From: Streptomyces sp. DT2A-34
GTDB taxonomy: Bacteria > Actinomycetota > Actinomycetes > Streptomycetales > Streptomycetaceae
Direction: 5' to 3'
DNA: 64,000 nt
NCBI RefSeq assembly: GCF_030499515.1
Contig: NZ_JASTWJ010000001.1
Span: forward strand, 2,391,001-2,455,000
The translations under genes were made by a program, and so were the position numbers. Of this stretch, positions 1 through 64,000 are shown piece after piece; the stretch's first letter is position 1, and each line of letters opens with the position of its first letter. The notes under the pieces are model-generated. The model did not search any database and was not told the DNA's origin. It worked only from the letters and a program-made list of their open reading frames with translations.

Positions 1-536
1 GCACCGCCCGGGGCCATGACGCGCTGCTGATGGACGGCCACCTCGGGCAGGGAGCGATCGGTGCGCCGAGGACGTACGCCGACTCCCCGCTCGCGCCCCG
101 GTCCCTGGAGGGCGAGGTCCCCGTGGACACGCCGCGCGGGGCGCCGGTCATGGACGTGCGGGTCACCGCGGAGGACGGCTCCTTCGTGCAACTGCGGGAC
201 CGGCTCGGGCGCGGCGCGCTGCTGGTCGTGCTGATCGCGCCGGGCACGGGCGTGTGGGACCGCAAGCACTGGGCCACCGCCGGGATCATGCCCCGGCTGG
301 CCGCCGCGGTGACGGCACTGCCGTATCCGGCCGAGTTGCTGGTCGCGGAGAGCTATCCGGGGGCGGCGGCGCATTCGGTCCTGCTGGTGCGGCCCGACGG
401 GCACCTGGTGACGGCGTTGAGCGGGGTGCGGCCGGCCGAGCTGTACGCGGCGGCCGAGGCAGCACTGGGCGGCCCGGTCAAGGCACAGGCCGGGGCGACG
501 GCGGAGGAGGCCGGGGCTGCGGCCGGCTCACGCTGA
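1..536 (+). CDS. FAD-dependent monooxygenase, C-terminal part (5' end outside window)
   Basis: The reading frame is already open at the first base and ends with TGA at 534-536, so only the last ~178 residues are present. The segment has no Rossmann FAD-binding part but resembles the C-terminal thioredoxin-like domain of aromatic-ring hydroxylases of the PheA/TfdB type: a G-A-P-R-x-Y-A-D-S-P turn, a V-x-T-P-R-G-A-P linker, then a beta-rich domain with an R-D-R-L-G-R-G loop and L-L-V-R-P-D-G near the end. In that family this domain follows the catalytic FAD domain and supports dimer contacts. Substrate cannot be told. The tail after V-T-A-L is Ala/Gly-rich and probably disordered. Family assignment rests on the pattern of the tail only. 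Confidence 0.55.
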   Translation, partial: TARGHDALLMDGHLGQGAIGAPRTYADSPLAPRSLEGEVPVDTPRGAPVMDVRVTAEDGSFVQLRDRLGRGALLVVLIAPGTGVWDRKHWATAGIMPRLAAAVTALPYPAELLVAESYPGAAAHSVLLVRPDGHLVTALSGVRPAELYAAAEAALGGPVKAQAGATAEEAGAAAGSR

Positions 537-629
537 TGCCGCTGATGCCGTCGTACGGAGGCCGTCCTCACCTGGGAATCCGCGTGGGAATTCACCGGGG
601 GACCCACCTGGGAACTCCCCTGGCAGCAC

Positions 630-668
630 ACTCACTGTCACTCTGCGGTCCGCATAGTGACAGTGAGT
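630..668. promoter_or_regulatory. 39-bp nested palindrome upstream of the cysteine leader
   Basis: ACTCACTGTCACT (630-642) and AGTGACAGTGAGT (656-668) are perfect 13-bp inverted arms. Between them TGCGG (644-648) and CCGCA (650-654) also pair, so almost the whole 39 bp is one palindrome centred on base 649. It abuts the -35 hexamer of the promoter before the leader peptide, the usual place for a repressor operator. No T-run follows on either strand, so a terminator for the upstream gene is less likely. The cognate regulator is unknown. Confidence 0.6.
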
Positions 669-696
669 TGACCGGTTCGCACCGTCATGGTGTACT
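668..696 (+). promoter_or_regulatory. putative promoter giving a leaderless transcript
   Basis: TTGACC at 668-673 and TGTACT at 691-696 are separated by 17 bp, matching a housekeeping-sigma promoter with a good -35 and a weak -10. The expected start is 7-8 bp past the -10, which is the A of the ATG at 704. The leader ORF would therefore begin at the very 5' end of the mRNA. Confidence 0.5.
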
Positions 697-703
697 CCCG
701 ACC

Positions 704-790
704 ATGACCGACACCTGTGTGCGCCTGTGGCGGAGGGTCCATATGGACCTCGTCCGCTATGCGGGCTGCGTGTGTCGCCCGTCCTGCTGA
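704..790 (+). CDS. 28-residue cysteine-rich leader peptide
   Basis: The ORF encodes 28 residues with four Cys (positions 5, 22, 24 and 28), including C-V-C and a terminal P-S-C. The core R-R-V-H-M-D-L-V-R matches the H-x-D-L-x-R core of short leader peptides commonly found before sulfur-metabolism genes in Streptomyces. No ribosome binding site precedes the ATG, which fits leaderless translation from the promoter at 668-696. It ends 94 bp before the cysteine dioxygenase gene. In mycobacteria, leaderless poly-Cys ORFs act as cysteine-responsive attenuators; the same role here is inferred from position and composition. The product is probably only a sensor of Cys-tRNA supply. Confidence 0.75.
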   Translation: MTDTCVRLWRRVHMDLVRYAGCVCRPSC

Positions 791-884
791 ACTCGCACCC
801 CTTTTCTTCCGCGCGCGCCACGCCTGCCGCCTTGTCGCCTCTGCTGTCGCGCGCTCTTGGCGAACTCTCATCAGGACGGTCCCC

Positions 885-1451
885 GTGTCTGTATTCCCTG
901 CCGCCGTTGCCGCTTCTCAACAGGTTTCCGCGGCCCTCTCCACCTCCACGCCGGTTTCCACGCCGACGCAGGCGGACCTTTTCGACTTCGTACGGCGTAC
1001 TGCCGCCGACGCCGACTTGATCGCCTCGCTCCCGCTCGACCCCGAGGGCCGTACCTGGGTACGGCTCGAGGGCCCCGGCGGCAGCGAGGCCTGGCTGATC
1101 GGCTGGCCGCCCGGGACGGGCACCGGCTGGCACGACCACGCCGACTCGGTCGGGGCCTTCGTTACGGCGGCCGGTGAGCTCAAGGAGAACGCACTCGCCG
1201 TCCGGCTGCCCGCCGACGGCTGGAAGACGTTGGAACTGACGGACGACGTGGACCGGGAACGCCGGCTGCCGGCGGGAAAGGGCCGCTCCTTCGGCCGCCA
1301 CCATGTGCACGAGGTCCTCAACGAGTCGGCCGACCGGCATGCGATCTCCGTTCACGTCTACTACCCGCCCCTGCCACGGATCCGCCGCTTCAGCCGGAGC
1401 GGACCGATCCTGCGCCTGGAGCAGGTGGAGCGTCCGGAGGACTGGCAGTGA
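885..1451 (+). CDS. cysteine dioxygenase family protein
   Basis: 188 residues from GTG at 885. AGGACG at 873-878 is well placed as the ribosome binding site; the frame extends further upstream but without coding character. The cupin fold is visible: motif 1 has G-W-H-D-H-A-D-S with the two His ligands, and motif 2 has H-H-V-H-E-V-L with the third. These ligands hold the Fe(II) that oxidises L-cysteine to cysteine sulfinate in the cytoplasm. The length fits bacterial thiol dioxygenases; 3-mercaptopropionate cannot be excluded as substrate. The Cys-rich leader just upstream supports cysteine, since a catabolic enzyme gated by cysteine supply makes physiological sense. It overlaps the next small ORF by GTGA and is followed by a rhodanese gene, forming a sulfur operon. 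Confidence 0.8.
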   Translation: MSVFPAAVAASQQVSAALSTSTPVSTPTQADLFDFVRRTAADADLIASLPLDPEGRTWVRLEGPGGSEAWLIGWPPGTGTGWHDHADSVGAFVTAAGELKENALAVRLPADGWKTLELTDDVDRERRLPAGKGRSFGRHHVHEVLNESADRHAISVHVYYPPLPRIRRFSRSGPILRLEQVERPEDWQ

Positions 1452-1591
1452 GCGGAGCGGAGGATCCTTCGGTGTACGGCTTGAGGCAACGGCCGGTCGG
1501 CGGGGGTGAGTTGACGGCGAGCGGTGTGAACGGCGTGAGCGAGGAGCAGTCGACCGAGGAGCCGTCGGTCGGCGGGGCGAGTCGAAGGTGA
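1448..1591 (+). CDS. small ORF bridging cysteine dioxygenase and rhodanese genes
   Basis: A 47-codon frame starts at the GTG overlapping the dioxygenase stop (GTGA) and ends at the TGA overlapping the rhodanese GTG. It is low-complexity (Gly, Ser, Glu, Val) because it runs through a set of imperfect direct repeats. It may be a translational coupling bridge with no functional product, or a displaced former N-terminus of the rhodanese. No homology is recognised. Confidence 0.3.
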   Translation: MSGAEDPSVYGLRQRPVGGGELTASGVNGVSEEQSTEEPSVGGASRR

Positions 1592-1633
1592 GCGGCGTGA
1601 GTGAGCCGCCGGTCGGCGGGAGTGAGTCGAAGG
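1493..1633 (+). repeat. three imperfect ~27-bp direct repeats
   Basis: Copies at about 1493-1517, 1562-1588 and 1606-1633 share the core GGTCGGCGGG followed by GTGAGT or GCGAGT and, in the last two, CGAAGG. They span the gap between the dioxygenase stop and the conserved part of the rhodanese and explain its non-conserved N-terminus. Confidence 0.6.
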
Positions 1634-2067
1634 TGGGCGTGGGCGGCGTGGAGGGCGATGCCGACCGGCCGGTCGGCATCGACGAACTGCTGGAGCGGGT
1701 GCGCGCGGGGTACACGCGGATCGAGCCACGGGAGGCGTACGAGGCCGCCCAGGCCGGTGAGGCTCTGCTGGTCGACATCCGGTACGCGGCCCTGCGCGAG
1801 CGGGACGGACTGATCCCCGGCGCCCTCGTCGTCGAGCGCAACGAACTCGAGTGGCGGCTCGACCCGCAGGGCAGCCATCGCGCCCCCGAGGCAACGAGTC
1901 ACGGCCTGCGGGCCGTGGTCATCTGCAACGAGGGCTACGCATCGAGCCTGGCGGTCGAGTCACTACGGCGACTTGGGCTGCACCGGGCGACCGATCTGGT
2001 CGGGGGGTTCCAGGCTTGGCGGGCGGAGGGGCTTCCGGTGACGCCGGGGGCGGGAGCGGGGGCTTAG
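1588..2067 (+). CDS. rhodanese-like sulfurtransferase domain protein
   Basis: 159 residues, single rhodanese domain at about residues 30-150. Visible hallmarks are L-L-V-D-I-R at the start of the domain, the I-P-G-A-L turn, and the active-site loop V-I-C-N-E-G-Y-A-S-S, whose Cys would carry the persulfide. G-G-F-Q-A-W near the end is the usual rhodanese C-terminal motif. Such proteins move sulfane sulfur between thiols in the cytoplasm. The GTG at 1588 overlaps the upstream stop, so translation is probably coupled. The first ~30 residues derive from repeats and may be dispensable; a later start is possible. Linked to cysteine dioxygenase, it probably handles sulfur released during cysteine turnover. 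Confidence 0.75.
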   Translation: MSGVSEPPVGGSESKVGVGGVEGDADRPVGIDELLERVRAGYTRIEPREAYEAAQAGEALLVDIRYAALRERDGLIPGALVVERNELEWRLDPQGSHRAPEATSHGLRAVVICNEGYASSLAVESLRRLGLHRATDLVGGFQAWRAEGLPVTPGAGAGA

Positions 2068-2341
2068 CCCAGCAGTTGCTCGCGGGCAGTGAAGCGGGGC
2101 CGCGCCCTTCACTCACGACCTTGTCGACCACCTCGGACGGCCTCAACAGGCCCGCGTGATCACTGCCCGGCCCCAAACGCGATGGGCGCCCCCGCGCGTC
2201 CACCGTGTCCGGGGCCGGAATCCTGCATTCCCGGCCCCCGACTCCTGGCTCCCGACTCCCGGCTCCTGGCTCCCTCGCCCACCTCAGGGCCTATTCGCCC
2301 ACCCAGCGCCTATACGGTGCCGTGGCCGCAGGCCGCCGGGA

Positions 2342-3325
2342 TCAGAACCCCTCGTCCCCGAGAAACTCCGTGTCCTCCCCCTCTTCCTCCAGGGCCTGTC
2401 GGACCACCCGCAGGGCCATGCCCTCGGGGTAGCCCTTGCGGGCGAGCATGCCCGCGAGGCGGCGCAGGCGTTTGTCGCGGTCGAGGCCACGGGTGGAGCG
2501 CAGTTTGCGGGCGACGAGTTCGCGTGCGGTCGTCTCCTCCTGCTCGGAATCGAGCTGGGCGACGGCCGCGTCGATCAGCGTGGAGTCGACGCCCTTGGTG
2601 CGCAGTTCCTGGGCAAGCGCACGTCGAGCCAGTCCCCGGCCGTGGTGCCGGGACTCCACCCAGGCGTCCGCGAACGCACTGTCGTTGATGAGACCGACCT
2701 CCTCGAACCGCGACAGCACCTCCTCGGCAGCGTCGTCCGGGATCTCCCGCTTGCGCAGGGCGTCCGCGAGTTGCTTGCGCGTACGCGGGGTCCCGGTGAG
2801 CAGACGCAGACAGATCGCCCGCGCCTGCTCCACCGGGTCCCCCGGGGGCGCCCCCTTCTCGGCCCTCGACGAGGAAGAGGCGCCTCCGTCCTCACCGGAC
2901 TGGTCTGTGTGGCCGCGCCGACGACGCCCGCGTGAGCCGCCCGAGCCATCCGCGCCCCGGGCCCCACCACGGCTACGGCGCGAGCCGCCGCCGGGCGCTC
3001 CTGCGCCCTCCGGCCACGCTTCGCCGTCCACCGCGCCATGCCCCGGAGCATCGCCGTACGCCAGGCCCGGATCATTGCCGTACCTCAGGCCCGACTCGTC
3101 GCCATACGCCGGGGCCGACTCATTGCGGCGCCCCCCGTAGCTCCCGTACGACCCGCTCGTGCCGTACGGCGCCATGCCGTCGTTCCCCCCGTCCATGTCA
3201 TGGGCCGCGTCCCCTCCGTAGGCGTGACCGCCCGTCCCGGAGGAGGCCCTGTCGCCGCCTCTCGCCCGCTCACGCGGAGCGTCCGGGTAGGCGGCGTACT
3301 CGGCCCAGTCCGTGCGTCGTGTCAC
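2342..3325 (-). CDS. recX: recombination regulator RecX
   Basis: 327 residues from GTG at 3325, only 3 bp after the recA stop, so the two are cotranscribed and probably coupled. The RecX fold occupies the C-terminal half (about residues 165-320), made of repeated three-helix units; R-A-I-C-L-R-L-L-T and R-K-Q-L-A-D-A-L are typical of the first repeat. RecX binds RecA filaments and limits recombinase activity. The N-terminal ~160 residues are Gly/Tyr/Ser/Asp-rich and probably disordered, an extension common in Streptomyces RecX and absent from the short enterobacterial protein. The 274 bp between its stop and the rhodanese gene hold CT-rich short repeats and no gene. Confidence 0.9.
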   Translation of the reverse strand: MTRRTDWAEYAAYPDAPRERARGGDRASSGTGGHAYGGDAAHDMDGGNDGMAPYGTSGSYGSYGGRRNESAPAYGDESGLRYGNDPGLAYGDAPGHGAVDGEAWPEGAGAPGGGSRRSRGGARGADGSGGSRGRRRRGHTDQSGEDGGASSSSRAEKGAPPGDPVEQARAICLRLLTGTPRTRKQLADALRKREIPDDAAEEVLSRFEEVGLINDSAFADAWVESRHHGRGLARRALAQELRTKGVDSTLIDAAVAQLDSEQEETTARELVARKLRSTRGLDRDKRLRRLAGMLARKGYPEGMALRVVRQALEEEGEDTEFLGDEGF

Positions 3326-3328
3326 GGG

Positions 3329-4450
3329 TCAGCTCTTGGCTGCCACGGCCTTGGTCTTGGCCGCCTTGGCCGCCGCCGGCACCGTCTTCGCGGCGTCGTC
3401 GGGGGTGGCGGAGACCGCGGCGTCCGCGCCCGGCTCGGCGGCCGGCTCCTGGGGACGCACGCCGACGCCCAGCTTCTCCTTGATCTTCTTCTCGATCTCG
3501 TTGGCCAGGTCGGGGTTGTCCTTGAGGAAGTTGCGGGCGTTCTCCTTGCCCTGGCCGAGCTGGTCGCCTTCGTACGTGTACCAGGCGCCGGCCTTGCGGA
3601 CGAAGCCGTGCTCCACGCCCATGTCGATCAGGCCGCCCTCACGGCTGATGCCATGGCCGTAGAGGATGTCGAACTCGGCCTGCTTGAAGGGCGGCGCGAC
3701 CTTGTTCTTGACGACCTTGCAGCGGGTGCGGTTACCGACCGCCTCCGTGCCGTCCTTCAGGGTCTCGATGCGACGGATGTCGATACGCACCGAGGCGTAG
3801 AACTTCAGCGCCCGGCCACCGGTCGTGGTCTCCGGGGAGCCGAACATCACGCCGATCTTCTCGCGGAGCTGGTTGATGAAGATCGCGGTGGTCTTGGACT
3901 GGTTGAGCGCACTGGTGATCTTCCGCAGGGCCTGGCTCATCAGACGCGCCTGCAGACCGACGTGGCTGTCGCCCATCTCGCCCTCGATCTCCGCGCGCGG
4001 GACGAGCGCCGCGACGGAGTCGATGACGATGAGGTCGAGGGCGCCGGAGCGGACCAGCATGTCCACGATCTCCAGCGCCTGCTCGCCGTTGTCCGGCTGG
4101 GACAGGATCAGGTTGTCGATGTCGACGCCGAGCTTCTTCGCGTACTCGGGGTCGAGGGCGTGCTCCGCGTCCACGAAGGCGACTTGGCCGCCGGCCTTCT
4201 GGGCGTTCGCCACCGCGTGCAGGGTCAGGGTCGTCTTACCGGAGGACTCCGGACCGTACACCTCCACCACACGGCCACGCGGCAGGCCGCCGACGCCGAG
4301 GGCGACGTCGAGTGCGGTCGACCCGGTGGGGATGACCTCGATGGGCTCGTTCGGCCGCTCGCCCATGCGCATGACCGCGCCCTTGCCGAATTGCCGTTCA
4401 ATCTGTGCGAGCGCGGCGTCGAGCGCCTTCTCGCGGTCGGTTCCTGCCAT
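3329..4450 (-). CDS. recA: recombinase RecA
   Basis: 373 residues from ATG at 4450, which gives the conserved N-terminus [10 protein letters not shown]; the frame continues upstream but without conservation. Walker A G-P-E-S-S-G-K-T, Walker B L-I-V-I-D-S, the F-I-N-Q-L-R-E-K-I loop (L2) and the K-R region are intact. RecA polymerises on single-stranded DNA, drives strand exchange and triggers LexA self-cleavage. The C-terminal tail is Ala/Lys-rich, as usual in actinomycetes. Two damage-responsive promoters lie upstream (4494-4516 and 4613-4640). Confidence 0.98.
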
Positions 4451-4493
4451 GGGTTCCACCCGGTTTGCTTGAGTCGATCGCTTCACGTCAAAG

Positions 4494-4516
4494 ACGCTAA
4501 CGCCTGCCACTGACAA
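4494..4516 (-). promoter_or_regulatory. PafBC/ClgR-type (RecA-independent) DNA-damage promoter of recA
   Basis: Read on the minus strand, TTGTCAGTG is followed by 8 bp and TAGCGT. This matches the tTGTCRgtg-N8-TAnnnT consensus known for RecA-independent damage promoters in mycobacteria and Streptomyces. It is about 44 bp upstream of the recA ATG, leaving a short 5' UTR. Confidence 0.8.
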
Positions 4517-4612
4517 TGCGCCCCGACGCCCGTCCGGCCTGTGGATAACTCGGGCGCATCTCCATCGAAACCGTGGCGAACTGCCCGCCGAGCGCCCCGC
4601 CGGAACCTCCAT

Positions 4613-4640
4613 GAGAATGGATGTTCGATTTTCGTGTCAA
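4613..4640 (-). promoter_or_regulatory. LexA (SOS) box overlapping a second recA promoter
   Basis: On the minus strand, TCGAACATCCATTC (4615-4628) matches the actinobacterial GAAC-N4-GTTC-like SOS operator with one arm degenerate, the form known for Streptomyces recA. A perfect -35 TTGACA lies at 4635-4640, and the box fills its spacer toward the -10, the right geometry for repression. Confidence 0.75.
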
Positions 4641-4653
4641 GCGCACCACGGGG

Positions 4654-4690
4654 CACCTTCGAGGCTACGTGTCCCGTGTCCTCGAAGGTG
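4654..4690 (-). terminator. hairpin between AI-2E-family permease gene and recA
   Basis: CACCTTCGAGG (4654-4664) and CCTCGAAGGTG (4680-4690) form a perfect 11-bp stem with a 15-base loop. It lies downstream of the permease stop and upstream of the recA promoters, so it probably insulates recA. It lacks a T-run, as many Streptomyces terminators do. The remaining gap 4691-4875 holds no gene. Confidence 0.5.
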
Positions 4691-4875
4691 ATGGTCGAGT
4701 GCGGCGTTCACGCACGAGACCCCGGCACTCGGAGCACCGGGCAGCCCAGCGGGCACATTCGTGCCCGAGCCCCAGCAACAGAACGAGCAGAAGCGCTGCG
4801 ACCGACGAGCTGAGACACGGCGACCCACCACCGCATCCCCCCTGCAACCCCGGATTCCGTCACCCGCAGCCGGGC

Positions 4876-6168
4876 TCAGGCGGAGGAGCCCTCCCCGGAG
4901 CTCCCCTTCTCGGCCGGGGGTCGCTTCCCCGGCCGTCGTGCCCACACCTCATGCGCGCGCGTGAACAGCCTGCCGCCTGTGCCCCGTCCCCGGTGCCCGT
5001 GGACGCGCGGGTCGTCCGTGACGTCGTACCGCTTCACGTAGGCACCGAGGAACGCCTGCAGCGTGGCAATCGCCGGGATCGCGACCAGGGCGCCCACCGC
5101 GCCGAGGAGGGCGGTGCCCGCGATGACCGATCCGAAGGCGACCGCGGGATGGATGTCGACGGTCTTCGCGGTCAGCTTGGGCTGCAGCACATAGTTCTCG
5201 AACTGCTGATAGACCACGACGAAGATCAGCACCCACAGCGCGTACCAGGGATCGACCGCGAAGGCGATCAGCATGGGCAGGGCGCCCGCGAGATACGTGC
5301 CGATGGTGGGGATGAACTGCGAGACCAGGCCGACCCACACGGCGAGCACGGGCGCGTACGGCACGTCCACGCTCGCCAGCAGGATGTAGTGGGCTATGCC
5401 CGAGATGAGCGCCATCAGGCCGCGCGAGTAGATGTAGCCGCCGGTCTTGATGACGGCGATCTCCCACGCGCGCAGCACCTCGGCCTGCCTGGCGGGCGGC
5501 AGTACGGAGCACAGCGCGCGGCGCAGTCGTGGGCCGTCCGCGGCGAAGTAGAACGAGAACAGCGTGATCGTCAGCAGCTGGAAGAGACCGCCGAGGACCT
5601 GGGCGGACACGTCCAGGACGCCGGTGGCGCTGTTCTGCACGTAGTTGCGCAGCCAGTCGGAACGGAGCAGGCCTTCCTGGATGTCCACGCGGCGCAGCTC
5701 GGTGTTGAAGTGTGTGTTGATCCAGTTGATGACGGAGTCGAGGTAGTTCGGGAAGTCCTCGACGATCTTGATGATCTGGCCCGCCAGCATCGACCCCAGC
5801 AGCGTCACGAACCCGGCGGACACGGTGATCACGGCGAGGAAGACGATGCCGGTGGCCAGGCCCCGACGCATGCCACGCGAGGCCATCCAGCTCACCGCCG
5901 GCTCGATGGCCAGGGCCAGGAAGAATGCGATGAGGATGTTGATCAGCAGCCCGGTGAGCTGGTGAAAGGCCCAGCTGCCCAGTTGGAACGCGCCGACGAG
6001 CGCCAGCGCGAGCACCATGGCCCGCGGCAGCCAGCGCGGCATGCGACTGCTCGGCCCGGCGGCGCCCTCGCCCGGAGGCTGGATGGGCGGCGTCGTGCCG
6101 AAGGGGGATCCGTGCCGGGCGAGCTGCCCGGTCTCGTCAGTGCGTGCCACGGAGCAAGTGTCGCCCAC
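4876..6168 (-). CDS. AI-2E family (PF01594) membrane permease
   Basis: 430 residues from GTG at 6168; a second GTG six codons later is possible. About 8 hydrophobic segments are visible from residue 50 to 370, with the family's central soluble loop after segment three (N-Y-L-D-S-V-I-N-W) and the conserved P-T-I-G-T-Y and G-x-x-L-x-G-x-x-G-A-L-V-A-I-P motifs. Members export or import small solutes; some move Na+/H+ and the name-giving autoinducer-2 role applies to few of them, so the substrate is unknown. The charged C-terminal 60 residues are a cytoplasmic tail. It lies between DUF3046 and recA on the same strand. Confidence 0.85.
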   Translation of the reverse strand: MGDTCSVARTDETGQLARHGSPFGTTPPIQPPGEGAAGPSSRMPRWLPRAMVLALALVGAFQLGSWAFHQLTGLLINILIAFFLALAIEPAVSWMASRGMRRGLATGIVFLAVITVSAGFVTLLGSMLAGQIIKIVEDFPNYLDSVINWINTHFNTELRRVDIQEGLLRSDWLRNYVQNSATGVLDVSAQVLGGLFQLLTITLFSFYFAADGPRLRRALCSVLPPARQAEVLRAWEIAVIKTGGYIYSRGLMALISGIAHYILLASVDVPYAPVLAVWVGLVSQFIPTIGTYLAGALPMLIAFAVDPWYALWVLIFVVVYQQFENYVLQPKLTAKTVDIHPAVAFGSVIAGTALLGAVGALVAIPAIATLQAFLGAYVKRYDVTDDPRVHGHRGRGTGGRLFTRAHEVWARRPGKRPPAEKGSSGEGSSA

Positions 6169-6210
6169 GCCACCGACAACCGGCTGCCGTCCGGTGATCT
6201 TCGTGACCGG

Positions 6211-6405
6211 TCAGCGCTTCTCCCCCGGAACGTTCATGACGGCGCACACCACACGCCACACGTCCTTGGCCTCCCAGCCGGCGTCCAGCGCCTCGTGCAC
6301 CGTCCGCCCGCCGAGGTCCGCCATCACATGGTCGCGCGCGAAGGTGTCGGCGTATCCCTGACCGAAGTGATCCGCCATCCGCTCCCAGAAGACCGTCAAC
6401 CGCAT
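6211..6405 (-). CDS. DUF3046 family protein
   Basis: 64 residues starting M-R-L-T-V-F-W-E-R-M, the invariant opening of DUF3046. Members are small, cytoplasmic and uncharacterised, and sit next to recA across actinobacteria. The ATG at 6405 has GGAGCGGA just upstream. That upstream sequence is not ancestral: the 29-bp stretch covering the first codons is repeated at 35026-35054, and a genomic island has been inserted between this gene and its original 5' flank. The coding sequence is intact but its promoter must now come from the island end. Confidence 0.85.
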   Translation of the reverse strand: MRLTVFWERMADHFGQGYADTFARDHVMADLGGRTVHEALDAGWEAKDVWRVVCAVMNVPGEKR

Positions 6406-6406
6406 G
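6378..6406 (+). repeat. left copy of 29-bp direct repeat (att site of island)
   Basis: 29 bases beginning TCCGCTCCCAGAAGACC and ending CAACCGCATG are repeated without mismatch at 35026-35054 in the same orientation. The repeat covers codons 1-9 of the DUF3046 gene plus one upstream base. A remnant tyrosine integrase gene begins 63 bp inside this copy, the usual arrangement of a site-specifically integrated element. Confidence 0.85.
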
Positions 6407-6468
6407 AATTCCGCTCCATACCCGCAATGACCTGCACGTTTCCTGCCCCTCACACCCCCGCATGACCG

Positions 6469-6750
6469 TCAGGGGGTTTCCAGGGAGTTCGCCTCCCCGC
6501 TGAACCAAGCATCCATGGCGGCGCGACCTCGCGTGCCTGCGTCGGGCATGAAGTGCGTGTATGTACGCAGAGTAAAGCCAGGGTCGGCGTGCCCAAGCCA
6601 GCGGGCGAGGGAGACGATCGACTCGCCGGCTTCGAGCTGGACGCCGGCACAGGTGTGGCGCAGGGCATGGAAGCCGAGCTCGCGCGACGGCTCCGTCCTG
6701 GGGTTATCAGGCTTCCTCGCCCGAAAATCCTGCCACACGTACACCGACAC
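6469..6750 (-). pseudogene. tyrosine-recombinase integrase, C-terminal remnant
   Basis: About 90 residues matching only the C-terminal catalytic half of phage-type integrases: H-A-L-R-H-T (the H-x-x-R pair), then L-G-H for the third position, and T-Y-T-H-F carrying the nucleophilic Tyr. The N-terminal arm-binding and SAM-like domains and the first catalytic Arg are missing; upstream sequence at 6751-6850 is unrelated and more AT-rich. It is therefore not active. Its place 63 bp inside the left direct repeat identifies it as the integrase that once catalysed island insertion. Confidence 0.8.
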
Positions 6751-6850
6751 AACCCACTATGTCTTTTTCGAAGGCAGCCACTCAAACGATCTCCTTCAAA
6801 AGGATATACAGACACCTCTGGAGGCTCTTGGATTGGGCGGGTCCACACCT

Positions 6851-7060
6851 GTGACCGAACACGCGACAATTTGGCAATTGCTGGCACCTTCGCAGCTAGC
6901 CGAGCTGCTCGCAGTGTCGGACATGACGCTGCGCAACTGGCGGAATTACGGCAAGGGCCCGGCTTACATCAAGCTCGACGGCGGCGCCGTCCGCTATCCG
7001 ATGCGAGACGTACGCCTGGCTCGATAAGCAGCGCAGTGCCTCCGTCCGCTTGCATGCACA
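6851..7060 (+). pseudogene. excisionase-like helix-turn-helix protein, frameshifted
   Basis: GTG at 6851 opens a 58-residue frame with L-A-P-S-Q-L-A-E-L-L-A-V-S and T-L-R-N-W-R-N-Y-G-K-G-P, the pattern of the HTH_17/AlpA family whose members include Xis. A normal member ends with a short strand and Y/A-W-L-D. Here the frame stops at 7027, but the next frame at the same place reads Y-A-W-L-D-K-Q-R-S, so a one-base indel near 7010 has shortened it. It would have controlled excision of the island with the neighbouring integrase, though it is on the opposite strand. Confidence 0.65.
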
Positions 7061-7173
7061 CCGCGCTCACGAAACGCGCCGGAGCGGCCTGAACCCCCTG
7101 TCCTGTTCCGATGGGAACACGACAGGGAACACCGCTCACGCCGATGGAGTCTGGATGGCGAACCAAGTCCAAT

Positions 7174-7210
7174 GGTCGGGTGGCGGGGCCTGGCTCCCCG
7201 CCACCCGACC
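7174..7210. terminator. perfect 15-bp hairpin
   Basis: GGTCGGGTGGCGGGG (7174-7188) and CCCCGCCACCCGACC (7196-7210) pair completely around a 7-base loop. No T-run follows on either strand. It follows the broken excisionase gene and could end its transcript. The stretch 7061-7430 around it otherwise shows no recognisable gene. Confidence 0.5.
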
Positions 7211-7646
7211 GCCCAATGAACCTAGGGGAGTCGAACCCGAAATCAATCACGAATCATGGCTTCTCGAAGAGAAGTACACTCCCCGCTGATTCCTGGATTG
7301 ACGCTCTTTTTTCACAGTACGTGCTGAAGCAAATCACCGTGAGGGCTCCAGAGGTCCCACAACCGAGTCAGCACAACAGCCGCATCGTAGGGTCGGGCGC
7401 CTTGAACTCCGCGTGCGCGGAGCTCCCATGGGCACGTGATCTCGGCCGTCATGCGGGCTGACCTCTACGTCCGAGCCGGTCGCCCGCACCTGGAACGGTC
7501 GGCCGTCGACTCGCCCCCCATCGTCGATGACGCATCCGCGGCCATCCTGCTGCGGAGCAGGGCGGGGAGGGCGACGACGAACCACTCGGTGCGGAAACGG
7601 TCATCGCCGGGCCCACGCACCATGAGCGGCGTGGACCAGCGGATAA

Positions 7647-8499
7647 GAAGTCATCTCATTTGGCGAGTCTGCGGTAGCAGATGAGGGTGCAGGCGATGCT
7701 GGTGAAGGCCAGGAAGTGGTCGGCTTTGCGCTCGTAGCGTCGGTGGAGGCGGCGGCAGCCGGCGAGCCAGGCCATGGTGCGTTCGATGGTCCAGCGGTGG
7801 CGGCCCAGTCGCTGCGAACTCTCGATGCCCTTTCGGGCGATGCGGTGGGTGATGCCACGTTGGCGTAACCATCGACGCAGGTGGGAGTAGTCGTAGCCCT
7901 TGTCGGCGTGGAGCTTGCCCGGCCTGCGACGTCGGCGTCCACGGCGGGAACGGATTGGCGGTATGCCCTTCACCAGAGGGATCAGGGCCTGGCTGTCGTG
8001 CAGGTTCGCCCCCGAGATTCCGACAGACAAGGGCAGACCGGTCCGCTCGGTGATGAGGTGGATCTTCGACCCGTACTTGCCCCGGTCGACAGGATTCGGA
8101 CCCGTCAGGTCCCCCTTTCAGGGCCCGCATGTTCACGGAGTCGATCGCGCAGCGGGTCCAGTCCAACTCGCCGCGAGCGCCGAGCTCGTCGAGGACCAGG
8201 CGGTGGAGCTTGGCCCACACCCTGGCCTTCGTCCACTCGGCAAAGCGCCGATGGGCCGTCGCTCCCGACGGCCCGAACGACGCGGACGGCAACTGCTGCC
8301 ACGTGCAGCCTGACGTCGCCACGAACACGATCACGGCCAGCACTTCCCGGTCACCATGGCGGCGTCGGCCACCTCCTTGAGGCCGCGAGGGAGCCTCTGG
8401 CACCACTCGCTGGAACAAATCCCACAACTCATCCGGCACCAGCCGCTCAACGATCCCCACGAGCTACAGCCTACCGAGTCAGCCAAATGAGATGACTTC
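7647..8499. mobile_element. IS5-family (IS427-group-like) insertion sequence, 853 bp
   Basis: Terminal inverted repeats of 18 bp, starting GAAGTCATCTCATTTGGC at 7647 and its complement ending at 8499, flank a two-frame transposase. The target duplication TAA (7644-7646 and 8500-8502) fits the TNA duplications of this family. Ends and duplication are intact, so the insertion is fairly recent relative to the island decay. Confidence 0.85.
7656..8460 (-). CDS. IS5-family transposase in two overlapping frames
   Basis: The first frame starts at 8460 with the DUF4096-type N-terminus (L-V-P-D-E-L-W-D-L-F) and carries the first catalytic Asp in C-A-I-D-S-V-N-M-R-A-L-K-G. The second frame, ending at 7656, continues with G-P-N-P-V-D-R-G-K-Y-G-S, the second Asp region (H-A-D-K-G-Y-D) and the R-W-x-I-E-R-T box with the Glu. 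The frames join at AAAGGGGGA near 8118 by a +1 (or -2) shift. This may be programmed frameshifting, used by the IS427 group to make the DDE protein, or a homopolymer indel that inactivated it. Confidence 0.8.
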
Positions 8500-8709
8500 T
8501 AAGAAGCGCGGCGAGGGCTGCAAACAGGTCCTCTGTGCCCGGCTCGGCGTTGGACGTACTCGGATCCAGTTCCCTCAACGGGGCTCGAGCGCGGGGAACG
8601 CCGACCGGCCACCGCGCTGGACGGCCTGAGTCGACCGGTGCGGTGAGATGCCGCAGACTCCTGTATGAGGGTCTGCGTATCGGCGCGGGCCGCGGAGAGG
8701 GTGACCGGC

Positions 8710-9792
8710 GTGCTTGAGGTCCCGCTCTGGCTGTGGGGAGCGTTCGCCGCGACGGTGGTGGTGTCGCTGGCGGTCGACTTGCTGGCCCACCGCACCGCGC
8801 ACGTCATCGGTTTCAAGGAAGCTGCCGCCTGGAGCGGGCTCTGGGTGGGTCTCGCTCTGGTTTTCGCCGGCGTCGTCTTCCTCGTCCTCGGTACAACAGC
8901 CGGCACCGAGTACACCACCGCATGGCTGCTGGAGAAGAGCCTGTCGGTGGACAACCTCTTCGTCTTCGCGGTGATCTTCGCCTACTTCAAGGTGCCCCGC
9001 GCCTACCAACACCGTGTGCTGTTCTTCGGCGTGATGGGTGCCCTGATCTTCCGCGGGATCTTCCTCTCCCTCGGCGTCGCCGTCGTCAGCCGCTTCACCG
9101 CGGTGCTGTTCGCCTTCGCCGCGGTCCTCTTCTACAGCACCTACAAGCTCCTCAAGGGCGACGAGGAGACGTTCGACCCCGGCAAGAGCTTCGCCCTGCG
9201 GCTGCTCCGCAAGGTCGTCCCCGTGCGGGACGAGTACGCGGGCATGAAGTTCTTCGTCAAGGAGGCCGGCAAGCGCGTGGCCACCCCGCTCCTCGCGGTG
9301 GTGGCCGCTATTGAGGCCGCGGACCTGATCTTCGCGGTCGACAGTGTGCCGGCCGTCCTGGCTGTCAGCGACGACGCCTTCATCGTCTACACAAGCAACG
9401 CGTTCGCGATCCTGGGCCTGCGCGCCCTGTACTTCATGCTGGCGGGGCTACTGGACCGCTTCCACTACCTCAACAGGGGCCTCGCGATCATCCTGGCCTT
9501 CATCGGCATCAAGCTCATCCTCCAGGCATCCCACAAGCTGATCAGTCCCGACATCCCGGAAATCCCCTCACCGATCAGCCTCGCGGTCATCGTCGTCGTC
9601 CTGGCCGCCTCCGTCGTACTCAGCCTGCTGCGCCCCGTCCCGATCCCAGTTGCCCCCGCCGCTGAGGAGGAGCAACCAACCCCGCGACCAGACACGGTTG
9701 CCAGTAACCCACAGCCCGCCAGCGACCCGCAGGCCGAGCCGGCTCAGCGAGACGATCCACCCGACGGGCACGCTGACCACGCCGCACCTTGA
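8710..9792 (+). CDS. TerC/Alx family integral membrane protein
   Basis: 360 residues from GTG at 8710, preceded by GGAGAGGG; a longer frame from 8665 lacks a good site. Nine or so hydrophobic helices are visible. The family signature A-I-E-A-A-D-L-I-F-A-V-D-S-V-P-A-V-L is complete, as is E-K-S-L-S-V-D-N-L-F-V-F near the N-terminus, with the acidic residues that line the metal path. TerC relatives act in Mn2+ export, tellurite resistance and metallation of exported enzymes. The last ~45 residues are a Pro/Asp-rich disordered tail. It is the first intact gene of the island. Confidence 0.9.
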   Translation: MLEVPLWLWGAFAATVVVSLAVDLLAHRTAHVIGFKEAAAWSGLWVGLALVFAGVVFLVLGTTAGTEYTTAWLLEKSLSVDNLFVFAVIFAYFKVPRAYQHRVLFFGVMGALIFRGIFLSLGVAVVSRFTAVLFAFAAVLFYSTYKLLKGDEETFDPGKSFALRLLRKVVPVRDEYAGMKFFVKEAGKRVATPLLAVVAAIEAADLIFAVDSVPAVLAVSDDAFIVYTSNAFAILGLRALYFMLAGLLDRFHYLNRGLAIILAFIGIKLILQASHKLISPDIPEIPSPISLAVIVVVLAASVVLSLLRPVPIPVAPAAEEEQPTPRPDTVASNPQPASDPQAEPAQRDDPPDGHADHAAP

Positions 9793-9843
9793 CGAAGTGA
9801 GCAGACCATCCCTTTTCTCACACAAACGGCCTATTGTTAAAGA

Positions 9844-10041
9844 ATGAGCAAAGCCAAGCAAAAGACCCCGCAAGGGACGCTTGCATGCCCGGTCTGCAAG
9901 CACTCCTTGGACATGACCATCAAGAAGCGGCACAAGACGCTCGGGATCTTTGTGCCCGTGTGGGGCCCTGGCCCATGCCGCAACCCTGACTGCCCCGAGT
10001 ATCTGGAGGAGCCGGAGTACAAAAGCCCGCCAAAGCACTGA
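9844..10041 (+). CDS. small zinc-ribbon-like protein
   Basis: 65 residues starting M-S-K-A-K-Q-K. Two Cys pairs, C-P-V-C at residues 15-18 and C-x4-C in the P-C-R-N-P-D-C-P-E-Y segment, could hold one Zn2+. Lysine content and a modest GC level differ from the neighbours and fit a phage or plasmid origin. No function is known. Confidence 0.6.
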   Translation: MSKAKQKTPQGTLACPVCKHSLDMTIKKRHKTLGIFVPVWGPGPCRNPDCPEYLEEPEYKSPPKH

Positions 10042-10162
10042 AGCATTCCGCCCAGAACCTACGTGGATCGACGCTCATGAATGAACGCACCACAGCGAAG
10101 CAGAGGCGCACAGTGACGGCGGCAGCAGACCACGACGTCCCTGCGCGGCCTCTGGACTGCAC

Positions 10163-11065
10163 ATGATGTCAGCGTCGTCGACCGCGACTGCCGAGGCTGG
10201 GGAACGTGCCGTTTCGCCGGTCAGTTCACATGACGAGTGGGATCCGCTGGAGGAGATCGTCGTCGGTCGCCTCGACGGCGCGACGATCCCTTCCAGCCAT
10301 CCGGTTGTGACCTGCAACGTTCCACCATTGGACGGGGCGGTTGCCGGGGCTGGTAGGCGGCTTCAAGTATCCGCGCGTGCTGATCGAGCGGGCACAGCAC
10401 GAACTCGAACAGTTCGTTGATCTCCTGCGATCCCTCGGCGTCGCGGTCCGGCGCCCCGACATGGTCGACCACAGGCAGCGCTTCGGTACCCCGCACTGGT
10501 CGTCGCGCGGTTTCTGCAACACCTGTCCGCGCGACAGCATGCTCGTGATCGGCGAAGAGGTCATCGAGACCCCGATGGCATGGCCGTGCCGGTACTTCGA
10601 GACTCACTCCTATCGCCCGATCCTCAAGGACTACTTCCGGCGCGGCGCGCGCTGGACAGCGGCACCGAAACCGGAGCTCACCGACGCCCTGTTCGAGCGA
10701 GGTTTCCGTGCGCCCGAACCCGGCGAGCCCGTGCGCTACATCCTCACCGAGTTCGAGCTAGTGTTCGACGCGGCGGACTTCGTGCGCGCGGATCCTGGTT
10801 GCTCCCGAGCCCGATCCGATCGACGACCGCCTGCCGAGCGTCACCTCGATGTGCGGAAAGCGGCTCAGCATGAACGTGCTGATGGTGGACGAGAAGAGGG
10901 TGATCGCGGAACGCCACCACACCGGCATGCTGCGCGCGCTCGAGCAGCGGGGGCTTCGAGCCGATCCCGTGCGACCTGCTGCACTACGCGCCGTTCGGTG
11001 GCTCGTTCCACTGCGCGACGCTCGACATCCGGCGTCGCGGCACTCTTGAGTCGCACTTCGACTGA
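10163..11065 (+). pseudogene. amidinotransferase (StrB-like) gene, multiply frameshifted
   Basis: Pieces in three frames line up with glycine/inosamine-phosphate amidinotransferases. Frame one holds H-D-E-W-D-P-L-E-E-I-V-V-G-R; the second holds V-R-R-P-D, C-P-R-D and I-E-T-P-M-A through E-L-V-F-D-A-A-D-F; the third has L-S-M-N-V-L-M-V-D-E-K; and the end G-G-S-F-H-C-A-T-L-D-I-R-R returns to another frame with the active-site Cys. Around 100 residues, including the catalytic His region, are missing after the F-D-A-A-D piece. These enzymes move an amidino group from arginine in creatine or streptomycin-type pathways. No other aminocyclitol genes are near, so this is an orphan relic. Confidence 0.75.
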
Positions 11066-11079
11066 TCGGCCCGCCGGCC

Positions 11080-11439
11080 CTATTTGCGTCGACGTGTGGC
11101 GACCCACGAGGCCAAGAGGAACGCGGGCAGGGTGAGGCCGATCAGAAGTGCTGGGCCCGTTACCGCGCTCAAGAGGAATTGGCCTCCCAGGCGGGTGACA
11201 CCGTGGTAATAGCCGACCGCCACAGCCACCAGCACCACGTATCCGCCGATCGCGGTGCCCGCTACCTGGCGTACCAGCGCGGGCCAGCCGTGCCTGCCTG
11301 GTGCCGGCGCGATGCGTTGCGCACGTCTCCAGCGTCGGATCGGGCGGCGGCGCATGATGAGCAGGCCGAGGCCGAGGTAGCCCATGACCAGCAGATAACC
11401 GCTCAGCATGAGCGTGATGTTGAGGGACACGGGCAGCAT
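11080..11439 (-). CDS. DUF6256-like small membrane protein
   Basis: 119 residues from ATG at 11439. Three hydrophobic segments: residues 8-28 (L-M-L-S-G-Y-L-L-V-M-G-Y), 55-75 and 92-112, with basic loops (R-R-R-P-I-R-R-W-R-R). The sequence resembles an uncharacterised Streptomyces family that is found paired with the next gene. It starts 25 bp after the stop of that gene (11465), so the two form an operon on the minus strand. Function unknown. Confidence 0.6.
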   Translation of the reverse strand: MLPVSLNITLMLSGYLLVMGYLGLGLLIMRRRPIRRWRRAQRIAPAPGRHGWPALVRQVAGTAIGGYVVLVAVAVGYYHGVTRLGGQFLLSAVTGPALLIGLTLPAFLLASWVATRRRK

Positions 11440-11464
11440 GGCCGACTCCCGGTGGCGGCCGCTC

Positions 11465-11752
11465 TCAGGGGGAGTCCCGGAGGAGGAAGTGCCAGCCGCG
11501 GACGAAGGTGTGCCAGCCGAACCACAACCACAGGGCGAACAGGGCCCAACGGCCTGCGGGATAGCGCATGACGGCTCTGGTCGCGTCACTGAGCGTGGGA
11601 AAGCCGTCGTGGGGCCGCAGCAGGCCGATGCCTTCCCAGGCGAAGATGGCGCCGAAAAGCACGGCCCAGATGAGGTAGCCGATCACTGGATGCTCTGCCA
11701 CTGCCTCTCCCACGCTCTCACGCCCTGCCGAGCAGGCTGACCGATTGATCAT
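11465..11752 (-). CDS. DUF6186-like small membrane protein
   Basis: 95 residues from ATG at 11752, with two hydrophobic segments around V-I-G-Y-L-I-W-A-V-L-F-G and W-A-L-F-A-L-W-L-W-F-G-W-H. The conserved W-H-F-L-L-R-D-S end is typical of an uncharacterised actinobacterial family. It is upstream of, and probably cotranscribed with, the DUF6256-like gene. The start is uncertain because no strong ribosome binding site is seen. The stretch 11753-12037 upstream holds no convincing gene. Confidence 0.55.
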   Translation of the reverse strand: MINRSACSAGRESVGEAVAEHPVIGYLIWAVLFGAIFAWEGIGLLRPHDGFPTLSDATRAVMRYPAGRWALFALWLWFGWHTFVRGWHFLLRDSP

Positions 11753-12037
11753 CGGCCATGACGAGTGCGGGGTTCGGAGGCTCACCGTGAGTCGCGCCCC
11801 CTCGGCCGCGAGCGGCATCCGTCGACCGGCTGTCCTGACGTGATGTCAGCGCTCCGGCGGCCACCACAGGAAGAGCATCTGGGCAGTCTTCCGACTCAGG
11901 GCGCCGCCCCGGGACACCCAGCGGCTCGTCGACCTGGTAACCCGGCCGCCGACCGACGAACTTCAGTACATCGAGGGCCGGTTCTCGCCACCGACGACAC
12001 GCTTTCAGGCTCTCACTTCAGGTCGAAACCTTAGGTT

Positions 12038-12063
12038 AACCCTGCAAATGATTTTGCAGGGTT
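12038..12063 (+). terminator. AT-rich stem-loop
   Basis: AACCCTGCAAA (12038-12048) and TTTGCAGGGTT (12053-12063) form a perfect 11-bp stem with a 4-base loop, followed by ATTGTGTTTCTT. It looks like an ordinary rho-independent terminator of lower-GC bacteria and is unusual for this genome. It could equally be an operator before the secreted-protein gene at 12138. Confidence 0.55.
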
Positions 12064-12137
12064 ATTGTGTTTCTTGGTGGATCATTGACTAAGCGTTGGC
12101 ATGTTCTAGAGACCGCGAACTACCTGGGGGGAGGCTC

Positions 12138-12539
12138 ATGTTCCGAGGTACTACGGTCCGGACCGTGGTGTCGGTCCTCGCCGCCGTCCTGCTCGGCCTT
12201 CAGGTTTTCGCGTCCACCGCATCCTTCGCATCCGCGCACACAACCCGTCACGCCGTGGCCAAGGGCCAGCCCGGAATCAAGCCCTCCGGGAAGGCGCTGC
12301 GCGACGAGATCGTCACCTGCCGCGACGCGGCCCACCACGGGGACCCGACCGGTCCCCTGGGCACCCGCGACCGGCACCGCACTGCCGCCGAATGCGCACT
12401 CGAGGCACCCGACCGTCCACACCTGAGGCAGGGTGCCTCGAAGGCGGACGAGCCGGACACACCCCGTACCGCGCACCACCGCACGTCGAGAGCCTCAACA
12501 GCGCACTCTCCGGCGGCACTTCAGGTATTCCGCTGCTGA
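12138..12539 (+). CDS. small secreted protein of unknown function
   Basis: 133 residues from ATG at 12138, with GGGGGAGG just upstream. Residues 1-35 form a signal peptide: a basic start, the hydrophobic core V-V-S-V-L-A-A-V-L-L-G-L-Q-V, and a likely cleavage after F-A-S-A-H-style Ala residues. The mature part is hydrophilic, with two spaced Cys (V-T-C-R-D and E-C-A-L-E) and several His. It lies 78 bp upstream of a carbonic anhydrase gene on the same strand and may be cotranscribed. No family recognised. Confidence 0.55.
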   Translation: MFRGTTVRTVVSVLAAVLLGLQVFASTASFASAHTTRHAVAKGQPGIKPSGKALRDEIVTCRDAAHHGDPTGPLGTRDRHRTAAECALEAPDRPHLRQGASKADEPDTPRTAHHRTSRASTAHSPAALQVFRC

Positions 12540-12617
12540 GCAGCAGAGCAGCCCCCCACACACCTGTCCTGTCAGTCCGACGCGCCCCCACGGCGCGCCA
12601 GGAGGAGTCACCCCATC

Positions 12618-13199
12618 ATGCAGCCCCTCATCGACAACGCCCGCATGTTCGGACAGCGCCCTGAGGAGTTCGCCGGCCTCGCCAAAGGCCAGTCGCCCGA
12701 GGTCCTGTTCATCACCTGCGCCGACTCACGGGTCGTCCCGGCCCTGATCACCGGCGCCCGCCCCGGCGAGCTCTTCGAGCTGCGCACCGCGGGCAACATC
12801 GTCCCGCCGTACGCCTTGGAGCACCCCACCAGCGAGGCGGCCACCATCGAGTACGCCGTGGAGGTCCTCGGCGTCAAGGACATCGTGGTCTGCGGCCACT
12901 CCCACTGCGGCGCCGTGGGCGCCGTGGTGCGCGGCGACGATCTCGACGCCGTGCCGGCTGTGCGGGACTGGCTCGCGCACGCCGCCGACGAGCCCAAGTG
13001 CTCCGACAAGGCCGATCCCACGGTCGCCGAGGCCGTGCAGAACCACGTCCTGACGCAGCTGCTGCGGCTGCGCTCCTACCCCTGCATCGACAAGCGCCTG
13101 CAGGCGGACCAACTCCGGCTGCACGGCTGGTACTACGAGGTGCACACCGGGGCCGTGCGCGAACACCGCGTGGAGACCGACACGTTCGAGGCGCTGTGA
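12618..13199 (+). CDS. beta-carbonic anhydrase
   Basis: 193 residues from ATG at 12618 with AGGAGG upstream. Zn2+ ligands are clear: C-A-D-S-R (Cys and the Asp-Arg dyad) and H-S-H-C-G-A-V (His and Cys). It interconverts CO2 and bicarbonate in the cytoplasm. The gene stops where the SulP gene begins, so substrate and transporter are cotranscribed. It is about 70% identical by eye to the carbonic anhydrase at 25083-25661, which is also paired with a SulP gene. Confidence 0.93.
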   Translation: MQPLIDNARMFGQRPEEFAGLAKGQSPEVLFITCADSRVVPALITGARPGELFELRTAGNIVPPYALEHPTSEAATIEYAVEVLGVKDIVVCGHSHCGAVGAVVRGDDLDAVPAVRDWLAHAADEPKCSDKADPTVAEAVQNHVLTQLLRLRSYPCIDKRLQADQLRLHGWYYEVHTGAVREHRVETDTFEAL

Positions 13200-13210
13200 G
13201 GGGGCTGACT

Positions 13211-14692
13211 GTGCTGTCGAAGTTCCCTTACCTGCGGCAGGACTTCGCCGCCTCCATCGTCGTCTTCCTGGTCGCCGTGCCGCTGTGCGTCGGCGTGGCG
13301 GTCGCCTCCGGCGTCCCCGCGGAGCTGGGCCTGATCACCGGCATCGTCGGCGGCCTGATCACCGGGCTCATGCCCGGCAGCAGTCTGCAGGTGTCCGGCC
13401 CGGCCGCGGGCCTGACCGTGCTGGTCTTCGAGGCGGTCAGCGAGTTCGGAGTGGCCGCGCTCGGCGTGATCGTGCTGATCGCCGGGCTGCTCCAGCTCGC
13501 CATGGGCTTCCTCCGGATCGGCCGCTGGTTCAGGGCGATATCCGTCGCCGTCGTGGAGGGCATGCTCTGCGGCATCGGTCTGGTGATCATCGCCGGGCAG
13601 ATTTACGCGGCGGCGGGCCTGAAGGCTCCGGATACAGGCATCGGCAAGATCGTGGGCCTGCCCGGTGCGTTCGCCGACGCGCTCGGCAGCACCGAGGCGC
13701 TGACCTCGCTCGCGATCGGCGCGGGCACCGTCGCCGTCATCGTGCTGTGGAAGAAGCTGCCGAAGAAGGCGCAGGCCGTGCCCGGCGCCCTCGCGGCGGT
13801 GATGCTGGCCACTCTCGCCTCGCTCGCCTTCAGCCTGCCGGTCGCCACGGTCGAGGTGGAGGGCCTGCTCGGCGTCATCCAGCCGCCCGGCGCGGACGCC
13901 TTCGGCGAACTCGCCGGCCCGGCCATCTGGGGCACGATCATCGCGTTCGCACTGATCGCCTCCGCCGAGTCGCTGTTCAGCGCGGCGGCCGTGGACCGGC
14001 TGCACGACGGCCCGCGCACGCAGTACGACAAGGAGATGATCGCCCAGGGCGCGGGCAACACGGTGTGCGGTCTGCTCGGCGCGCTGCCGATGACCGCGGT
14101 GATCGTGCGCAGCTCCGCCAACGTCAACGCGGGCGCGAAGACGAAGGCGTCACGGGTGCTGCACGGCGTGTGGCTGCTGCTGTTCGCCGCCGCGCTGCCC
14201 GCCGCGCTGGCGCTTATCCCGCTGCCCGCGCTCGCCGGCATCCTGGTGCACGCGGGCTGGAAGCTGATCCCGTTCCGCCAGGTCGCGGAGCTGTGGCGGG
14301 GTAACAAGGGTGAGGCGCTGATCCTCGTGGTCACGGCCGTGTCGATCGTCGTGGTGAACATGTTCGAGGGGGTGCTCATCGGTCTGGCCCTGGCGGTGAT
14401 CAAGACGGCCTGGGAGGCATCGCACCTGAAGACGGAGGTCATAGACAAGGGCGCCGGGCCGATCCAGGTGTACCTGTCGGGCAACGCGACGTTCCTGCGG
14501 CTGCCGAAGATACTCGACAGCCTGGAGGCGCTTCCGCAGGACCGGCCGATCGAGGTGGACCTGTCCGGGCTGTACCACCTCGACCACGCCTGCCGCACGG
14601 CCCTGGAGAACTGGGCGGAGCGGCACAGCGCACCCGACACCGACCCGGTGAAGGTCACGAACGCGGAGCCGGTGAAGGCCACGGAGCCGTAA
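13211..14692 (+). CDS. SulP family anion (probably bicarbonate) transporter
   Basis: 493 residues from GTG at 13211 (V-L-S-K-F-P), chosen because GAGGGGG at 13198-13204 is correctly spaced; an earlier GTG at 13196 overlaps the carbonic anhydrase stop. The SulP fold shows about 12-14 helices, the Q-V-S-G-P-A-A-G-L-T segment of TM3, and a C-terminal STAS-like region (residues ~420-480). SulP proteins exchange or cotransport sulfate, bicarbonate and other anions; close genetic pairing with carbonic anhydrase points to HCO3- or CO2-linked transport. A strong hairpin follows. Confidence 0.88.
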   Translation: MLSKFPYLRQDFAASIVVFLVAVPLCVGVAVASGVPAELGLITGIVGGLITGLMPGSSLQVSGPAAGLTVLVFEAVSEFGVAALGVIVLIAGLLQLAMGFLRIGRWFRAISVAVVEGMLCGIGLVIIAGQIYAAAGLKAPDTGIGKIVGLPGAFADALGSTEALTSLAIGAGTVAVIVLWKKLPKKAQAVPGALAAVMLATLASLAFSLPVATVEVEGLLGVIQPPGADAFGELAGPAIWGTIIAFALIASAESLFSAAAVDRLHDGPRTQYDKEMIAQGAGNTVCGLLGALPMTAVIVRSSANVNAGAKTKASRVLHGVWLLLFAAALPAALALIPLPALAGILVHAGWKLIPFRQVAELWRGNKGEALILVVTAVSIVVVNMFEGVLIGLALAVIKTAWEASHLKTEVIDKGAGPIQVYLSGNATFLRLPKILDSLEALPQDRPIEVDLSGLYHLDHACRTALENWAERHSAPDTDPVKVTNAEPVKATEP

Positions 14693-14713
14693 GGATCTCG
14701 TCGTAGGGATCTG

Positions 14714-14755
14714 CCGCCCGGCCGAAGGCTCAACCCCGAGCCTCTGGCCGGGCGG
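14714..14755 (+). terminator. terminator of the carbonic anhydrase-SulP operon
   Basis: CCGCCCGGCC (14714-14723) pairs with GGCCGGGCGG (14746-14755), and the inner AGGCTC/GAGCCT extends the stem. It starts 22 bp after the SulP stop. The gap from here to 15007 has no gene. Confidence 0.75.
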
Positions 14756-15007
14756 TCTCGTCACAGCATCACGGACACCAGCGCCCGGCCACCGTCGCCC
14801 CGAGCGCGGTGCTTGGACCAGTGTGCATTCCGCATCGGTCACGCTGTGCGCGGGCGGACCGACCGACCATGGGCACCCGGCACGCCGACGACAGCGTCGA
14901 GGTCCTGCCGACCCGCTACGCCCGATGCCTGGACAAGGGGCAGACCACCGAGATCCAGGACATTGAACAACTCCTGCGTGCCCAGGACCAGCCGCCCGAT
15001 GGGCAGT

Positions 15008-15658
15008 TCAGGCTGCCGGACCGGGGGCTGCTGCTTCTGTCGGCAGCCCGCGGGTGGTGACGAGTTCGGCGCTGCCGTCGGCCAGCCGGTAGGACAGGCC
15101 CACCACGGCCGTCTGACCGGCGGTGACCTGGTCGGCAAGGACACGGGAGCGGTCCAGCAGGAGGTCGACGGTCTGCCGTATGTGCTCGGCGATGATGTCG
15201 TCTTCCCGGGTGAGCCCGGCAGCGCGAGCGGCCAGGACACTGGGCGTGACCCGCTCGATGACGTCGCGTACGTAACCGGTGGTGCCCAGGCCGTCGGTCA
15301 GGGCGGCGCGGGTGGCGGCCACCGCGCCGCACGAGTCGTGGCCAAGTACCACGACCAGCGGGCAGTCCAGCACGCTCACGCCGTACTCGATGCTGCCCAG
15401 CACCTCCGGCCCCGCCACGTGGCCTGCGGTGCGGACCACAAACAGGTCACCCAGGCCCCGGTCGAAGATGATCTCGGCGGCCAGGCGAGAGTCGGAGCAG
15501 CCGAAGAGCACCGCGAAGGGACGCTGGCCCGGTGCGGTCTCGGCGCGGCGGGCCGCGTCCTGGTTCGGGTGCTGCGGCACGCCAGCGATGAATCGCTGGT
15601 TGCCGGCCAGCAGCAACTCGAAGGCTTGGGACGGGGTCAGTGCAGCGGCATCAGTCAT
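15008..15658 (-). CDS. beta-carbonic anhydrase, second type
   Basis: 216 residues from ATG at 15658. Ligand motifs G-C-S-D-S-R and G-H-D-S-C-G-A-V are intact. The N-terminus L-L-A-G-N-Q-R-F and the sequence overall differ strongly from the two SulP-linked enzymes, so it is a distinct subfamily and not a recent copy. It stands alone, converging on the SulP gene at 14692. The C-terminus A-A-A-P-G-P is disordered. Confidence 0.92.
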   Translation of the reverse strand: MTDAAALTPSQAFELLLAGNQRFIAGVPQHPNQDAARRAETAPGQRPFAVLFGCSDSRLAAEIIFDRGLGDLFVVRTAGHVAGPEVLGSIEYGVSVLDCPLVVVLGHDSCGAVAATRAALTDGLGTTGYVRDVIERVTPSVLAARAAGLTREDDIIAEHIRQTVDLLLDRSRVLADQVTAGQTAVVGLSYRLADGSAELVTTRGLPTEAAAPGPAA

Positions 15659-16122
15659 GCCCGCAGGCTACGACGAGGCCCAGCTCATCACAGTGCGGGG
15701 GGCCACCCCACGAGGTGCCGATCCGGCGGTCCGGGGACTGAACTTGGGCGTGCCCCGGGCACGCCCAAGCGCCGGGCGACGGCGGCTTCCAGCCCAAGCC
15801 TCAACGCAAGGCGCGTCCGGTCAGTCTGGTAGCGATTCTCTTCGCCAGGCACCCGCGCGGCGTCCTGTGCCCTGCCGCCGACGGGAAATTCATCGTGCAC
15901 CGTCACGCAGTCCACAACGACGTTGTCGCGATCACGACGCCCGCCGAACGGGTGACGCCACCCGGCCCGCCCCGACCGGCACCGCCACCGGCTGTGTTCA
16001 GGAACCGTCCGGCAGGTCGAGCGCCACCGCGCGCAGGCGCTCTGAGCTGATCGCGCCTGTACACCTCAAGACGAGGACCGGGTCCGGCGATGTCGACGAA
16101 CGCGGAGGAACGGGGTAGTAAG
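15659..16122. other. degenerate intergenic stretch
   Basis: No gene can be supported here. Open frames exist on both strands as expected at this GC content, but none carries a recognisable domain or a good start. The stretch leads into the IstB relic and is probably decayed mobile DNA. Confidence 0.4.
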
Positions 16123-16268
16123 GGTGAGCCCCTCTGCCGGATCGGCGACTCCGACACCGGCAAGTCCCACCTGCTGATCGCCGGGACGGAGGCCGCCATG
16201 CAGGGCTTCCGCATCCGCTCCGTGCTCGCCACCACGCCGGCCAACGGACTCGTCGAGGCACCGGATGA
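16123..16268 (+). pseudogene. IS21-family helper ATPase IstB, internal fragment
   Basis: About 48 residues match the centre of IstB: P-L-C-R-I-G-D-S-D-T-G-K-S-H-L-L-I (a Walker A with Asp in place of Gly in G-D-S-G-T-G-K-S), then T-E-A-A-M-Q-G-F-R-I-R and L-V-E-A-P-D-E. Both ends are lost and no IstA or IS21 terminus is seen. The following 16269-16632 carries no recognisable gene. Confidence 0.75.
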
Positions 16269-16632
16269 AAACAGCTGTCCAAGACTGACACGGAGTCCTA
16301 CCACCGGGCCCACACCAAGGCCCAGGCCGAACGCGCCGGGCCGGCTGGCATCCGGGCAGGCTCCGGCATGTCGGTGCGTGCCCGGAGCCGCCCAGCCGGC
16401 CGGTTCACCGGAGAGGAGGCAGCCCATTCCCGCGCGGGAGAGCAGGACGAGGGGCCGCCTGCACAAGTGCACACCGTTGCGTCGCGCCAGGTCAACGACG
16501 CGCGCACGGGCAAAGCCACGAATCCGGCACGCACGGCGTTCCGATCATGCTGGTCCCTGCCAGAATGGGTGATGAGGACTTCCGGTATTCTTCATCGCAT
16601 ATCTCGTGCCGGCGGGGAGGTCGGCTGACGCC

Positions 16633-17370
16633 ATGGATCACCAGGACAGCCGGTGGACGTTCCTGACCAACCACGCCAGGGTGCTGCGTGCCATCGCACG
16701 GGACCCGAACATACGGCTGCGAACCATCGCCGCCGCCTGCCTCATCACCGAACGAGCGGTCCAGGCCATCATCGCCGACCTCGAACAGGCCGGCTATCTG
16801 CACCGGCAGCGAACCGGACGGCGCAACCAGTACACCCTCAGCCTCGACCAGCCACTGCGGCATCCGGCGGAAGCCGGTCTCACGCTCCGCGCCCTCGTCG
16901 ACCTCGCTGGCGACCGCACGAACGGGAAAACAGTTCAGCCGCCGAAGACCGCTTCTGCGTCGGCGGCGGTGTCAAACACCGCAGGACCTGATCCGCTCCG
17001 GTCATCTCAAGGATCCTCCTCAACGGCTCAGGCACACACGCCAGCACGAGCACCGCTCCGCTCGCGTCCGCTTGCCGCCACGCGCCGAGAAGCACGTTCA
17101 GCCCGGCCGGATCACAGAACCCTCGCGACCAGGCAGTGGCCGGAGGCGCTCATCTCGACCGAGGGATCAGCCACAACGCCCTCCCAACCGTCCAGTCCGA
17201 AGACCGCAGCGGGAATCTCAGCAGGAGCCCAACGACCACGCGGGCCCCGCCCTGGGCGTCCTACTCCGCCTTCACTCCATGGGGGGACACGCGCGCGTCA
17301 GCGATCAGCCCGCGGCGGAAGCCCTGACGGGCTGACGCCGCGACACAGTGAGGGGGTATGGACGAGGTGA
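16633..17370 (+). CDS. winged-helix (MarR/GntR-like) transcription regulator
   Basis: Residues 1-75 from ATG at 16633 form a winged helix: W-T-F-L-T-N-H-A-R-V-L, then R-L-R-T-I-A-A-A-C-L-I-T-E-R-A-V-Q as the recognition part, and G-Y-L-H-R-Q-R-T-G-R-R-N-Q-Y as the wing. Related short Streptomyces proteins stop soon after L-V-D-L. Here the frame runs on to 17370, but beyond about residue 100 it is low-complexity and overlaps an STAS relic on the other strand, so the C-terminal half is probably read-through into decayed DNA. Target unknown. Confidence 0.5.
   Translation: MDHQDSRWTFLTNHARVLRAIARDPNIRLRTIAAACLITERAVQAIIADLEQAGYLHRQRTGRRNQYTLSLDQPLRHPAEAGLTLRALVDLAGDRTNGKTVQPPKTASASAAVSNTAGPDPLRSSQGSSSTAQAHTPARAPLRSRPLAATRREARSARPDHRTLATRQWPEALISTEGSATTPSQPSSPKTAAGISAGAQRPRGPRPGRPTPPSLHGGTRARQRSARGGSPDGLTPRHSEGVWTR
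16880..17120 (-). pseudogene. STAS-domain (anti-anti-sigma) protein, C-terminal fragment
   Basis: Starting near 17120 the minus strand reads F-C-D-P-A-G-L-N-V-L-L-G-A-W-R-Q-A, equivalent to the phosphorylation-site strand of anti-anti-sigma factors (D-S-S-G-L-N with Pro where Ser is phosphorylated), followed by R-I-L-E-M-T-G-A-D-Q-V-L. The preceding strand (V-V-A-D-P-S) lies in a different frame, so the gene is broken by an indel near 17122. N-terminus not identifiable. Confidence 0.55.
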
Positions 17371-17406
17371 GCCAAACAGCCAGGTCGTCCCCGATCCGGT
17401 GTTCGC

Positions 17407-18420
17407 TCACCCTCTCGTAGGCCGACGCGAGGTTGTCGGCTGTGCCGCGGAGGGTCGGGGCCCGGCGGCGCGGCGGAGCCGGTTGGCGATCGCGAGTCCC
17501 AGCCCCTCCTCCACCGGCAAGGACGCGACGATGAGGTCGCACCCCCGCTGGTCGAGCTCGCGCAGGAACCCGTACAGGCCGCGCGCGTAGGCGGCCATCG
17601 AACCGGGGACCGCCACCACGGCGTGCACCTTGACCGGAGCGTCGGCGAAGGAGGGCGGAAGAAAGACGCCCACCTGGTGCCCGAGCTCCTGCGCGAGTTC
17701 CGCTTCGGCGACGACCTTCTCGGGCTCGACGAGGACGACCCGTGCACACGGCGCGTAGTGGGACGGATGCTGGCCCGGCACTCGAACGCGGCTCGTCGAA
17801 TGGACCGCAAGCGGGCACCCCAGCACCGCTTCGAGGTCCTCGCGCGTCACCCCGCCAGGCCGAAGGACGCTCGGGATCTCGCCCGTGGCGTCGACGATGG
17901 TCGACTCGACGCCGACCTGGCAGGGGCCGCCGTCCAGCACGAAGTCGACGGCATCACCGAGCTCCGCACGGACGTGGTTCGCAGTGGTGGGGCTGACCGA
18001 GCCGAAGCGGTTGGCTGACGGGGCCGCGACACCGCCGCCGAAGGCCGCCAGAAGCGCGAGTGCGACGGGGTGGTCGGGCACCCGCACGGCCACCGTCTCC
18101 AGTCCACCAGTCGCTTCGAGGGGAACCCTGCGACCGCGCCGCAGGACCAGCGTGAGTGGCCCCGGCCAAAAGCGTTCGGCCAACAGGCACGCCGTCGCGG
18201 GCACGTCCTCAACCCAGTCACCCAGGTGGTCCGCGCCGCCGAGGTGGACGATCAGCGGGTGGGAGGGCGGGCGCCCCTTGACCTGGAAGACGCGCGCGAC
18301 AGCGGCGGAGTCCTCGGCGTTGGCGCCCAGACCGTAGACGGTTTCGGTAGGGAAGGCCACCAGCCCTCCGGCGCGCAGCACACCGGCCGCCTTCTCGATG
18401 TCAGTGGTTCTTGCCTTCAC
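17407..18420 (-). CDS. YrdC/Sua5-type L-threonylcarbamoyladenylate synthase
   Basis: 337 residues from GTG at 18420, which has GAGAGG upstream; an ATG at 18459 would add 13. The YrdC domain fills residues 1-200: V-A-F-P-T-E-T-V-Y-G-L-G-A-N, K-G-R-P-P-S-H-P-L, F-W-P-G-P-L-T and S-A-N-R-F-G bind ATP and Thr. A Sua5 C-terminal domain follows after the linker at P-G-Q-H-P-S-H-Y-A-P. The enzyme makes threonylcarbamoyl-AMP for the t6A modification of tRNAs. As part of an island it is probably a second copy of a housekeeping enzyme, perhaps resistant to or serving a modified pathway. Confidence 0.88.
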   Translation of the reverse strand: MKARTTDIEKAAGVLRAGGLVAFPTETVYGLGANAEDSAAVARVFQVKGRPPSHPLIVHLGGADHLGDWVEDVPATACLLAERFWPGPLTLVLRRGRRVPLEATGGLETVAVRVPDHPVALALLAAFGGGVAAPSANRFGSVSPTTANHVRAELGDAVDFVLDGGPCQVGVESTIVDATGEIPSVLRPGGVTREDLEAVLGCPLAVHSTSRVRVPGQHPSHYAPCARVVLVEPEKVVAEAELAQELGHQVGVFLPPSFADAPVKVHAVVAVPGSMAAYARGLYGFLRELDQRGCDLIVASLPVEEGLGLAIANRLRRAAGPRPSAAQPTTSRRPTRG

Positions 18421-18671
18421 CCTCGCAATCCTCTCACTGCTCCGCTCTCCGGATTCCATGGTCTCGTCTGCGCATAACGACGGCCCAAGACCGACGGCAC
18501 CGCGTGAGCGAAGGCAGCGGTACCGGGGAACACCGCCGGGCCTCGCCTGGTGCGACCAGACGAGTGACCTCGGCGGGCGCCGCCGGTGACGGCTTGAAAC
18601 AGGGGCGGACCTTGCCCCCTCGACAACGGGTTTCACCATGAGGAGACAGCACCCCTGCTCAGGCCATAGGA

Positions 18672-18812
18672 GGCGACCGGCTGCGCACTGCCGTCCGCCA
18701 GCCGGCAGGACATACTCGTCACGGCGAGGCGGCCGTGGCCACCCGCTCGGCCAGGACGCGGGAGCGGTCAGCCGCGATGGCCCCGCACGAGTCACAGCCC
18801 CGGCCCAGCCGA
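18672..18812 (-). pseudogene. carbonic anhydrase relic with internal deletion
   Basis: On the minus strand, C-D-S-C-G-A-I-A-A at about 18785-18812 corresponds to H-D-S-C-G-A-V-A-A of the enzyme at 15008-15658. It is followed almost directly by D-R-S-R-V-L-A-E-R-V and, in another frame, S-C-R-L-A-D-G-S-A. In the intact enzyme about 55 residues separate these pieces. This is the eroded remains of a duplicate of that second-type carbonic anhydrase. The rest of 18421-19102 has no gene. Confidence 0.6.
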
Positions 18813-19102
18813 CAGCCCTTGAGCCGAACGAGTGATGGGCCGGACCGTCAGGGCTGCAAGAGCATGCCTGCCGCTGCAGGCGACTACCGCTCGAAAGAAG
18901 AGGGGCGAGCGGTGATCACAGGCCCTGGGCCCGCCTCTCGCAGCGCCCTCGGAGGTCTGGGGTGTCGCTTCCCCGGACCCGCCTGCACTAGTGCCCACCC
19001 GAACGGATCTGCCTGCTCTGGGGCATCCTCGGCCGTCCGGCTCTCCCTGCTCCGTAGAGATCAACGCAGCGAACGCAGATGCCGAGCAGGGGAGCTGAGG
19101 CG

Positions 19103-19830
19103 ATGACGCCCTCGCACGCACCGGACCCGCCGACCGCCGTGGTCGTACAGAACAACGGGAGCGGCGGTCCCGGCCGGGTCGGGGCCTGGCTACGCGAGGC
19201 GGGAATCGGCCTCGAAGTGTTGCGTCCCTACGAGGGTGAGGTCCTGCCCCAGGCGCTCGACGGCAGGCCGCTCCTCGTGCTCGGCGGCGGCTTCCTGCCG
19301 GACGACGACGGGCGCGCGCCCTGGCTTCCGGCAACCCGCTGCCTCGTCGCGCAGGCTTTGGACGGCGGCACGCCCGTCCTCGGCATCTGCCTCGGCGGCC
19401 AGTTGCTCGCACAGGTCGCGGGCGGCAGCGTACGGGCGCGTCACGGGCGGCCCGAGTTCGGCAGCACGCAGATCCGGCTGCGTCCCGAAGCCGCCGACGA
19501 TCAGCTGCTGTACGGGCTCGGCGCGACGGTTCCCGCGATCGAGCGGCACGTCGACGCGATCACCGAACTCCCGCCGAGTGCCTCCTGGTTGGCGTCCAGC
19601 GCGGCCTGCTCCCACCAGGCGTTCCGGGTCGGGCGCGGACCTGGGGTGTGCAGTTTCACCCGGAGGCGGAGGCCGAGCGGATCGCCGGTTGGGACCGGGC
19701 GCGGCTGGCCCGGCAGGGCTTCGACAGGGACCGGCTGTACGCCGAGGCCGTGGCCGACGAGGGAGCGGCTGTCTCGGCGTGGTCGGTGTTCACGCGGAGG
19801 TTCGCTCAGGTGTGCGCGAGGCTGCCGTGA
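19103..19830 (+). pseudogene. class I glutamine amidotransferase-like protein, frameshifted
   Basis: From ATG at 19103 the first ~180 residues match GuaA-type amidotransferase domains: L-G-G-G-F-L-P-D-D-D, nucleophile Cys in G-I-C-L-G-G-Q-L, and the V-P-A-I-E-R-H segment. The catalytic His-Glu of Q-F-H-P-E-A-E lies in the next frame, open from 19648 to 19830, so a one-base indel near 19630-19645 separates Cys from His/Glu. Apart from this the protein is complete (about 240 residues). The substrate partner is unknown. Confidence 0.75.
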
Positions 19831-19835
19831 CCGGC

Positions 19836-19905
19836 TGCGGGGGGGGGATGCGGGGGGGATGCGGGGGGGATGCGGGGGGGATGCGGGGGGGATGCGGATG
19901 CGGTG
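19836..19905 (+). repeat. tandem 11-bp ATGC-G7 repeat
   Basis: About five copies of ATGCGGGGGGG in head-to-tail order, with a G9 run at the first copy and a GGATGCGG end. It lies at the convergence of the amidotransferase relic and the BenE relic. The five G-runs on the plus strand could fold into a G-quadruplex. Confidence 0.85.
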
Positions 19906-20335
19906 GCTCGGCGCCGCCGTCCCACCGACGCGAGGACGCTGGTGAGCACCCCCGCGAGCAGCCCCCAGAACGCGGACCCGATGCCGAGCAGCGTCACACC
20001 GGAGGCCGTGGCGAGGAAGGTGACGACGGCCGCCTCCCTGGACGCGGGGTCCGGCAGGGCACTGGCCAGGGACGCCTCGATCGTGGTGAGCGGGCCGACC
20101 CCAGCGACAGCCAGGACGAGCGCGTGAGGCATCGCGGTGAGCAGCAGGGCGACGCTCGCGCCGAGCAGCCCGACGCACAGGTAGAAGACGCCCGCCCACA
20201 CGCCACGAGGTAGCGCCGCTGCCGGTCGGGGTGGGCCCCGTCGACGGTGCAGATCGTCGGCGGTCATCGCCGCCAGGTTGATGCCGAACGCCCCGAGCGG
20301 CGCGAGCACCGCCTGCACGGCGCCCGTCCACGTGT
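19898..20335 (-). pseudogene. benzoate/H+ symporter BenE, C-terminal fragment
   Basis: About 145 residues match the last third of BenE: F-G-I-N-L-A-A-M-T-A, then G-V-W-A-G-V-F-Y-L-C-V-G-L-L-G, R-E-A-A-V-V-T-F-L-A-T-A-S-G and G-I-G-S-A-F-W-G-L. The upstream two thirds are absent; sequence before 20335 is unrelated. The tail runs into the 11-bp repeat, giving P-P-H-P-P-R-I repeats. It cannot form a transporter. Confidence 0.75.
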
Positions 20336-20742
20336 TTTGATCCCTCCCCTGAGCAGCTTGACCAGCTGATATGCGGTCAGCGGCCAACCGCTGGACGAGC
20401 TCGGCCACCCACGCTCGACGTGCATGAGCAACAGGCCTCACCCTGTACGGCGTCACGCCACCATTCGCGGCCGGAGGCGAGTGAGGCGTCATAGGCGGAG
20501 CCGACGGGCTCGTCCGATGCCCGGCGTGGGCAGTGAGTCGGACGCCGCCACGCGGAAGAACCCGTGCAAGCCTGACCAGCGGTCTACGAACCAGGCAAGC
20601 ACTGGTTGAACCCGCTCGTCCATCTGCTCGGCGCAGGCGTGCGCCGAGCGGTATCTGCCGGAACCTTCGGAGAAGTTTCCGCTCTCGTCGTTGCGTCGCG
20701 CCCGTGGCAGGAATCTGCCGATCACGGCACGCCTTGTCCCCG
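20336..20742. other. stretch without a recognisable gene
   Basis: No frame on either strand has a known domain. It separates the BenE relic from the end of the response-regulator gene and probably contains its transcript end, but no clear hairpin with a T-run was seen. Confidence 0.4.
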
Positions 20743-21432
20743 TCACGCGAGTTCGTCGCCCTCAAGGCGGTAGCCCTGTCCACGCACCGTGATGATCCTG
20801 TGCGCGCCCAGCTTGCGGCGGAGGTAACGGACGTACACGTCGACGACGTTGGAGCCTTCCGACGCCTCGTATCCCCAGACGTCGGAAAGCAGGTCTTCCC
20901 GGCTGAGCACACTGCCGGCGTTGCGCATGAGGTGTTCCAGCAGGGCCGCCTCCCGGGCGCTGAGCTGGATAATCCGGCCGTCGACATATGCCTGGCGGGT
21001 GCGGGTTTCCAGGGCGATTCCAGCGCGGCGCAGGACGGAGCTGTCGGTCTCGCGCAGGCGCAGGCGCAGGCGGACGCGGGCGAGGAGTTCGTCGAAGCTG
21101 AAGGGTTTCGTCATGTAGTCGTCGGCGCCGCCCTCCAGGCCGTGCACCGTGTCGGCGACGGTGTCACGAGCCGTGAGGATGATGACCGGCAGGACACTGG
21201 CCGCCGCGCGGAGGCGGGTGACGACGGTGAAGCCGTCCTCGCCGGGCAGACCGATGTCCAGGATCATGAGGTCGTAACCGCCCGACATGGCCACGCGCCG
21301 GGCCGTCTCCCCGTCGGTGACGACGGTGGTGCGAAAGCCTTGGGCGGTGAAGCGTTCCGAGAGGTAGGAGGCTATGCGGGCCTCGTCCTCGGCGATGAGG
21401 AGGCGTCGGCGGGGCCGGCTGTCGTGGCTCAT
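20743..21432 (-). CDS. OmpR/PhoB-family response regulator
   Basis: 229 residues from ATG at 21432, overlapping the kinase stop by ATGA. Receiver domain at 10-120: acidic pair I-A-E-D-E, phosphoacceptor Asp in L-M-I-L-D-I-G-L-P, conserved Thr in I-L-T-A-R and Lys in T-K-P-F. A winged-helix DNA-binding domain follows, with L-S-A-R-E-A-A-L-L, V-D-V-Y-V-R-Y-L-R-R-K-L and the wing V-R-G-Q-G-Y-R-L. It is transcribed with the kinase and the secreted protein upstream of it. Confidence 0.93.
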   Translation of the reverse strand: MSHDSRPRRRLLIAEDEARIASYLSERFTAQGFRTTVVTDGETARRVAMSGGYDLMILDIGLPGEDGFTVVTRLRAAASVLPVIILTARDTVADTVHGLEGGADDYMTKPFSFDELLARVRLRLRLRETDSSVLRRAGIALETRTRQAYVDGRIIQLSAREAALLEHLMRNAGSVLSREDLLSDVWGYEASEGSNVVDVYVRYLRRKLGAHRIITVRGQGYRLEGDELA

Positions 21433-22919
21433 GGTTTCTGCGGACTGCTGTTCAGGGCGCGCGTGACGTACGGGATGCGCAGGGTGAAGGTCGCCCCTCG
21501 GCCCGGAGCACTGTCGACGTGGATCTCTCCGTGGTGTGCCTCGGCTATGGCCTTGACGATGGCGAGTCCGAGGCCCGCTCCGGTTCTGCCGCGGCTTTCC
21601 TCGGCACGGACGAATCGCTCGAAGATGCGTTGCTGGTCCACGAGTCGGATGCCGGGACCGGTGTCCTTGACCCACAGTTCGACCCTGTCGGCTGCGGCCC
21701 GGCCGCCGATCCAGATCCGGGCGTGTTCCTCGGTGTGCTGAGCGGCGTTCTGGGCGAGTTGGATCATGGCCTGGGTGAGGAGCTGGCGGTCGGCGTGGAG
21801 GGTGTCGTGGTGCGGGTTCTCGACGAAGTCGAGGAGCCAGCGGCGTTCGGCCAGCGCGGCGGCCTTCACGTAGACCTCCTCGATCAGTTCGGAAAGGCTG
21901 AGGTCCTCGGGGCGCAGGGCGTCGGGGCGGCGGGCCTTGGCCAGCATGAGGAGTTCCTCCGCCATGCGGTGCATGCGGTGCAGTTCGTCGGTGATGACCG
22001 CGACGGTCTGGGCGCGGTCCGCGGAGTCGTCGGGGAGGCTCTCCAACTGGCTGAGCACAATGGTGATGGGGGTACGCAGTTCGTGGCCGACGTCGTTCAT
22101 GAACTGCCGCTTGGTGGTGAAGGCGTCGTCCAGGTGGTCGAGCATGTCGTTGAAGGTGTCTGCCAGTTGGCCGATCTCGTCTCTGTCCTGGACGGGGATG
22201 CGGCGGGTGATGTCCGACTCGTGGATGGAGCGGGCGGTGTCCCGCAGGAGCCGCAGCGGCGCGACGATACGGCTGGCGAAGATCCAGCCGACGCAGGCGG
22301 AGAGCAGCACGGCGCCGAGGCCGAGATAGATCTGGATGCGGATCGAGTCGTTTATGTGGTCGCGTTCTTGCTGGGTGAAGGTGGCGATGACGAGCACGCC
22401 CCGCGCGGAGTCGCCCGCCACCGTCACCGGCACGGCCACGAACCGTACGGAGCCCGCCGGGCTCTTCGCGTCGCCGTAGGAGGGTGAGCGGACTTTGGCG
22501 GCCATGCTCATCAGCGCGCGGTCGGTGTCCAGGCGGGCCGGCGGCTTCTCGGCGGAGCGGCGGTACGGAACTCCGTCGACCAGGGTGATCAGGGTCTGGC
22601 CGTGCGCCGGTATGTGACCCTCCAGGTAGGAGACGAAGAGGGCGCGGACTCCACCGGGGGCCGGCCCCGAACCGCCCGCGGTGCCGGTCGCGAAGGAGCG
22701 GAACGCCTCGATGTCGTGGGCGAGTTCGCGATCCACGCGTTCGTTCAGACGAGCCGTGAGGATGAACGATTCCGCGCCGGTGAGGCTCGCCAGCGTCAGC
22801 CCGACGAGCACCAGCATCCGCCCGAGCAGACGCACGCGGATCGACCGGAACGGATGGCGCCCGGGCATGCCGACGGCCCGCTTCGGCGGGGCGGGCTCAG
22901 CCGTCCTCACCGGTGTCAT
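21429..22919 (-). CDS. sensor histidine kinase
   Basis: 496 residues from ATG at 22919 (GGAAG upstream; overlaps the preceding gene by 23 bp); a start at 22868 is the alternative. Two transmembrane segments (about residues 28-50 and 185-205) enclose a ~130-residue extracellular sensor. Next come HAMP (R-I-V-A-P-L-R-L-L-R), the H-box V-G-H-E-L-R-T-P-I-T, N-box A-Q-N-A-A-Q-H-T, and G1/G2 boxes D-T-G-P-G-I and G-A-G-L-G-L-A-I-V. It phosphorylates the downstream regulator. The signal is unknown; the cotranscribed secreted acidic protein is a candidate accessory factor. Confidence 0.9.
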   Translation of the reverse strand: MTPVRTAEPAPPKRAVGMPGRHPFRSIRVRLLGRMLVLVGLTLASLTGAESFILTARLNERVDRELAHDIEAFRSFATGTAGGSGPAPGGVRALFVSYLEGHIPAHGQTLITLVDGVPYRRSAEKPPARLDTDRALMSMAAKVRSPSYGDAKSPAGSVRFVAVPVTVAGDSARGVLVIATFTQQERDHINDSIRIQIYLGLGAVLLSACVGWIFASRIVAPLRLLRDTARSIHESDITRRIPVQDRDEIGQLADTFNDMLDHLDDAFTTKRQFMNDVGHELRTPITIVLSQLESLPDDSADRAQTVAVITDELHRMHRMAEELLMLAKARRPDALRPEDLSLSELIEEVYVKAAALAERRWLLDFVENPHHDTLHADRQLLTQAMIQLAQNAAQHTEEHARIWIGGRAAADRVELWVKDTGPGIRLVDQQRIFERFVRAEESRGRTGAGLGLAIVKAIAEAHHGEIHVDSAPGRGATFTLRIPYVTRALNSSPQKP

Positions 22920-23394
22920 CGTCGCTTCCGTCGTCGCTTCCATCGTCGCTTCCGTCGTCGCTTCCGTCGGCGGACGCGGACGCACTCGGGGTGGCCGAGG
23001 TGGCCGAAGCCGAGGGCGTCGTATCGTCGTCGGCTCCCCTACCTGCGGGCACGGGGGCCTTCGGCGCCACGGGCTGCGCCGTGTCCGTCCGGCCGGGATC
23101 CGTCTCCTCAGGCTGCTCCACCCAGGTGGTGGCGGGGGCGACGGCATCCTCGTCGCCGTACTCGTCGGGGGTCCGTGTCGTCGCGCCGGGGGACGGTGAC
23201 CGGGTCGGGGTCCTCTCCGTCGCCCGGTTGTCCAGGGACGGTGCGGAACTGCTCGTGGGGCCCGGGTCGTTGCTGCCGACGACGACGGGTTCACCGAGAT
23301 CCGGAGGCGGTGTCTGATGGGCACCTGCGGCCGGGATTCCGACAAGCAGGATCGCGCCGGCCGCGAGAGCGGCGAGACGCTGGCTGCGGGTCAC
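22897..23394 (-). CDS. secreted acidic protein with GSDD repeats
   Basis: 165 residues from GTG at 23394. Signal peptide at 1-25 (L-A-A-L-A-A-G-A-I-L-L-V-G-I, likely cut after A-A-G-A). The rest is Pro/Ser/Thr/Asp-rich and disordered. The end has four G-S-D-D units encoded by near-identical 12-bp repeats (about 22919-22970) and a final D-D-T-G-E-D-G. Asp-rich repeats of this type can bind Ca2+. It is first in the operon with the histidine kinase, overlapping it, so it may act as an extracytoplasmic sensor partner. No homologous family is recognised. Confidence 0.65.
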   Translation of the reverse strand: MTRSQRLAALAAGAILLVGIPAAGAHQTPPPDLGEPVVVGSNDPGPTSSSAPSLDNRATERTPTRSPSPGATTRTPDEYGDEDAVAPATTWVEQPEETDPGRTDTAQPVAPKAPVPAGRGADDDTTPSASATSATPSASASADGSDDGSDDGSDDGSDDDTGEDG

Positions 23395-23541
23395 GCGGGT
23401 ACGACCTCCTCGGTGTGCTGGGGCGGGGGTGCGTCATCGGACCCGGTCTGAAGAGGTACCAGCCGAGTCCGGCGGCGGCCTGCTGGGCGCATGGCCTGAT
23501 CTTGAACTTTGTGTGTGGGCGATGCGCTGGCTGTGTGCGCG

Positions 23542-23592
23542 GGGGCGGCACCCCCTACGGACGCTGTTGGTGTCCGTAGGGGGTGCCGCCCC
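23542..23592. terminator. strong bidirectional terminator
   Basis: A perfect 21-bp stem (23542-23562 with 23572-23592), left arm beginning GGGGCGGCACCCCC, encloses a 9-base loop. It lies 25 bp after the SulP stop (23617, minus strand) and before the secreted-protein start, so it separates the transport operon from the two-component operon. Confidence 0.85.
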
Positions 23593-23616
23593 GCATTCCG
23601 CTCAGACGGCCATGAC

Positions 23617-25074
23617 TCAGGCGGCGGTCATGATGACCTTGGCCGACGCGGTGTCGGCCACTCCGTGCCGCTCGGCCCAGTTCTCCAGAGCCGTACGGCA
23701 GGCGTGGTCGAGGTGGTGCACCCGGGACAGGTCCAGCTCGACGGGGCGGTCCTGCGGGATCGCCTCCAGGGCGTCGAGGATCTTCGGCAGGCGGAGGAAG
23801 GTCGCGTTGCCGCTCAGGTGGGCCTGCACGGGGCCCGCGCCCTTGTCGACGATCTCCAGCTTGATGTGCGACGCCTCCCAGGCCGTCTTGACCACGGCGA
23901 GCCCGAGGCCGATCAGTACGCCCTCGAACATGCTGATCGCGACGATCGACACCGCGGTGACGACGAGGATCACGGCCTCGCCGCGGTGCCCGCGCCACAG
24001 GGCGACGAGCCCCTTCACCGGGATCAGCTTGAAGCCGGAGTACACCAGAACGGCCGCGAGCGCCGGGATGGGGATGACGCCCAGCGCGGCCGGGAGCAGC
24101 GCCGCGAACAGCAGGAGCCAGGCGCCGTGCATCACTCGGGAGGCCTTGGTGCGTGCCCCCGCCTGGACGTTGGCCGCGCTGCGCACGATCACCGCGGTCA
24201 TGGGCAGTGCGCCGAGCAGGCCGCAGACCGTGTTGCCGATGCCCTGGGCCATCAGCTCCTTGTCGTACTGCGTGCGCGGGCCGTCGTGCAGCCGGTCCAC
24301 GGCCGCCACGCTGAACAGCGACTCGGCGGACGCGATCAGGGTAAACGCCAGGACGGTGCTCACCACACCGACGGACGCCAGGTCCGCGAAGGCGGAGGGT
24401 GCGGGCGGCTGGATCACGGACACCAGCCCTTCCACCGTCACCTTGGTGACGGGGAGCGCGAAGGCCAGCGAGGCGACGGTGGCGAGCGCGACGGCCGCGA
24501 GCGGACCGGGCACGACGCGCACCTTCTTCGGCAGCTTCGGCCACAGCACCAGTACGGCGATGGTGCCCGCGCCCAGCAGCAGCGACGCCACGGCCGGGGC
24601 GGAGCCCAGCGAGTCGGCGAGCACCTCCGGCAGCCCGGCGATCTTGTCGATGCCGGACGACGGAGCCTTGCTCTGGGTCATCGCGTACAGCTGGCCGGCG
24701 ATGAGCACGAGGCCGATCCCCGCGAGCATGCCCTCGACCACGGCGACGGAGATGGCCCTGAACCAGCGCCCCCAGCGCAGGACCCCCATGCCGAGCTGGA
24801 GCAGGCCCGTGGCCAGCACGATCACGCCGAGCGTGGCGAGCCCGTGCGCGTGTACGGCCTCGAAGACCAGCACGGTCAGACCGGCGGCCGGGCCTGACAC
24901 CTGAAGGGCGCTGCCCGGCAGCAGGCCCGTGACAAGACCGCCGACGATGCCGGTGACGATGCCGAGTTCGGCCGGCACTCCGGAGGCGACGGCCACGCCG
25001 ACGCACAGCGGCAGGGCGACCAGGAACACGACGACGGAGGCCGCGAAGTCCTGCTTGAGATAAGCGGTGTTCAT
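23617..25074 (-). CDS. SulP family anion (probably bicarbonate) transporter, second copy
   Basis: 485 residues from ATG at 25074. It is colinear and closely similar to the SulP protein at 13211-14692 (same Q-V-S-G-P-A-A-G-L-T, D-R-L-H-D-G-P-R-T-Q-Y-D and S-G-N-A-T-F-L-R-L-P-K-I-L-D motifs) and has the same short STAS-like C-terminus. It begins 8 bp after the stop of the carbonic anhydrase gene at 25083, so the two are cotranscribed. The ordering carbonic anhydrase then SulP is identical in both copies, only the orientation is reversed. Confidence 0.88.
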   Translation of the reverse strand: MNTAYLKQDFAASVVVFLVALPLCVGVAVASGVPAELGIVTGIVGGLVTGLLPGSALQVSGPAAGLTVLVFEAVHAHGLATLGVIVLATGLLQLGMGVLRWGRWFRAISVAVVEGMLAGIGLVLIAGQLYAMTQSKAPSSGIDKIAGLPEVLADSLGSAPAVASLLLGAGTIAVLVLWPKLPKKVRVVPGPLAAVALATVASLAFALPVTKVTVEGLVSVIQPPAPSAFADLASVGVVSTVLAFTLIASAESLFSVAAVDRLHDGPRTQYDKELMAQGIGNTVCGLLGALPMTAVIVRSAANVQAGARTKASRVMHGAWLLLFAALLPAALGVIPIPALAAVLVYSGFKLIPVKGLVALWRGHRGEAVILVVTAVSIVAISMFEGVLIGLGLAVVKTAWEASHIKLEIVDKGAGPVQAHLSGNATFLRLPKILDALEAIPQDRPVELDLSRVHHLDHACRTALENWAERHGVADTASAKVIMTAA

Positions 25075-25082
25075 CGGATGCC

Positions 25083-25661
25083 TCACAGCGTCTCGAAGGA
25101 GTCGGATTCGGCCCGGTACACCAGCACGCCGCCGGTGTGGACCTCGTAGAACCAGGCGTGGACGCGCAGCCGTTCGTCCCGCAGGCGCGTCTCGACGCAC
25201 GGGTACGACACCAGCCGGAGCACCTGCCCCAGTACGTGGTGCTGGACCGCCTCGGCGACCTGCGGGTCGTCCGGCGCGCCGGACGGCAGTACGGCGGCGT
25301 GCCCGAGCCACTCGCGCACCGCCGGCACGGCCGACAGATCGTCGCCGCGTACCAGCGCGCCGACCGCGCCGCAGTGGGAGTGCCCGCAGACCACGATGTC
25401 GGAGACACCGAGCACCTTGACGGCGTACTCGATCGTCGCGGCCTCGGAGGTGGGACCCGCGTCGTAGGGCGGGACGATGTTCCCCGCCGTACGCAGCTCG
25501 AAGAGCTCACCGGGGCGGGCACCGGTGATGAGCGAGGGGATGACGCGTGAGTCGGAGCAGGTGATGAAGAGGGCGTACGGCGACTGCCCTGCGGCCAGTT
25601 CGCCCAGTTCGGCGCCCTGGGAGTGGGCGAAGGTCCGTGCGTGTGCGATGAGGGTTTTCAT
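25083..25661 (-). CDS. beta-carbonic anhydrase paired with second SulP
   Basis: 192 residues from ATG at 25661. Zn2+ ligands in I-T-C-S-D-S-R and G-H-S-H-C-G-A-V are intact, as is the I-E-Y-A-V-K-V-L-G-V helix. It is a close paralogue of the enzyme at 12618-13199. The product supplies or removes bicarbonate for the SulP transporter encoded immediately downstream. Confidence 0.93.
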   Translation of the reverse strand: MKTLIAHARTFAHSQGAELGELAAGQSPYALFITCSDSRVIPSLITGARPGELFELRTAGNIVPPYDAGPTSEAATIEYAVKVLGVSDIVVCGHSHCGAVGALVRGDDLSAVPAVREWLGHAAVLPSGAPDDPQVAEAVQHHVLGQVLRLVSYPCVETRLRDERLRVHAWFYEVHTGGVLVYRAESDSFETL

Positions 25662-25787
25662 GTCAGCTTCCTCGTGAGGAGAGGTGTCACTGGCAAGGGG
25701 TCGTCAGTGGCTCGCCGTTGAGCCACTGCCGTCGAACTGGTGGAACCGTGGGGGGCGGAATCGGAGGGGAGGGGGGAACCGGCGGAA

Positions 25788-27236
25788 CTAGTCGTCGTCG
25801 CCGTCGTCGCCCGACCACGGGCCGGTGATGGCGACGAGGATGCCGGGGTCCTGGATGTTGGCGAACAGCGTCTTTCCGTCCGCGGAGAAGGTGACACCGG
25901 CGAACTCGCTGTACTCCGGGGCCTCCGCGGTGCCGACGTTCAGCTCGTTGCGGGCGATGGGGTAGGTCTGGCCGTCGGCGGTGGCGCCGAACAGGTGCGA
26001 CACGCCCTCGCCGTCCTCGGCGATCACCAGGCCGCCGAACGGCGAGACGGTGATGTTGTCGGGGCCGTCGTAGGCACCGTCCTGGGAGACGTCGGTGTGG
26101 ACCGCGAGGAGCACCTTGAGGGTGATGGTGCCGGTGCGGGGGTCGTAGAACCACACCTGGCCGTCGTGCGGGGTGCCGGGGCTCTCGGTGCGGGCGTAGC
26201 TGGAGACGAAGTACGTGCCGCCGTCGCCCCACCACATGCCCTCCAGCTTGCGGGAGCGGGTGATCTCACCGGCCAGGAACTGCTTGCGCACGGAGGTGGT
26301 CACGGCGTCGCGGTCCGGGACCTTCACCCAGTCCACGCGGTAGACCGTGCCGACCTTCGTCGCGCGGGAGAGGTCGTCGACGTACTGCCCGGCGGCGTCG
26401 AAGCACTTCATCGCGTCCAGCACGCCCGCGTTGTCGGCCAGGGCCCGCAGCTTGCCCGGGCCGTGGGTGAAGCCGACCGGCGGGGTCCAGCGGTAGAGCA
26501 GGCCGTTGGGCTTGGAGGCGTCCTCGGTGAGGTACAGGTGGCCGCGGTTCTTGTCGACGACGACCGCCTCATGGGCGTACCGGCCCAGGGCCTTGATGGG
26601 CTTGGGGTCGAGGTTCGCCGCGCTGCCGTGCACGGGGTCGACCTCGAAGACGTACCCGTGGTCCTTGGTCATGCCGCCCACGCCGGCCTTGTCCTCGGTC
26701 TCCTCGCAGGTCAGCCACGTGCCCCACGGGGTGACGCCGCCGGCGCAGTTGGTGGAGGTGCCGGCGATGCCGACCCACTCGCGTACGGAGTCGTCGGACA
26801 CCTCGACGACGGTGCAGCCGCCGGCCGCCGCCGGGTCGTAGACCAGGCCGTCCAGGTGCGGGACGGGGTCGTCGGCCTCGCTCAGCGGGTCGTCGATCTC
26901 GTGGTTGTTCACCAGCAGGGTCACGTCGTCGTCATCGTCATCGTCGCCGCCGAGTGCGAAGGCACCGGTGCCGTCATGGTTGCTCGGGGTGGTCTGGCCG
27001 GACTCCAGGGTGGTGACGCCGGTGCGGGTCAGGATCCGGTAGGAGAAGCCCTCGGGCAGAGCGAGGATCCCCTTCGGGTCCGGGACCAGCGGACCGTAGC
27101 CGACGGCGCCGCCCGTCGCGGCCGTGTCGGCGACGGCGCCGGGCGCGGTGAGCAGCGCCTCCACACTGCCGATGAGCATGACCCCGGCGCCGGCCAGCGC
27201 CGATCGGCCCAGCAATTCCCTGCGGTTCAGCGGCAT
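25788..27236 (-). CDS. PhoX/DUF839 family phosphatase, Tat-exported
   Basis: 482 residues from ATG at 27236. The N-terminus L-N-R-R-E-L-L-G-R-S followed by a hydrophobic stretch is a twin-arginine signal, and mature protein begins near A-V-A-D-T. DUF839 signatures include L-L-V-N-N-H-E, G-T-W-L-T-C-E-E-T-E-D, G-R-Y-A-H-E-A-V-V-V-D and L-Y-L-T-E-D. PhoX enzymes are Ca2+/Fe-dependent and release phosphate from organic esters outside the cell. An unusual run of seven Asp before V-T-L-L-V-N-N lies close to the metal site. Three 11-bp PHO-box-like repeats lie upstream. Substrate specificity within DUF839 is not proven. Confidence 0.85.
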   Translation of the reverse strand: MPLNRRELLGRSALAGAGVMLIGSVEALLTAPGAVADTAATGGAVGYGPLVPDPKGILALPEGFSYRILTRTGVTTLESGQTTPSNHDGTGAFALGGDDDDDDDVTLLVNNHEIDDPLSEADDPVPHLDGLVYDPAAAGGCTVVEVSDDSVREWVGIAGTSTNCAGGVTPWGTWLTCEETEDKAGVGGMTKDHGYVFEVDPVHGSAANLDPKPIKALGRYAHEAVVVDKNRGHLYLTEDASKPNGLLYRWTPPVGFTHGPGKLRALADNAGVLDAMKCFDAAGQYVDDLSRATKVGTVYRVDWVKVPDRDAVTTSVRKQFLAGEITRSRKLEGMWWGDGGTYFVSSYARTESPGTPHDGQVWFYDPRTGTITLKVLLAVHTDVSQDGAYDGPDNITVSPFGGLVIAEDGEGVSHLFGATADGQTYPIARNELNVGTAEAPEYSEFAGVTFSADGKTLFANIQDPGILVAITGPWSGDDGDDD

Positions 27237-27322
27237 CTCGTCTCCCGGACGATCGGAGTGTGCGAAGCGGTGAGCGGTGCTCGCCGACTGAGGGGAGGTC
27301 GGCGCTCCGCCATGCTGGCCAG

Positions 27323-27355
27323 CCGGGAAGAACCTCAGCGGAAGCCAAGAAGAAG
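27323..27355 (-). promoter_or_regulatory. three 11-bp direct repeats resembling a PHO box
   Basis: Reading the minus strand: CTTCTTCTTGG, CTTCCGCTGAG, GTTCTTCCCGG, contiguous 11-mers sharing xTTC and a final GG or AG. Streptomyces PhoP binds runs of 11-bp units of form GTTCAYYYRGG. The match is partial, but location (87 bp before the phosphatase start) and periodicity fit. Confidence 0.4.
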
Positions 27356-27572
27356 TCATGAATGTGCAGTTCTCATGTTTCTCATCCGCGAGACATATGT
27401 CCGCCTCAGTGCCGACCGGGGCACGGAAGCGACGTCACGGTCAAGGTCTCCGTCGGACCACGGCCGAGAATCATGTCCATCGCGTCGATGAAGACCCGGC
27501 ACGGCTCATCGGCATTCCCAGGGGTGACCACGCCTGCCGCTGGACGGCTACCGTGGCAGCCGATCGAGCCGT

Positions 27573-27927
27573 CACCATCCGCCTCGGAACCGCGAATGAC
27601 ATCGAGGCGGCTGTAACGATCCTGAACGCCGCCGAAGCCCGGCGGAGCGGCCGTTTGCCACGGGGAAGAGGGCAGCGGCCGTATAGGCCAGAGACTTGCC
27701 CTTCCGGACGCGTTCTTCTTCGTCGCACGGCGCGCGGAGGGCCATCCGACCGGCCTTGCAGCCGCTATGAGCGGCCGTCAAGGCGGCGGCGCTGGCACGC
27801 CGATAACGCCCGCGCTCAACGCATCTACGAGGGCATGGGCTTCGTACTCACTGGCCGGACGGATGTATCAGACGCAGGCGAGAGCGTCGTCCACTACCTG
27901 TGGGTCCCTCACCGGCAACGCCGCTGA
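27573..27927 (+). pseudogene. GNAT N-acetyltransferase, broken in several frames
   Basis: Recognisable pieces are V-T-I-R-L-G-T-A-N-D (start of GNAT), A-L-P-D-A-F-F-F-V-A-R in a second frame at about 27697, and the acetyl-CoA/C-terminal part H-A-D-N-A-R-A-Q-R-I-Y-E-G-M-G-F with T-D-V-S-D-A-G-E. The acetyl-CoA loop (Q/R-x-x-G-x-G/A) between them is missing. At least two indels and a deletion make it inactive. Confidence 0.65.
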
Positions 27928-28135
27928 TCACCTCCGGCTCCAGCCCGGAAACACCAGCGGGGCCTGGGCGTGTCACCGCGGATGCCCACCGATGGTCGGA
28001 CACGGTCCGTGACTGACTGCGCCGATATGGGGCGCTGTCCTGCGGCACGGCGCGTTCGGGAGGACGACGGAAGCAGCGGTACCCTCCCGCACAGCGGTCG
28101 CCAACCGGCTTTCGAACGCCGACCGGACATGCACC

Positions 28136-28413
28136 ATGACCACCGCACACGCCACTCACCCGGCCCACACACATCAACACGGTGCGGGCTGCGGCCACGT
28201 CGCCGTCCCGCACGAGGACCACGTGGACTACGCCCACGACGGTCACCTGCACTGCGTCCACGACGACCACGTCGACGAGTGCGAAGCCGCCGCACACACC
28301 ACCCACGACGGCCACGACACCAGCACGGCGAAGGCTGCGGCCACGTCGCGGTGCCCCACGTCGACCACGTCGACCACGTGCACGACGGCCACCGGCTGAG
28401 TCCTTTGCTGTGA
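28136..28413 (+). pseudogene. histidine-rich metal-binding protein, frameshifted
   Basis: The frame starting at 28136 gives T-H-Q-H-G-A-G-C-G-H-V-A-V-P-H and D-H-V-D-Y-A-H-D-G-H with 16 or so His, then loses His content after T-H-D-G-H-D. The next frame at that place reads G-C-G-H-V-A-V-P-H-V-D-H-V-D-H-V and ends at 28413, a second copy of the same unit. A one-base shift near 28325 therefore splits a two-repeat protein. Such His/Cys-rich proteins bind Zn2+, Ni2+ or Cu+. The first repeat alone could still be made. A metal ABC permease relic lies 3 kb away. Confidence 0.6.
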
Positions 28414-28512
28414 CAAATCTGTGAGTCCGCGCGCAGAAGTACGCGACAGGAGCGTTGCCGAGCGCGGATCTCGCACCCGTGCGTGCCGCTCGGTCGGACC
28501 GAGAGGCGGGGC

Positions 28513-29082
28513 GTGGCAGCAGTCAGGTACCGAAGGCCACGGCACTCCAGGCCGCGCGAGCCGGAACTCACCGCCACCGTGGCCGGCGCTCGTGAAGGGA
28601 GCGAGGAGGACTTCAGGACCCTCTACCGCGGCCTGCACCCGGCACTGCTGGGCTACCTGACCGCCCGGCTGGGAAGCGGCGCGGAGGCCGCCGAGGCGGC
28701 CTCCGCCATGTGGCGGGACATCGCCCACGGGATGCTCTCCTTCCACGGCGACGGAACCGACTTCCGCATATGGGCCGCGTCCCTCGCCCGAAGACACCTG
28801 GCGCAGCGCCCGCAGCCGGACCGCGCCGGTGCTCGCTCAAGCAGCAGCATCCCGGATGACGTGTGGCGCCCTCTGGCCGCTCTGCCGACAGGCCTGGCGG
28901 ATGCCCTGCTGCTGCGCGGGGTCGTCGGGCTGGACGACCCGGCGGTCGCTCAGGTGCTCGGCACCACCGTCGAGTCCGTGCGCACCGCAGCAGAGCACGC
29001 CCAGTGGCTCGTGGCCGACTGCCTCGCTTCCCGCCCGGCGCCCGACGAGCCCGGTGCCGAGTGGTCCTGCACATGGTGCTGA
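28513..29082 (+). CDS. ECF-type sigma factor-like protein
   Basis: 189 residues from GTG at 28513, with GAGAGGCGGGG upstream. A sigma-2 like region, E-E-D-F-R-T-L-Y-R-G-L-H-P, is followed by D-F-R-I-W-A-A-S-L-A-R (region 2.3/2.4). A sigma-4 like HTH is present: L-A-D-A-L-L-L-R-G-V-V-G-L and A-Q-V-L-G-T-T-V-E-S-V-R-T. The overall shape is that of ECF sigma factors, but conserved aromatic residues of region 2 are few, so it may be divergent or an RNA polymerase-binding regulator. The last residues (W-S-C-T-W-C) are Cys-rich. Ser/Thr kinase gene follows 243 bp downstream. Confidence 0.6.
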   Translation: MAAVRYRRPRHSRPREPELTATVAGAREGSEEDFRTLYRGLHPALLGYLTARLGSGAEAAEAASAMWRDIAHGMLSFHGDGTDFRIWAASLARRHLAQRPQPDRAGARSSSSIPDDVWRPLAALPTGLADALLLRGVVGLDDPAVAQVLGTTVESVRTAAEHAQWLVADCLASRPAPDEPGAEWSCTWC

Positions 29083-29325
29083 CGTCGGCGATGACGCCGA
29101 ACCGCACTCGCCGAGGAGTGTGACAGCCGCGGCACCTGGGGCGCTGAAACACGTGGGCGCCGTCTGTCAGGCCGGCGCCGGTCCCCGTGCCTGCCCGCGC
29201 GGGGTGGCGTCGCGCCTCGTCGCGGCTTCTGTACGCTGGGCGCCTGTTTGCGCAATTGCGTGGATACCGGCAGATTCCAGGGCAGGCTGGCTGCCCATTT
29301 TGCCGGGCCGAAGGGGGATGTAGCC

Positions 29326-30567
29326 GTGCTGGTGGCGGATCGGTATCGCCTGGACACTCCGCTGGGACGGGGCGCGATGGGCGAGGTGTGGCGCGCCACC
29401 GACGAGATCCTGGGCCGGGACGTGGCCGTGAAGGTGCTGCGTACGGACGAAGCCGCGGAGACGGACGGCGAACGCTTCCGGCAGGAGGCGCAGACCGCGG
29501 CCCGGCTCAACCACCCCCACGTCGTCAGCATCTACGACTTCGGTTCCCACGACGGGCAGCTCTACCTGGTCATGGAACTGGTCGACGGCTGGAGCCTGGC
29601 CCAGGAACGGTCCCTACGCGGCGTCCTGAAGGCGCACGAGACGGCGCGGATCGGCGCCCAGATGGCCGCGGGCCTGGCCGCCGCGCACCGCCAGGGCGTG
29701 ATCCACCGCGACATCAAGCCCGCCAACGTAATGCTGACAGCCGACCGCGCCGTGAAGATCGCCGACTTCGGGATCGCCCGCTTCGCCGACGACGCCGCCT
29801 CCACGCTGACCGCCACCGGGGCGATCCTCGGCACGAGCGCCTACCTGGCGCCCGAGCGCGCCCTGGGCCGACCCGCCCAGCCCGCCTCGGACATGTACGC
29901 ACTGGGCTGCGTGCTGTACGAACTGCTCACCGGCCAGCCGCCGTTCACCGGCGCCACCGCCCTGTCCGTGGTCCAGCAGCATGTCGACGCCGCGCCCGTC
30001 CCGCCCTCCCGACTGCGCCCCGAGATACCCGGGCCGCTCGACGACTACATCATCAGTCTGCTGACGAAGGACCCGGCGCAACGGCCCACCGCCGACCAGG
30101 CCGCCGCCTGGCTGACGAACCCGCCGGAATACGCCCCCTCGGCTCCCCACGACGAGCGTGGCGCGGTCGCCATGCCGGTGGCACCGCCCCCGGCAAATAC
30201 CCCGCGCACCGAGGGCCTCCGCCCGGCCCGGCCGCGTCCTGGCAAGCGCTACGGGGCCTCGCCCAGAGCGCTGCTCGCCGTCGGCGGCGTCGCCTTGTTC
30301 GCCGTCTCGGCCGTCGTCGGGACGGCGCTGGCCCCGGGTGACGAGGGCGGCGGCTCGCCTGCCCCCACTGGCACCTCACCCGCCCGGTTCTCCTCACCAG
30401 CCGTCGAGCAACCCACCACAGCACCTCCGTCGCCCACAGCCACGCCCACCACGTCGTCAGCCACCCCCAGCTATGACGCGGAAAGGGCGCAGAAGGAGGC
30501 GGAAGCGCGGCGCAAGGCGGCCGAGAAGGATCGGAAGAAGGACCGGGAAGAAGAGGACGACGACTGA
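29326..30567 (+). CDS. Ser/Thr protein kinase with C-terminal transmembrane segment
   Basis: 413 residues from GTG at 29326, preceded by GGGGGA at correct spacing. Kinase domain at 8-270: G-R-G-A-M-G-E-V (P-loop), V-A-V-K-V-L (Lys), H-R-D-I-K-P-A-N-V (catalytic loop), D-F-G-I-A-R and the activation/P+1 segment G-T-S-A-Y-L-A-P-E. A Pro-rich linker leads to a single hydrophobic helix (L-L-A-V-G-G-V-A-L-F-A-V-S-A-V) and an outside region of Ser/Thr/Pro followed by an unusually charged K/E/R/D tail ending D-D-D. No PASTA domain is present. It follows the sigma-like gene. Confidence 0.9.
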   Translation: MLVADRYRLDTPLGRGAMGEVWRATDEILGRDVAVKVLRTDEAAETDGERFRQEAQTAARLNHPHVVSIYDFGSHDGQLYLVMELVDGWSLAQERSLRGVLKAHETARIGAQMAAGLAAAHRQGVIHRDIKPANVMLTADRAVKIADFGIARFADDAASTLTATGAILGTSAYLAPERALGRPAQPASDMYALGCVLYELLTGQPPFTGATALSVVQQHVDAAPVPPSRLRPEIPGPLDDYIISLLTKDPAQRPTADQAAAWLTNPPEYAPSAPHDERGAVAMPVAPPPANTPRTEGLRPARPRPGKRYGASPRALLAVGGVALFAVSAVVGTALAPGDEGGGSPAPTGTSPARFSSPAVEQPTTAPPSPTATPTTSSATPSYDAERAQKEAEARRKAAEKDRKKDREEEDDD

Positions 30568-30820
30568 GGCTGCGGCCGACTGGTCGAGCCGAGAGGCTGC
30601 TCCCGAACTGGACAACAGGCAACGCCCCGCCCTGCCGAAGCAGTTCGGGGCGGTCGTGCGGGGATCAGCAGGCACGGAGGAACCCCGGGTCCACGGATAC
30701 CGATGACCAGTCGGCAACTCCATCCGCGTCACGGGGACTCAGGCATCGAACCCGCCGCATTCGCCCAACAGGCCATCGCCGCCACGCCCGGGGCGGCCCC
30801 CGTCACCCACCCACAGAGAA

Positions 30821-30858
30821 GGCCCTGGGTACCACTGCGCGGTTGGGCACCCAGGGCC
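30821..30858 (+). terminator. hairpin downstream of the kinase gene
   Basis: GGCCCTGGGT (30821-30830) pairs with ACCCAGGGCC (30849-30858), extended by GAAGG/CCTTC outside. It lies 254 bp after the kinase stop. A second stem, GCAGGGGCAG (30874-30883) with CTGCCCCTGC (30906-30915), follows. No gene is seen between 30568 and 30955. Confidence 0.55.
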
Positions 30859-30955
30859 GGCCTTCATCTTCGAGCAGGGGCAGACCCGTCACGGGGGGAA
30901 CCAGCCTGCCCCTGCACGTTGACGCCCGCTGCCTCCCCCTGGAGTGCAGGCGCCT

Positions 30956-30973
30956 TGACCCCGTCGGGGGTCA
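30956..30973 (+). promoter_or_regulatory. TGACCCC-N4-GGGGTCA palindrome over a -35-like TTGACC
   Basis: The arms TGACCCC (30956-30962) and GGGGTCA (30967-30973) are perfect, and the left arm overlaps TTGACC at 30955-30960. Such an arrangement resembles operators of metal-sensing repressors. The downstream genes (small membrane protein relic, metal permease relic) make a metal response plausible but this is unproven. Confidence 0.35.
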
Positions 30974-31171
30974 CTCTCTCCAGCGGGCCCTGTCCCCGGA
31001 GTGTCACGGGTGAGGGCTGATCATCACTGGGTCAACACCTCCGTGAAGAACGGCACTTGCCTTACGTCACAATGACGCCACACTCCCTCCGCATGCCTGC
31101 ACCGCACGCCACAATTCGGCACATGCCCGGCACCACCGCAGAGGGGAAGCAAAGTCCGGCTACAGGGACGT

Positions 31172-31404
31172 GCAGACGGCCGTAAGAATCGAGAAGTTCC
31201 GGATCTGGTTCGCCTGATTCTGTGGCGGCTTCGTGCTGCTGGGCATCGCCAACTCGACCAAGGACATCCATGTCGTCAGCGTCATCGCCCAGGGTGCTGT
31301 TCGTCGTCGGCGGCATCGCGTTCACCGTCACCGCCGTGCGGATGACGAACGCCCTCACGCGCAAGGCCGAACCCAAGCGTCGGCAGGTCCTCGGCGACCA
31401 GTAA
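31172..31404 (+). pseudogene. small membrane protein, broken by stop and frameshift
   Basis: V-R-I-E-K-F-R-I-W-F-A is followed by a stop, then F-C-G-G-F-V-L-L-G-I-A-N-S-T-K-D and, in the next frame, V-L-F-V-V-G-G-I-A-F-T-V-T-A-V-R-M. Joined, these make a two-helix protein of about 75 residues. Function not recognised. Confidence 0.4.
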
Positions 31405-31432
31405 CCCCCGGCGCAGCACGCTGTCCCACCCA

Positions 31433-31690
31433 CACCCGGAGTCGGCGTCATGCTCGCTATGGCCTTCATCGTCGGTCCCGCCGCCACCGCCCGCCTGTGG
31501 GCCGACCGCATCGGCACGACCCTGCCGATGTCGACGGCCGTCGGCACCGGCTCCTGCGCCGTTGGACTCGCCCTCTCCACCCACTGGAACCTCGACGCTG
31601 GCGGCACCATCACCCTCGTCGTCGCCGCCGTCTTCCTTGTCTCCCGGGCACTGTCCCCACACAGCGGCCAAGCCGGATCGACGGGGAGGG
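31433..31690 (+). pseudogene. Zn/Mn ABC transporter permease (ZnuB/TroC type), C-terminal fragment
   Basis: About 80 residues match the last two to three helices of the family: L-A-M-A-F-I-V-G-P-A-A-T-A-R-L, then G-L-A-L-S-T-H-W-N-L-D-A-G-G-T and L-V-V-A-A-V-F-L-V-S. The first two thirds and the ATPase and binding-protein genes are absent. It links the island to former metal uptake together with the His-rich protein relic at 28136. Confidence 0.65.
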
Positions 31691-31720
31691 GCACGGCGCA
31701 GGCTGGGAGGCCTCCTGTGC

Positions 31721-32140
31721 TCATTCCGATTCTTCGGACACAGGTAGCGGTTGGCGCCAAGGCGTGGATCTGTCGATCTTCGGTGCGGCCCGGCGGAGCC
31801 TCTCCGCCGTGGCCTCGGCTTCCGGATCGGCACGCGCGGAGATGGCGAGAAGACGGAAAAGCGCGGAGGGCCAGAGTTCGACGCACACCACAGGCCTGCC
31901 GGGCCGCACGGCCGCGAAATCCTCCCCGTCCGGATGGCCCCGAGTGCCGATGCACAGCTTGCCGGGGATGCAGATGCCGCGCCTATGGGTTCCGCGCAGA
32001 GCACGCCACCAGTCGGGTTCGACCGTCACCCGGCGCACAGCCGTCAGCGGCACGCGCACGTCACCGCGGCGGGCGGCCGCCTTTTCCCACCATGCCAAGC
32101 GGATGACCAGGCGGTCGCCGTCGGTGTGTATGCGTGCCAT
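31721..32140 (-). CDS. conserved hypothetical protein, PH-like fold suspected
   Basis: 139 residues from ATG at 32140 (M-A-R-I-H-T-D-G-D-R-L-V-I-R). Alternating hydrophobic strands up to residue 90, with R-V-T-V-E-P-D-W-W and V-C-V-E-L, suggest a small beta domain like bacterial PH-like proteins that appear in many Streptomyces genomes. The C-terminal helix is charged. Composition and codon use are normal. No functional neighbour. Confidence 0.55.
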   Translation of the reverse strand: MARIHTDGDRLVIRLAWWEKAAARRGDVRVPLTAVRRVTVEPDWWRALRGTHRRGICIPGKLCIGTRGHPDGEDFAAVRPGRPVVCVELWPSALFRLLAISARADPEAEATAERLRRAAPKIDRSTPWRQPLPVSEESE

Positions 32141-32512
32141 CGTTCAACGCCTCCCCTCCATCCTCGCTCAAGGAGCCGTCGTCGCCGATAAGCCCGCGGA
32201 GGAGGACCAGACGGCCGTCGGCACGCCTGCCACGGAGCTGGGAGCGCCACCGTCTTGGCCTGCCCCAGGGCGTGGGATGAGCTGCGAGAAGCATGTCGCT
32301 CCTGTCCCGGGGCCGGGGCGCCCAGGGACAGGCAGTGCCGGCACGCGCTGTCCGGGGGCACCCTCTTGCACCGGTACGCCTCACGCGCGGCCCTCTGCAT
32401 CGCAGCACGACGACCCTGGGCGAGCAGGGCAACCGCTCGGCCCAGGTTGCTCAAGGCGGCGTAGGGCGGCCCCGCGTCAGCGGGAGAACCGGGTCAGACT
32501 GCAGGACGCACG
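32141..32512. other. stretch with no confident gene
   Basis: A minus-strand frame starting with TTG at 32454 has coding-like third positions for about 60 codons (R-A-V-A-L-L-A-Q-G-R-R, then C-R-H-C-L-S-L-G) and could be a small or truncated protein, but its downstream part overlaps the gene at 31721-32140 and no family is recognised. Confidence 0.3.
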
Positions 32513-32773
32513 TCAGGTCTCGATCACCGCATCGCAGTCGGGGCAGACCACGCATGCGTATTGCCCGGGATACCAGGGCACCTCAGGGGGCTCGGTGACC
32601 TGGGAGCCCGTTTCCATCGCGAAGGTGTCTTTCCCACAGAGGGTCCGCGGGCCCGTGGCGGCGGGCTCCCCCGGCGCGGTGGGCGCCGCGTGCACCTTGC
32701 GGACGTGCCGTTCCTCGCCACCCCGGATCCCCGGGGAGGCGCGTGGAGCCACCGGCTTGTCGAGTTCGTACAC
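32513..32773 (-). CDS. small hypothetical protein with C-x2-C ending
   Basis: 86 residues from GTG at 32773. The second half L-C-G-K-D-T-F-A-M-E-T, P-W-Y-P and V-V-C-P-D-C-D-A resembles short Streptomyces proteins of unknown function, with Cys residues that may bind a metal. The first half is variable. It lies convergent to nothing and upstream of the YceI stop by 87 bp. Confidence 0.5.
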   Translation of the reverse strand: MYELDKPVAPRASPGIRGGEERHVRKVHAAPTAPGEPAATGPRTLCGKDTFAMETGSQVTEPPEVPWYPGQYACVVCPDCDAVIET

Positions 32774-32859
32774 GACTCATGCCGCCACCGTAGGAGGCCA
32801 GGGGGCCGATCCGAGTGCGGCCTTTGCGGGCGGGTGGCTGTGTTCGGCCGGCGCGGCTC

Positions 32860-33456
32860 TCACGCCTGGCCCGCGCGTGGCGGCAAATCGGTGCCATCCG
32901 CCGGTTCGAGCCTGGCCGCCTCGAATTCCACCCGGACGTCGTCGGCCAGCCGCAGCGCGCCCAAGAACGCGGTGTAGGGCTTGATTCCCCAGGCGGACTG
33001 CGTGACCGTCGCCCAGCCGTGCAATGGCCCGGCGTCGCTTCCCTTGCCGTGCACCGTCACCGGGTGGGTGCGTCCCTTGATGGTGAGTTCCCCGGTGATC
33101 TCGAAGGAGAGCGGGGTTCCCGTGATGCGGGTGGAGCGGAAGGTGATCGTGGGATGCTCTGCGGTGTGCAGCAGGGCCTTGTCTGTCAGTGTCCGTTTGA
33201 TCTCGGCCCGGTCGGCGTCTGTGAGTGCTTTCAGTCCGCCGGCTCCTTCCCGGACCTCCAGCGAGTCCGTCTCTACCGTCACACTCACGGACGACCTGTC
33301 GGGGTCATCGACGGCCACGATGGCCTCCCCGGACCACTGGGTGGCTTCGATGGTGAGGTCGTGCCCCGCCCGGCGTCCCAGCCCGGCGCGGCCGGTCTTG
33401 ATCAAGAGGCGGCCTGTCGACGGCCCGAGTCGGTACGTTCCGTCGGTCAGCGTCAC
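32860..33456 (-). CDS. YceI family protein
   Basis: 198 residues from GTG at 33456 (V-T-L-T-D-G-T-Y-R-L-G-P); the frame continues upstream without conservation. The lipocalin-like YceI pattern is visible: G-R-L-L-I-K-T, G-H-D-L-T-I-E-A, V-E-T-D-S-L-E-V and the L-T-I-K-G-R-T-H-P-V repeat. No signal peptide is seen, so unlike E. coli YceI it is cytoplasmic. YceI folds bind polyisoprenoids or amides. The start is chosen by homology and length. Confidence 0.8.
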   Translation of the reverse strand: MTLTDGTYRLGPSTGRLLIKTGRAGLGRRAGHDLTIEATQWSGEAIVAVDDPDRSSVSVTVETDSLEVREGAGGLKALTDADRAEIKRTLTDKALLHTAEHPTITFRSTRITGTPLSFEITGELTIKGRTHPVTVHGKGSDAGPLHGWATVTQSAWGIKPYTAFLGALRLADDVRVEFEAARLEPADGTDLPPRAGQA

Positions 33457-33724
33457 AGTGCGAGGGTACGGGCGGGCCAGGCCGGGGCGGTCGACGATGT
33501 CCGGTCGGCGTGTCCCCATGACGCGAGGTGACGTCGCATCGGAGCCGGAGATCCGGATCGCGGTCGGTGCCGACAGGCACCGCGAGAAGCCGAAGGGGGG
33601 CGACGGGCCTGTACCCGTCACATGTGCCTGCCCATTCAGCGTCCCTGCCGCCGAGCGCGACATCGAGGGCATGGGGCGCCTCCCAGAGCGGGCGGGGTAC
33701 TCGGCCTACGGCCGGCTGGCCCAG

Positions 33725-34006
33725 ATGACGACGGTCCGCGATGTATTCAGTGAACAAGACCATGCCGGAGGCGATCATGCGGAACGCCGAAGAACCGGCC
33801 GTGACACCACGAGCGCCGACGGTACACAGGAGACCCACGACACCCTGGAGCACCGGGTGCGGAACCTGGAACAGCGCGTGGAGACGCTGACCGCGGCCGT
33901 ACGGGCCCTGGCCGAGGGCCTCGAACCGTCCCCGGGCAACGGGGCGGCCGACGGCGGCCGCGGTGCCCGCCTGGCCCACGAGATCCTGCTGTCCCGTGGC
34001 CTGTAG
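33725..34006 (+). CDS. hypothetical protein with short coiled coil
   Basis: 93 residues from ATG at 33725. After a charged, disordered N-terminus comes a heptad stretch, L-E-H-R-V-R-N-L-E-Q-R-V-E-T-L, then A-L-A-E-G-L. The end is R-L-A-H-E-I-L-L-S-R-G-L. Similar small proteins are widespread in Streptomyces. Start uncertain. Convergent with the NTPase relic. The region 33457-33724 has no gene. Confidence 0.45.
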   Translation: MTTVRDVFSEQDHAGGDHAERRRTGRDTTSADGTQETHDTLEHRVRNLEQRVETLTAAVRALAEGLEPSPGNGAADGGRGARLAHEILLSRGL

Positions 34007-34074
34007 ACAGGCAGGGCGGACGCAAGCGAGACATCATGGCGGGCTGCAGGCCATCGCCGAGCGAAGCGTTCCGG

Positions 34075-34960
34075 CCCCGCTACCCATAGCCGTTCCAGAT
34101 GCATGTCGATGCTCGGTCGTGCGAACAGCGCAGCGTCAGGGTCGGCCTGCAAACGATCGACCAGTGCTTCGTCGGATGAGCCGAACAAAGAGACGGCCAC
34201 CGCGTAATCAAAGAGAACATGGTGCGAAAACTCCACGGGCCCTGTTTCCGGGCCTCCGGGGAGACCGGGGCGACGCTTAAGAACGGCTCGTGACAGCAAG
34301 GTATCCAGCACCGAAGCGGCGGCCGTATCGCTACCTACGATGACCTGGGTGCTGAGCGCAAGACGCCGCCCCTCGACCGCCATCTCACAGAAACGGGTCA
34401 GCACCGCCACGCGTGAGAGACCGTCTGCCCCATCGCCGACTCTGTGTTGCCAATAGCGACGAAGGAGGTCCAGCCGGCTTCCCACCCGCCCGAGTTCCGT
34501 CACGCTCACGCCTTCCAGCAAGAGTTCGGCGGCAAGACGGAGGCGGAAGGGGTTACGCAACAGTGTCGCCACGCCAGATATTGACTGAGCCAGGAGGTCA
34601 GCCAGAGCTGTGAAGCCCACAACTACCTGGTCTAGGTCATCGTCCTCAAGATCCTCCAAAAGCACCGGAGCGGCTGCAAAGAGCTGACGCAACTGAGTCG
34701 AATGCTGCAGATCCCACGGCCGGATGGATGCGACCACCCGCCACTTCGGCAACCGCCGGCGAACCTCACTGATCCCCCATCGCCACAAGGCTGATTACGC
34801 ATCGCCCCGTGCTGCATCGACGGCGTCGATGACCAACAGCCCAGTGGACCCGAGCAACCACTGATCAAGGACGTCCCAGCAAGGGGTGCTGCAGGCCCAG
34901 CTCGGAATGCAGTTGCCCCAAGCTCTCGGCGGCGGGACAGGCCGGGACGCGTAGGGCTTT
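34075..34960 (-). pseudogene. large AAA/STAND-like NTPase fragment with stop and frameshift
   Basis: Minus strand from about 34960 reads S-L-G-Q-L-H-S-E-L-G-L, then (next frame) L-L-V-I-D-A-V-D-A-A-R-G-D-A as a Walker B with acidic pair, followed by an in-frame TAA at 34795-34797. Past it come W-R-V-V-A-S-I-R-P-W-D-L (sensor-1 like), P-F-R-L-R-L-A-A-E-L-L and F-S-H-H-V-L-F-D-Y-A-V-A. Such arrangements occur in large NTPases of antiphage and stress systems. The Walker A region and everything beyond the middle are missing. Confidence 0.65.
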
Positions 34961-35025
34961 CGATTCCGCGCAACAGTGCAGGTCACAGCGCCGACTCACG
35001 TATATCGCCGCAGGTCGGCAAGTCT

Positions 35026-35054
35026 TCCGCTCCCAGAAGACCGTCAACCGCATG
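35026..35054 (+). repeat. right copy of 29-bp direct repeat (att site)
   Basis: Identical to 6378-6406. On the minus strand it encodes M-R-L-T-V-F-W-E-R followed by unrelated sequence, so it is the detached first part of a DUF3046 gene. Sequence after 35054 (plus strand) is the likely original upstream region and promoter of that gene. Confidence 0.85.
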
Positions 35055-35133
35055 CGTCCAGTATCCCGCCCCTGAGAGTGGGCCTGCGCCGGGACCGCTT
35101 ACCGAGACCGCTTTCCGCCCTACGGTCTGACGC

Positions 35134-36078
35134 ATGGCCGAAACAGGAGCTTCCGCACTCCCCCCGACGCCCCCTGCGCACTCCCCCCTCTTCCGCGCCG
35201 AGCAGTTCGTCTGGCTCACCGCGCGCGTGCTCGAACAGCGCCTCTTCGCGTATCACTTCCTGAACGGCGCCGCCGACGCGGTGGAGACCGCGCTGGACGC
35301 CTACCGCAACGAGGACGGCGGGTACGGCCACGCGCTGGAGCCCGATCTACGCGGCCCGGTCAGCCAGCCACTGCACACCGGCCACGCACTGCGCGTCCTG
35401 GACGTCATCGAACGCTGCGGCGGGCAGCGCGTGGATCGCGTATGCCGCTACCTCACGTCGGTCTCCACCGCGGACGGCGCCCTCCCGGCGATCCACCCCA
35501 GCCAGCGCGGCTACCCCGCGGCTCCCTTCATCCCGATCGTGAACGACCCGCCCAGCTCGCTCCTGGCCACCGGGCCGGTGGTCGGTCTGCTGCACCGCAA
35601 CGAGGTGTGGCACGCCTGGCTGTTCCGGGCCACGGACTTCTGCTGGCAGGCGGTCGAATCCCTGGAGGAGTCCCATCCGTACGAGATCGAGGCCGCCGTG
35701 GCCTTCCTGGACTCCGCTCCGGACCGCACGCGCGCGGAGGCAGCCGCCGACCGACTGGGCCGCCTGGTGCGCGAACAGCGCCTCGCAGCCCTGGACCCGG
35801 ACAACCTCGACGCGTACCCGGTCTCCCCCGGCTACGCCCCCGACGAGCACCACTTCCCGCACGACTACGCGCGGACACCGCGCTCCCTCGCGCGCGCGTG
35901 GTTCACGGACGACGAGATGAGCCGCTCCCTCGACCACCTCGCCGGCGAACAGCAGGAGGACGGAGGCTGGCCGATCAACTGGCGCCGGTGGGCGCCGGGC
36001 ACCGCCCTGGAGGCCCGCCCCATGGTGACGATCGAGGCGCTGCGCACGCTGAGGGCATACGGCCGCCACATCGGCTGA
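35134..36078 (+). CDS. alpha/alpha-toroid (prenyltransferase/terpene-cyclase-like repeat) protein
   Basis: 314 residues from ATG at 35134. Repeated units of form helix, then G-G-Y/W or E-D-G-G-W, are seen: Y-R-N-E-D-G-G-Y-G-H near residue 60 and Q-E-D-G-G-W-P-I-N-W near 278. This is the QW-like motif of the alpha/alpha-toroid of terpene cyclases and prenyltransferases, but the catalytic D-x-D-D or D-D-x-x-D is lacking. It is conserved in Streptomyces and of unknown function; no membrane segment. It is the first core gene to the right of the island. Confidence 0.65.
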   Translation: MAETGASALPPTPPAHSPLFRAEQFVWLTARVLEQRLFAYHFLNGAADAVETALDAYRNEDGGYGHALEPDLRGPVSQPLHTGHALRVLDVIERCGGQRVDRVCRYLTSVSTADGALPAIHPSQRGYPAAPFIPIVNDPPSSLLATGPVVGLLHRNEVWHAWLFRATDFCWQAVESLEESHPYEIEAAVAFLDSAPDRTRAEAAADRLGRLVREQRLAALDPDNLDAYPVSPGYAPDEHHFPHDYARTPRSLARAWFTDDEMSRSLDHLAGEQQEDGGWPINWRRWAPGTALEARPMVTIEALRTLRAYGRHIG

Positions 36079-36371
36079 CCCGCCTCACCCACCCATCGCC
36101 CGCACCCCCACCGTCACCCCACGGCCGCCCCGACGATCAGGAACGAGGCGCGCGCCACCCCAACGGCAGCGGCTCCAGCCGCCGTAGCGTCCAGCGCCAG
36201 CAGCCCGACGATGACATGCACTGGGTCCGCAGCAGATCGACTCCAGGCAACCCGGCATACCGCCAGTGCCGCGCCCTCTCGCCCGAACCTGCCACACCCC
36301 CATCGTCGCGACAGCGAACGGCTGGGCGCACACCCCCACGGGCCCGCAGCCGCCCACGGCGGGAAGGGGAC

Positions 36372-36467
36372 GTGCCGGGGGGTGTCCGCCCGCAGAGTCC
36401 GGTGTCAAGAAACGGCACCTCTCGCCCAACGCCCACCACCGGACCGAGGACGGACACCCCCCGGCAC
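36372..36467. repeat. large two-stem inverted repeat
   Basis: GTGCCGGGGGGTGTCCG (36372-36388) is the exact complement of 36451-36467. Within the 62-base interval TCCGGTG (36398-36404) and CACCGGA (36437-36443) form a second stem. The structure lies in the 545-bp gap between the toroid gene and lhr, which has no other feature except Pro/Thr-type low-complexity. It could be a terminator or a dispersed palindromic element. Confidence 0.65.
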
Positions 36468-36623
36468 GGCCCCGACCCACAACCCACCCGCAGGCGCCAC
36501 GCGCACCCCCAACCAAGGCCGCACAGGCCGCCGCAGGCACCCACGCGCACCCCCACCCGCCCCACCCCAACGGCATTTCCCCAGCTCAGCCCCATTGTCA
36601 GTCCCCGGGTGCAGGATGGACGC

Positions 36624-41372
<4,749 letters not shown>

Positions 41373-41738
41373 TGCTTGTCGACGGCGAACTGACCCTCTA
41401 CATGGAGCGCGGCGGCAAGACACTGCTGGCCTGGCCCTCGGCCCCCGACACCGACCCCGCCGACGACCCCCGCCTGCACACGGCAGCGGAGGCCCTCGCC
41501 ACAGCCGCCCGCGCGGGCTCCCTCGGCACGGTCACGGTGGAGCGCGTGAACGGCGCCTCGGCCCTGACCTCCCCCATAGGCGCCCTCCTGGAAGGAGCAG
41601 GCTTCATCGCAACACCCCGAGGCCTACGCCTACGCGCCTGACCCAATCCCTTCGGCCTAACCCCTCAGCCCACCCACCCCGACGCGACCCGCACCACGCC
41701 CCCACCCCCGCCTCCTCGCCCCATGCCACCCTGGACCC

Positions 41739-42608
41739 ATGCCCGAAGGAGACACGGTCTGGCAGACCGCGAGACGGCTGCACACGGCGCTCGCAGGCAA
41801 GACGCTGACCCGCACCGACTTCCGGGTGCCGAAGTACGCCACGGTCGACCTCACGGGCCGCACCGTCCTGGACGTCACCCCACGCGGCAAGCACCTCCTC
41901 ACCCGCATCGAGGGCGGCCTCACCGTGCACTCGCACCTAGGCATGGAAGGCTCCTGGAAGGTCTACGCCGACCAGCAGCGCTGGACCGGCGGCCCCGCCC
42001 ACCAGATCCGCGTGATCCTCGCCGCCGCCCCCGCAACCGACGCCCACCCGGCCCGCACGGCCGTCGGCTACCGCCTCCCCGTTCTGGACCTCCTGCGCAC
42101 CACCGAAGAGCACCGTGCCGTCGGCCACCTCGGCCCCGACCTGCTGGGCCCGGACTGGGACCCCGACCGTGCCCTCGCCAACCTCCTCACGGACCCCGCC
42201 CGCCCCCTCGGCGAGGCCCTGCTGGACCAGCGCAACCTCGCCGGCATCGGCAATGTCTACAAGAGCGAGCTCTGCTTCCTGCTCAACGTCACCCCCTGGC
42301 TCCCCGTAGGCGCACTCCCCGCCGAACACACCGCCCAACTCCCCGTACTCGCCAAGAAGCTCCTGGAAGCCAACCGCGACCGCCCGATCCGCAGTACGAC
42401 GGGCCGCCGCGGCCAGGACCTCTTCGTGTACGGCCGTGCCAACCGCCCCTGCCTGCGCTGCGACACCCCGATCCGCGCGGCCGACCAGGGCGACGGCTCC
42501 CGCGAGCGCCCCACCTACTGGTGCCCGAACTGCCAGGCGGGCCCGGCACCGAGCACGACACCCGGCGCCGCCCCGTCACGCAGAACTCAGCACCGCCCCA
42601 CCAATTGA
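41739..42608 (+). CDS. Fpg/Nei family DNA glycosylase (Nei2-like)
   Basis: 289 residues starting M-P-E-G-D, whose Pro2 is the Schiff-base nucleophile and Glu3 the general acid. H2TH domain near residues 130-210 includes L-L-D-Q-R-N-L-A-G-I-G-N-V-Y, and the zinc finger C-x2-C-x20-C-x2-C is near 230-258. The enzyme removes oxidised bases and cuts the strand. The P-E-G-D start and finger spacing place it with endonuclease VIII proteins. It is 98 bp after the end of lhr, forming a repair pair with it. Confidence 0.9.
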   Translation: MPEGDTVWQTARRLHTALAGKTLTRTDFRVPKYATVDLTGRTVLDVTPRGKHLLTRIEGGLTVHSHLGMEGSWKVYADQQRWTGGPAHQIRVILAAAPATDAHPARTAVGYRLPVLDLLRTTEEHRAVGHLGPDLLGPDWDPDRALANLLTDPARPLGEALLDQRNLAGIGNVYKSELCFLLNVTPWLPVGALPAEHTAQLPVLAKKLLEANRDRPIRSTTGRRGQDLFVYGRANRPCLRCDTPIRAADQGDGSRERPTYWCPNCQAGPAPSTTPGAAPSRRTQHRPTN

Positions 42609-42640
42609 CGCCCTGTCAGAAACCCTCGTACCGTCCCTTC

Positions 42641-43402
42641 ATGGCCGTGAAGGCGTACGACCTCACCGGACGCACCGCATTCGTCACCGGCGCCGCCAGC
42701 GGCATCGGCCGCGCCTCGGCCCTCCTGCTCGCCGAGGCCGGCGCCGCAGTGCACTGCGCCGACCGCGACGCACAAGGACTGCACGACACGGCGACCCTGA
42801 TCAAGGCGAGCGGCGGCACCGCCCGCACCCACCACCTCGACGTCACCGACCGCGAACAGCTCCGCCGAGCCGTCGCCACCTGCGAGCGGCTCGACGTGAT
42901 GGCCGCGGTCGCCGGGATCATGCACAGCAGCCCGGTCCTGGAGACCCGCGACGAGGACCTCGACCGGGTACTGAACGTCAACTTCAAGGGAGTGCTGTAC
43001 GCCTGCCAGGAGGCCGCCCACGCGATGCTCGCGCGGCACACGAAGGGCAGCATCATCACCATGGCCTCCGGCGCCGTCGACACCGGCGGCCCCGGCCTGC
43101 TCTGCTACGGCGCGGCCAAGGCAGCGGTCGTGCAACTGACGAAGACGCTGGCGGCGGAGATGGGCCCGCACGGCATCCGCGTCAACGCGGTCGCCCCGGG
43201 CTGGATCCGCACTCCCATGACCGACCGCCACGGCACCGCGGCGCAGAACCGGACCGAGGCGTTCATGGCCCGGCTCTCGCCGCTGGGCCGGGTCGGCGAA
43301 CCGGAGGACATAGCCCACGCCGTGCTGCACCTGGCGTCCGACGCCTCGGCCTTCACGACGGGGCAGATCCTGCGTCCGAACGGCGGTGTGGCGATGCCGT
43401 GA
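42641..43402 (+). CDS. SDR family oxidoreductase
   Basis: 253 residues from ATG at 42641. Classical SDR: T-G-A-A-S-G-I-G (NAD(P) binding), D-V-T-D at the adenine site, V-A-G-I with the N-x-A-G position replaced, N-V-N-F-K-G, catalytic Ser of M-A-S-G-A-V, and Y-G-A-A-K with Tyr and Lys 13 residues later. P-G-W-I-R-T closes the substrate pocket. Asp at C-A-D-R after strand 2 favours NAD. Substrate unknown. It starts 33 bp after nei. Confidence 0.9.
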   Translation: MAVKAYDLTGRTAFVTGAASGIGRASALLLAEAGAAVHCADRDAQGLHDTATLIKASGGTARTHHLDVTDREQLRRAVATCERLDVMAAVAGIMHSSPVLETRDEDLDRVLNVNFKGVLYACQEAAHAMLARHTKGSIITMASGAVDTGGPGLLCYGAAKAAVVQLTKTLAAEMGPHGIRVNAVAPGWIRTPMTDRHGTAAQNRTEAFMARLSPLGRVGEPEDIAHAVLHLASDASAFTTGQILRPNGGVAMP

Positions 43403-43631
43403 TAGCTCGCCCCGCCCGCCAGGCTTCTGCCCACCGCCGCGGGTCGACGGCCCCCGCTGCCCGCGCCTTCGGCACACAGTGCACCGGCAACAGACTCAAC
43501 CCCCACCCTCCGGCGGCGACGGCCCCCTCCAGCACTCCTGCGTCCGGCGCCAGCGCGAGCCGCAGCACGGCCCACCACCACAGCGCCGCGAACGCGAGGG
43601 CCACCCCCCAGCGCGCTATCGGCCGTGCCAT
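43353..43631 (-). CDS. small hypothetical membrane-anchored protein
   Basis: 92 residues from ATG at 43631: M-A-R-P-I-A-R-W-G-V followed by A-L-A-F-A-A-L-W-W-W-A-V-L, a single N-terminal hydrophobic segment. The rest is Ala/Gly-rich with one Cys. It overlaps the SDR end by 50 bp on the opposite strand. Similar short Streptomyces proteins exist, but function is unknown. Confidence 0.5.
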   Translation of the reverse strand: MARPIARWGVALAFAALWWWAVLRLALAPDAGVLEGAVAAGGWGLSLLPVHCVPKARAAGAVDPRRWAEAWRAGRAITASPHRRSDAGSAPS

Positions 43632-43781
43632 CCACCCACCTCCAGCCCGAGGCTAGGCCGCCCGTTCACCCGCCGGGAGGGCGCATCAACGGCACACGGA
43701 TGCAGCGCGGGCCAACGTCGTCACAGCGCGTGGGGCGCCGTCACACCCTCCACCATGACCGTCGGGTCACATACCGGCAAA

Positions 43782-43800
43782 CGGACCCCGAAAGGGTCCG
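43782..43800 (-). terminator. hairpin downstream of clgR
   Basis: CGGACCC (43782-43788) pairs with GGGTCCG (43794-43800) around CGAAA. It lies 108 bp beyond the clgR stop on the minus strand. The gap 43632-43907 has no other feature. Confidence 0.45.
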
Positions 43801-43907
43801 TACAGCACGAAACCCCGACCGCACTGCCCCAGGTCTCCCTGGAGAAGCCCTGGCCGGGGCCTCACACAACTCTGCGCGTGGTCAGCCCACACGCACCGGC
43901 GTCACCG

Positions 43908-44288
43908 TCACGCGGCAACCACGTCCACCGCCTCGGAAGGCGCCTTGATGGTCACCCGTTCCGGTGGCACACCGGTCACCGACACGGAACCCAGCATCGG
44001 TCGCACCGATGTGCGTACAGGCTCGCTGGGAGTGGCCGCTGCAGACTGGGCCAGCTCGGCGAGGGCGAGCTCGTCGCTCACTTCCCGCATGAGCTCGGAC
44101 ATCCGTACGTCCAGCGCGTCGCAGATCGCGGCGAGCAGCTCGGAGGAAGCCTCCTTCTGCCCCCGCTCCACCTCGGAGAGATAGCCGAGTGAGACTCGGG
44201 CGGACGAGGAGACTTCGCGCAGAGTACGGCCCTGGCGCTGGCGCTGCCGACGCAGCACGTCACCCAGCAGGCGACGGAGCAGAATCAT
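43908..44288 (-). CDS. clgR: XRE-family transcription regulator ClgR
   Basis: 126 residues from ATG at 44288 with GGAGGGAG upstream. The helix-turn-helix, [22 protein letters not shown], is typical. The position next to cinA-pgsA and near recA matches clgR of Corynebacterium, Mycobacterium and Streptomyces. ClgR activates clp protease and other stress genes and is itself degraded by Clp; the C-terminal Ala-Ala (V-V-A-A) is the degradation signal type. The Ala end is visible here. Confidence 0.85.
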
Positions 44289-44397
44289 CGGTGGCTCCCT
44301 CCTCGGACCGCGTAGCCGCATCCTTCACGCCCCACCGTACCGCCTTGCGCCGCGGCCGTGCGGGGAGCGATGTCGTGTTCACTAAGGGCTGCAAACA

Positions 44398-44943
44398 TCA
44401 AAACCCCCCGTTCCGTTCCGTATCCTGTGCCCGCTCATTCCCAGTGTGTTCGCTCGCAAGCTCCTTCAGGAGCAGTGCGAGTACGCTCCGTACACTCTCC
44501 ATACGAATTTCCGCGCGGTCGCCGTTCAACCGCAGGGCCTCCACTTTTCCGCCACCGGCGGAACCGGAACCAGGGCCGACGGGCCCGTCCACGGCCACGA
44601 AAACCGTCCCTACGGGCTGTCCGTCCTGCGTCTCGGGCCCCGCGACGCCGGTCGTCGCGATGCCCCAGTCGGACCCCAGCGCCTTCCGTACGCCCGCCGC
44701 CATAGCGGCCGCGACCTGCGGATTCACCGCCCCGTGTTGCTCCAGCCAGGTGGCGTCGACGTCGAGCAGCCGATGCTTCAGCTCGGTGGCGTAGGCGGTC
44801 ACCGACCCCCGGAAGGCCTGGGAGGCTCCGGGGACGGCTGTGATCTCTGCCGCAACCAGTCCGCCGGTCAGTGACTCGGCGACAGCGAGCGTCTCACCCT
44901 TCACTGTGAGTAGTCGCACGACGTCGGCGGCCGGGGAACTCAC
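44398..44943 (-). CDS. cinA: CinA-family nicotinamide-nucleotide amidohydrolase (C-terminal domain)
   Basis: 181 residues from GTG at 44943, overlapping the pgsA stop by GTGA. The domain is recognised by A-E-S-L-T-G-G, V-P-G-A-S-Q-A-F-R-G, Y-A-T-E-L-K and T-G-V-A-G-P. It deamidates nicotinamide mononucleotide to NaMN for NAD recycling. Only the amidohydrolase domain is present, without the COG1058 domain of full-length CinA, the usual form in actinomycetes. Confidence 0.88.
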   Translation of the reverse strand: MSSPAADVVRLLTVKGETLAVAESLTGGLVAAEITAVPGASQAFRGSVTAYATELKHRLLDVDATWLEQHGAVNPQVAAAMAAGVRKALGSDWGIATTGVAGPETQDGQPVGTVFVAVDGPVGPGSGSAGGGKVEALRLNGDRAEIRMESVRSVLALLLKELASEHTGNERAQDTERNGGF

Positions 44944-45722
44944 GCTTCCGTCTCCTCCAACGCGGCCTTGCGCTCGGCGATTCCCCGCCTGCGCAGCACA
45001 ATGGCTTGTCTCACATAGTCGAGCCCGGTCACCACGGTCAGGACGACCGCCGCAGCCATCACCCACCACCGCAGAGTGGCCAGCCACCCCGTCAGCGCCA
45101 GGATGTACATCCCCACGGCCACGCCCTGTATGAGGGTCTTGAGCTTGCCGCCGCGGCTCGCGGGGATGACGCCGTACCGGATAACGATGAAACGCAGCAG
45201 CGTGATCCCGAGTTCCCGGCCGAGGATGACACCCGTCACCCACCACGGCAGATCGCCCAGTGCGGACAGACAGATAAGCGCCGCCCCCATGATCGCCTTG
45301 TCGGCGATGGGATCGGCGATCTTCCCGAAGTCGGTGACGAGGTTGTACGTCCGGGCCAGATGACCGTCGAACAGATCGGTGATCATGGCGATGGCGAAGG
45401 CCGCCCAGGCGAGCGAGCGCCACGCCGGGTCGTATCCGCCGTCGGCCAGCATCAGTGCGACGAACGCGGGCACGAGGACCAGCCGGAGCATGGTCAGAAG
45501 GTTGGCGATGTTCCAGACGCTGGCCTGGTTGACGGCCGCGGCCGCGATCTTCCCGCCGCGCGGGGGCTTCGCACCGCCCGGGACACCGGCGTCGGCGCCG
45601 CCGGACTTCGAGCCGGCGGCCCTGTTCGAACCGGCGGCCTTGGACGAACCCACCGCACTGGCCTTGCCCGCCGCGCCCGCCTGCGAGGAGCCACCCGCGG
45701 CCGACGCCGGAACTCCGGTCAT
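44940..45722 (-). CDS. pgsA: CDP-diacylglycerol--glycerol-3-phosphate 3-phosphatidyltransferase family protein
   Basis: 260 residues from ATG at 45722, overlapping the rimO stop by ATGA. The CDP-alcohol phosphotransferase motif D-G-x2-A-R-x8-G-x3-D-x3-D is complete (D-G-H-L-A-R ... [10 protein letters not shown]). About six transmembrane helices. It makes phosphatidylglycerophosphate in the membrane. The first ~60 residues are Ala/Gly/Ser-rich and extra. Family member identity as PgsA rests on motif and conserved neighbourhood. Confidence 0.85.
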
Positions 45723-47200
45723 CTGCCCGCCTCCTCACTACACGCGAACGTGCCCTGCAGCGGCTCGGCCACCAGGTCGACACCTTCCGTACCGACCACC
45801 TTCGCCTCGACCATACGACCGATGCTCAGCCCTTCGCCGCTCGTGAGCAGCACCTGGCCGTCCGTCTCCGGCGCCTGGTGCGCTCCACGGCCGTACGCGC
45901 CCTCCGCGGAGTCCTCGGAGCCCACCGACTCGACGAGCACGTGCACGGTCTCCCCGACGCGCTCCTCGGCCCGCTGTGAGACGAGCTCCTCGGCCAGCCG
46001 GGAGACACGGGCCAGCCGCTCGGCGACGACGTCCTCGTCGAGCTTGTTCTCGTACGTCGCCGCCTCCGTGCCCTCCTCGTCGGAGTACCCGAAGACTCCG
46101 ATGGCGTCCAGGCGCGCGCCGTTCAGGAACCGCTCCAGCTCGGCCAGGTCGGCCTCGGTCTCGCCGGGGAAGCCGACGATGAAGTTGGAGCGCACGCCGG
46201 CCTGGGGGGCCTTGCTGCGGATCGTGTCGAGCAGCTCCAGGAACCGGTCGGTGTCCCCGAAGCGGCGCATCGCGCGCAGCACATCGGGCGCGGAGTGCTG
46301 GAAGGACAGGTCGAAGTACGGGGCGATCTTCGGCGTCGAGGTCAGCACGTCGATGAGGCCGGGCCGCATCTCGGCCGGCTGGAGGTAGCTGACGCGGACC
46401 CGCTCGATGCCGTCGACCTCCGCCAGCTCCGGCAGGAGGGACTCCAGCAGGCGGATGTCGCCCAGGTCCTTGCCGTAGGACGTGTTGTTCTCGGAGACCA
46501 GCATGATCTCCTTGACGCCCTGCTCGGCGAGCCAGCGCGTCTCGTTCAGCACATCACTCGGGCGGCGCGAGATGAAGGAGCCGCGGAAGGACGGGATGGC
46601 GCAGAAGGAGCAGCGCCGGTCACAGCCGGAGGCGAGCTTCACCGAGGCGACCGGGGCGCCGTCGAGGCGGCGGCGCAGGGGCGCACGGGGGCCGGAGGCC
46701 GGAGCGAGCCCTTCCGGAAGATCGGCGGGCGCGTGCCCGGGGAGGGCGACGCCGGCCGCGGACTCCTGCCGCTCTGCCGGGCTGATCGGCAGCAGCTTGC
46801 GCCGGTCGCGCGGGGTGTGCGCGGCGTGGATGCCGCCGTTCAGGATGGTCTGCAGGCGGTCCGAGATGTTCGCGTAGTCGTCGAAGCCGAGCACGCCGTC
46901 GGCCTCGGGGAGAGCCTCGGCGAGTTCCTTGCCGTACCGCTCGGCCATGCAGCCCACCGCCACGACGGCCTGGGTTCTCCCATGGCCCTTGAGATCGTTG
47001 GCCTCCAGGAGGGCATCGACGGAGTCCTTCTTGGCGGCGTCGACGAAGCCGCACGTGTTGACGACGGCGACATCCGCGTCCCCGGCGTCCTCCACGAGGT
47101 CCCAGCCGTCCGCCTCCAAGCGGCCTGCGAGCTCCTCCGAGTCCACCTCGTTACGGGCGCAGCCAAGAGTGACGAGTGCGACGGTACGGCGTTCAGGCAT
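45719..47200 (-). CDS. rimO: ribosomal protein S12 methylthiotransferase RimO
   Basis: 493 residues from ATG at 47200 ([10 protein letters not shown]). The N-terminal UPF0004 domain has Cys in T-L-G-C-A-R-N, V-N-T-C-G-F and V-G-C-M for one Fe-S cluster; the radical-SAM motif C-D-R-R-C-S-F-C holds the other. A TRAM domain fills the last ~65 residues. RimO adds a methylthio group to Asp of ribosomal protein S12. An Ala/Pro insert near residues 140-175 is lineage-specific. Confidence 0.93.
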
Positions 47201-47294
47201 GGGCTCAAGACTACTTTGTCTCACTGACACCCCACGTCGACGGGGTTGGCCGATCTTGGCCAACCCCGTCCACAGCTCAACCCTTCGGCCGGAC

Positions 47295-48125
47295 TTATCC
47301 GGCCTGCGGGTCGCCCTTCGTGTACGCGAGGCGCTCCACGGCGCCCGGCTGCCAGTCGTCCTCGATCTTCTTGCCGTTGACGTACAGGTCGATCGCACCC
47401 GCGTCACCGAGGACCAGGTTGATCTTCTCGCTGTCCTGGAAGGTCTTGGAGTCGCCCTGCTTGAGGAGGCCGTCGAAGAGCAGCTTGCCGTTGTGGTCCT
47501 TGGCCGAGATCCAGCTCTTCCCGTCGGGGGCGCTGACCTGGACGGTCACCTTGTCCTGAGGGACGGCGGCGATGGCGCTGTCCGACGGCTTCGGGTCCTT
47601 GGGCTTGTCGGTCTTCGGCGTGGGCGTGATCTTGTCGGCCGTCGGCGTCGAGCCACCTTCCGCGACCGACCACCTGCCGCCCCCTTCATCGCCCTTGAAC
47701 GCGGTGAACCCGACGAACCCGACCACGGCGACGATCGCGGCGACCATGGCCGCGGTCCAGTTGGGCCCGCGCCGCTCGGGGCGAATGCGCTCCGCCTCGA
47801 ACAGGGGGGCCGCCGGGGTCGGCGCCGGTCGTCCGCCGTGCGAGGCGTCGTACTGGGAGAGAAGTGGGGCCGGATCGAGGTGAACGGCCTTGGCCAGGGT
47901 CCTGATGTGGCCTCGGGCGTACACGTCGCCGCCGCAGGCAGCGAAGTTGTCCGCCTCGATGGCGTGCACGATGGCGATGCGGACCCGGGTGGCGTTACTG
48001 ACGTCGTCGACGGTCAGCCCTGCGTCGATGCGCGCCTGCCGGAGGGCACGGCCGATCGAGGGGCGGGCTTCCTCGGACACGTCTTCGAACGGACGCTCGT
48101 CTTCAGGGGAGTTGCCGATGGACAC
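47295..48125 (-). CDS. RodZ-like helix-turn-helix membrane protein
   Basis: 276 residues from ATG at 48125. An N-terminal Xre-type HTH ([19 protein letters not shown]) is followed by a basic linker, one transmembrane helix ([16 protein letters not shown]) and an extracellular DUF4115 domain ending L-A-Y-T-K-G-D. This is the RodZ layout, involved in cell shape and division machinery. It sits between ftsK and rimO on the minus strand, as in many actinobacteria. Confidence 0.85.
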
Positions 48126-48406
48126 GGGGGCGCCTTTCGAGCGTTTAAGCCACCTGTGCTGGAGGTTCAGTCTATGGGGGGTACGAAAGGGTGGGGCAAC
48201 CGGGCGGTAGGACTTTGTACGCCATCGGAATGGCCGGACGCGCCGATGACGGAGTACGAGATTGTCGCGCTTCCCTCAACTTGACGTACGCCGAAGGGGA
48301 ACGGTTGCTCAATGATCCCTTACGGGTGAGTCACAATCGAACATCGACTCATCACCCACCCGTTCGCAAAGCGAGCACTGTGCCCCGTTTCCGCCCCGGA
48401 CTCCCT

Positions 48407-51148
48407 TTAAGCCTCCCCGCGGATCACGGCCAGCACGCCGTCCAGCTCATCAGGTTTCACAAGAACGTCACGAGCCTTGGAACCCTCGCTCGGACCGACG
48501 ATGCCCCGCGACTCCATGAGGTCCATCAACCGCCCGGCCTTGGCGAACCCGACACGCAGCTTGCGCTGCAGCATGGACGTCGACCCGAACTGCGTGGAGA
48601 CCACCAGCTCGGCCGCCTGGCACAGCAGATCGAGGTCGTCGCCGATCTCCTCGTCGATCTCCTTCTTCTGCTTGGTGCCCACGGTGACGTCGTCCCGGAA
48701 GACGGGCGCCATCTGGTCCTTGCAGTGCTGGACGACCGCCGCGACCTCGTCCTCGGTCACGAACGCGCCCTGCATACGCGTGGGCTTGTTGGCGCCCATC
48801 GGCAGGAACAGCCCGTCACCCTTGCCGATCAGCTTCTCGGCGCCGGGCTGGTCGAGGATGACGCGCGAGTCGGCGAGCGACGAGGTGGCGAAGGCCAGCC
48901 GTGAGGGGACGTTCGCCTTGATGAGACCGGTGACGACGTCGACCGACGGCCGCTGCGTGGCGAGCACCAGGTGGATGCCGGCCGCGCGCGCGAGCTGCGT
49001 GATACGCACGATCGCGTCCTCGACGTCGCGCGGGGCGACCATCATGAGGTCGGCGAGCTCGTCGACGATCACCAGCAGGTACGGGTACGGCTGGAGCTCG
49101 CGCTCGCTGCCCTCCGGCGCCTTCACCTTGCCGTTGCGGACGGCCTCGTTGAAGTCGTCGATGTGCCGGTAGCCGTACGCCGCGAGGTCGTCGTACCGAA
49201 GGTCCATCTCCCGTACGACCCACTGGAGCGCCTCGGCGGCCCGCTTCGGGTTGGTGATGATCGGCGTGATCAGGTGCGGGATGCCCTCGTACGCGGTGAG
49301 CTCGACGCGTTTGGGGTCGACCAGCACCATGCGGACGTCCTCCGGGGTCGCTCGCATCATGATCGAAGTGATCAAGCAGTTAATGCACGACGACTTACCG
49401 GAACCGGTCGCACCGGCAACCAGCACATGCGGCATCTTCGCGATGTTGGCCATCACGTAGCCGCCCTCGACGTCCTTGCCGAGCGCGACCAGCATCGGGT
49501 GGTCGTCCTCCGCGGCTGCCGCGAGGCGCAGCACGTCACCGAGATTGACCATCTCGCGGTCGGTGTTGGGGATCTCGATGCCGACCGCGGACTTGCCGGG
49601 GATCGGGCTGATGATCCGCACGTCCGGGCTGGCGACCGCGTACGCGATGTTCTTCGTCAGCGCGGTGATCCGCTCGACCTTCACGGCGGGCCCGAGCTCG
49701 ACCTCGTAGCGCGTGACCGTCGGCCCGCGCGTGAAGCCGGTGACGCGGGCGTCGACCTTGAACTCGGTGAAGACGGTGGTCAGCGACTCGACGATGGCGT
49801 CGTTGGCGGCGCTGCGCGACTTACCGGGACCGCCGCGCTCGAGAAGGTCGAGCGACGGGAGCGAGTACGTGATGTCGCCGGACAACTGGAGCTGTTCGGC
49901 ACGCGGCGGCAGGTCCCGCGTCTCGCCGGGTGCCGCCTTGGTGAGGTCCGGGACCTCGGACTTGGTGAGGTCCGGGACCTCGGTCTTCGGGAGCTTCTCC
50001 TGCTTGGGCCGCGCGGCGGGGACGGGCGTCGGAACCGGGGTGGTCTCCGCGCGGTCGCCCACGCTCACGCCCTGGGTGAGGTCGGCGACGATCGGCGAGG
50101 GCGGCATCCCGTGCATGACGGCGCCGTCGAGCGCGGCAGCGGCTGCCGCCGCGACGTCCACAGCGTCCATGGGACGGTCCATCTCGGGCTGCGGCACCGC
50201 GGAGCGCCTCGGACGGCCGCGACGCCGCGAGAGGGCCTCCTGTTCGGCGCCGTCGGGGTCGTACGCCTCGGGGGGCGGAGTGCGCCTGCGGCTCCGCGCC
50301 GCGGGCAGCGCCTCGCGCCACTGGTCGTCGTAGCGCTGCTCGTCCTCGGCGTACTCGTCGCCCTCGTCGGGGTCGGGCAGGATCCCGAGCTTGACGCCCA
50401 ACAGCCGCAGCCGCTGCGGGATGGCGTTCACCGGGGTGGCCGTGACGACCAGCAGCCCGAAGATCGTGAGCAGCACGAGCAGCGGTACGGCGAGGACCTC
50501 GCCCATGGCGTACGTCAGCGGGGTCGCCGCGCCCCAGCCGATGAGCCCGCCCGCGTCCCTTATCGCCTGCATGCCGTCGCTGCGGGCAGGCGAGCCGACG
50601 GCGATGTGGACCTGGCCGAGCACGCCGACGACGAGCGCGGACAGGCCGATGACGATACGGCCGTTGGCCTCGGGCTTCTCGGGGTGCCGGATGAACCGAA
50701 CGGCGATGACCGCGAGCAGTATCGGCACGAGCAGGTCGAGCCGGCCGAACGCGCCGGTAACGATGATCTCGACGAGGTCGCCGACGGGGCCGCGCAGATT
50801 GGACCAGGTGCCGGCCGCGACGATCAGGCCGAGTCCGAGGAGCAACAGCGCGATGCCGTCCTTGCGATGGGCGGGGTCAAGGTTCTTCGCACCCTGCCCT
50901 ATGCCCCGGAACACCGCGCCGACCGCGTGCGCCAGCCCGAGCCAGACGGCGCGCACGAGCCGGTAGATGCCCCCGGTGGGGTTCGGTGCCGGCTTGGGCG
51001 GGGGCGCGGCTTTCTTCGCCGCGGCCTTCTTGGCCGGCGCCTTCTTCGCGGGGGCTTTCTTGGCAGCGGCCTTCTTCGCCGGAGCCTTCGCGGAAGCGGC
51101 CGCCCTCTTCGCGGGCGGCTTCTTGGCTGCGGAGGGACGTGAGGCCAT
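48407..51148 (-). CDS. ftsK: DNA translocase FtsK/SpoIIIE
   Basis: 913 residues from ATG at 51148. The N-terminus is a K-K-A-A-A/P repeat (about residues 8-55), followed by four membrane helices (80-240), a Pro/Glu linker, then the RecA-like motor with Walker A G-A-T-G-S-G-K-S-S and Walker B L-V-I-V-D-E-L-A-D-L-M. The C-terminal gamma domain, S-T-S-M-L-Q-R-K-L-R-V-G, reads oriented chromosome motifs. It pumps chromosomal DNA through the division septum, in Streptomyces during sporulation. The 281-bp gap to the RodZ-like gene has no clear gene. Confidence 0.96.
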   Translation of the reverse strand: MASRPSAAKKPPAKRAAASAKAPAKKAAAKKAPAKKAPAKKAAAKKAAPPPKPAPNPTGGIYRLVRAVWLGLAHAVGAVFRGIGQGAKNLDPAHRKDGIALLLLGLGLIVAAGTWSNLRGPVGDLVEIIVTGAFGRLDLLVPILLAVIAVRFIRHPEKPEANGRIVIGLSALVVGVLGQVHIAVGSPARSDGMQAIRDAGGLIGWGAATPLTYAMGEVLAVPLLVLLTIFGLLVVTATPVNAIPQRLRLLGVKLGILPDPDEGDEYAEDEQRYDDQWREALPAARSRRRTPPPEAYDPDGAEQEALSRRRGRPRRSAVPQPEMDRPMDAVDVAAAAAAALDGAVMHGMPPSPIVADLTQGVSVGDRAETTPVPTPVPAARPKQEKLPKTEVPDLTKSEVPDLTKAAPGETRDLPPRAEQLQLSGDITYSLPSLDLLERGGPGKSRSAANDAIVESLTTVFTEFKVDARVTGFTRGPTVTRYEVELGPAVKVERITALTKNIAYAVASPDVRIISPIPGKSAVGIEIPNTDREMVNLGDVLRLAAAAEDDHPMLVALGKDVEGGYVMANIAKMPHVLVAGATGSGKSSCINCLITSIMMRATPEDVRMVLVDPKRVELTAYEGIPHLITPIITNPKRAAEALQWVVREMDLRYDDLAAYGYRHIDDFNEAVRNGKVKAPEGSERELQPYPYLLVIVDELADLMMVAPRDVEDAIVRITQLARAAGIHLVLATQRPSVDVVTGLIKANVPSRLAFATSSLADSRVILDQPGAEKLIGKGDGLFLPMGANKPTRMQGAFVTEDEVAAVVQHCKDQMAPVFRDDVTVGTKQKKEIDEEIGDDLDLLCQAAELVVSTQFGSTSMLQRKLRVGFAKAGRLMDLMESRGIVGPSEGSKARDVLVKPDELDGVLAVIRGEA

Positions 51149-51309
51149 GGGTGTGAGGTTACCGGTGGAGGAGACAGTGGACACGTGTGCCCACTGCTTC
51201 ACCCGTTCGTGTCGCGCTTGTGGAGGCGGTGAACTGACGCCGGTTCACCGACCGGTAACGCCCAGGGCGGCTCGGCGCCGCTCGCCGGCCAACGGGCGCC
51301 ATCCCGACG

Positions 51310-51993
51310 TCAGTTCTGCGAGGGCACCGAGGACGCGCTGCTCCCGGTACCCGGCTCCAGCGCGTCCAGTGCCCGCCGCAGTCCCGTGAGTTTGCGTTCG
51401 AGATGAGCCGCGGTGGCCACCGCCGCCGCGTCCGCCGACTCGTCGTCAAGCTGCTTGGACAACGCCTCGGCCTGTTCCTCGACCGCGGCGAGCCGCGCCG
51501 ACAGCTCGGCGAGCAGGCCCGCCGGCTCCTTCGCGTCCCCGCCCGCGGCCTTGCCGCCGCCCTCCAACTGGAGCCGCAGCAGTGCCGCCTGCTCACGCAG
51601 CTGGCAGTTCTTCATGTACAGCTCGACGAACACCGAGACCTTCGCCCGCAGCACCCACGGGTCGAACGGCTTGGAGATGTAGTCCACCGCGCCCGCCGCG
51701 TAACCGCGGAAGGTGTGATGCGGGCCGTGGTTGATCGCGGTGAGGAAGATGATCGGGATGTCCCGCGTCCGTTCCCGCCGCTTGATGTGCGCCGCGGTTT
51801 CGAAACCGTCCATTCCCGGCATCTGGACGTCCAGCAGAATGACCGCGAAGTCGTCCGTCAGTAGTGCTTTGAGCGCTTCCTCCCCGGACGATGCCCGCAC
51901 CAGGGTCTGATCGAGCGCAGAGAGGATCGCCTCCAGCGCAAGCAGATTCTCCGGCCGGTCATCGACCAGGAGGATCTTGGCCTTCTGCACCAT
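51310..51993 (-). CDS. response regulator with coiled-coil output region
   Basis: 227 residues from ATG at 51993. Receiver domain 1-125: L-L-V-D-D-R-P, phosphoacceptor Asp in V-I-L-L-D-V-Q-M-P-G-M-D-G, F-L-T-A and K-P-F-D. No DNA-binding domain follows; instead an Ala/Glu/Leu-rich region with heptads (L-L-A-E-L-S-A-R-L-A-A-V-E-E-Q) suggests coiled-coil dimerisation. It is encoded 243 bp after, and on the same strand as, the HAMP kinase and is its likely phosphorelay partner. Confidence 0.85.
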   Translation of the reverse strand: MVQKAKILLVDDRPENLLALEAILSALDQTLVRASSGEEALKALLTDDFAVILLDVQMPGMDGFETAAHIKRRERTRDIPIIFLTAINHGPHHTFRGYAAGAVDYISKPFDPWVLRAKVSVFVELYMKNCQLREQAALLRLQLEGGGKAAGGDAKEPAGLLAELSARLAAVEEQAEALSKQLDDESADAAAVATAAHLERKLTGLRRALDALEPGTGSSASSVPSQN

Positions 51994-52236
51994 GGCCCGC
52001 CCTCCTCGCCCCGGCAGTGCACCGGGCTCCGCCCCAGGGGACGACTCCCTTACGCCGCCCGCCCTCGTGCCGGTCATGGTAGCCGCACCCCGCCTGTCGC
52101 CACACCCTGTCACCGCGATGTCACTGTGCACGTAGCAGAAACGCAGCGGGAGACCAGAAGGTTCCCCCAATCCCGCACTTCTACACGGCTTCGAGCACAC
52201 TGAGTCAGCACTCCGTGTGGACACTGTTGGTTCCTG

Positions 52237-55200
52237 TCACTGTTCCCTCATCCACTGATCCATCACTGCCAGCAGATGATCGGGATCGACCGGCTTCGTC
52301 ACGTAGTCGGAAGCGCCCGACTCGATCGCCTTCTCCCGGTCGCCCTTCATCGCCTTGGCGGTCAGCGCGATGATCGGGAGCCCGGCGAACTGCGGCATCC
52401 TGCGGATCGCCGTGGTCGTCGCGTACCCGTCCATCTCGGGCATCATGATGTCCATCAGGACGACCGCCACGTCGTCGTGCTGCTCCAGGACCTCGATGCC
52501 CTCACGGCCGTTCTCGGCGTACAGCACGGACAGGCCGTGCTGCTCGAGCACGCTGGTCAGCGCGAAGACGTTGCGGATGTCGTCGTCGACGATCAGCACC
52601 TTCTCGCCGCCGAACCGGATGCCCCGGCGCGGCTGCGGCGCCGCGTCCTGCTCAGTCGCCGACCACTGCTCCTGCTGCGCCGGCCGCTGTTCCAGCTCGG
52701 TCGCGGCCCTGCGGCGGCGCCTGAAGAGCGCGGCGGCGCCGTTCTGCGTCTCCCGGTACGACCTCACCTCGGCCGGCGTCACGATCTCCACGTCGGACAG
52801 TTCCGCCAGCTCGGCCGCCGAAGCCACCAGGTCGCCGGCGTCAAGGGCCGGCAGCTGCTGCTGGTAGCCGTGCGGAGGCAGTTCGCTCGGGTGCAGCGGC
52901 AAATACAGCGTGAACGTCGAACCACGTCCCGGCTCGCTTTGCGCGTGGATCTCCCCGCCGAGCAGTTGCGCGATCTCCCGCGAGATGGACAGCCCCAGCC
53001 CCGTACCGCCGTACTTGCGGCTGGTCGTGCCGTCCGCCTGCTTGAACGCCTCGAAGATCACCCGCATCTTGCTGGCCGCGATCCCGATACCGGTGTCGGT
53101 CACGGAGAACGCGATCAGCGGCGCGTCCGCTTCGGTCAGCGAACCGGCCTCCAGCAACTGCTCCCGGATCTTCATCGGTACGTCCGCGCTGGCCGGCCGG
53201 ATGACCAGCTCGACCGAGCCGGAGTCGGTGAACTTCACCGCGTTGGACAGCAGGTTGCGCAGGACCTGCAGGAGCCGCTGCTCGTCGGTGTGCAGCGTGG
53301 CGGGCAGCTCCGGCGAGACCCGTACGGACAGGTCCAGGCCCTTCTCCGCGGTCAGCGGCCGGAAGGTGGCCTCCACGTAGTCGACGAGCTGGACGAGCGC
53401 GATACGCGTCGGGGAGACGTCCATCTTGCCCGCCTCGACCTTCGACAGGTCGAGGATGTCGTTGATCAGCTGGAGCAGGTCGGAGCCGGCGCCGTGGATG
53501 GTCTCGGCGAACTCGACCTGCTTCGGCGAGAGGTTGCCCTCGGCGTTGTCGGCGAGCAGCTTGGCCAGGATCAGCAGCGAGTTGAGCGGCGTACGCAGCT
53601 CGTGCGACATGTTGGCGAGGAACTCGCTCTTGTAGCGCATGGAGACGGCGAGCTGCTCAGCACGCTCCTCCAGGACCTGCCGCGCCTCCTCGATCTCGGT
53701 GTTCTTCACCTCGATGTCGCGGTTCTGCTGGGCCAGCAGCTCGGCCTTCTCCTCCAGTTCGGCGTTGGACGCCTGGAGGGCCTTCTGCCGGTTCTCCAAC
53801 TCCTCCGACCGCTCCCTCAGTTGCTCGGTCAGCTCCTGCGACTGCTTCAGCAGCACCTCGGTCTTGGTGTTGACGGAGATGGTGTTGACGCTGGTCGCGA
53901 TCATCTCGGCGATCTGGTTGAGGAAGTCCTTCTGGATCTGCGTGAACGGCGTGAAGGACGCCAGCTCGATCACGCCGAGCACCTTGCCCTCGAACAGCAC
54001 CGGAAGGACGATCACCTGCGCGGGCGGGGCCTCGCCGAGCCCGGAGGAGATCTTGAGGTAGCCGCTGGGCGCGTTCTCCACCAGGATGGTGCGCTTCTCC
54101 TCGGCGGCGGTCCCGATGAGCGCCTCACCCGGCCGGAAGGACGTCGGCATGGAGCCCATCGAGTAGCCGTACGAACCGAGCATCCGCAGCTCGTACTGGT
54201 CCTCCGCCTCGGCGTTCATGTCCTTGCCGTCGAGGAGTGGCATCGCGACGAAGAACGCGCCGTGCTGCGCGGTCACCACCGGCGTCAGCTCGCTCATGAT
54301 CAGCGAGGCCACGTCCTCCAGGTCGCGGCGGCCCTGCATGAGCGCGGAGATGCGGGCGAGGTTGCCCTTGAGCCAGTCCTGCTCCTTGTTGGCGATCGTG
54401 GTGTCGCGCAGGTTGGCGATCATCTTGTTGATGTAGTCCTGGAGCTCCTGGATCTCGCCGGACGCGTCGACGTCGATCTTCAGGTTCAGGTCGCCTCGGG
54501 TCACCGCGGTCGCCACGCGCGCGATGGCACGCACCTGCCGAGTAAGGTTTCCTGCCATTTCGTTCACGGACTCGGTGAGGTCGCGCCAGGTGCCGTCGAC
54601 GTCACGCACGCGTGCCTGGCCGCCGAGCTGTCCTTCCGTGCCCACCTCGCGGGCGACTCGGGTGACCTCCTCGGCGAAGGACGACAGCTGGTCCACCATC
54701 GTGTTGATCGTCGTCTTGAGCTCGAGGATCTCGCCGCGAGCGTCGATGTCGATCTTCTTGGACAGGTCACCCTTGGCGATGGCGGTCGTGACCAGGGCGA
54801 TGTTGCGCACCTGACCCGTCAGGTTCGAGGCCATCTGGTTCACGGACTCGGTGAGGTCCTTCCACGTGCCCGCCACACCTGGCACATGCGCCTGACCACC
54901 GAGGATGCCGTCCGTGCCCACCTCGCGGGCCACCTTGGTGACCTGGTCGGCGAACGAGCTCAGGGTCTTCACCATCGTGTTGAAGGTGTCGGCGAGCTGC
55001 GCGACCTCACCGCGCGCCTCGATCGTCACCGTCCGCGTCAGGTCACCGTTGGCGACGGCCGCCGCGACCTGGGAGATGTTCCGCACCTGCATGGTCAGGT
55101 TCTTGGCCATCAGGTTGACGTTGCCGCTCAGGTCCTTCCAGATGCCCGTGACACCGGGCACGTGCGCCTGGCCGCCCAGGATGCCCTCGGTACCCACCTC

Positions 55201-57711
55201 ACGGGCCACCCGGGTCACCTGCTCGGCGAAGCTGGACAGCTGGTCCACCATCGTGTTGACGGTCGTGACGAGCTCGAGGATCTCGCCCTTCGCGTCAACG
55301 GTGATCTTCTTCGACAGGTCACCCTTGGCGACCGCGGTCGTGACCTTGGCGATCTGACGCACCTGGATGGTCAGGTTGTTCGCCATGAAGTTCACGGACT
55401 GGGTGAGGTCCTTCCAGGTGCCGGAGACGCCCTGCACCTCGGCCTGACCGCCGAGCTGGCCCTCCGTACCCACCTCACGGGCGACCCTGGTGACCTCCTC
55501 CGCGAACGACGACAGCTGGTCGACCATCGTGTTCAGCGTGTTCTTGAGCTCCAGGATCTCGCCGCGCGCGTCCACGGTGATCTTCTGCGACAGGTCACCT
55601 CGGGCCACCGCGGTGGCGACCTGCGCGATGTTCCGCACCTGGGCCGTAAGGTTTCCTGCCATTCCGTTCACGGAGTCGGTCAGGTCCCGCCACACACCGG
55701 CGACGCCGGGCACCTGCGCCTGACCGCCCAGCCGGCCCTCGGTACCCACCTCGCGCGCCACCCGGGTCACCTGGTCGGCGAAGCCGGAGAGCTGGTCGAC
55801 CATCGTGTTGATGGTGTTCTTCAGCTCCAGGATCTCGCCGCGCGCGTCGACGTCGATCTTCTGGGACAGGTCACCGCGCGCCACCGCTGTGGTGACCTGC
55901 GCGATGTTGCGCACCTGGGCGGTAAGGTTTCCTGCCATTCCGTTGACGGAGTCGGTGAGCTCCTTCCACGTACCGGCCACACCCGGTACGACCGCCTGAC
56001 CTCCCAGCCGGCCCTCCGTCCCCACATCCCGGGCCATGCGCGTCACCTGGTCGGCGAAGCTCGACAGCTGGTCCACCATCGTGTTCACGGTGTTCTTCAG
56101 CTGGAGCATCTCGCCGGAGACGTCCACGGTGACCTTCTGCGACAGATCACCGTTCGCCACCGCCGTCGTGACCTGGGCGATGTTCCTCACCTGTCCGGTG
56201 AGGTTCCGGAACGCCGTGTTGACGGAGTCCGTCAGGTCCTTCCACGTCCCCGCGGCCCCCGGCACCTGCGCCTGACCACCGAGCTCACCCTCGACACCGA
56301 CCTCACGCGCGACACGCGTGACCTCGGAACCGAAGGACGACAGCTGATCGACCATGCCGTTGACGGTGTTCTTCAGCTCGAGCATCTCGCCGGCCACGTC
56401 CACGGTGACCTTCTGCGACAGATCACCGTTGGCCACCGCCGTCGTGACCGCCGCGATGTCCCGCACCTGAATGGTCAGATTCCGGAACACGGTGTTGACG
56501 GAGTCGGTGAGGTCCTTCCACGTCCCCGCCGCGCCCGGCACATTCGCCTGACCGCCCAGCCGTCCCTCGGCGCCGACCTCGTTGGCCACACGCGTGACCT
56601 CGTCCGCGAAGATCCGCAGCGTCTCGGTCATCTGGTTGATCGTGTCCGCGAGCTGCGCGACCTCGCCACGTGCCGACACGGTCACCTTCTGCGACAGGTC
56701 ACCGTTGGCGACCGCCGTGGTCACCTGTGCGATCCCTCGCACCTGCGCCGTCAGGTTGCCGGCCATGAGGTTCACCGAATCGGTGAGGTCCTTCCACACA
56801 CCGGCCACACCCGGCACCTGCGCCTGCCCGCCGAGCTCACCCTCGGTGCCCACCTCGCGCGCGACTCGCGTCACCTCGGAGGAGAACGACGACAGCTGGT
56901 CCACCATCGTGTTGACGGTGTTCTTGAGCTCCAGCATCTCGCCGGCCACATGAACGGTGACCTTCCGGGACAGATCACCCTTGGCGACCGCCGTGGTCAC
57001 CAGCGCGATATCCCTCACCTGGGCAGTCAACCGGTACGCCATCGTGTTGACGGAGTCCGTGAGGTCCTTCCACGAACCCGACATGCCACGCACGCGTGCC
57101 TGCCCGCCGAGCTTGCCCTCGGTACCCACCTCGCTGGCCACACGCGTGACCTCGTCGGTGAAGGTCGACAGCTGATCGACAAGGTTGTTCACAGTCCGCC
57201 CGACCTTGAGGAACTCACCCCGCAGCGGATGCCCGTTCCCGTCCGGCGCCTGCGTCCGCAGCTCCATGCGCGGCGACAGATCACCCTCGGCCACCGCGGA
57301 CAGCACCCGGCCGACCTCGGAGACGGGCCGTACGAGGTCGTCGACCAGGGCGTTGGAGTTGTCGACGGCGGCCGCCCAGGAACCCTCACAGGCGCCCGTC
57401 TCCAGCCGTTCCGTGAGCTTGCCCTCACGGCCCACCATGCGGCGCACTCGCGCCAACTCACCCGTCAAGTGGAGATTACGGTCGGCCACCTCATTGAAAA
57501 CCGCGGCAATCTCGGACATCACGCCGTCCCCGGACACCGTGAGCCGCTTCCGGAAGTTCCCGTCGCGCATCGATACCAGGGCCGCCATCAGCCGGTTCAG
57601 GGCAGCGGTGTCCACCGCAGTGGTCCCGTTGCGCGGCTTGCGCTCGTTCTTCAGGGACTGTCCGCCTTTCGCGCGCGTCTTAGTGCCCCGCGTCGCTGCG
57701 CCAGACTCCAC
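52237..57711 (-). CDS. giant hybrid histidine kinase with multiple HAMP units
   Basis: 1,824 residues from ATG at 57711. After a basic N-terminus without membrane segments, about twelve HAMP units of ~92 residues each carry A-V-A-x-G-D-L-S-x-K and, in ten, the linker G-x-E/D-G-x-L-G-G-Q-A. A GAF domain follows (near 1,130-1,290), a coiled coil, the H-box [10 protein letters not shown] at about 1,368, N- and G-boxes ([14 protein letters not shown]), and a receiver with Asp in L-M-D-I-M-M at about 1,750. It is soluble and resembles group III fungal osmosensors such as Nik1, known also in actinobacteria. It phosphorylates its own receiver and probably the regulator at 51310. Confidence 0.93.
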
Positions 57712-57847
57712 TGTGTCCCTCCCGCAGGGGTCGACCGTTACTGCTGTGTTCGGGTTCTACCGCTCGGCGTACCCGTTACTGCTGGGCATTCCTGCCGGAT
57801 ATACCAGGCCACACCACGTGCTGCTGCCCGCAGAACGCGAATGACAC

Positions 57848-57935
57848 TCAGCCTGCCCGGACCTTCACAAGAAGCTTGCCCAGTGTTTCACCCTGCCTGA
57901 ACCCGGCCATAACAGTTCGGCAGCTTCGCACATCG
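57848..57935 (-). pseudogene. possible C-terminal scrap of a quinone/MDR oxidoreductase
   Basis: The minus strand reads M-A-G-F-R-Q-G-E-T-L-G-K-L-L-V-K-V and stops, like the end of NADPH:quinone oxidoreductases (G-K-L-V-V-x-V). Nothing upstream in any frame resembles the rest of such an enzyme. The divergent gap 57712-58088 otherwise contains both promoters, two GTTACTGCTG repeats (about 57736 and 57776) and AAGGT-N5-ACCTT near 57983. Confidence 0.35.
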
Positions 57936-58088
57936 TCCGCACACCGTCCGGACGGAAACACTGCAGACCGGCATCCGCATGGCCGTCGAAGGTAAGTAAC
58001 CTTGCATGCGGCTGTCCAGCCGCGCCGGTCCGTCCGGCCTGGGCGGTAGCAGGAGGAGCACGAGCGGGCATCGGAGGGGCAGCCGGAC

Positions 58089-60839
58089 ATGACCACCGGA
58101 CTGATCCCGGGGGGACCATCCCCGGACCGGCCGACGGGCGCGCACATGCCGCACCAGCGGCGCGACCCGGTGGGCCGCGGAGCCCTGCACGTCGACAACC
58201 GGACGAGGAGTTCTGTGATCACCGCGCGCGCGGCAGCAACCTTCGATCCCGTCGGGCGGTCAGTCGCGAGCGCCCGCTCCTTCGTCCGCGACACACTTCA
58301 GGGCTGGGGCTTCGCCGACATCGTGGACGACGCCGTGGTCCTCACCAGCGAGCTGGTGACGAACGCCGTCGTCCACGCGGGTACGTCCGCGGACGTTCTG
58401 TGTCTGCGCAGTGACGACGGCGTACGGATCGAGGTGGCCGACCGGTACCCGGAGCGCGAGATCCCCCTCCAGGGCTCGCCCGTCAACATGGGCAGCCCCG
58501 ACCGCGAGGGCGGCCGCGGCCTCCAGCTGTGCGCGGCCCTGGCCGCCTGCTGGGGCGTCGAGTACACGCCCACGCACAAGCAGGTCTGGTTCCAACTCGA
58601 CCTCCCCGAACGCCCGGTGGGCACCCGCGCGGCCGGCCCGTCGCTCCCCGCCGACCTCCTGCCCCTCGCCGACGGCCGCGTCCGCGTCGCGGTTGTCCAG
58701 ATCGACCGTACGGGCGCCATCTCGTCCTGGAACGAGGACGCGGAGGATCTCTTCGGCTATGCGGCCGAGCAGGTCACCGGCAAGCCGTTGACCGACCTCG
58801 CGGCCTGGCCGCACACGCCGGGCACCAGCACCGGCATCGCGGAGGCCCTCCAACTCTCCCGCTGGGAAGGCAGCTACGGCATAAGGGGCGCCAACGGCCG
58901 CGTCACACCGGTGTACGCCTCCCACCTCCGCGTCCGCGACACGGACGGCGAACCCTCCACGGTCTGCCTTCTGGTCCGGGACCACGAACGCGCCGTCCTG
59001 CAGACCCCGTCGCGCGTGCCGGCCTCCGACACGTCCACCACCTCCGAGGGCCAGAGCACCGACCCCTTCGAGGTGTTCATCGGCTCCCCCGCCCCGGACG
59101 ACCTCGACGGGCTCCTCCAGCGCACGGTGGAACGCGCCCGGGACATGCTCGACGGCGACTCCGCGTTCCTGCTCCTGGCGACCGACGACGAGACGGAACT
59201 GGAGGTCCGCGCCTCGACCGGCCTGCCCTCCGCCCGCCAGCGCTTCGCGCGCGTGCCCGTCGAAGCGGGTCCCGGCCGCTACGGCTCCGCCCGCATGCCG
59301 GCGGTCCACGAGGACCTCACCATGGTCCCCGGCGCCGTGCCACTGCTGAACGGCACCGGCATGCGCTCGGTCGTCACGGTGCCCCTGAAGGTCGAGGGCC
59401 GCCTCACCGGCTCGCTCGGCGTCGCCGCCGAGGCCCCGGCCAGATACTCCAACGAGGAGGCGCTGCGCCTGCAGTTCGCCGCCGACCGCATCGCGTTGGC
59501 CGTGGAGTCGGCCCGCCTGGGCGAACTGGAACGCCTGCGCCGAGGCTCACTCAGCTTCCTCGTCGAGGCCTCCGACCTGCTCGCCGGCACCCTGGACCGC
59601 GACCAGACCTTGGCCCTGATGGCCCAGATGACGGTGCCGACCCTGGCCACCTGGTGCGCGGTCTACACGATCGCCGACCAGGCCTCGGAGCCGTACCTGT
59701 CGTACGTCCTGCACGAGGACGAGGAGCTCATCGACGGCATTAAGTCGTTGCTGTCGAAGATCGCCCCACCGGACCCGGTGCCCACGCCTGGCGCCCGCGT
59801 CTGGTCGGCTCCCGCCCAGTCGGCCCACCAGGCGGCCCTGCGCACCTCCATGCGCAGCCTGGGCCTGGGCGAGCCGGTCGGCCGCATCAGCGCGGGCATC
59901 GGCCCCACCCTGGCCACGGCGTCCGCAGTGGGCGGCGAAACGGTCGTACTCCCGCTGGTGGCCCGCAACCGAGTCATCGGCATGCTGACCCTCGGCAAGC
60001 CGACCGACGAACACTTCCGCCAGGAAATCCTGGAACTGGCCGAGGACTTGAGCCGCCGAGCCGCCCTGGCCCTGGACAACGCCCGCCTCTACTCCGAGCG
60101 TACGGCCATCAGCCAGTCCCTCCAGCGCAGCCTCCTGCCGCCCGAGCTCCCCGAGATCGACGGCGTCGAGGTCGAGGTCATCTACCGCGCGGCCGGCGAG
60201 GGCAACGAGGTCGGCGGCGACTTCTACGACCTCTTCCCGATCAGCGACGGCGCCTACGGCTTCGCCATCGGCGACGTCTGCGGTACGGGCCCGAACGCCG
60301 CCGCGGTCACCGGCCTGGCCCGGCACGCCCTCCGGCTCCTCGCACGCGAGGGTCTCAGCGGCCCGGCGGTCCTGGAGCGCCTGAACTCCGCGATCCTCGA
60401 CGAGGGCGCTCGCAGCCGCTTCCTGACGCTCCTCTACGGCGAGTTGAGGCCACAGGAGGACGGCAGCGCGGAGCTGAAGGTGGTGTGCGCCGGCCACCCG
60501 CTCCCCCTCCGCCTGCGCCAGGACGGCACAGTCGAGCCGGCGGCCGAGCCCCAGCCACTCCTCGGCGTCATGGAGGACCTGGAACTCTACGAGCAGACGG
60601 TCACCCTTGACCCGGGCGACGTCCTCCTGTGCGTCACGGACGGCGTCACCGAACGCCGCGAAGGCAGCCGCATGCTGGGCGACGACGGCCTCACCGACGT
60701 CCTCACCACTTGCACCGGCCTGACGGCGGGCGCCGTGGCGGCCCGCATCATGCGCGCGGTCGAACGCTTCGCTTCGGACGCCCCGTCCGACGACATGGCG
60801 ATCCTGGCGATGCGCGTGCCGGGCATCCACAAGGACTGA
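58089..60839 (+). CDS. SpoIIE-type PP2C phosphatase with HATPase, PAS and GAF domains
   Basis: 916 residues from ATG at 58089 with GGAGGGG upstream. Order: RsbW-like ATPase (45-175; T-S-E-L-V-T-N-A-V-V-H, G-R-G-L-Q-L), PAS (~200-300), two GAF domains (~350-500 and ~520-690), and a SpoIIE phosphatase (~700-910) with G-G-D-F-Y-D, G-D-V-C-G-T-G, and the end D-D-M-A-I-L-A. Such proteins both bind and dephosphorylate anti-anti-sigma factors, freeing a sigma factor under stress. Divergent from the HAMP kinase, suggesting linked signalling. Confidence 0.93.
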   Translation: MTTGLIPGGPSPDRPTGAHMPHQRRDPVGRGALHVDNRTRSSVITARAAATFDPVGRSVASARSFVRDTLQGWGFADIVDDAVVLTSELVTNAVVHAGTSADVLCLRSDDGVRIEVADRYPEREIPLQGSPVNMGSPDREGGRGLQLCAALAACWGVEYTPTHKQVWFQLDLPERPVGTRAAGPSLPADLLPLADGRVRVAVVQIDRTGAISSWNEDAEDLFGYAAEQVTGKPLTDLAAWPHTPGTSTGIAEALQLSRWEGSYGIRGANGRVTPVYASHLRVRDTDGEPSTVCLLVRDHERAVLQTPSRVPASDTSTTSEGQSTDPFEVFIGSPAPDDLDGLLQRTVERARDMLDGDSAFLLLATDDETELEVRASTGLPSARQRFARVPVEAGPGRYGSARMPAVHEDLTMVPGAVPLLNGTGMRSVVTVPLKVEGRLTGSLGVAAEAPARYSNEEALRLQFAADRIALAVESARLGELERLRRGSLSFLVEASDLLAGTLDRDQTLALMAQMTVPTLATWCAVYTIADQASEPYLSYVLHEDEELIDGIKSLLSKIAPPDPVPTPGARVWSAPAQSAHQAALRTSMRSLGLGEPVGRISAGIGPTLATASAVGGETVVLPLVARNRVIGMLTLGKPTDEHFRQEILELAEDLSRRAALALDNARLYSERTAISQSLQRSLLPPELPEIDGVEVEVIYRAAGEGNEVGGDFYDLFPISDGAYGFAIGDVCGTGPNAAAVTGLARHALRLLAREGLSGPAVLERLNSAILDEGARSRFLTLLYGELRPQEDGSAELKVVCAGHPLPLRLRQDGTVEPAAEPQPLLGVMEDLELYEQTVTLDPGDVLLCVTDGVTERREGSRMLGDDGLTDVLTTCTGLTAGAVAARIMRAVERFASDAPSDDMAILAMRVPGIHKD

Positions 60840-60864
60840 CCCAAGGCACGCGGAGGGCATGAGA

Positions 60865-60892
60865 AAGGCCCCGCCCGAATGGGCGGGGCCTT
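60865..60892. terminator. rho-independent terminator
   Basis: AAGGCCCCGCCC (60865-60876) and GGGCGGGGCCTT (60881-60892) form a perfect 12-bp stem with loop GAAT. On the minus strand it follows the tRNA and is trailed by TTTCTC; on the plus strand it ends the phosphatase gene 26 bp after its stop. It can serve both. Confidence 0.85.
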
Positions 60893-60897
60893 CTGTC

Positions 60898-60973
60898 TGG
60901 AGCCCCCAAACGGAATCGAACCGTTGACCTTCTCCTTACCATGGAGACGCTCTGCCGACTGAGCTATAGGGGC
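60898..60973 (-). tRNA. tRNA-Thr(GGT)
   Basis: The minus strand folds as a standard cloverleaf: acceptor GCCCCTA/TGGGGGC, D-arm with AGCTCAGTCGGCAGAGC, anticodon stem TCTCC/GGAGA with loop ATGGTAA (anticodon GGT), and T-loop TTCGATT. CCA is encoded (60898-60900). It lies downstream of the rRNA operon and its terminator at 60865-60892. Confidence 0.95.
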
Positions 60974-61049
60974 CTGTCACCTTTTGCGAAGTTTCCCTCG
61001 CGGCAACGGAATAGATCATACCCCGAACACACCCGTGCTCCCAACCTCG

Positions 61050-61727
61050 TCAGAAAGCGGGTTGGAGGAGTCCTCCGAGCGCGTTGCAGGCCGACACGAT
61101 CCGGTGCATGTCCCGCTTCGTCAGAGAGGCGTCGACAGGCAGAGCCAACGTTTCATCAGCGGCCCGCTCGGTCTCCGGCAGCGACACACACCTGCGGAAC
61201 TCGGGCAGCCGATGCACGGGCGTCTTCACCGGCACACGGCAGTCAACTCCCCTGGCCCGCACGGCCCGAGCGAAGGCATCGCGATCCGGCCGCCCGTTCC
61301 CAGGCACCCGCACGACATATTGCTGGTAGGTGTGCCCGTCACCACCATCGGGCGTCTGCACACCCTTCAACTTCGCATCCAGATACGAGGCCCGCTGCCT
61401 GCGCTGAGCAATCTCGTCGTACGGCGCCTCGGACTCACCCTGCTCCAACACCAACAGCCCATGCCGCTGCCCGAGCTCGTGCAACCGCGCGATATCGGCC
61501 GACCGACCAAAGCGATGTACGGCGACGACGGCCGCCGTCCGCGGGGTGACGACCACCTCGACGGCCATGGCGTCCAGGCAGTACGTCACCGGATCTATGT
61601 CGGCGAACACCGGCAGCGCCCCGGCCAGAACCACAGCCTCGGCGACTTCGACGTTCCCGAAGGCCGGTACGACAACCTCGTCGCCGACTCCTATGCCGGC
61701 GGCCCTGAGCATTGCAGCAGTACCCAT
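61050..61727 (-). pseudogene. DegT/DnrJ/EryC1/StrS aminotransferase, truncated
   Basis: 225 residues, against ~370 for the family. It begins with G-T-A-A-M, the interior of the usual S-G-T-A-A-L motif, so the first ~45 residues are missing. V-V-P-A-F-G-N, D-I-D-P-V-T-Y-C-L-D and A-V-H-R-F-G match, but L-V-L-E-Q-G-E-S-E joins directly to a distal part. The segment with the PLP Lys (S-F-x-x-K) is deleted, so it cannot be an aminotransferase. The frame is long and open. It may be a decayed gene or have taken another role. Confidence 0.65.
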
Positions 61728-61773
61728 ATGGGCGATGGTGGTTGCGCTACGTGAACTTCAGGTGACGCACAAC

Positions 61774-61815
61774 AAAAAAGGGTTGGACCCGGAACCGAAG
61801 TTCCGGGTCCAACCC
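61774..61815 (-). terminator. terminator of the rRNA operon
   Basis: GGGTTGGACCCGGAAC (61780-61795) pairs with 61800-61815 around CGAA, a perfect 16-bp stem; six A at 61774-61779 give a T6 run after it on the minus strand. It is 10 bp beyond the 3' end of 5S rRNA. Confidence 0.95.
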
Positions 61816-61824
61816 GTCAAAATT

Positions 61825-61944
61825 TGTTCGGCGGCGTCCTACTCTCCCACAGGGTCCCCCCTGCAGTACCATCGGCGCTGTAAGGCTTAGCTTCCGGGTT
61901 CGGAATGTAACCGGGCGTTTCCCTCACGCTATAACCACCGAAAC
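61825..61944 (-). rRNA. rrf: 5S ribosomal RNA
   Basis: The minus strand begins GTTTCGGTGGTTATAGC and ends CGCCGCCGAAC, the actinomycete 5S form; the 120-base length fits and both ends pair as helix I. It follows 23S rRNA by about 70 bp. Confidence 0.95.
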
Positions 61945-62014
61945 ACTATGAAGTCAGACCGGAAAAAACACGGTCGTTGCCTCAGAACTAACACAGTGGA
62001 CGCGAGCAACTGAG

Positions 62015-64000
<1,986 letters not shown>

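Follow-up and report, generated by a model that had tools for sequence, protein, structure and literature searches.

ICEs of the SXT/R391 group insert at the 5' end of prfC, and AICEs of the pSAM2 type, which move by TraB/FtsK double-strand transfer, combine a tyrosine integrase with a small HTH excisionase. In Streptomyces, PMC9513070 places the T4SS-type ICEs of RLB1-8 and RLB3-5 at tRNA-Thr and reports elements that have decayed to truncated integrases, with cargo flanked by direct repeats. The vast majority of tyrosine-integrase AICEs use tRNA 3' ends, according to PMC3218068. A protein-coding gene serves as the target of the S. turgidiscabies island PAISt, which inserts by site-specific recombination at an 8-bp palindrome at the bacA 3' end (PMC4057263).

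Here we describe a 28.6-kb island next to the recA genes of Streptomyces sp. DT2A-34, with borders at 6378 and 35054 of the window (the whole 64,000-nucleotide stretch analysed). From sequence comparisons, we conclude that this interval is very probably a decayed ICE, inserted in the first codons of the DUF3046 gene by a tyrosine integrase. It resembles the ICEs of RLB1-8 and RLB3-5 in that two relatives of the window element have a coupling protein and a relaxase, but its site is the DUF3046 5' end instead of a tRNA gene and neither of these genes was found in the window copy. Like PAISt, it is a Streptomyces island placed at a protein-coding gene by site-specific recombination; its site, however, is 29 bp long and lies at the 5' end, start codon included. 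With the SXT/R391 ICEs it shares the use of the 5' end of a conserved gene and the supply of a new 5' end by the element, a likeness in working and not in homology, as both hosts and elements are different. The tyrosine integrase and the small HTH excisionase of the family are also as in pSAM2-type AICEs. ICEs that insert at the 5' end of protein genes are thus a known kind. The DUF3046 site was not met in the literature searched, consistent with the preliminary description, which held that this gene was not known to be a described attachment site: the available parts of two ICE surveys (PMC9513070 and PMC3218068) do not mention it, and literature naming DUF3046 had, in its accessible text, nothing on integration.

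Borders and remnants of the island

The target gene encodes 64 aa (6211–6405, minus strand; Pfam DUF3046, 101.4 bits), and the left flank also holds the AI-2E transporter, recA and recX genes. On the far side is the host gene at 35134–36078 (plus strand), which adjoins DUF3046 in empty relatives and is followed by the Lhr helicase gene. The 29-bp core at 6378–6406 is repeated at 35026–35054, exactly and in direct orientation. The left copy is made up of one base, the first nine codons and one further base of DUF3046; the right copy holds an orphan start codon with the first nine codons. Empty relatives have a single copy, and no third copy was found in the strain's own genome at up to 3 mismatches. 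By our own estimate, ∼1e-7 exact 29-bp repeat pairs are expected by chance in 30 kb, given the composition. Sequence comparison confirmed that the two copies are, as predicted, the attL and attR sites of a single element family.

Comparison of occupied sites defined the left end of the element at 6407–6468, which now forms the 5' region of DUF3046; over 17 such sites, the 60 bp before DUF3046 were 78–98% like the references. The right end (34932–35025) is common to the S. viridochromogenes, S. guryensis and G097 elements. In DUF3046 orientation, a putative arm-type motif TGCAGGTCA lies at 6428–6436, a putative right arm-type motif TGACCTGCA at 34977–34985 and a 20-bp motif AACTCCCTGGAAACCCCCTG at 6470–6489. 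The latter is the sole copy in the window (up to 3 mismatches) and recurs at the right end of the same three elements. A tRNA-Gly predicted at 19579 was rejected as an attachment site, since no Rfam family reached its gathering score there.

The C-terminal 74 residues of a tyrosine integrase are encoded at 6469–6694 (minus strand), in a frame whose end at 6469 lies 62 bp into the element from the left copy. The remnant scored 26.9 bits for Phage_integrase, just below the 27.1 cut-off, and matched residues 344–417 of a full-length relative at 92% by tblastn. About 1.16 kb kept in relatives is missing at 6693/6694; this deletion would have taken the rest of int, presumably with the first catalytic arginine, judged by the motifs of this integrase type. 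Divergent from int is an excisionase-like HTH_17 gene (about 6833–7079, plus strand) that is frameshifted, its tblastn match being split over two frames; the S. guryensis relative has HTH_17 at 39.4 bits. A further stretch at 7087–7238 is common to the G067 element (94%). Profile searches found no coupling protein or relaxase inside the interval; the genome has two PF12696 matches, both outside it, and none to PF03432 or PF08751. Because int is cut to 74 residues, xis is frameshifted and neither transfer gene was found, the window copy is, as judged from these features, a dead remnant, and the island would therefore stay where it is, barring help in trans from a related integrase. The preliminary description had proposed a genomic island at the DUF3046 start, bounded by perfect 29-bp repeats that duplicate the first nine codons, with an integrase remnant beside one repeat and an excisionase-like gene next to it. 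Each of these points was borne out, and the island is now refined to the dead remnant of an ICE.

Related elements, transfer genes and cargo

The same preliminary description had suggested a search for intact integrases next to DUF3046 in other genomes. In S. viridochromogenes, S. guryensis and G067 (loci L046 and L047, and G067), a full-length integrase gene does lie there, at a distance of 62 bp from the core. The G067 element spans 83 kb on one contig, its right core being cut, and the window is 96.7% identical to it in the attL-int stretch and 93.4% in the xis stretch. TraG/VirD4 (PF12696) was matched in S. guryensis 26.6 kb from attL (G394:C33:71179) and in S. viridochromogenes 53 kb from attL (G393:C229:303337). 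TrwC relaxase (PF08751) was matched 23 kb from attR in the former (G394:C25:50798) and 89 kb from attL in the latter (G393:C229:339627), and PF03432 had no match on these contigs. As each of the two elements lies over two contigs, every transfer gene is linked to just one of the ends. As a possible VirB4-type ATPase, L083:6190–7626 of S. guryensis reached 30.4 bits for AAA_10 (cut-off 27.5) with no single stretch passing, and the TraG P-loop profile gave 21.3 bits, below its cut-off. Because TraG/VirD4 and TrwC are on end-bearing contigs of two relatives, the parent element is, by its predicted genes, a T4SS-type ICE. No match to TraG, TrwC or FtsK/TraB was found inside the G067 element, though int and xis are present, indicating that the family is not uniformly conjugative.

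The tyrosine integrase would have recombined attP with the conserved 29-bp attB, which takes in the DUF3046 start codon and first nine codons. At L063, an attP-like arrangement of left arm, core and right arm was seen in one piece away from DUF3046, and the DUF3046 site of the same genome is empty. When viral contigs were searched with the integrase remnant, 13 stretches matched the pattern and none was confirmed as a relative; a phage origin is thus without support here.

We scanned 24 of the ORFs of the interval with Pfam. A TerC gene and the DNA after it (8625–11076, plus strand) recur in the right-hand portion of the S. viridochromogenes element (84–87%), and the TerC part also in G067 (85%). 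Further along are a carbonic anhydrase with a SulP transporter (12618–14692, plus strand), another carbonic anhydrase (15008–15658, minus strand), a Sua5-like threonylcarbamoyl-AMP synthase (17407–18795, minus strand) and a response regulator with a sensor kinase (20743–23345, minus strand). These are followed by a second pair of SulP and carbonic anhydrase (23617–25661, minus strand), inverted and 73–84% alike to the first, a PhoX phosphatase (25788–27359, minus strand) and a protein kinase (29248–30567, plus strand). Profile matches were near end-to-end for TerC, the three carbonic anhydrases, the two SulP, Sua5, the response regulator, the sensor kinase and the protein kinase. The earlier view that the interval is full of broken genes was accurate for int and xis, and in part for BenE, whose match reaches only the last third of the profile; it was overstated as a whole, broken genes being a minority of the scanned ORFs.

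Of the 28.6 kb, only ∼3.2 kb had a match in the sequence compared from the three whole-integrase relatives, where the S. viridochromogenes and S. guryensis elements were covered in part, so shared sequence ties this portion, and not most of the cargo, to the ICE. The island may therefore be composite, with original ICE ends and much of the interior (the two inverted SulP-carbonic anhydrase clusters, Sua5, PhoX) added later by other insertions or by recombination between fixed ends. This is consistent with the cargo varying by carrier, as G003 has Kdp, CitMHS and antiporter genes, and with SulP-carbonic anhydrase pairs occurring on Streptomyces plasmids at 76–86% identity. The TerC region common to two elements speaks against it, as does a recurring cargo theme, TerD being present in G003 while G067, on visual inspection of its gene calls, has proteins that resemble SulP and TerD. 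We consider such later additions a serious possibility, though on balance not the probable one. A near-identity search found no plasmid carrying most of 7030–32000, as none of the 118 matching records reached 80% coverage.

That the parent was an AICE of the pSAM2 type instead of a T4SS-type ICE appears very unlikely. AICEs were the commonest type of conjugative element in the Streptomyces population that PMC9513070 studied, and one FtsK_SpoIIIE match (PF01580; G393:C229:324229), 74 kb inside the S. viridochromogenes attL, raises the odds slightly. Unlike in AICEs, no PF01580 match lies inside our interval or the G067 element, and the TraG/VirD4 and TrwC genes of the two relatives point to the T4SS-type ICE.

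Empty and occupied sites in the genus

The attB core was present in 373 of 392 genus genomes (own included, up to 3 mismatches). It had been proposed beforehand that relatives should show a joined site with a single 29-bp copy, and they do. Of 30 loci of relatives, 27 gave one continuous BLAST match to the joined flanks, running over a single copy, and the other three (L003, L011 and L029) had no match in the far flank. Of the 30 loci whose left flank is closest to that of the window, our own among them, 7 were occupied and 23 empty, the latter including hosts 93–94% identical to the window in that flank. The left end of the element stood at the DUF3046 start codon in at least 13 of the 392 genomes, own included, with DUF3046 adjacent in all 13 and a full-length integrase in one (G067). 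G327 retains a scar of ∼0.2 kb at the site. The left-end pattern matched 13 and the right-end pattern 3 of the same 392 genomes, an unequal comparison since fewer examples went into the right pattern. Direct comparison of the ends at occupied sites is the better measure, yet these sites were found by the left end or the adjoining integrase, which the kept left end partly reflects. One of the 3 right-pattern genomes, G146, is the genome of L063, whose site is away from DUF3046. A more diverged element end was seen in G061.

On the host tree with the 30 near loci, occupancy changed 7 times, compared to a mean of 16.0 for shuffled states (0 of 500 shuffles as low), and 4 of the 7 changes are forced by starred branches. 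The occupied sites thus cluster, and part of the distribution is inheritance. This tree left out L012, L043, L003, L011, L028 and L029, and its window row together with L041, L045, L050, L098 and L104 was replaced by same-genome loci. A first tree with few near relatives, from which L043, L003, L011, L028 and L029 were dropped for having no 500-bp match, gave 4 changes. Element and host distances disagree: our strain and G067 are 98.4% identical in the left end and 92.1% in the host flank, whereas G252 and G104 are 90.7% and 97.2% identical, respectively. In this test, 3 of 16 carriers (G061, G003 and G243) were dropped, the left end not being aligned over 120 bp. The mismatch points to repeated acquisition.

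An ancestral insertion that the empty relatives later lost would agree with the clustering, but it is highly improbable, given the disagreement of distances and the empty sites seen at 27 of 30 loci in one set and 23 of 30 in the other, close relatives of the window among them. Still less credible is a chance or local duplication around ordinary variable chromosome, for which one could cite nameable cargo of metabolism, transport and stress genes and a base composition only mildly different from that of the flanks, but which is refuted by the empty sites and integrase relatives: the exact repeat sits where relatives join, the same element end recurs at the same codon in those 13 genomes and full-length integrases occur at the site.

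The DUF3046 upstream region and use of the site

Insertion of the element separates DUF3046 from its native upstream region, which an upstream comparison placed at 35055–35133 (minus strand), now facing into the island. In empty sites the consensus CAGGGGCGGGATACTGG precedes the DUF3046 start codon; the comparison took in 26 of the 30 loci (all except L003, L008, L011 and L029) together with 18 left ends of occupied sites. The element half of attL probably supplies a new start region with a GGAG-type ribosome site, with int, 62 bp upstream, reading the same way as DUF3046, and the native region would be left at attR pointing into the element. A change of DUF3046 control after insertion is thus suggested by the arrangement. 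Neither end of the element showed a promoter or terminator in simple scans.

By gene order, the cut upstream region probably falls in the 500-bp Psco5768 fragment, called the strongest of eight constitutive promoters evaluated in PMC4625935. The element might then switch the control of a gene cluster that is conserved in actinobacteria: on integration, DUF3046 and the following AI-2E transporter gene would lose a strong constitutive promoter region and come to lie behind int, and that promoter region would be turned into the element. The left arm, as the new 5' region, would stay under selection once the rest has decayed. We regard this proposal as speculative and rather unlikely to hold.

These data define an attachment site present in nearly every sampled genome of the genus and an integrase family that uses it. 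Both can serve to locate such ICEs and their remnants and to mark their borders, and the DUF3046 start is a candidate integration site for Streptomyces vectors. Empty sites, elements with a whole integrase and the G327 scar also form a natural series of strains, in which the effect on a host gene of an upstream region exchanged by a mobile element may be followed.

The repeats and the empty site

The 29-bp copies at 6378–6406 (attL core) and 35026–35054 (attR core) are identical and in direct orientation, and there is no third copy in the genome of the window at up to three mismatches. The duplication of the first nine DUF3046 codons given in the preliminary description was exact and confined to these two positions. 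The left copy forms the start of the DUF3046 gene (6211–6405, minus strand, 64 aa), comprising one base, nine codons and one further base. The AI-2E transporter gene, recA and recX lie to its left on the same strand; the 35134 gene and that of the Lhr helicase follow on the right beyond 35054.

The att pattern was present in 373 of the 392 Streptomyces genomes including that of the window, and occurred twice in five of these (the window's genome, G003, G097, G151 and G302). We fused the window flanks by script and compared the product with 30 loci from the att-pattern search. A single match spanned the joint in 27 of them, so that the joined site predicted for island-free relatives was seen; the far-flank match was absent in L003, L011 and L029. 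Of the 30 loci closest to the window by left flank, a set that contains the window itself, our criterion scored 7 as occupied and 23 as empty, the latter counting L134 and L151 with far-flank matches of only 138 and 153 bp. Four empty hosts are 93–94% identical to the window in the left flank.

Occupancy of DUF3046 in other Streptomyces

The left-end pattern of the element matched 13 of the 392 genomes, the window's included, and DUF3046 begins at the joint in all 13. The integrase is full length in one (G067), partial in eight and undetected in four. As G061 is an additional carrier with a more diverged element end, at least 14 of the 392 genomes are occupied. With the integrase remnant as query against named genomes, we obtained 19 loci; the core lies beside the match in 10, nine of them with DUF3046. 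S. viridochromogenes and S. guryensis have full-length integrases at this gene (417 aa, 91% mutual identity), and the search for intact integrases beside DUF3046 proposed earlier yielded these two and G067. In a protein search (best 120 of 2893 matches), three partial proteins were 91–98% identical, and the next full-length relative (S. celluloflavus) was 72% identical, followed by proteins at ≤55%. DUF3046 was not found at the more distant integrase loci L052 and L053, and the L049 sequence stops too early to show whether it adjoins.

On a left-flank tree of 66 rows (18 occupied), occupancy needs at least 7 changes, of which the starred branches force four. Occupied rows are clustered on the tree (mean of 16.0 changes after shuffling; as low in 0 of 500). 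We also compared element and host distances (78 pairs from 13 carriers; three further carriers dropped), and the two are discordant. The window and G067 are 98.4% identical in the element end and 92.1% in the host, and G252 and G104 are 90.7% and 97.2% identical, respectively. Inheritance and new insertion both seem to be at work.

At 17 sites, the 60 bp before DUF3046 are 78–98% like the reference element ends (random island 60-mers: median 58, maximum 72). At the right end, where random 60-mers reach at most 70, six of the 17 lie above that value (the window, G097, L051, L055, S. viridochromogenes and S. guryensis), with G302 at 67; as the sites were located via the left end or an adjoining integrase, kept left ends were favoured by the sampling. 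Ten right joints retain the 29-bp core with ≤5 mismatches. The other seven (G104, G243, G333, G062, G067, G327 and L054), provisionally positioned from BLAST ends, appear to retain only its first 13–19 bases; their break points are tightly clustered and no joint among the 17 breaks elsewhere within the core. The short cores would fit strand exchange near bases 13–16, integrase-made deletions at look-alike sites, or elements whose right ends differ. Near-complete element losses were observed at L051 8223–8588 (a scar of ∼0.34 kb) and at L103, in G327, 2563–2784 (a scar of ∼0.2 kb), with the left arm still before DUF3046.

Element ends, parent family and decay

The left arm contains TGCAGGTCA and the right arm TGACCTGCA, in inverted orientation around the core. 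A further motif of 20 bp, single in the window, occurs at the right end of the S. viridochromogenes, S. guryensis and G097 elements; the left ends of these three, and of some other elements, have it too. Judged by sequence, the arm and 20-bp motifs look like putative arm-type integrase sites. At L063 10040–10420, left arm, core and right arm are contiguous without DUF3046 and accompany a degenerate integrase, an attP-like arrangement; the same genome has an empty DUF3046 site.

The G067 element occupies 83 kb on one contig, carries integrase and excisionase-like genes, and matches the window over 394 bp across attL (97%), an excisionase stretch (93%) and a TerC stretch (85%). At its right end (L102 6674–6994) an ORF that resembles a transposase on visual inspection extends into the att core, which is reduced to 19 bases. 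A TraG/VirD4-type coupling protein lies 26.6 kb (S. guryensis) and 53 kb (S. viridochromogenes) from attL, with a weak AAA_10 match adjoining it in S. guryensis. Both also encode a TrwC-type relaxase in an open frame of ∼1490 residues; it is 23 kb away from attR in S. guryensis and 89 kb away from attL in S. viridochromogenes. No FtsK/TraB match was found inside the window's interval or within the element of G067, and the one match in S. viridochromogenes is located 74 kb inward of attL. From the coupling protein, the relaxase and the FtsK/TraB findings, we read the parent family as probable T4SS-type ICEs, some members having lost transfer.

Relative to these elements, the window is without ∼1.16 kb; the joint, at 6693/6694, leaves only the C-terminal 74 residues of the integrase, and the excisionase match is split across two frames. 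About 3.2 kb of the 28.6-kb island matched stretches fetched from the three whole-integrase relatives (the G067 element was covered in full, those of S. viridochromogenes and S. guryensis over only ∼50 and ∼55 kb). Among the remainder is cargo of SulP, carbonic anhydrase, PhoX, kinase and Sua5 type, which may have come in with the ICE or apart from it. SulP–carbonic anhydrase clusters at 12618–14692 and 23617–25661 are in opposite orientation and 73–84% alike, forming a large imperfect inverted pair. ARAGORN called a tRNA-Gly (CCC) of odd length at 19579–19669, without an Rfam match at gathering score, and an 11-bp tandem repeat, GGGGGGGATGC, lies at 19841–19897.

Two ICE surveys report that most integration sites are tRNA genes, with a smaller share of protein genes, and that decay is frequent (PMC9513070, PMC3218068). 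The kind of element is already known; in line with the earlier claim that DUF3046 is not a described attachment site, no report of this site was met among the papers covered by our literature search.

The upstream region of DUF3046

Empty sites (n = 26) have the consensus CAGGGGCGGGATACTGG directly 5′ of the start codon; occupied left ends (n = 18) have TGCAGGTCA..GCGGGTATGGAGCGGAAT in its place. The integrase gene is oriented toward DUF3046, 62 bp upstream of it, and the native upstream block is kept at attR, pointing into the island. Simple scans found no promoter or terminator. We infer from this exchange of sequence that insertion may change the control of DUF3046. The name DUF3046 also occurs in PMC11237479, where the text deals with the phage shock response.

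The S. coelicolor locus tags are SCO5769 for recA, SCO5770 for recX and SCO5761 for an ATP-dependent DNA helicase (PMC6637917); by this numbering, SCO5768 should be the AI-2E gene and SCO5767 should be DUF3046. The 500 bp upstream of SCO5768 are described as the strongest among eight evaluated constitutive promoters (PMC4625935), with strain-dependent strength and no detection in some strains (PMC10890193). Given the SCO5768 assignment, this promoter fragment would span DUF3046 and the attachment site.
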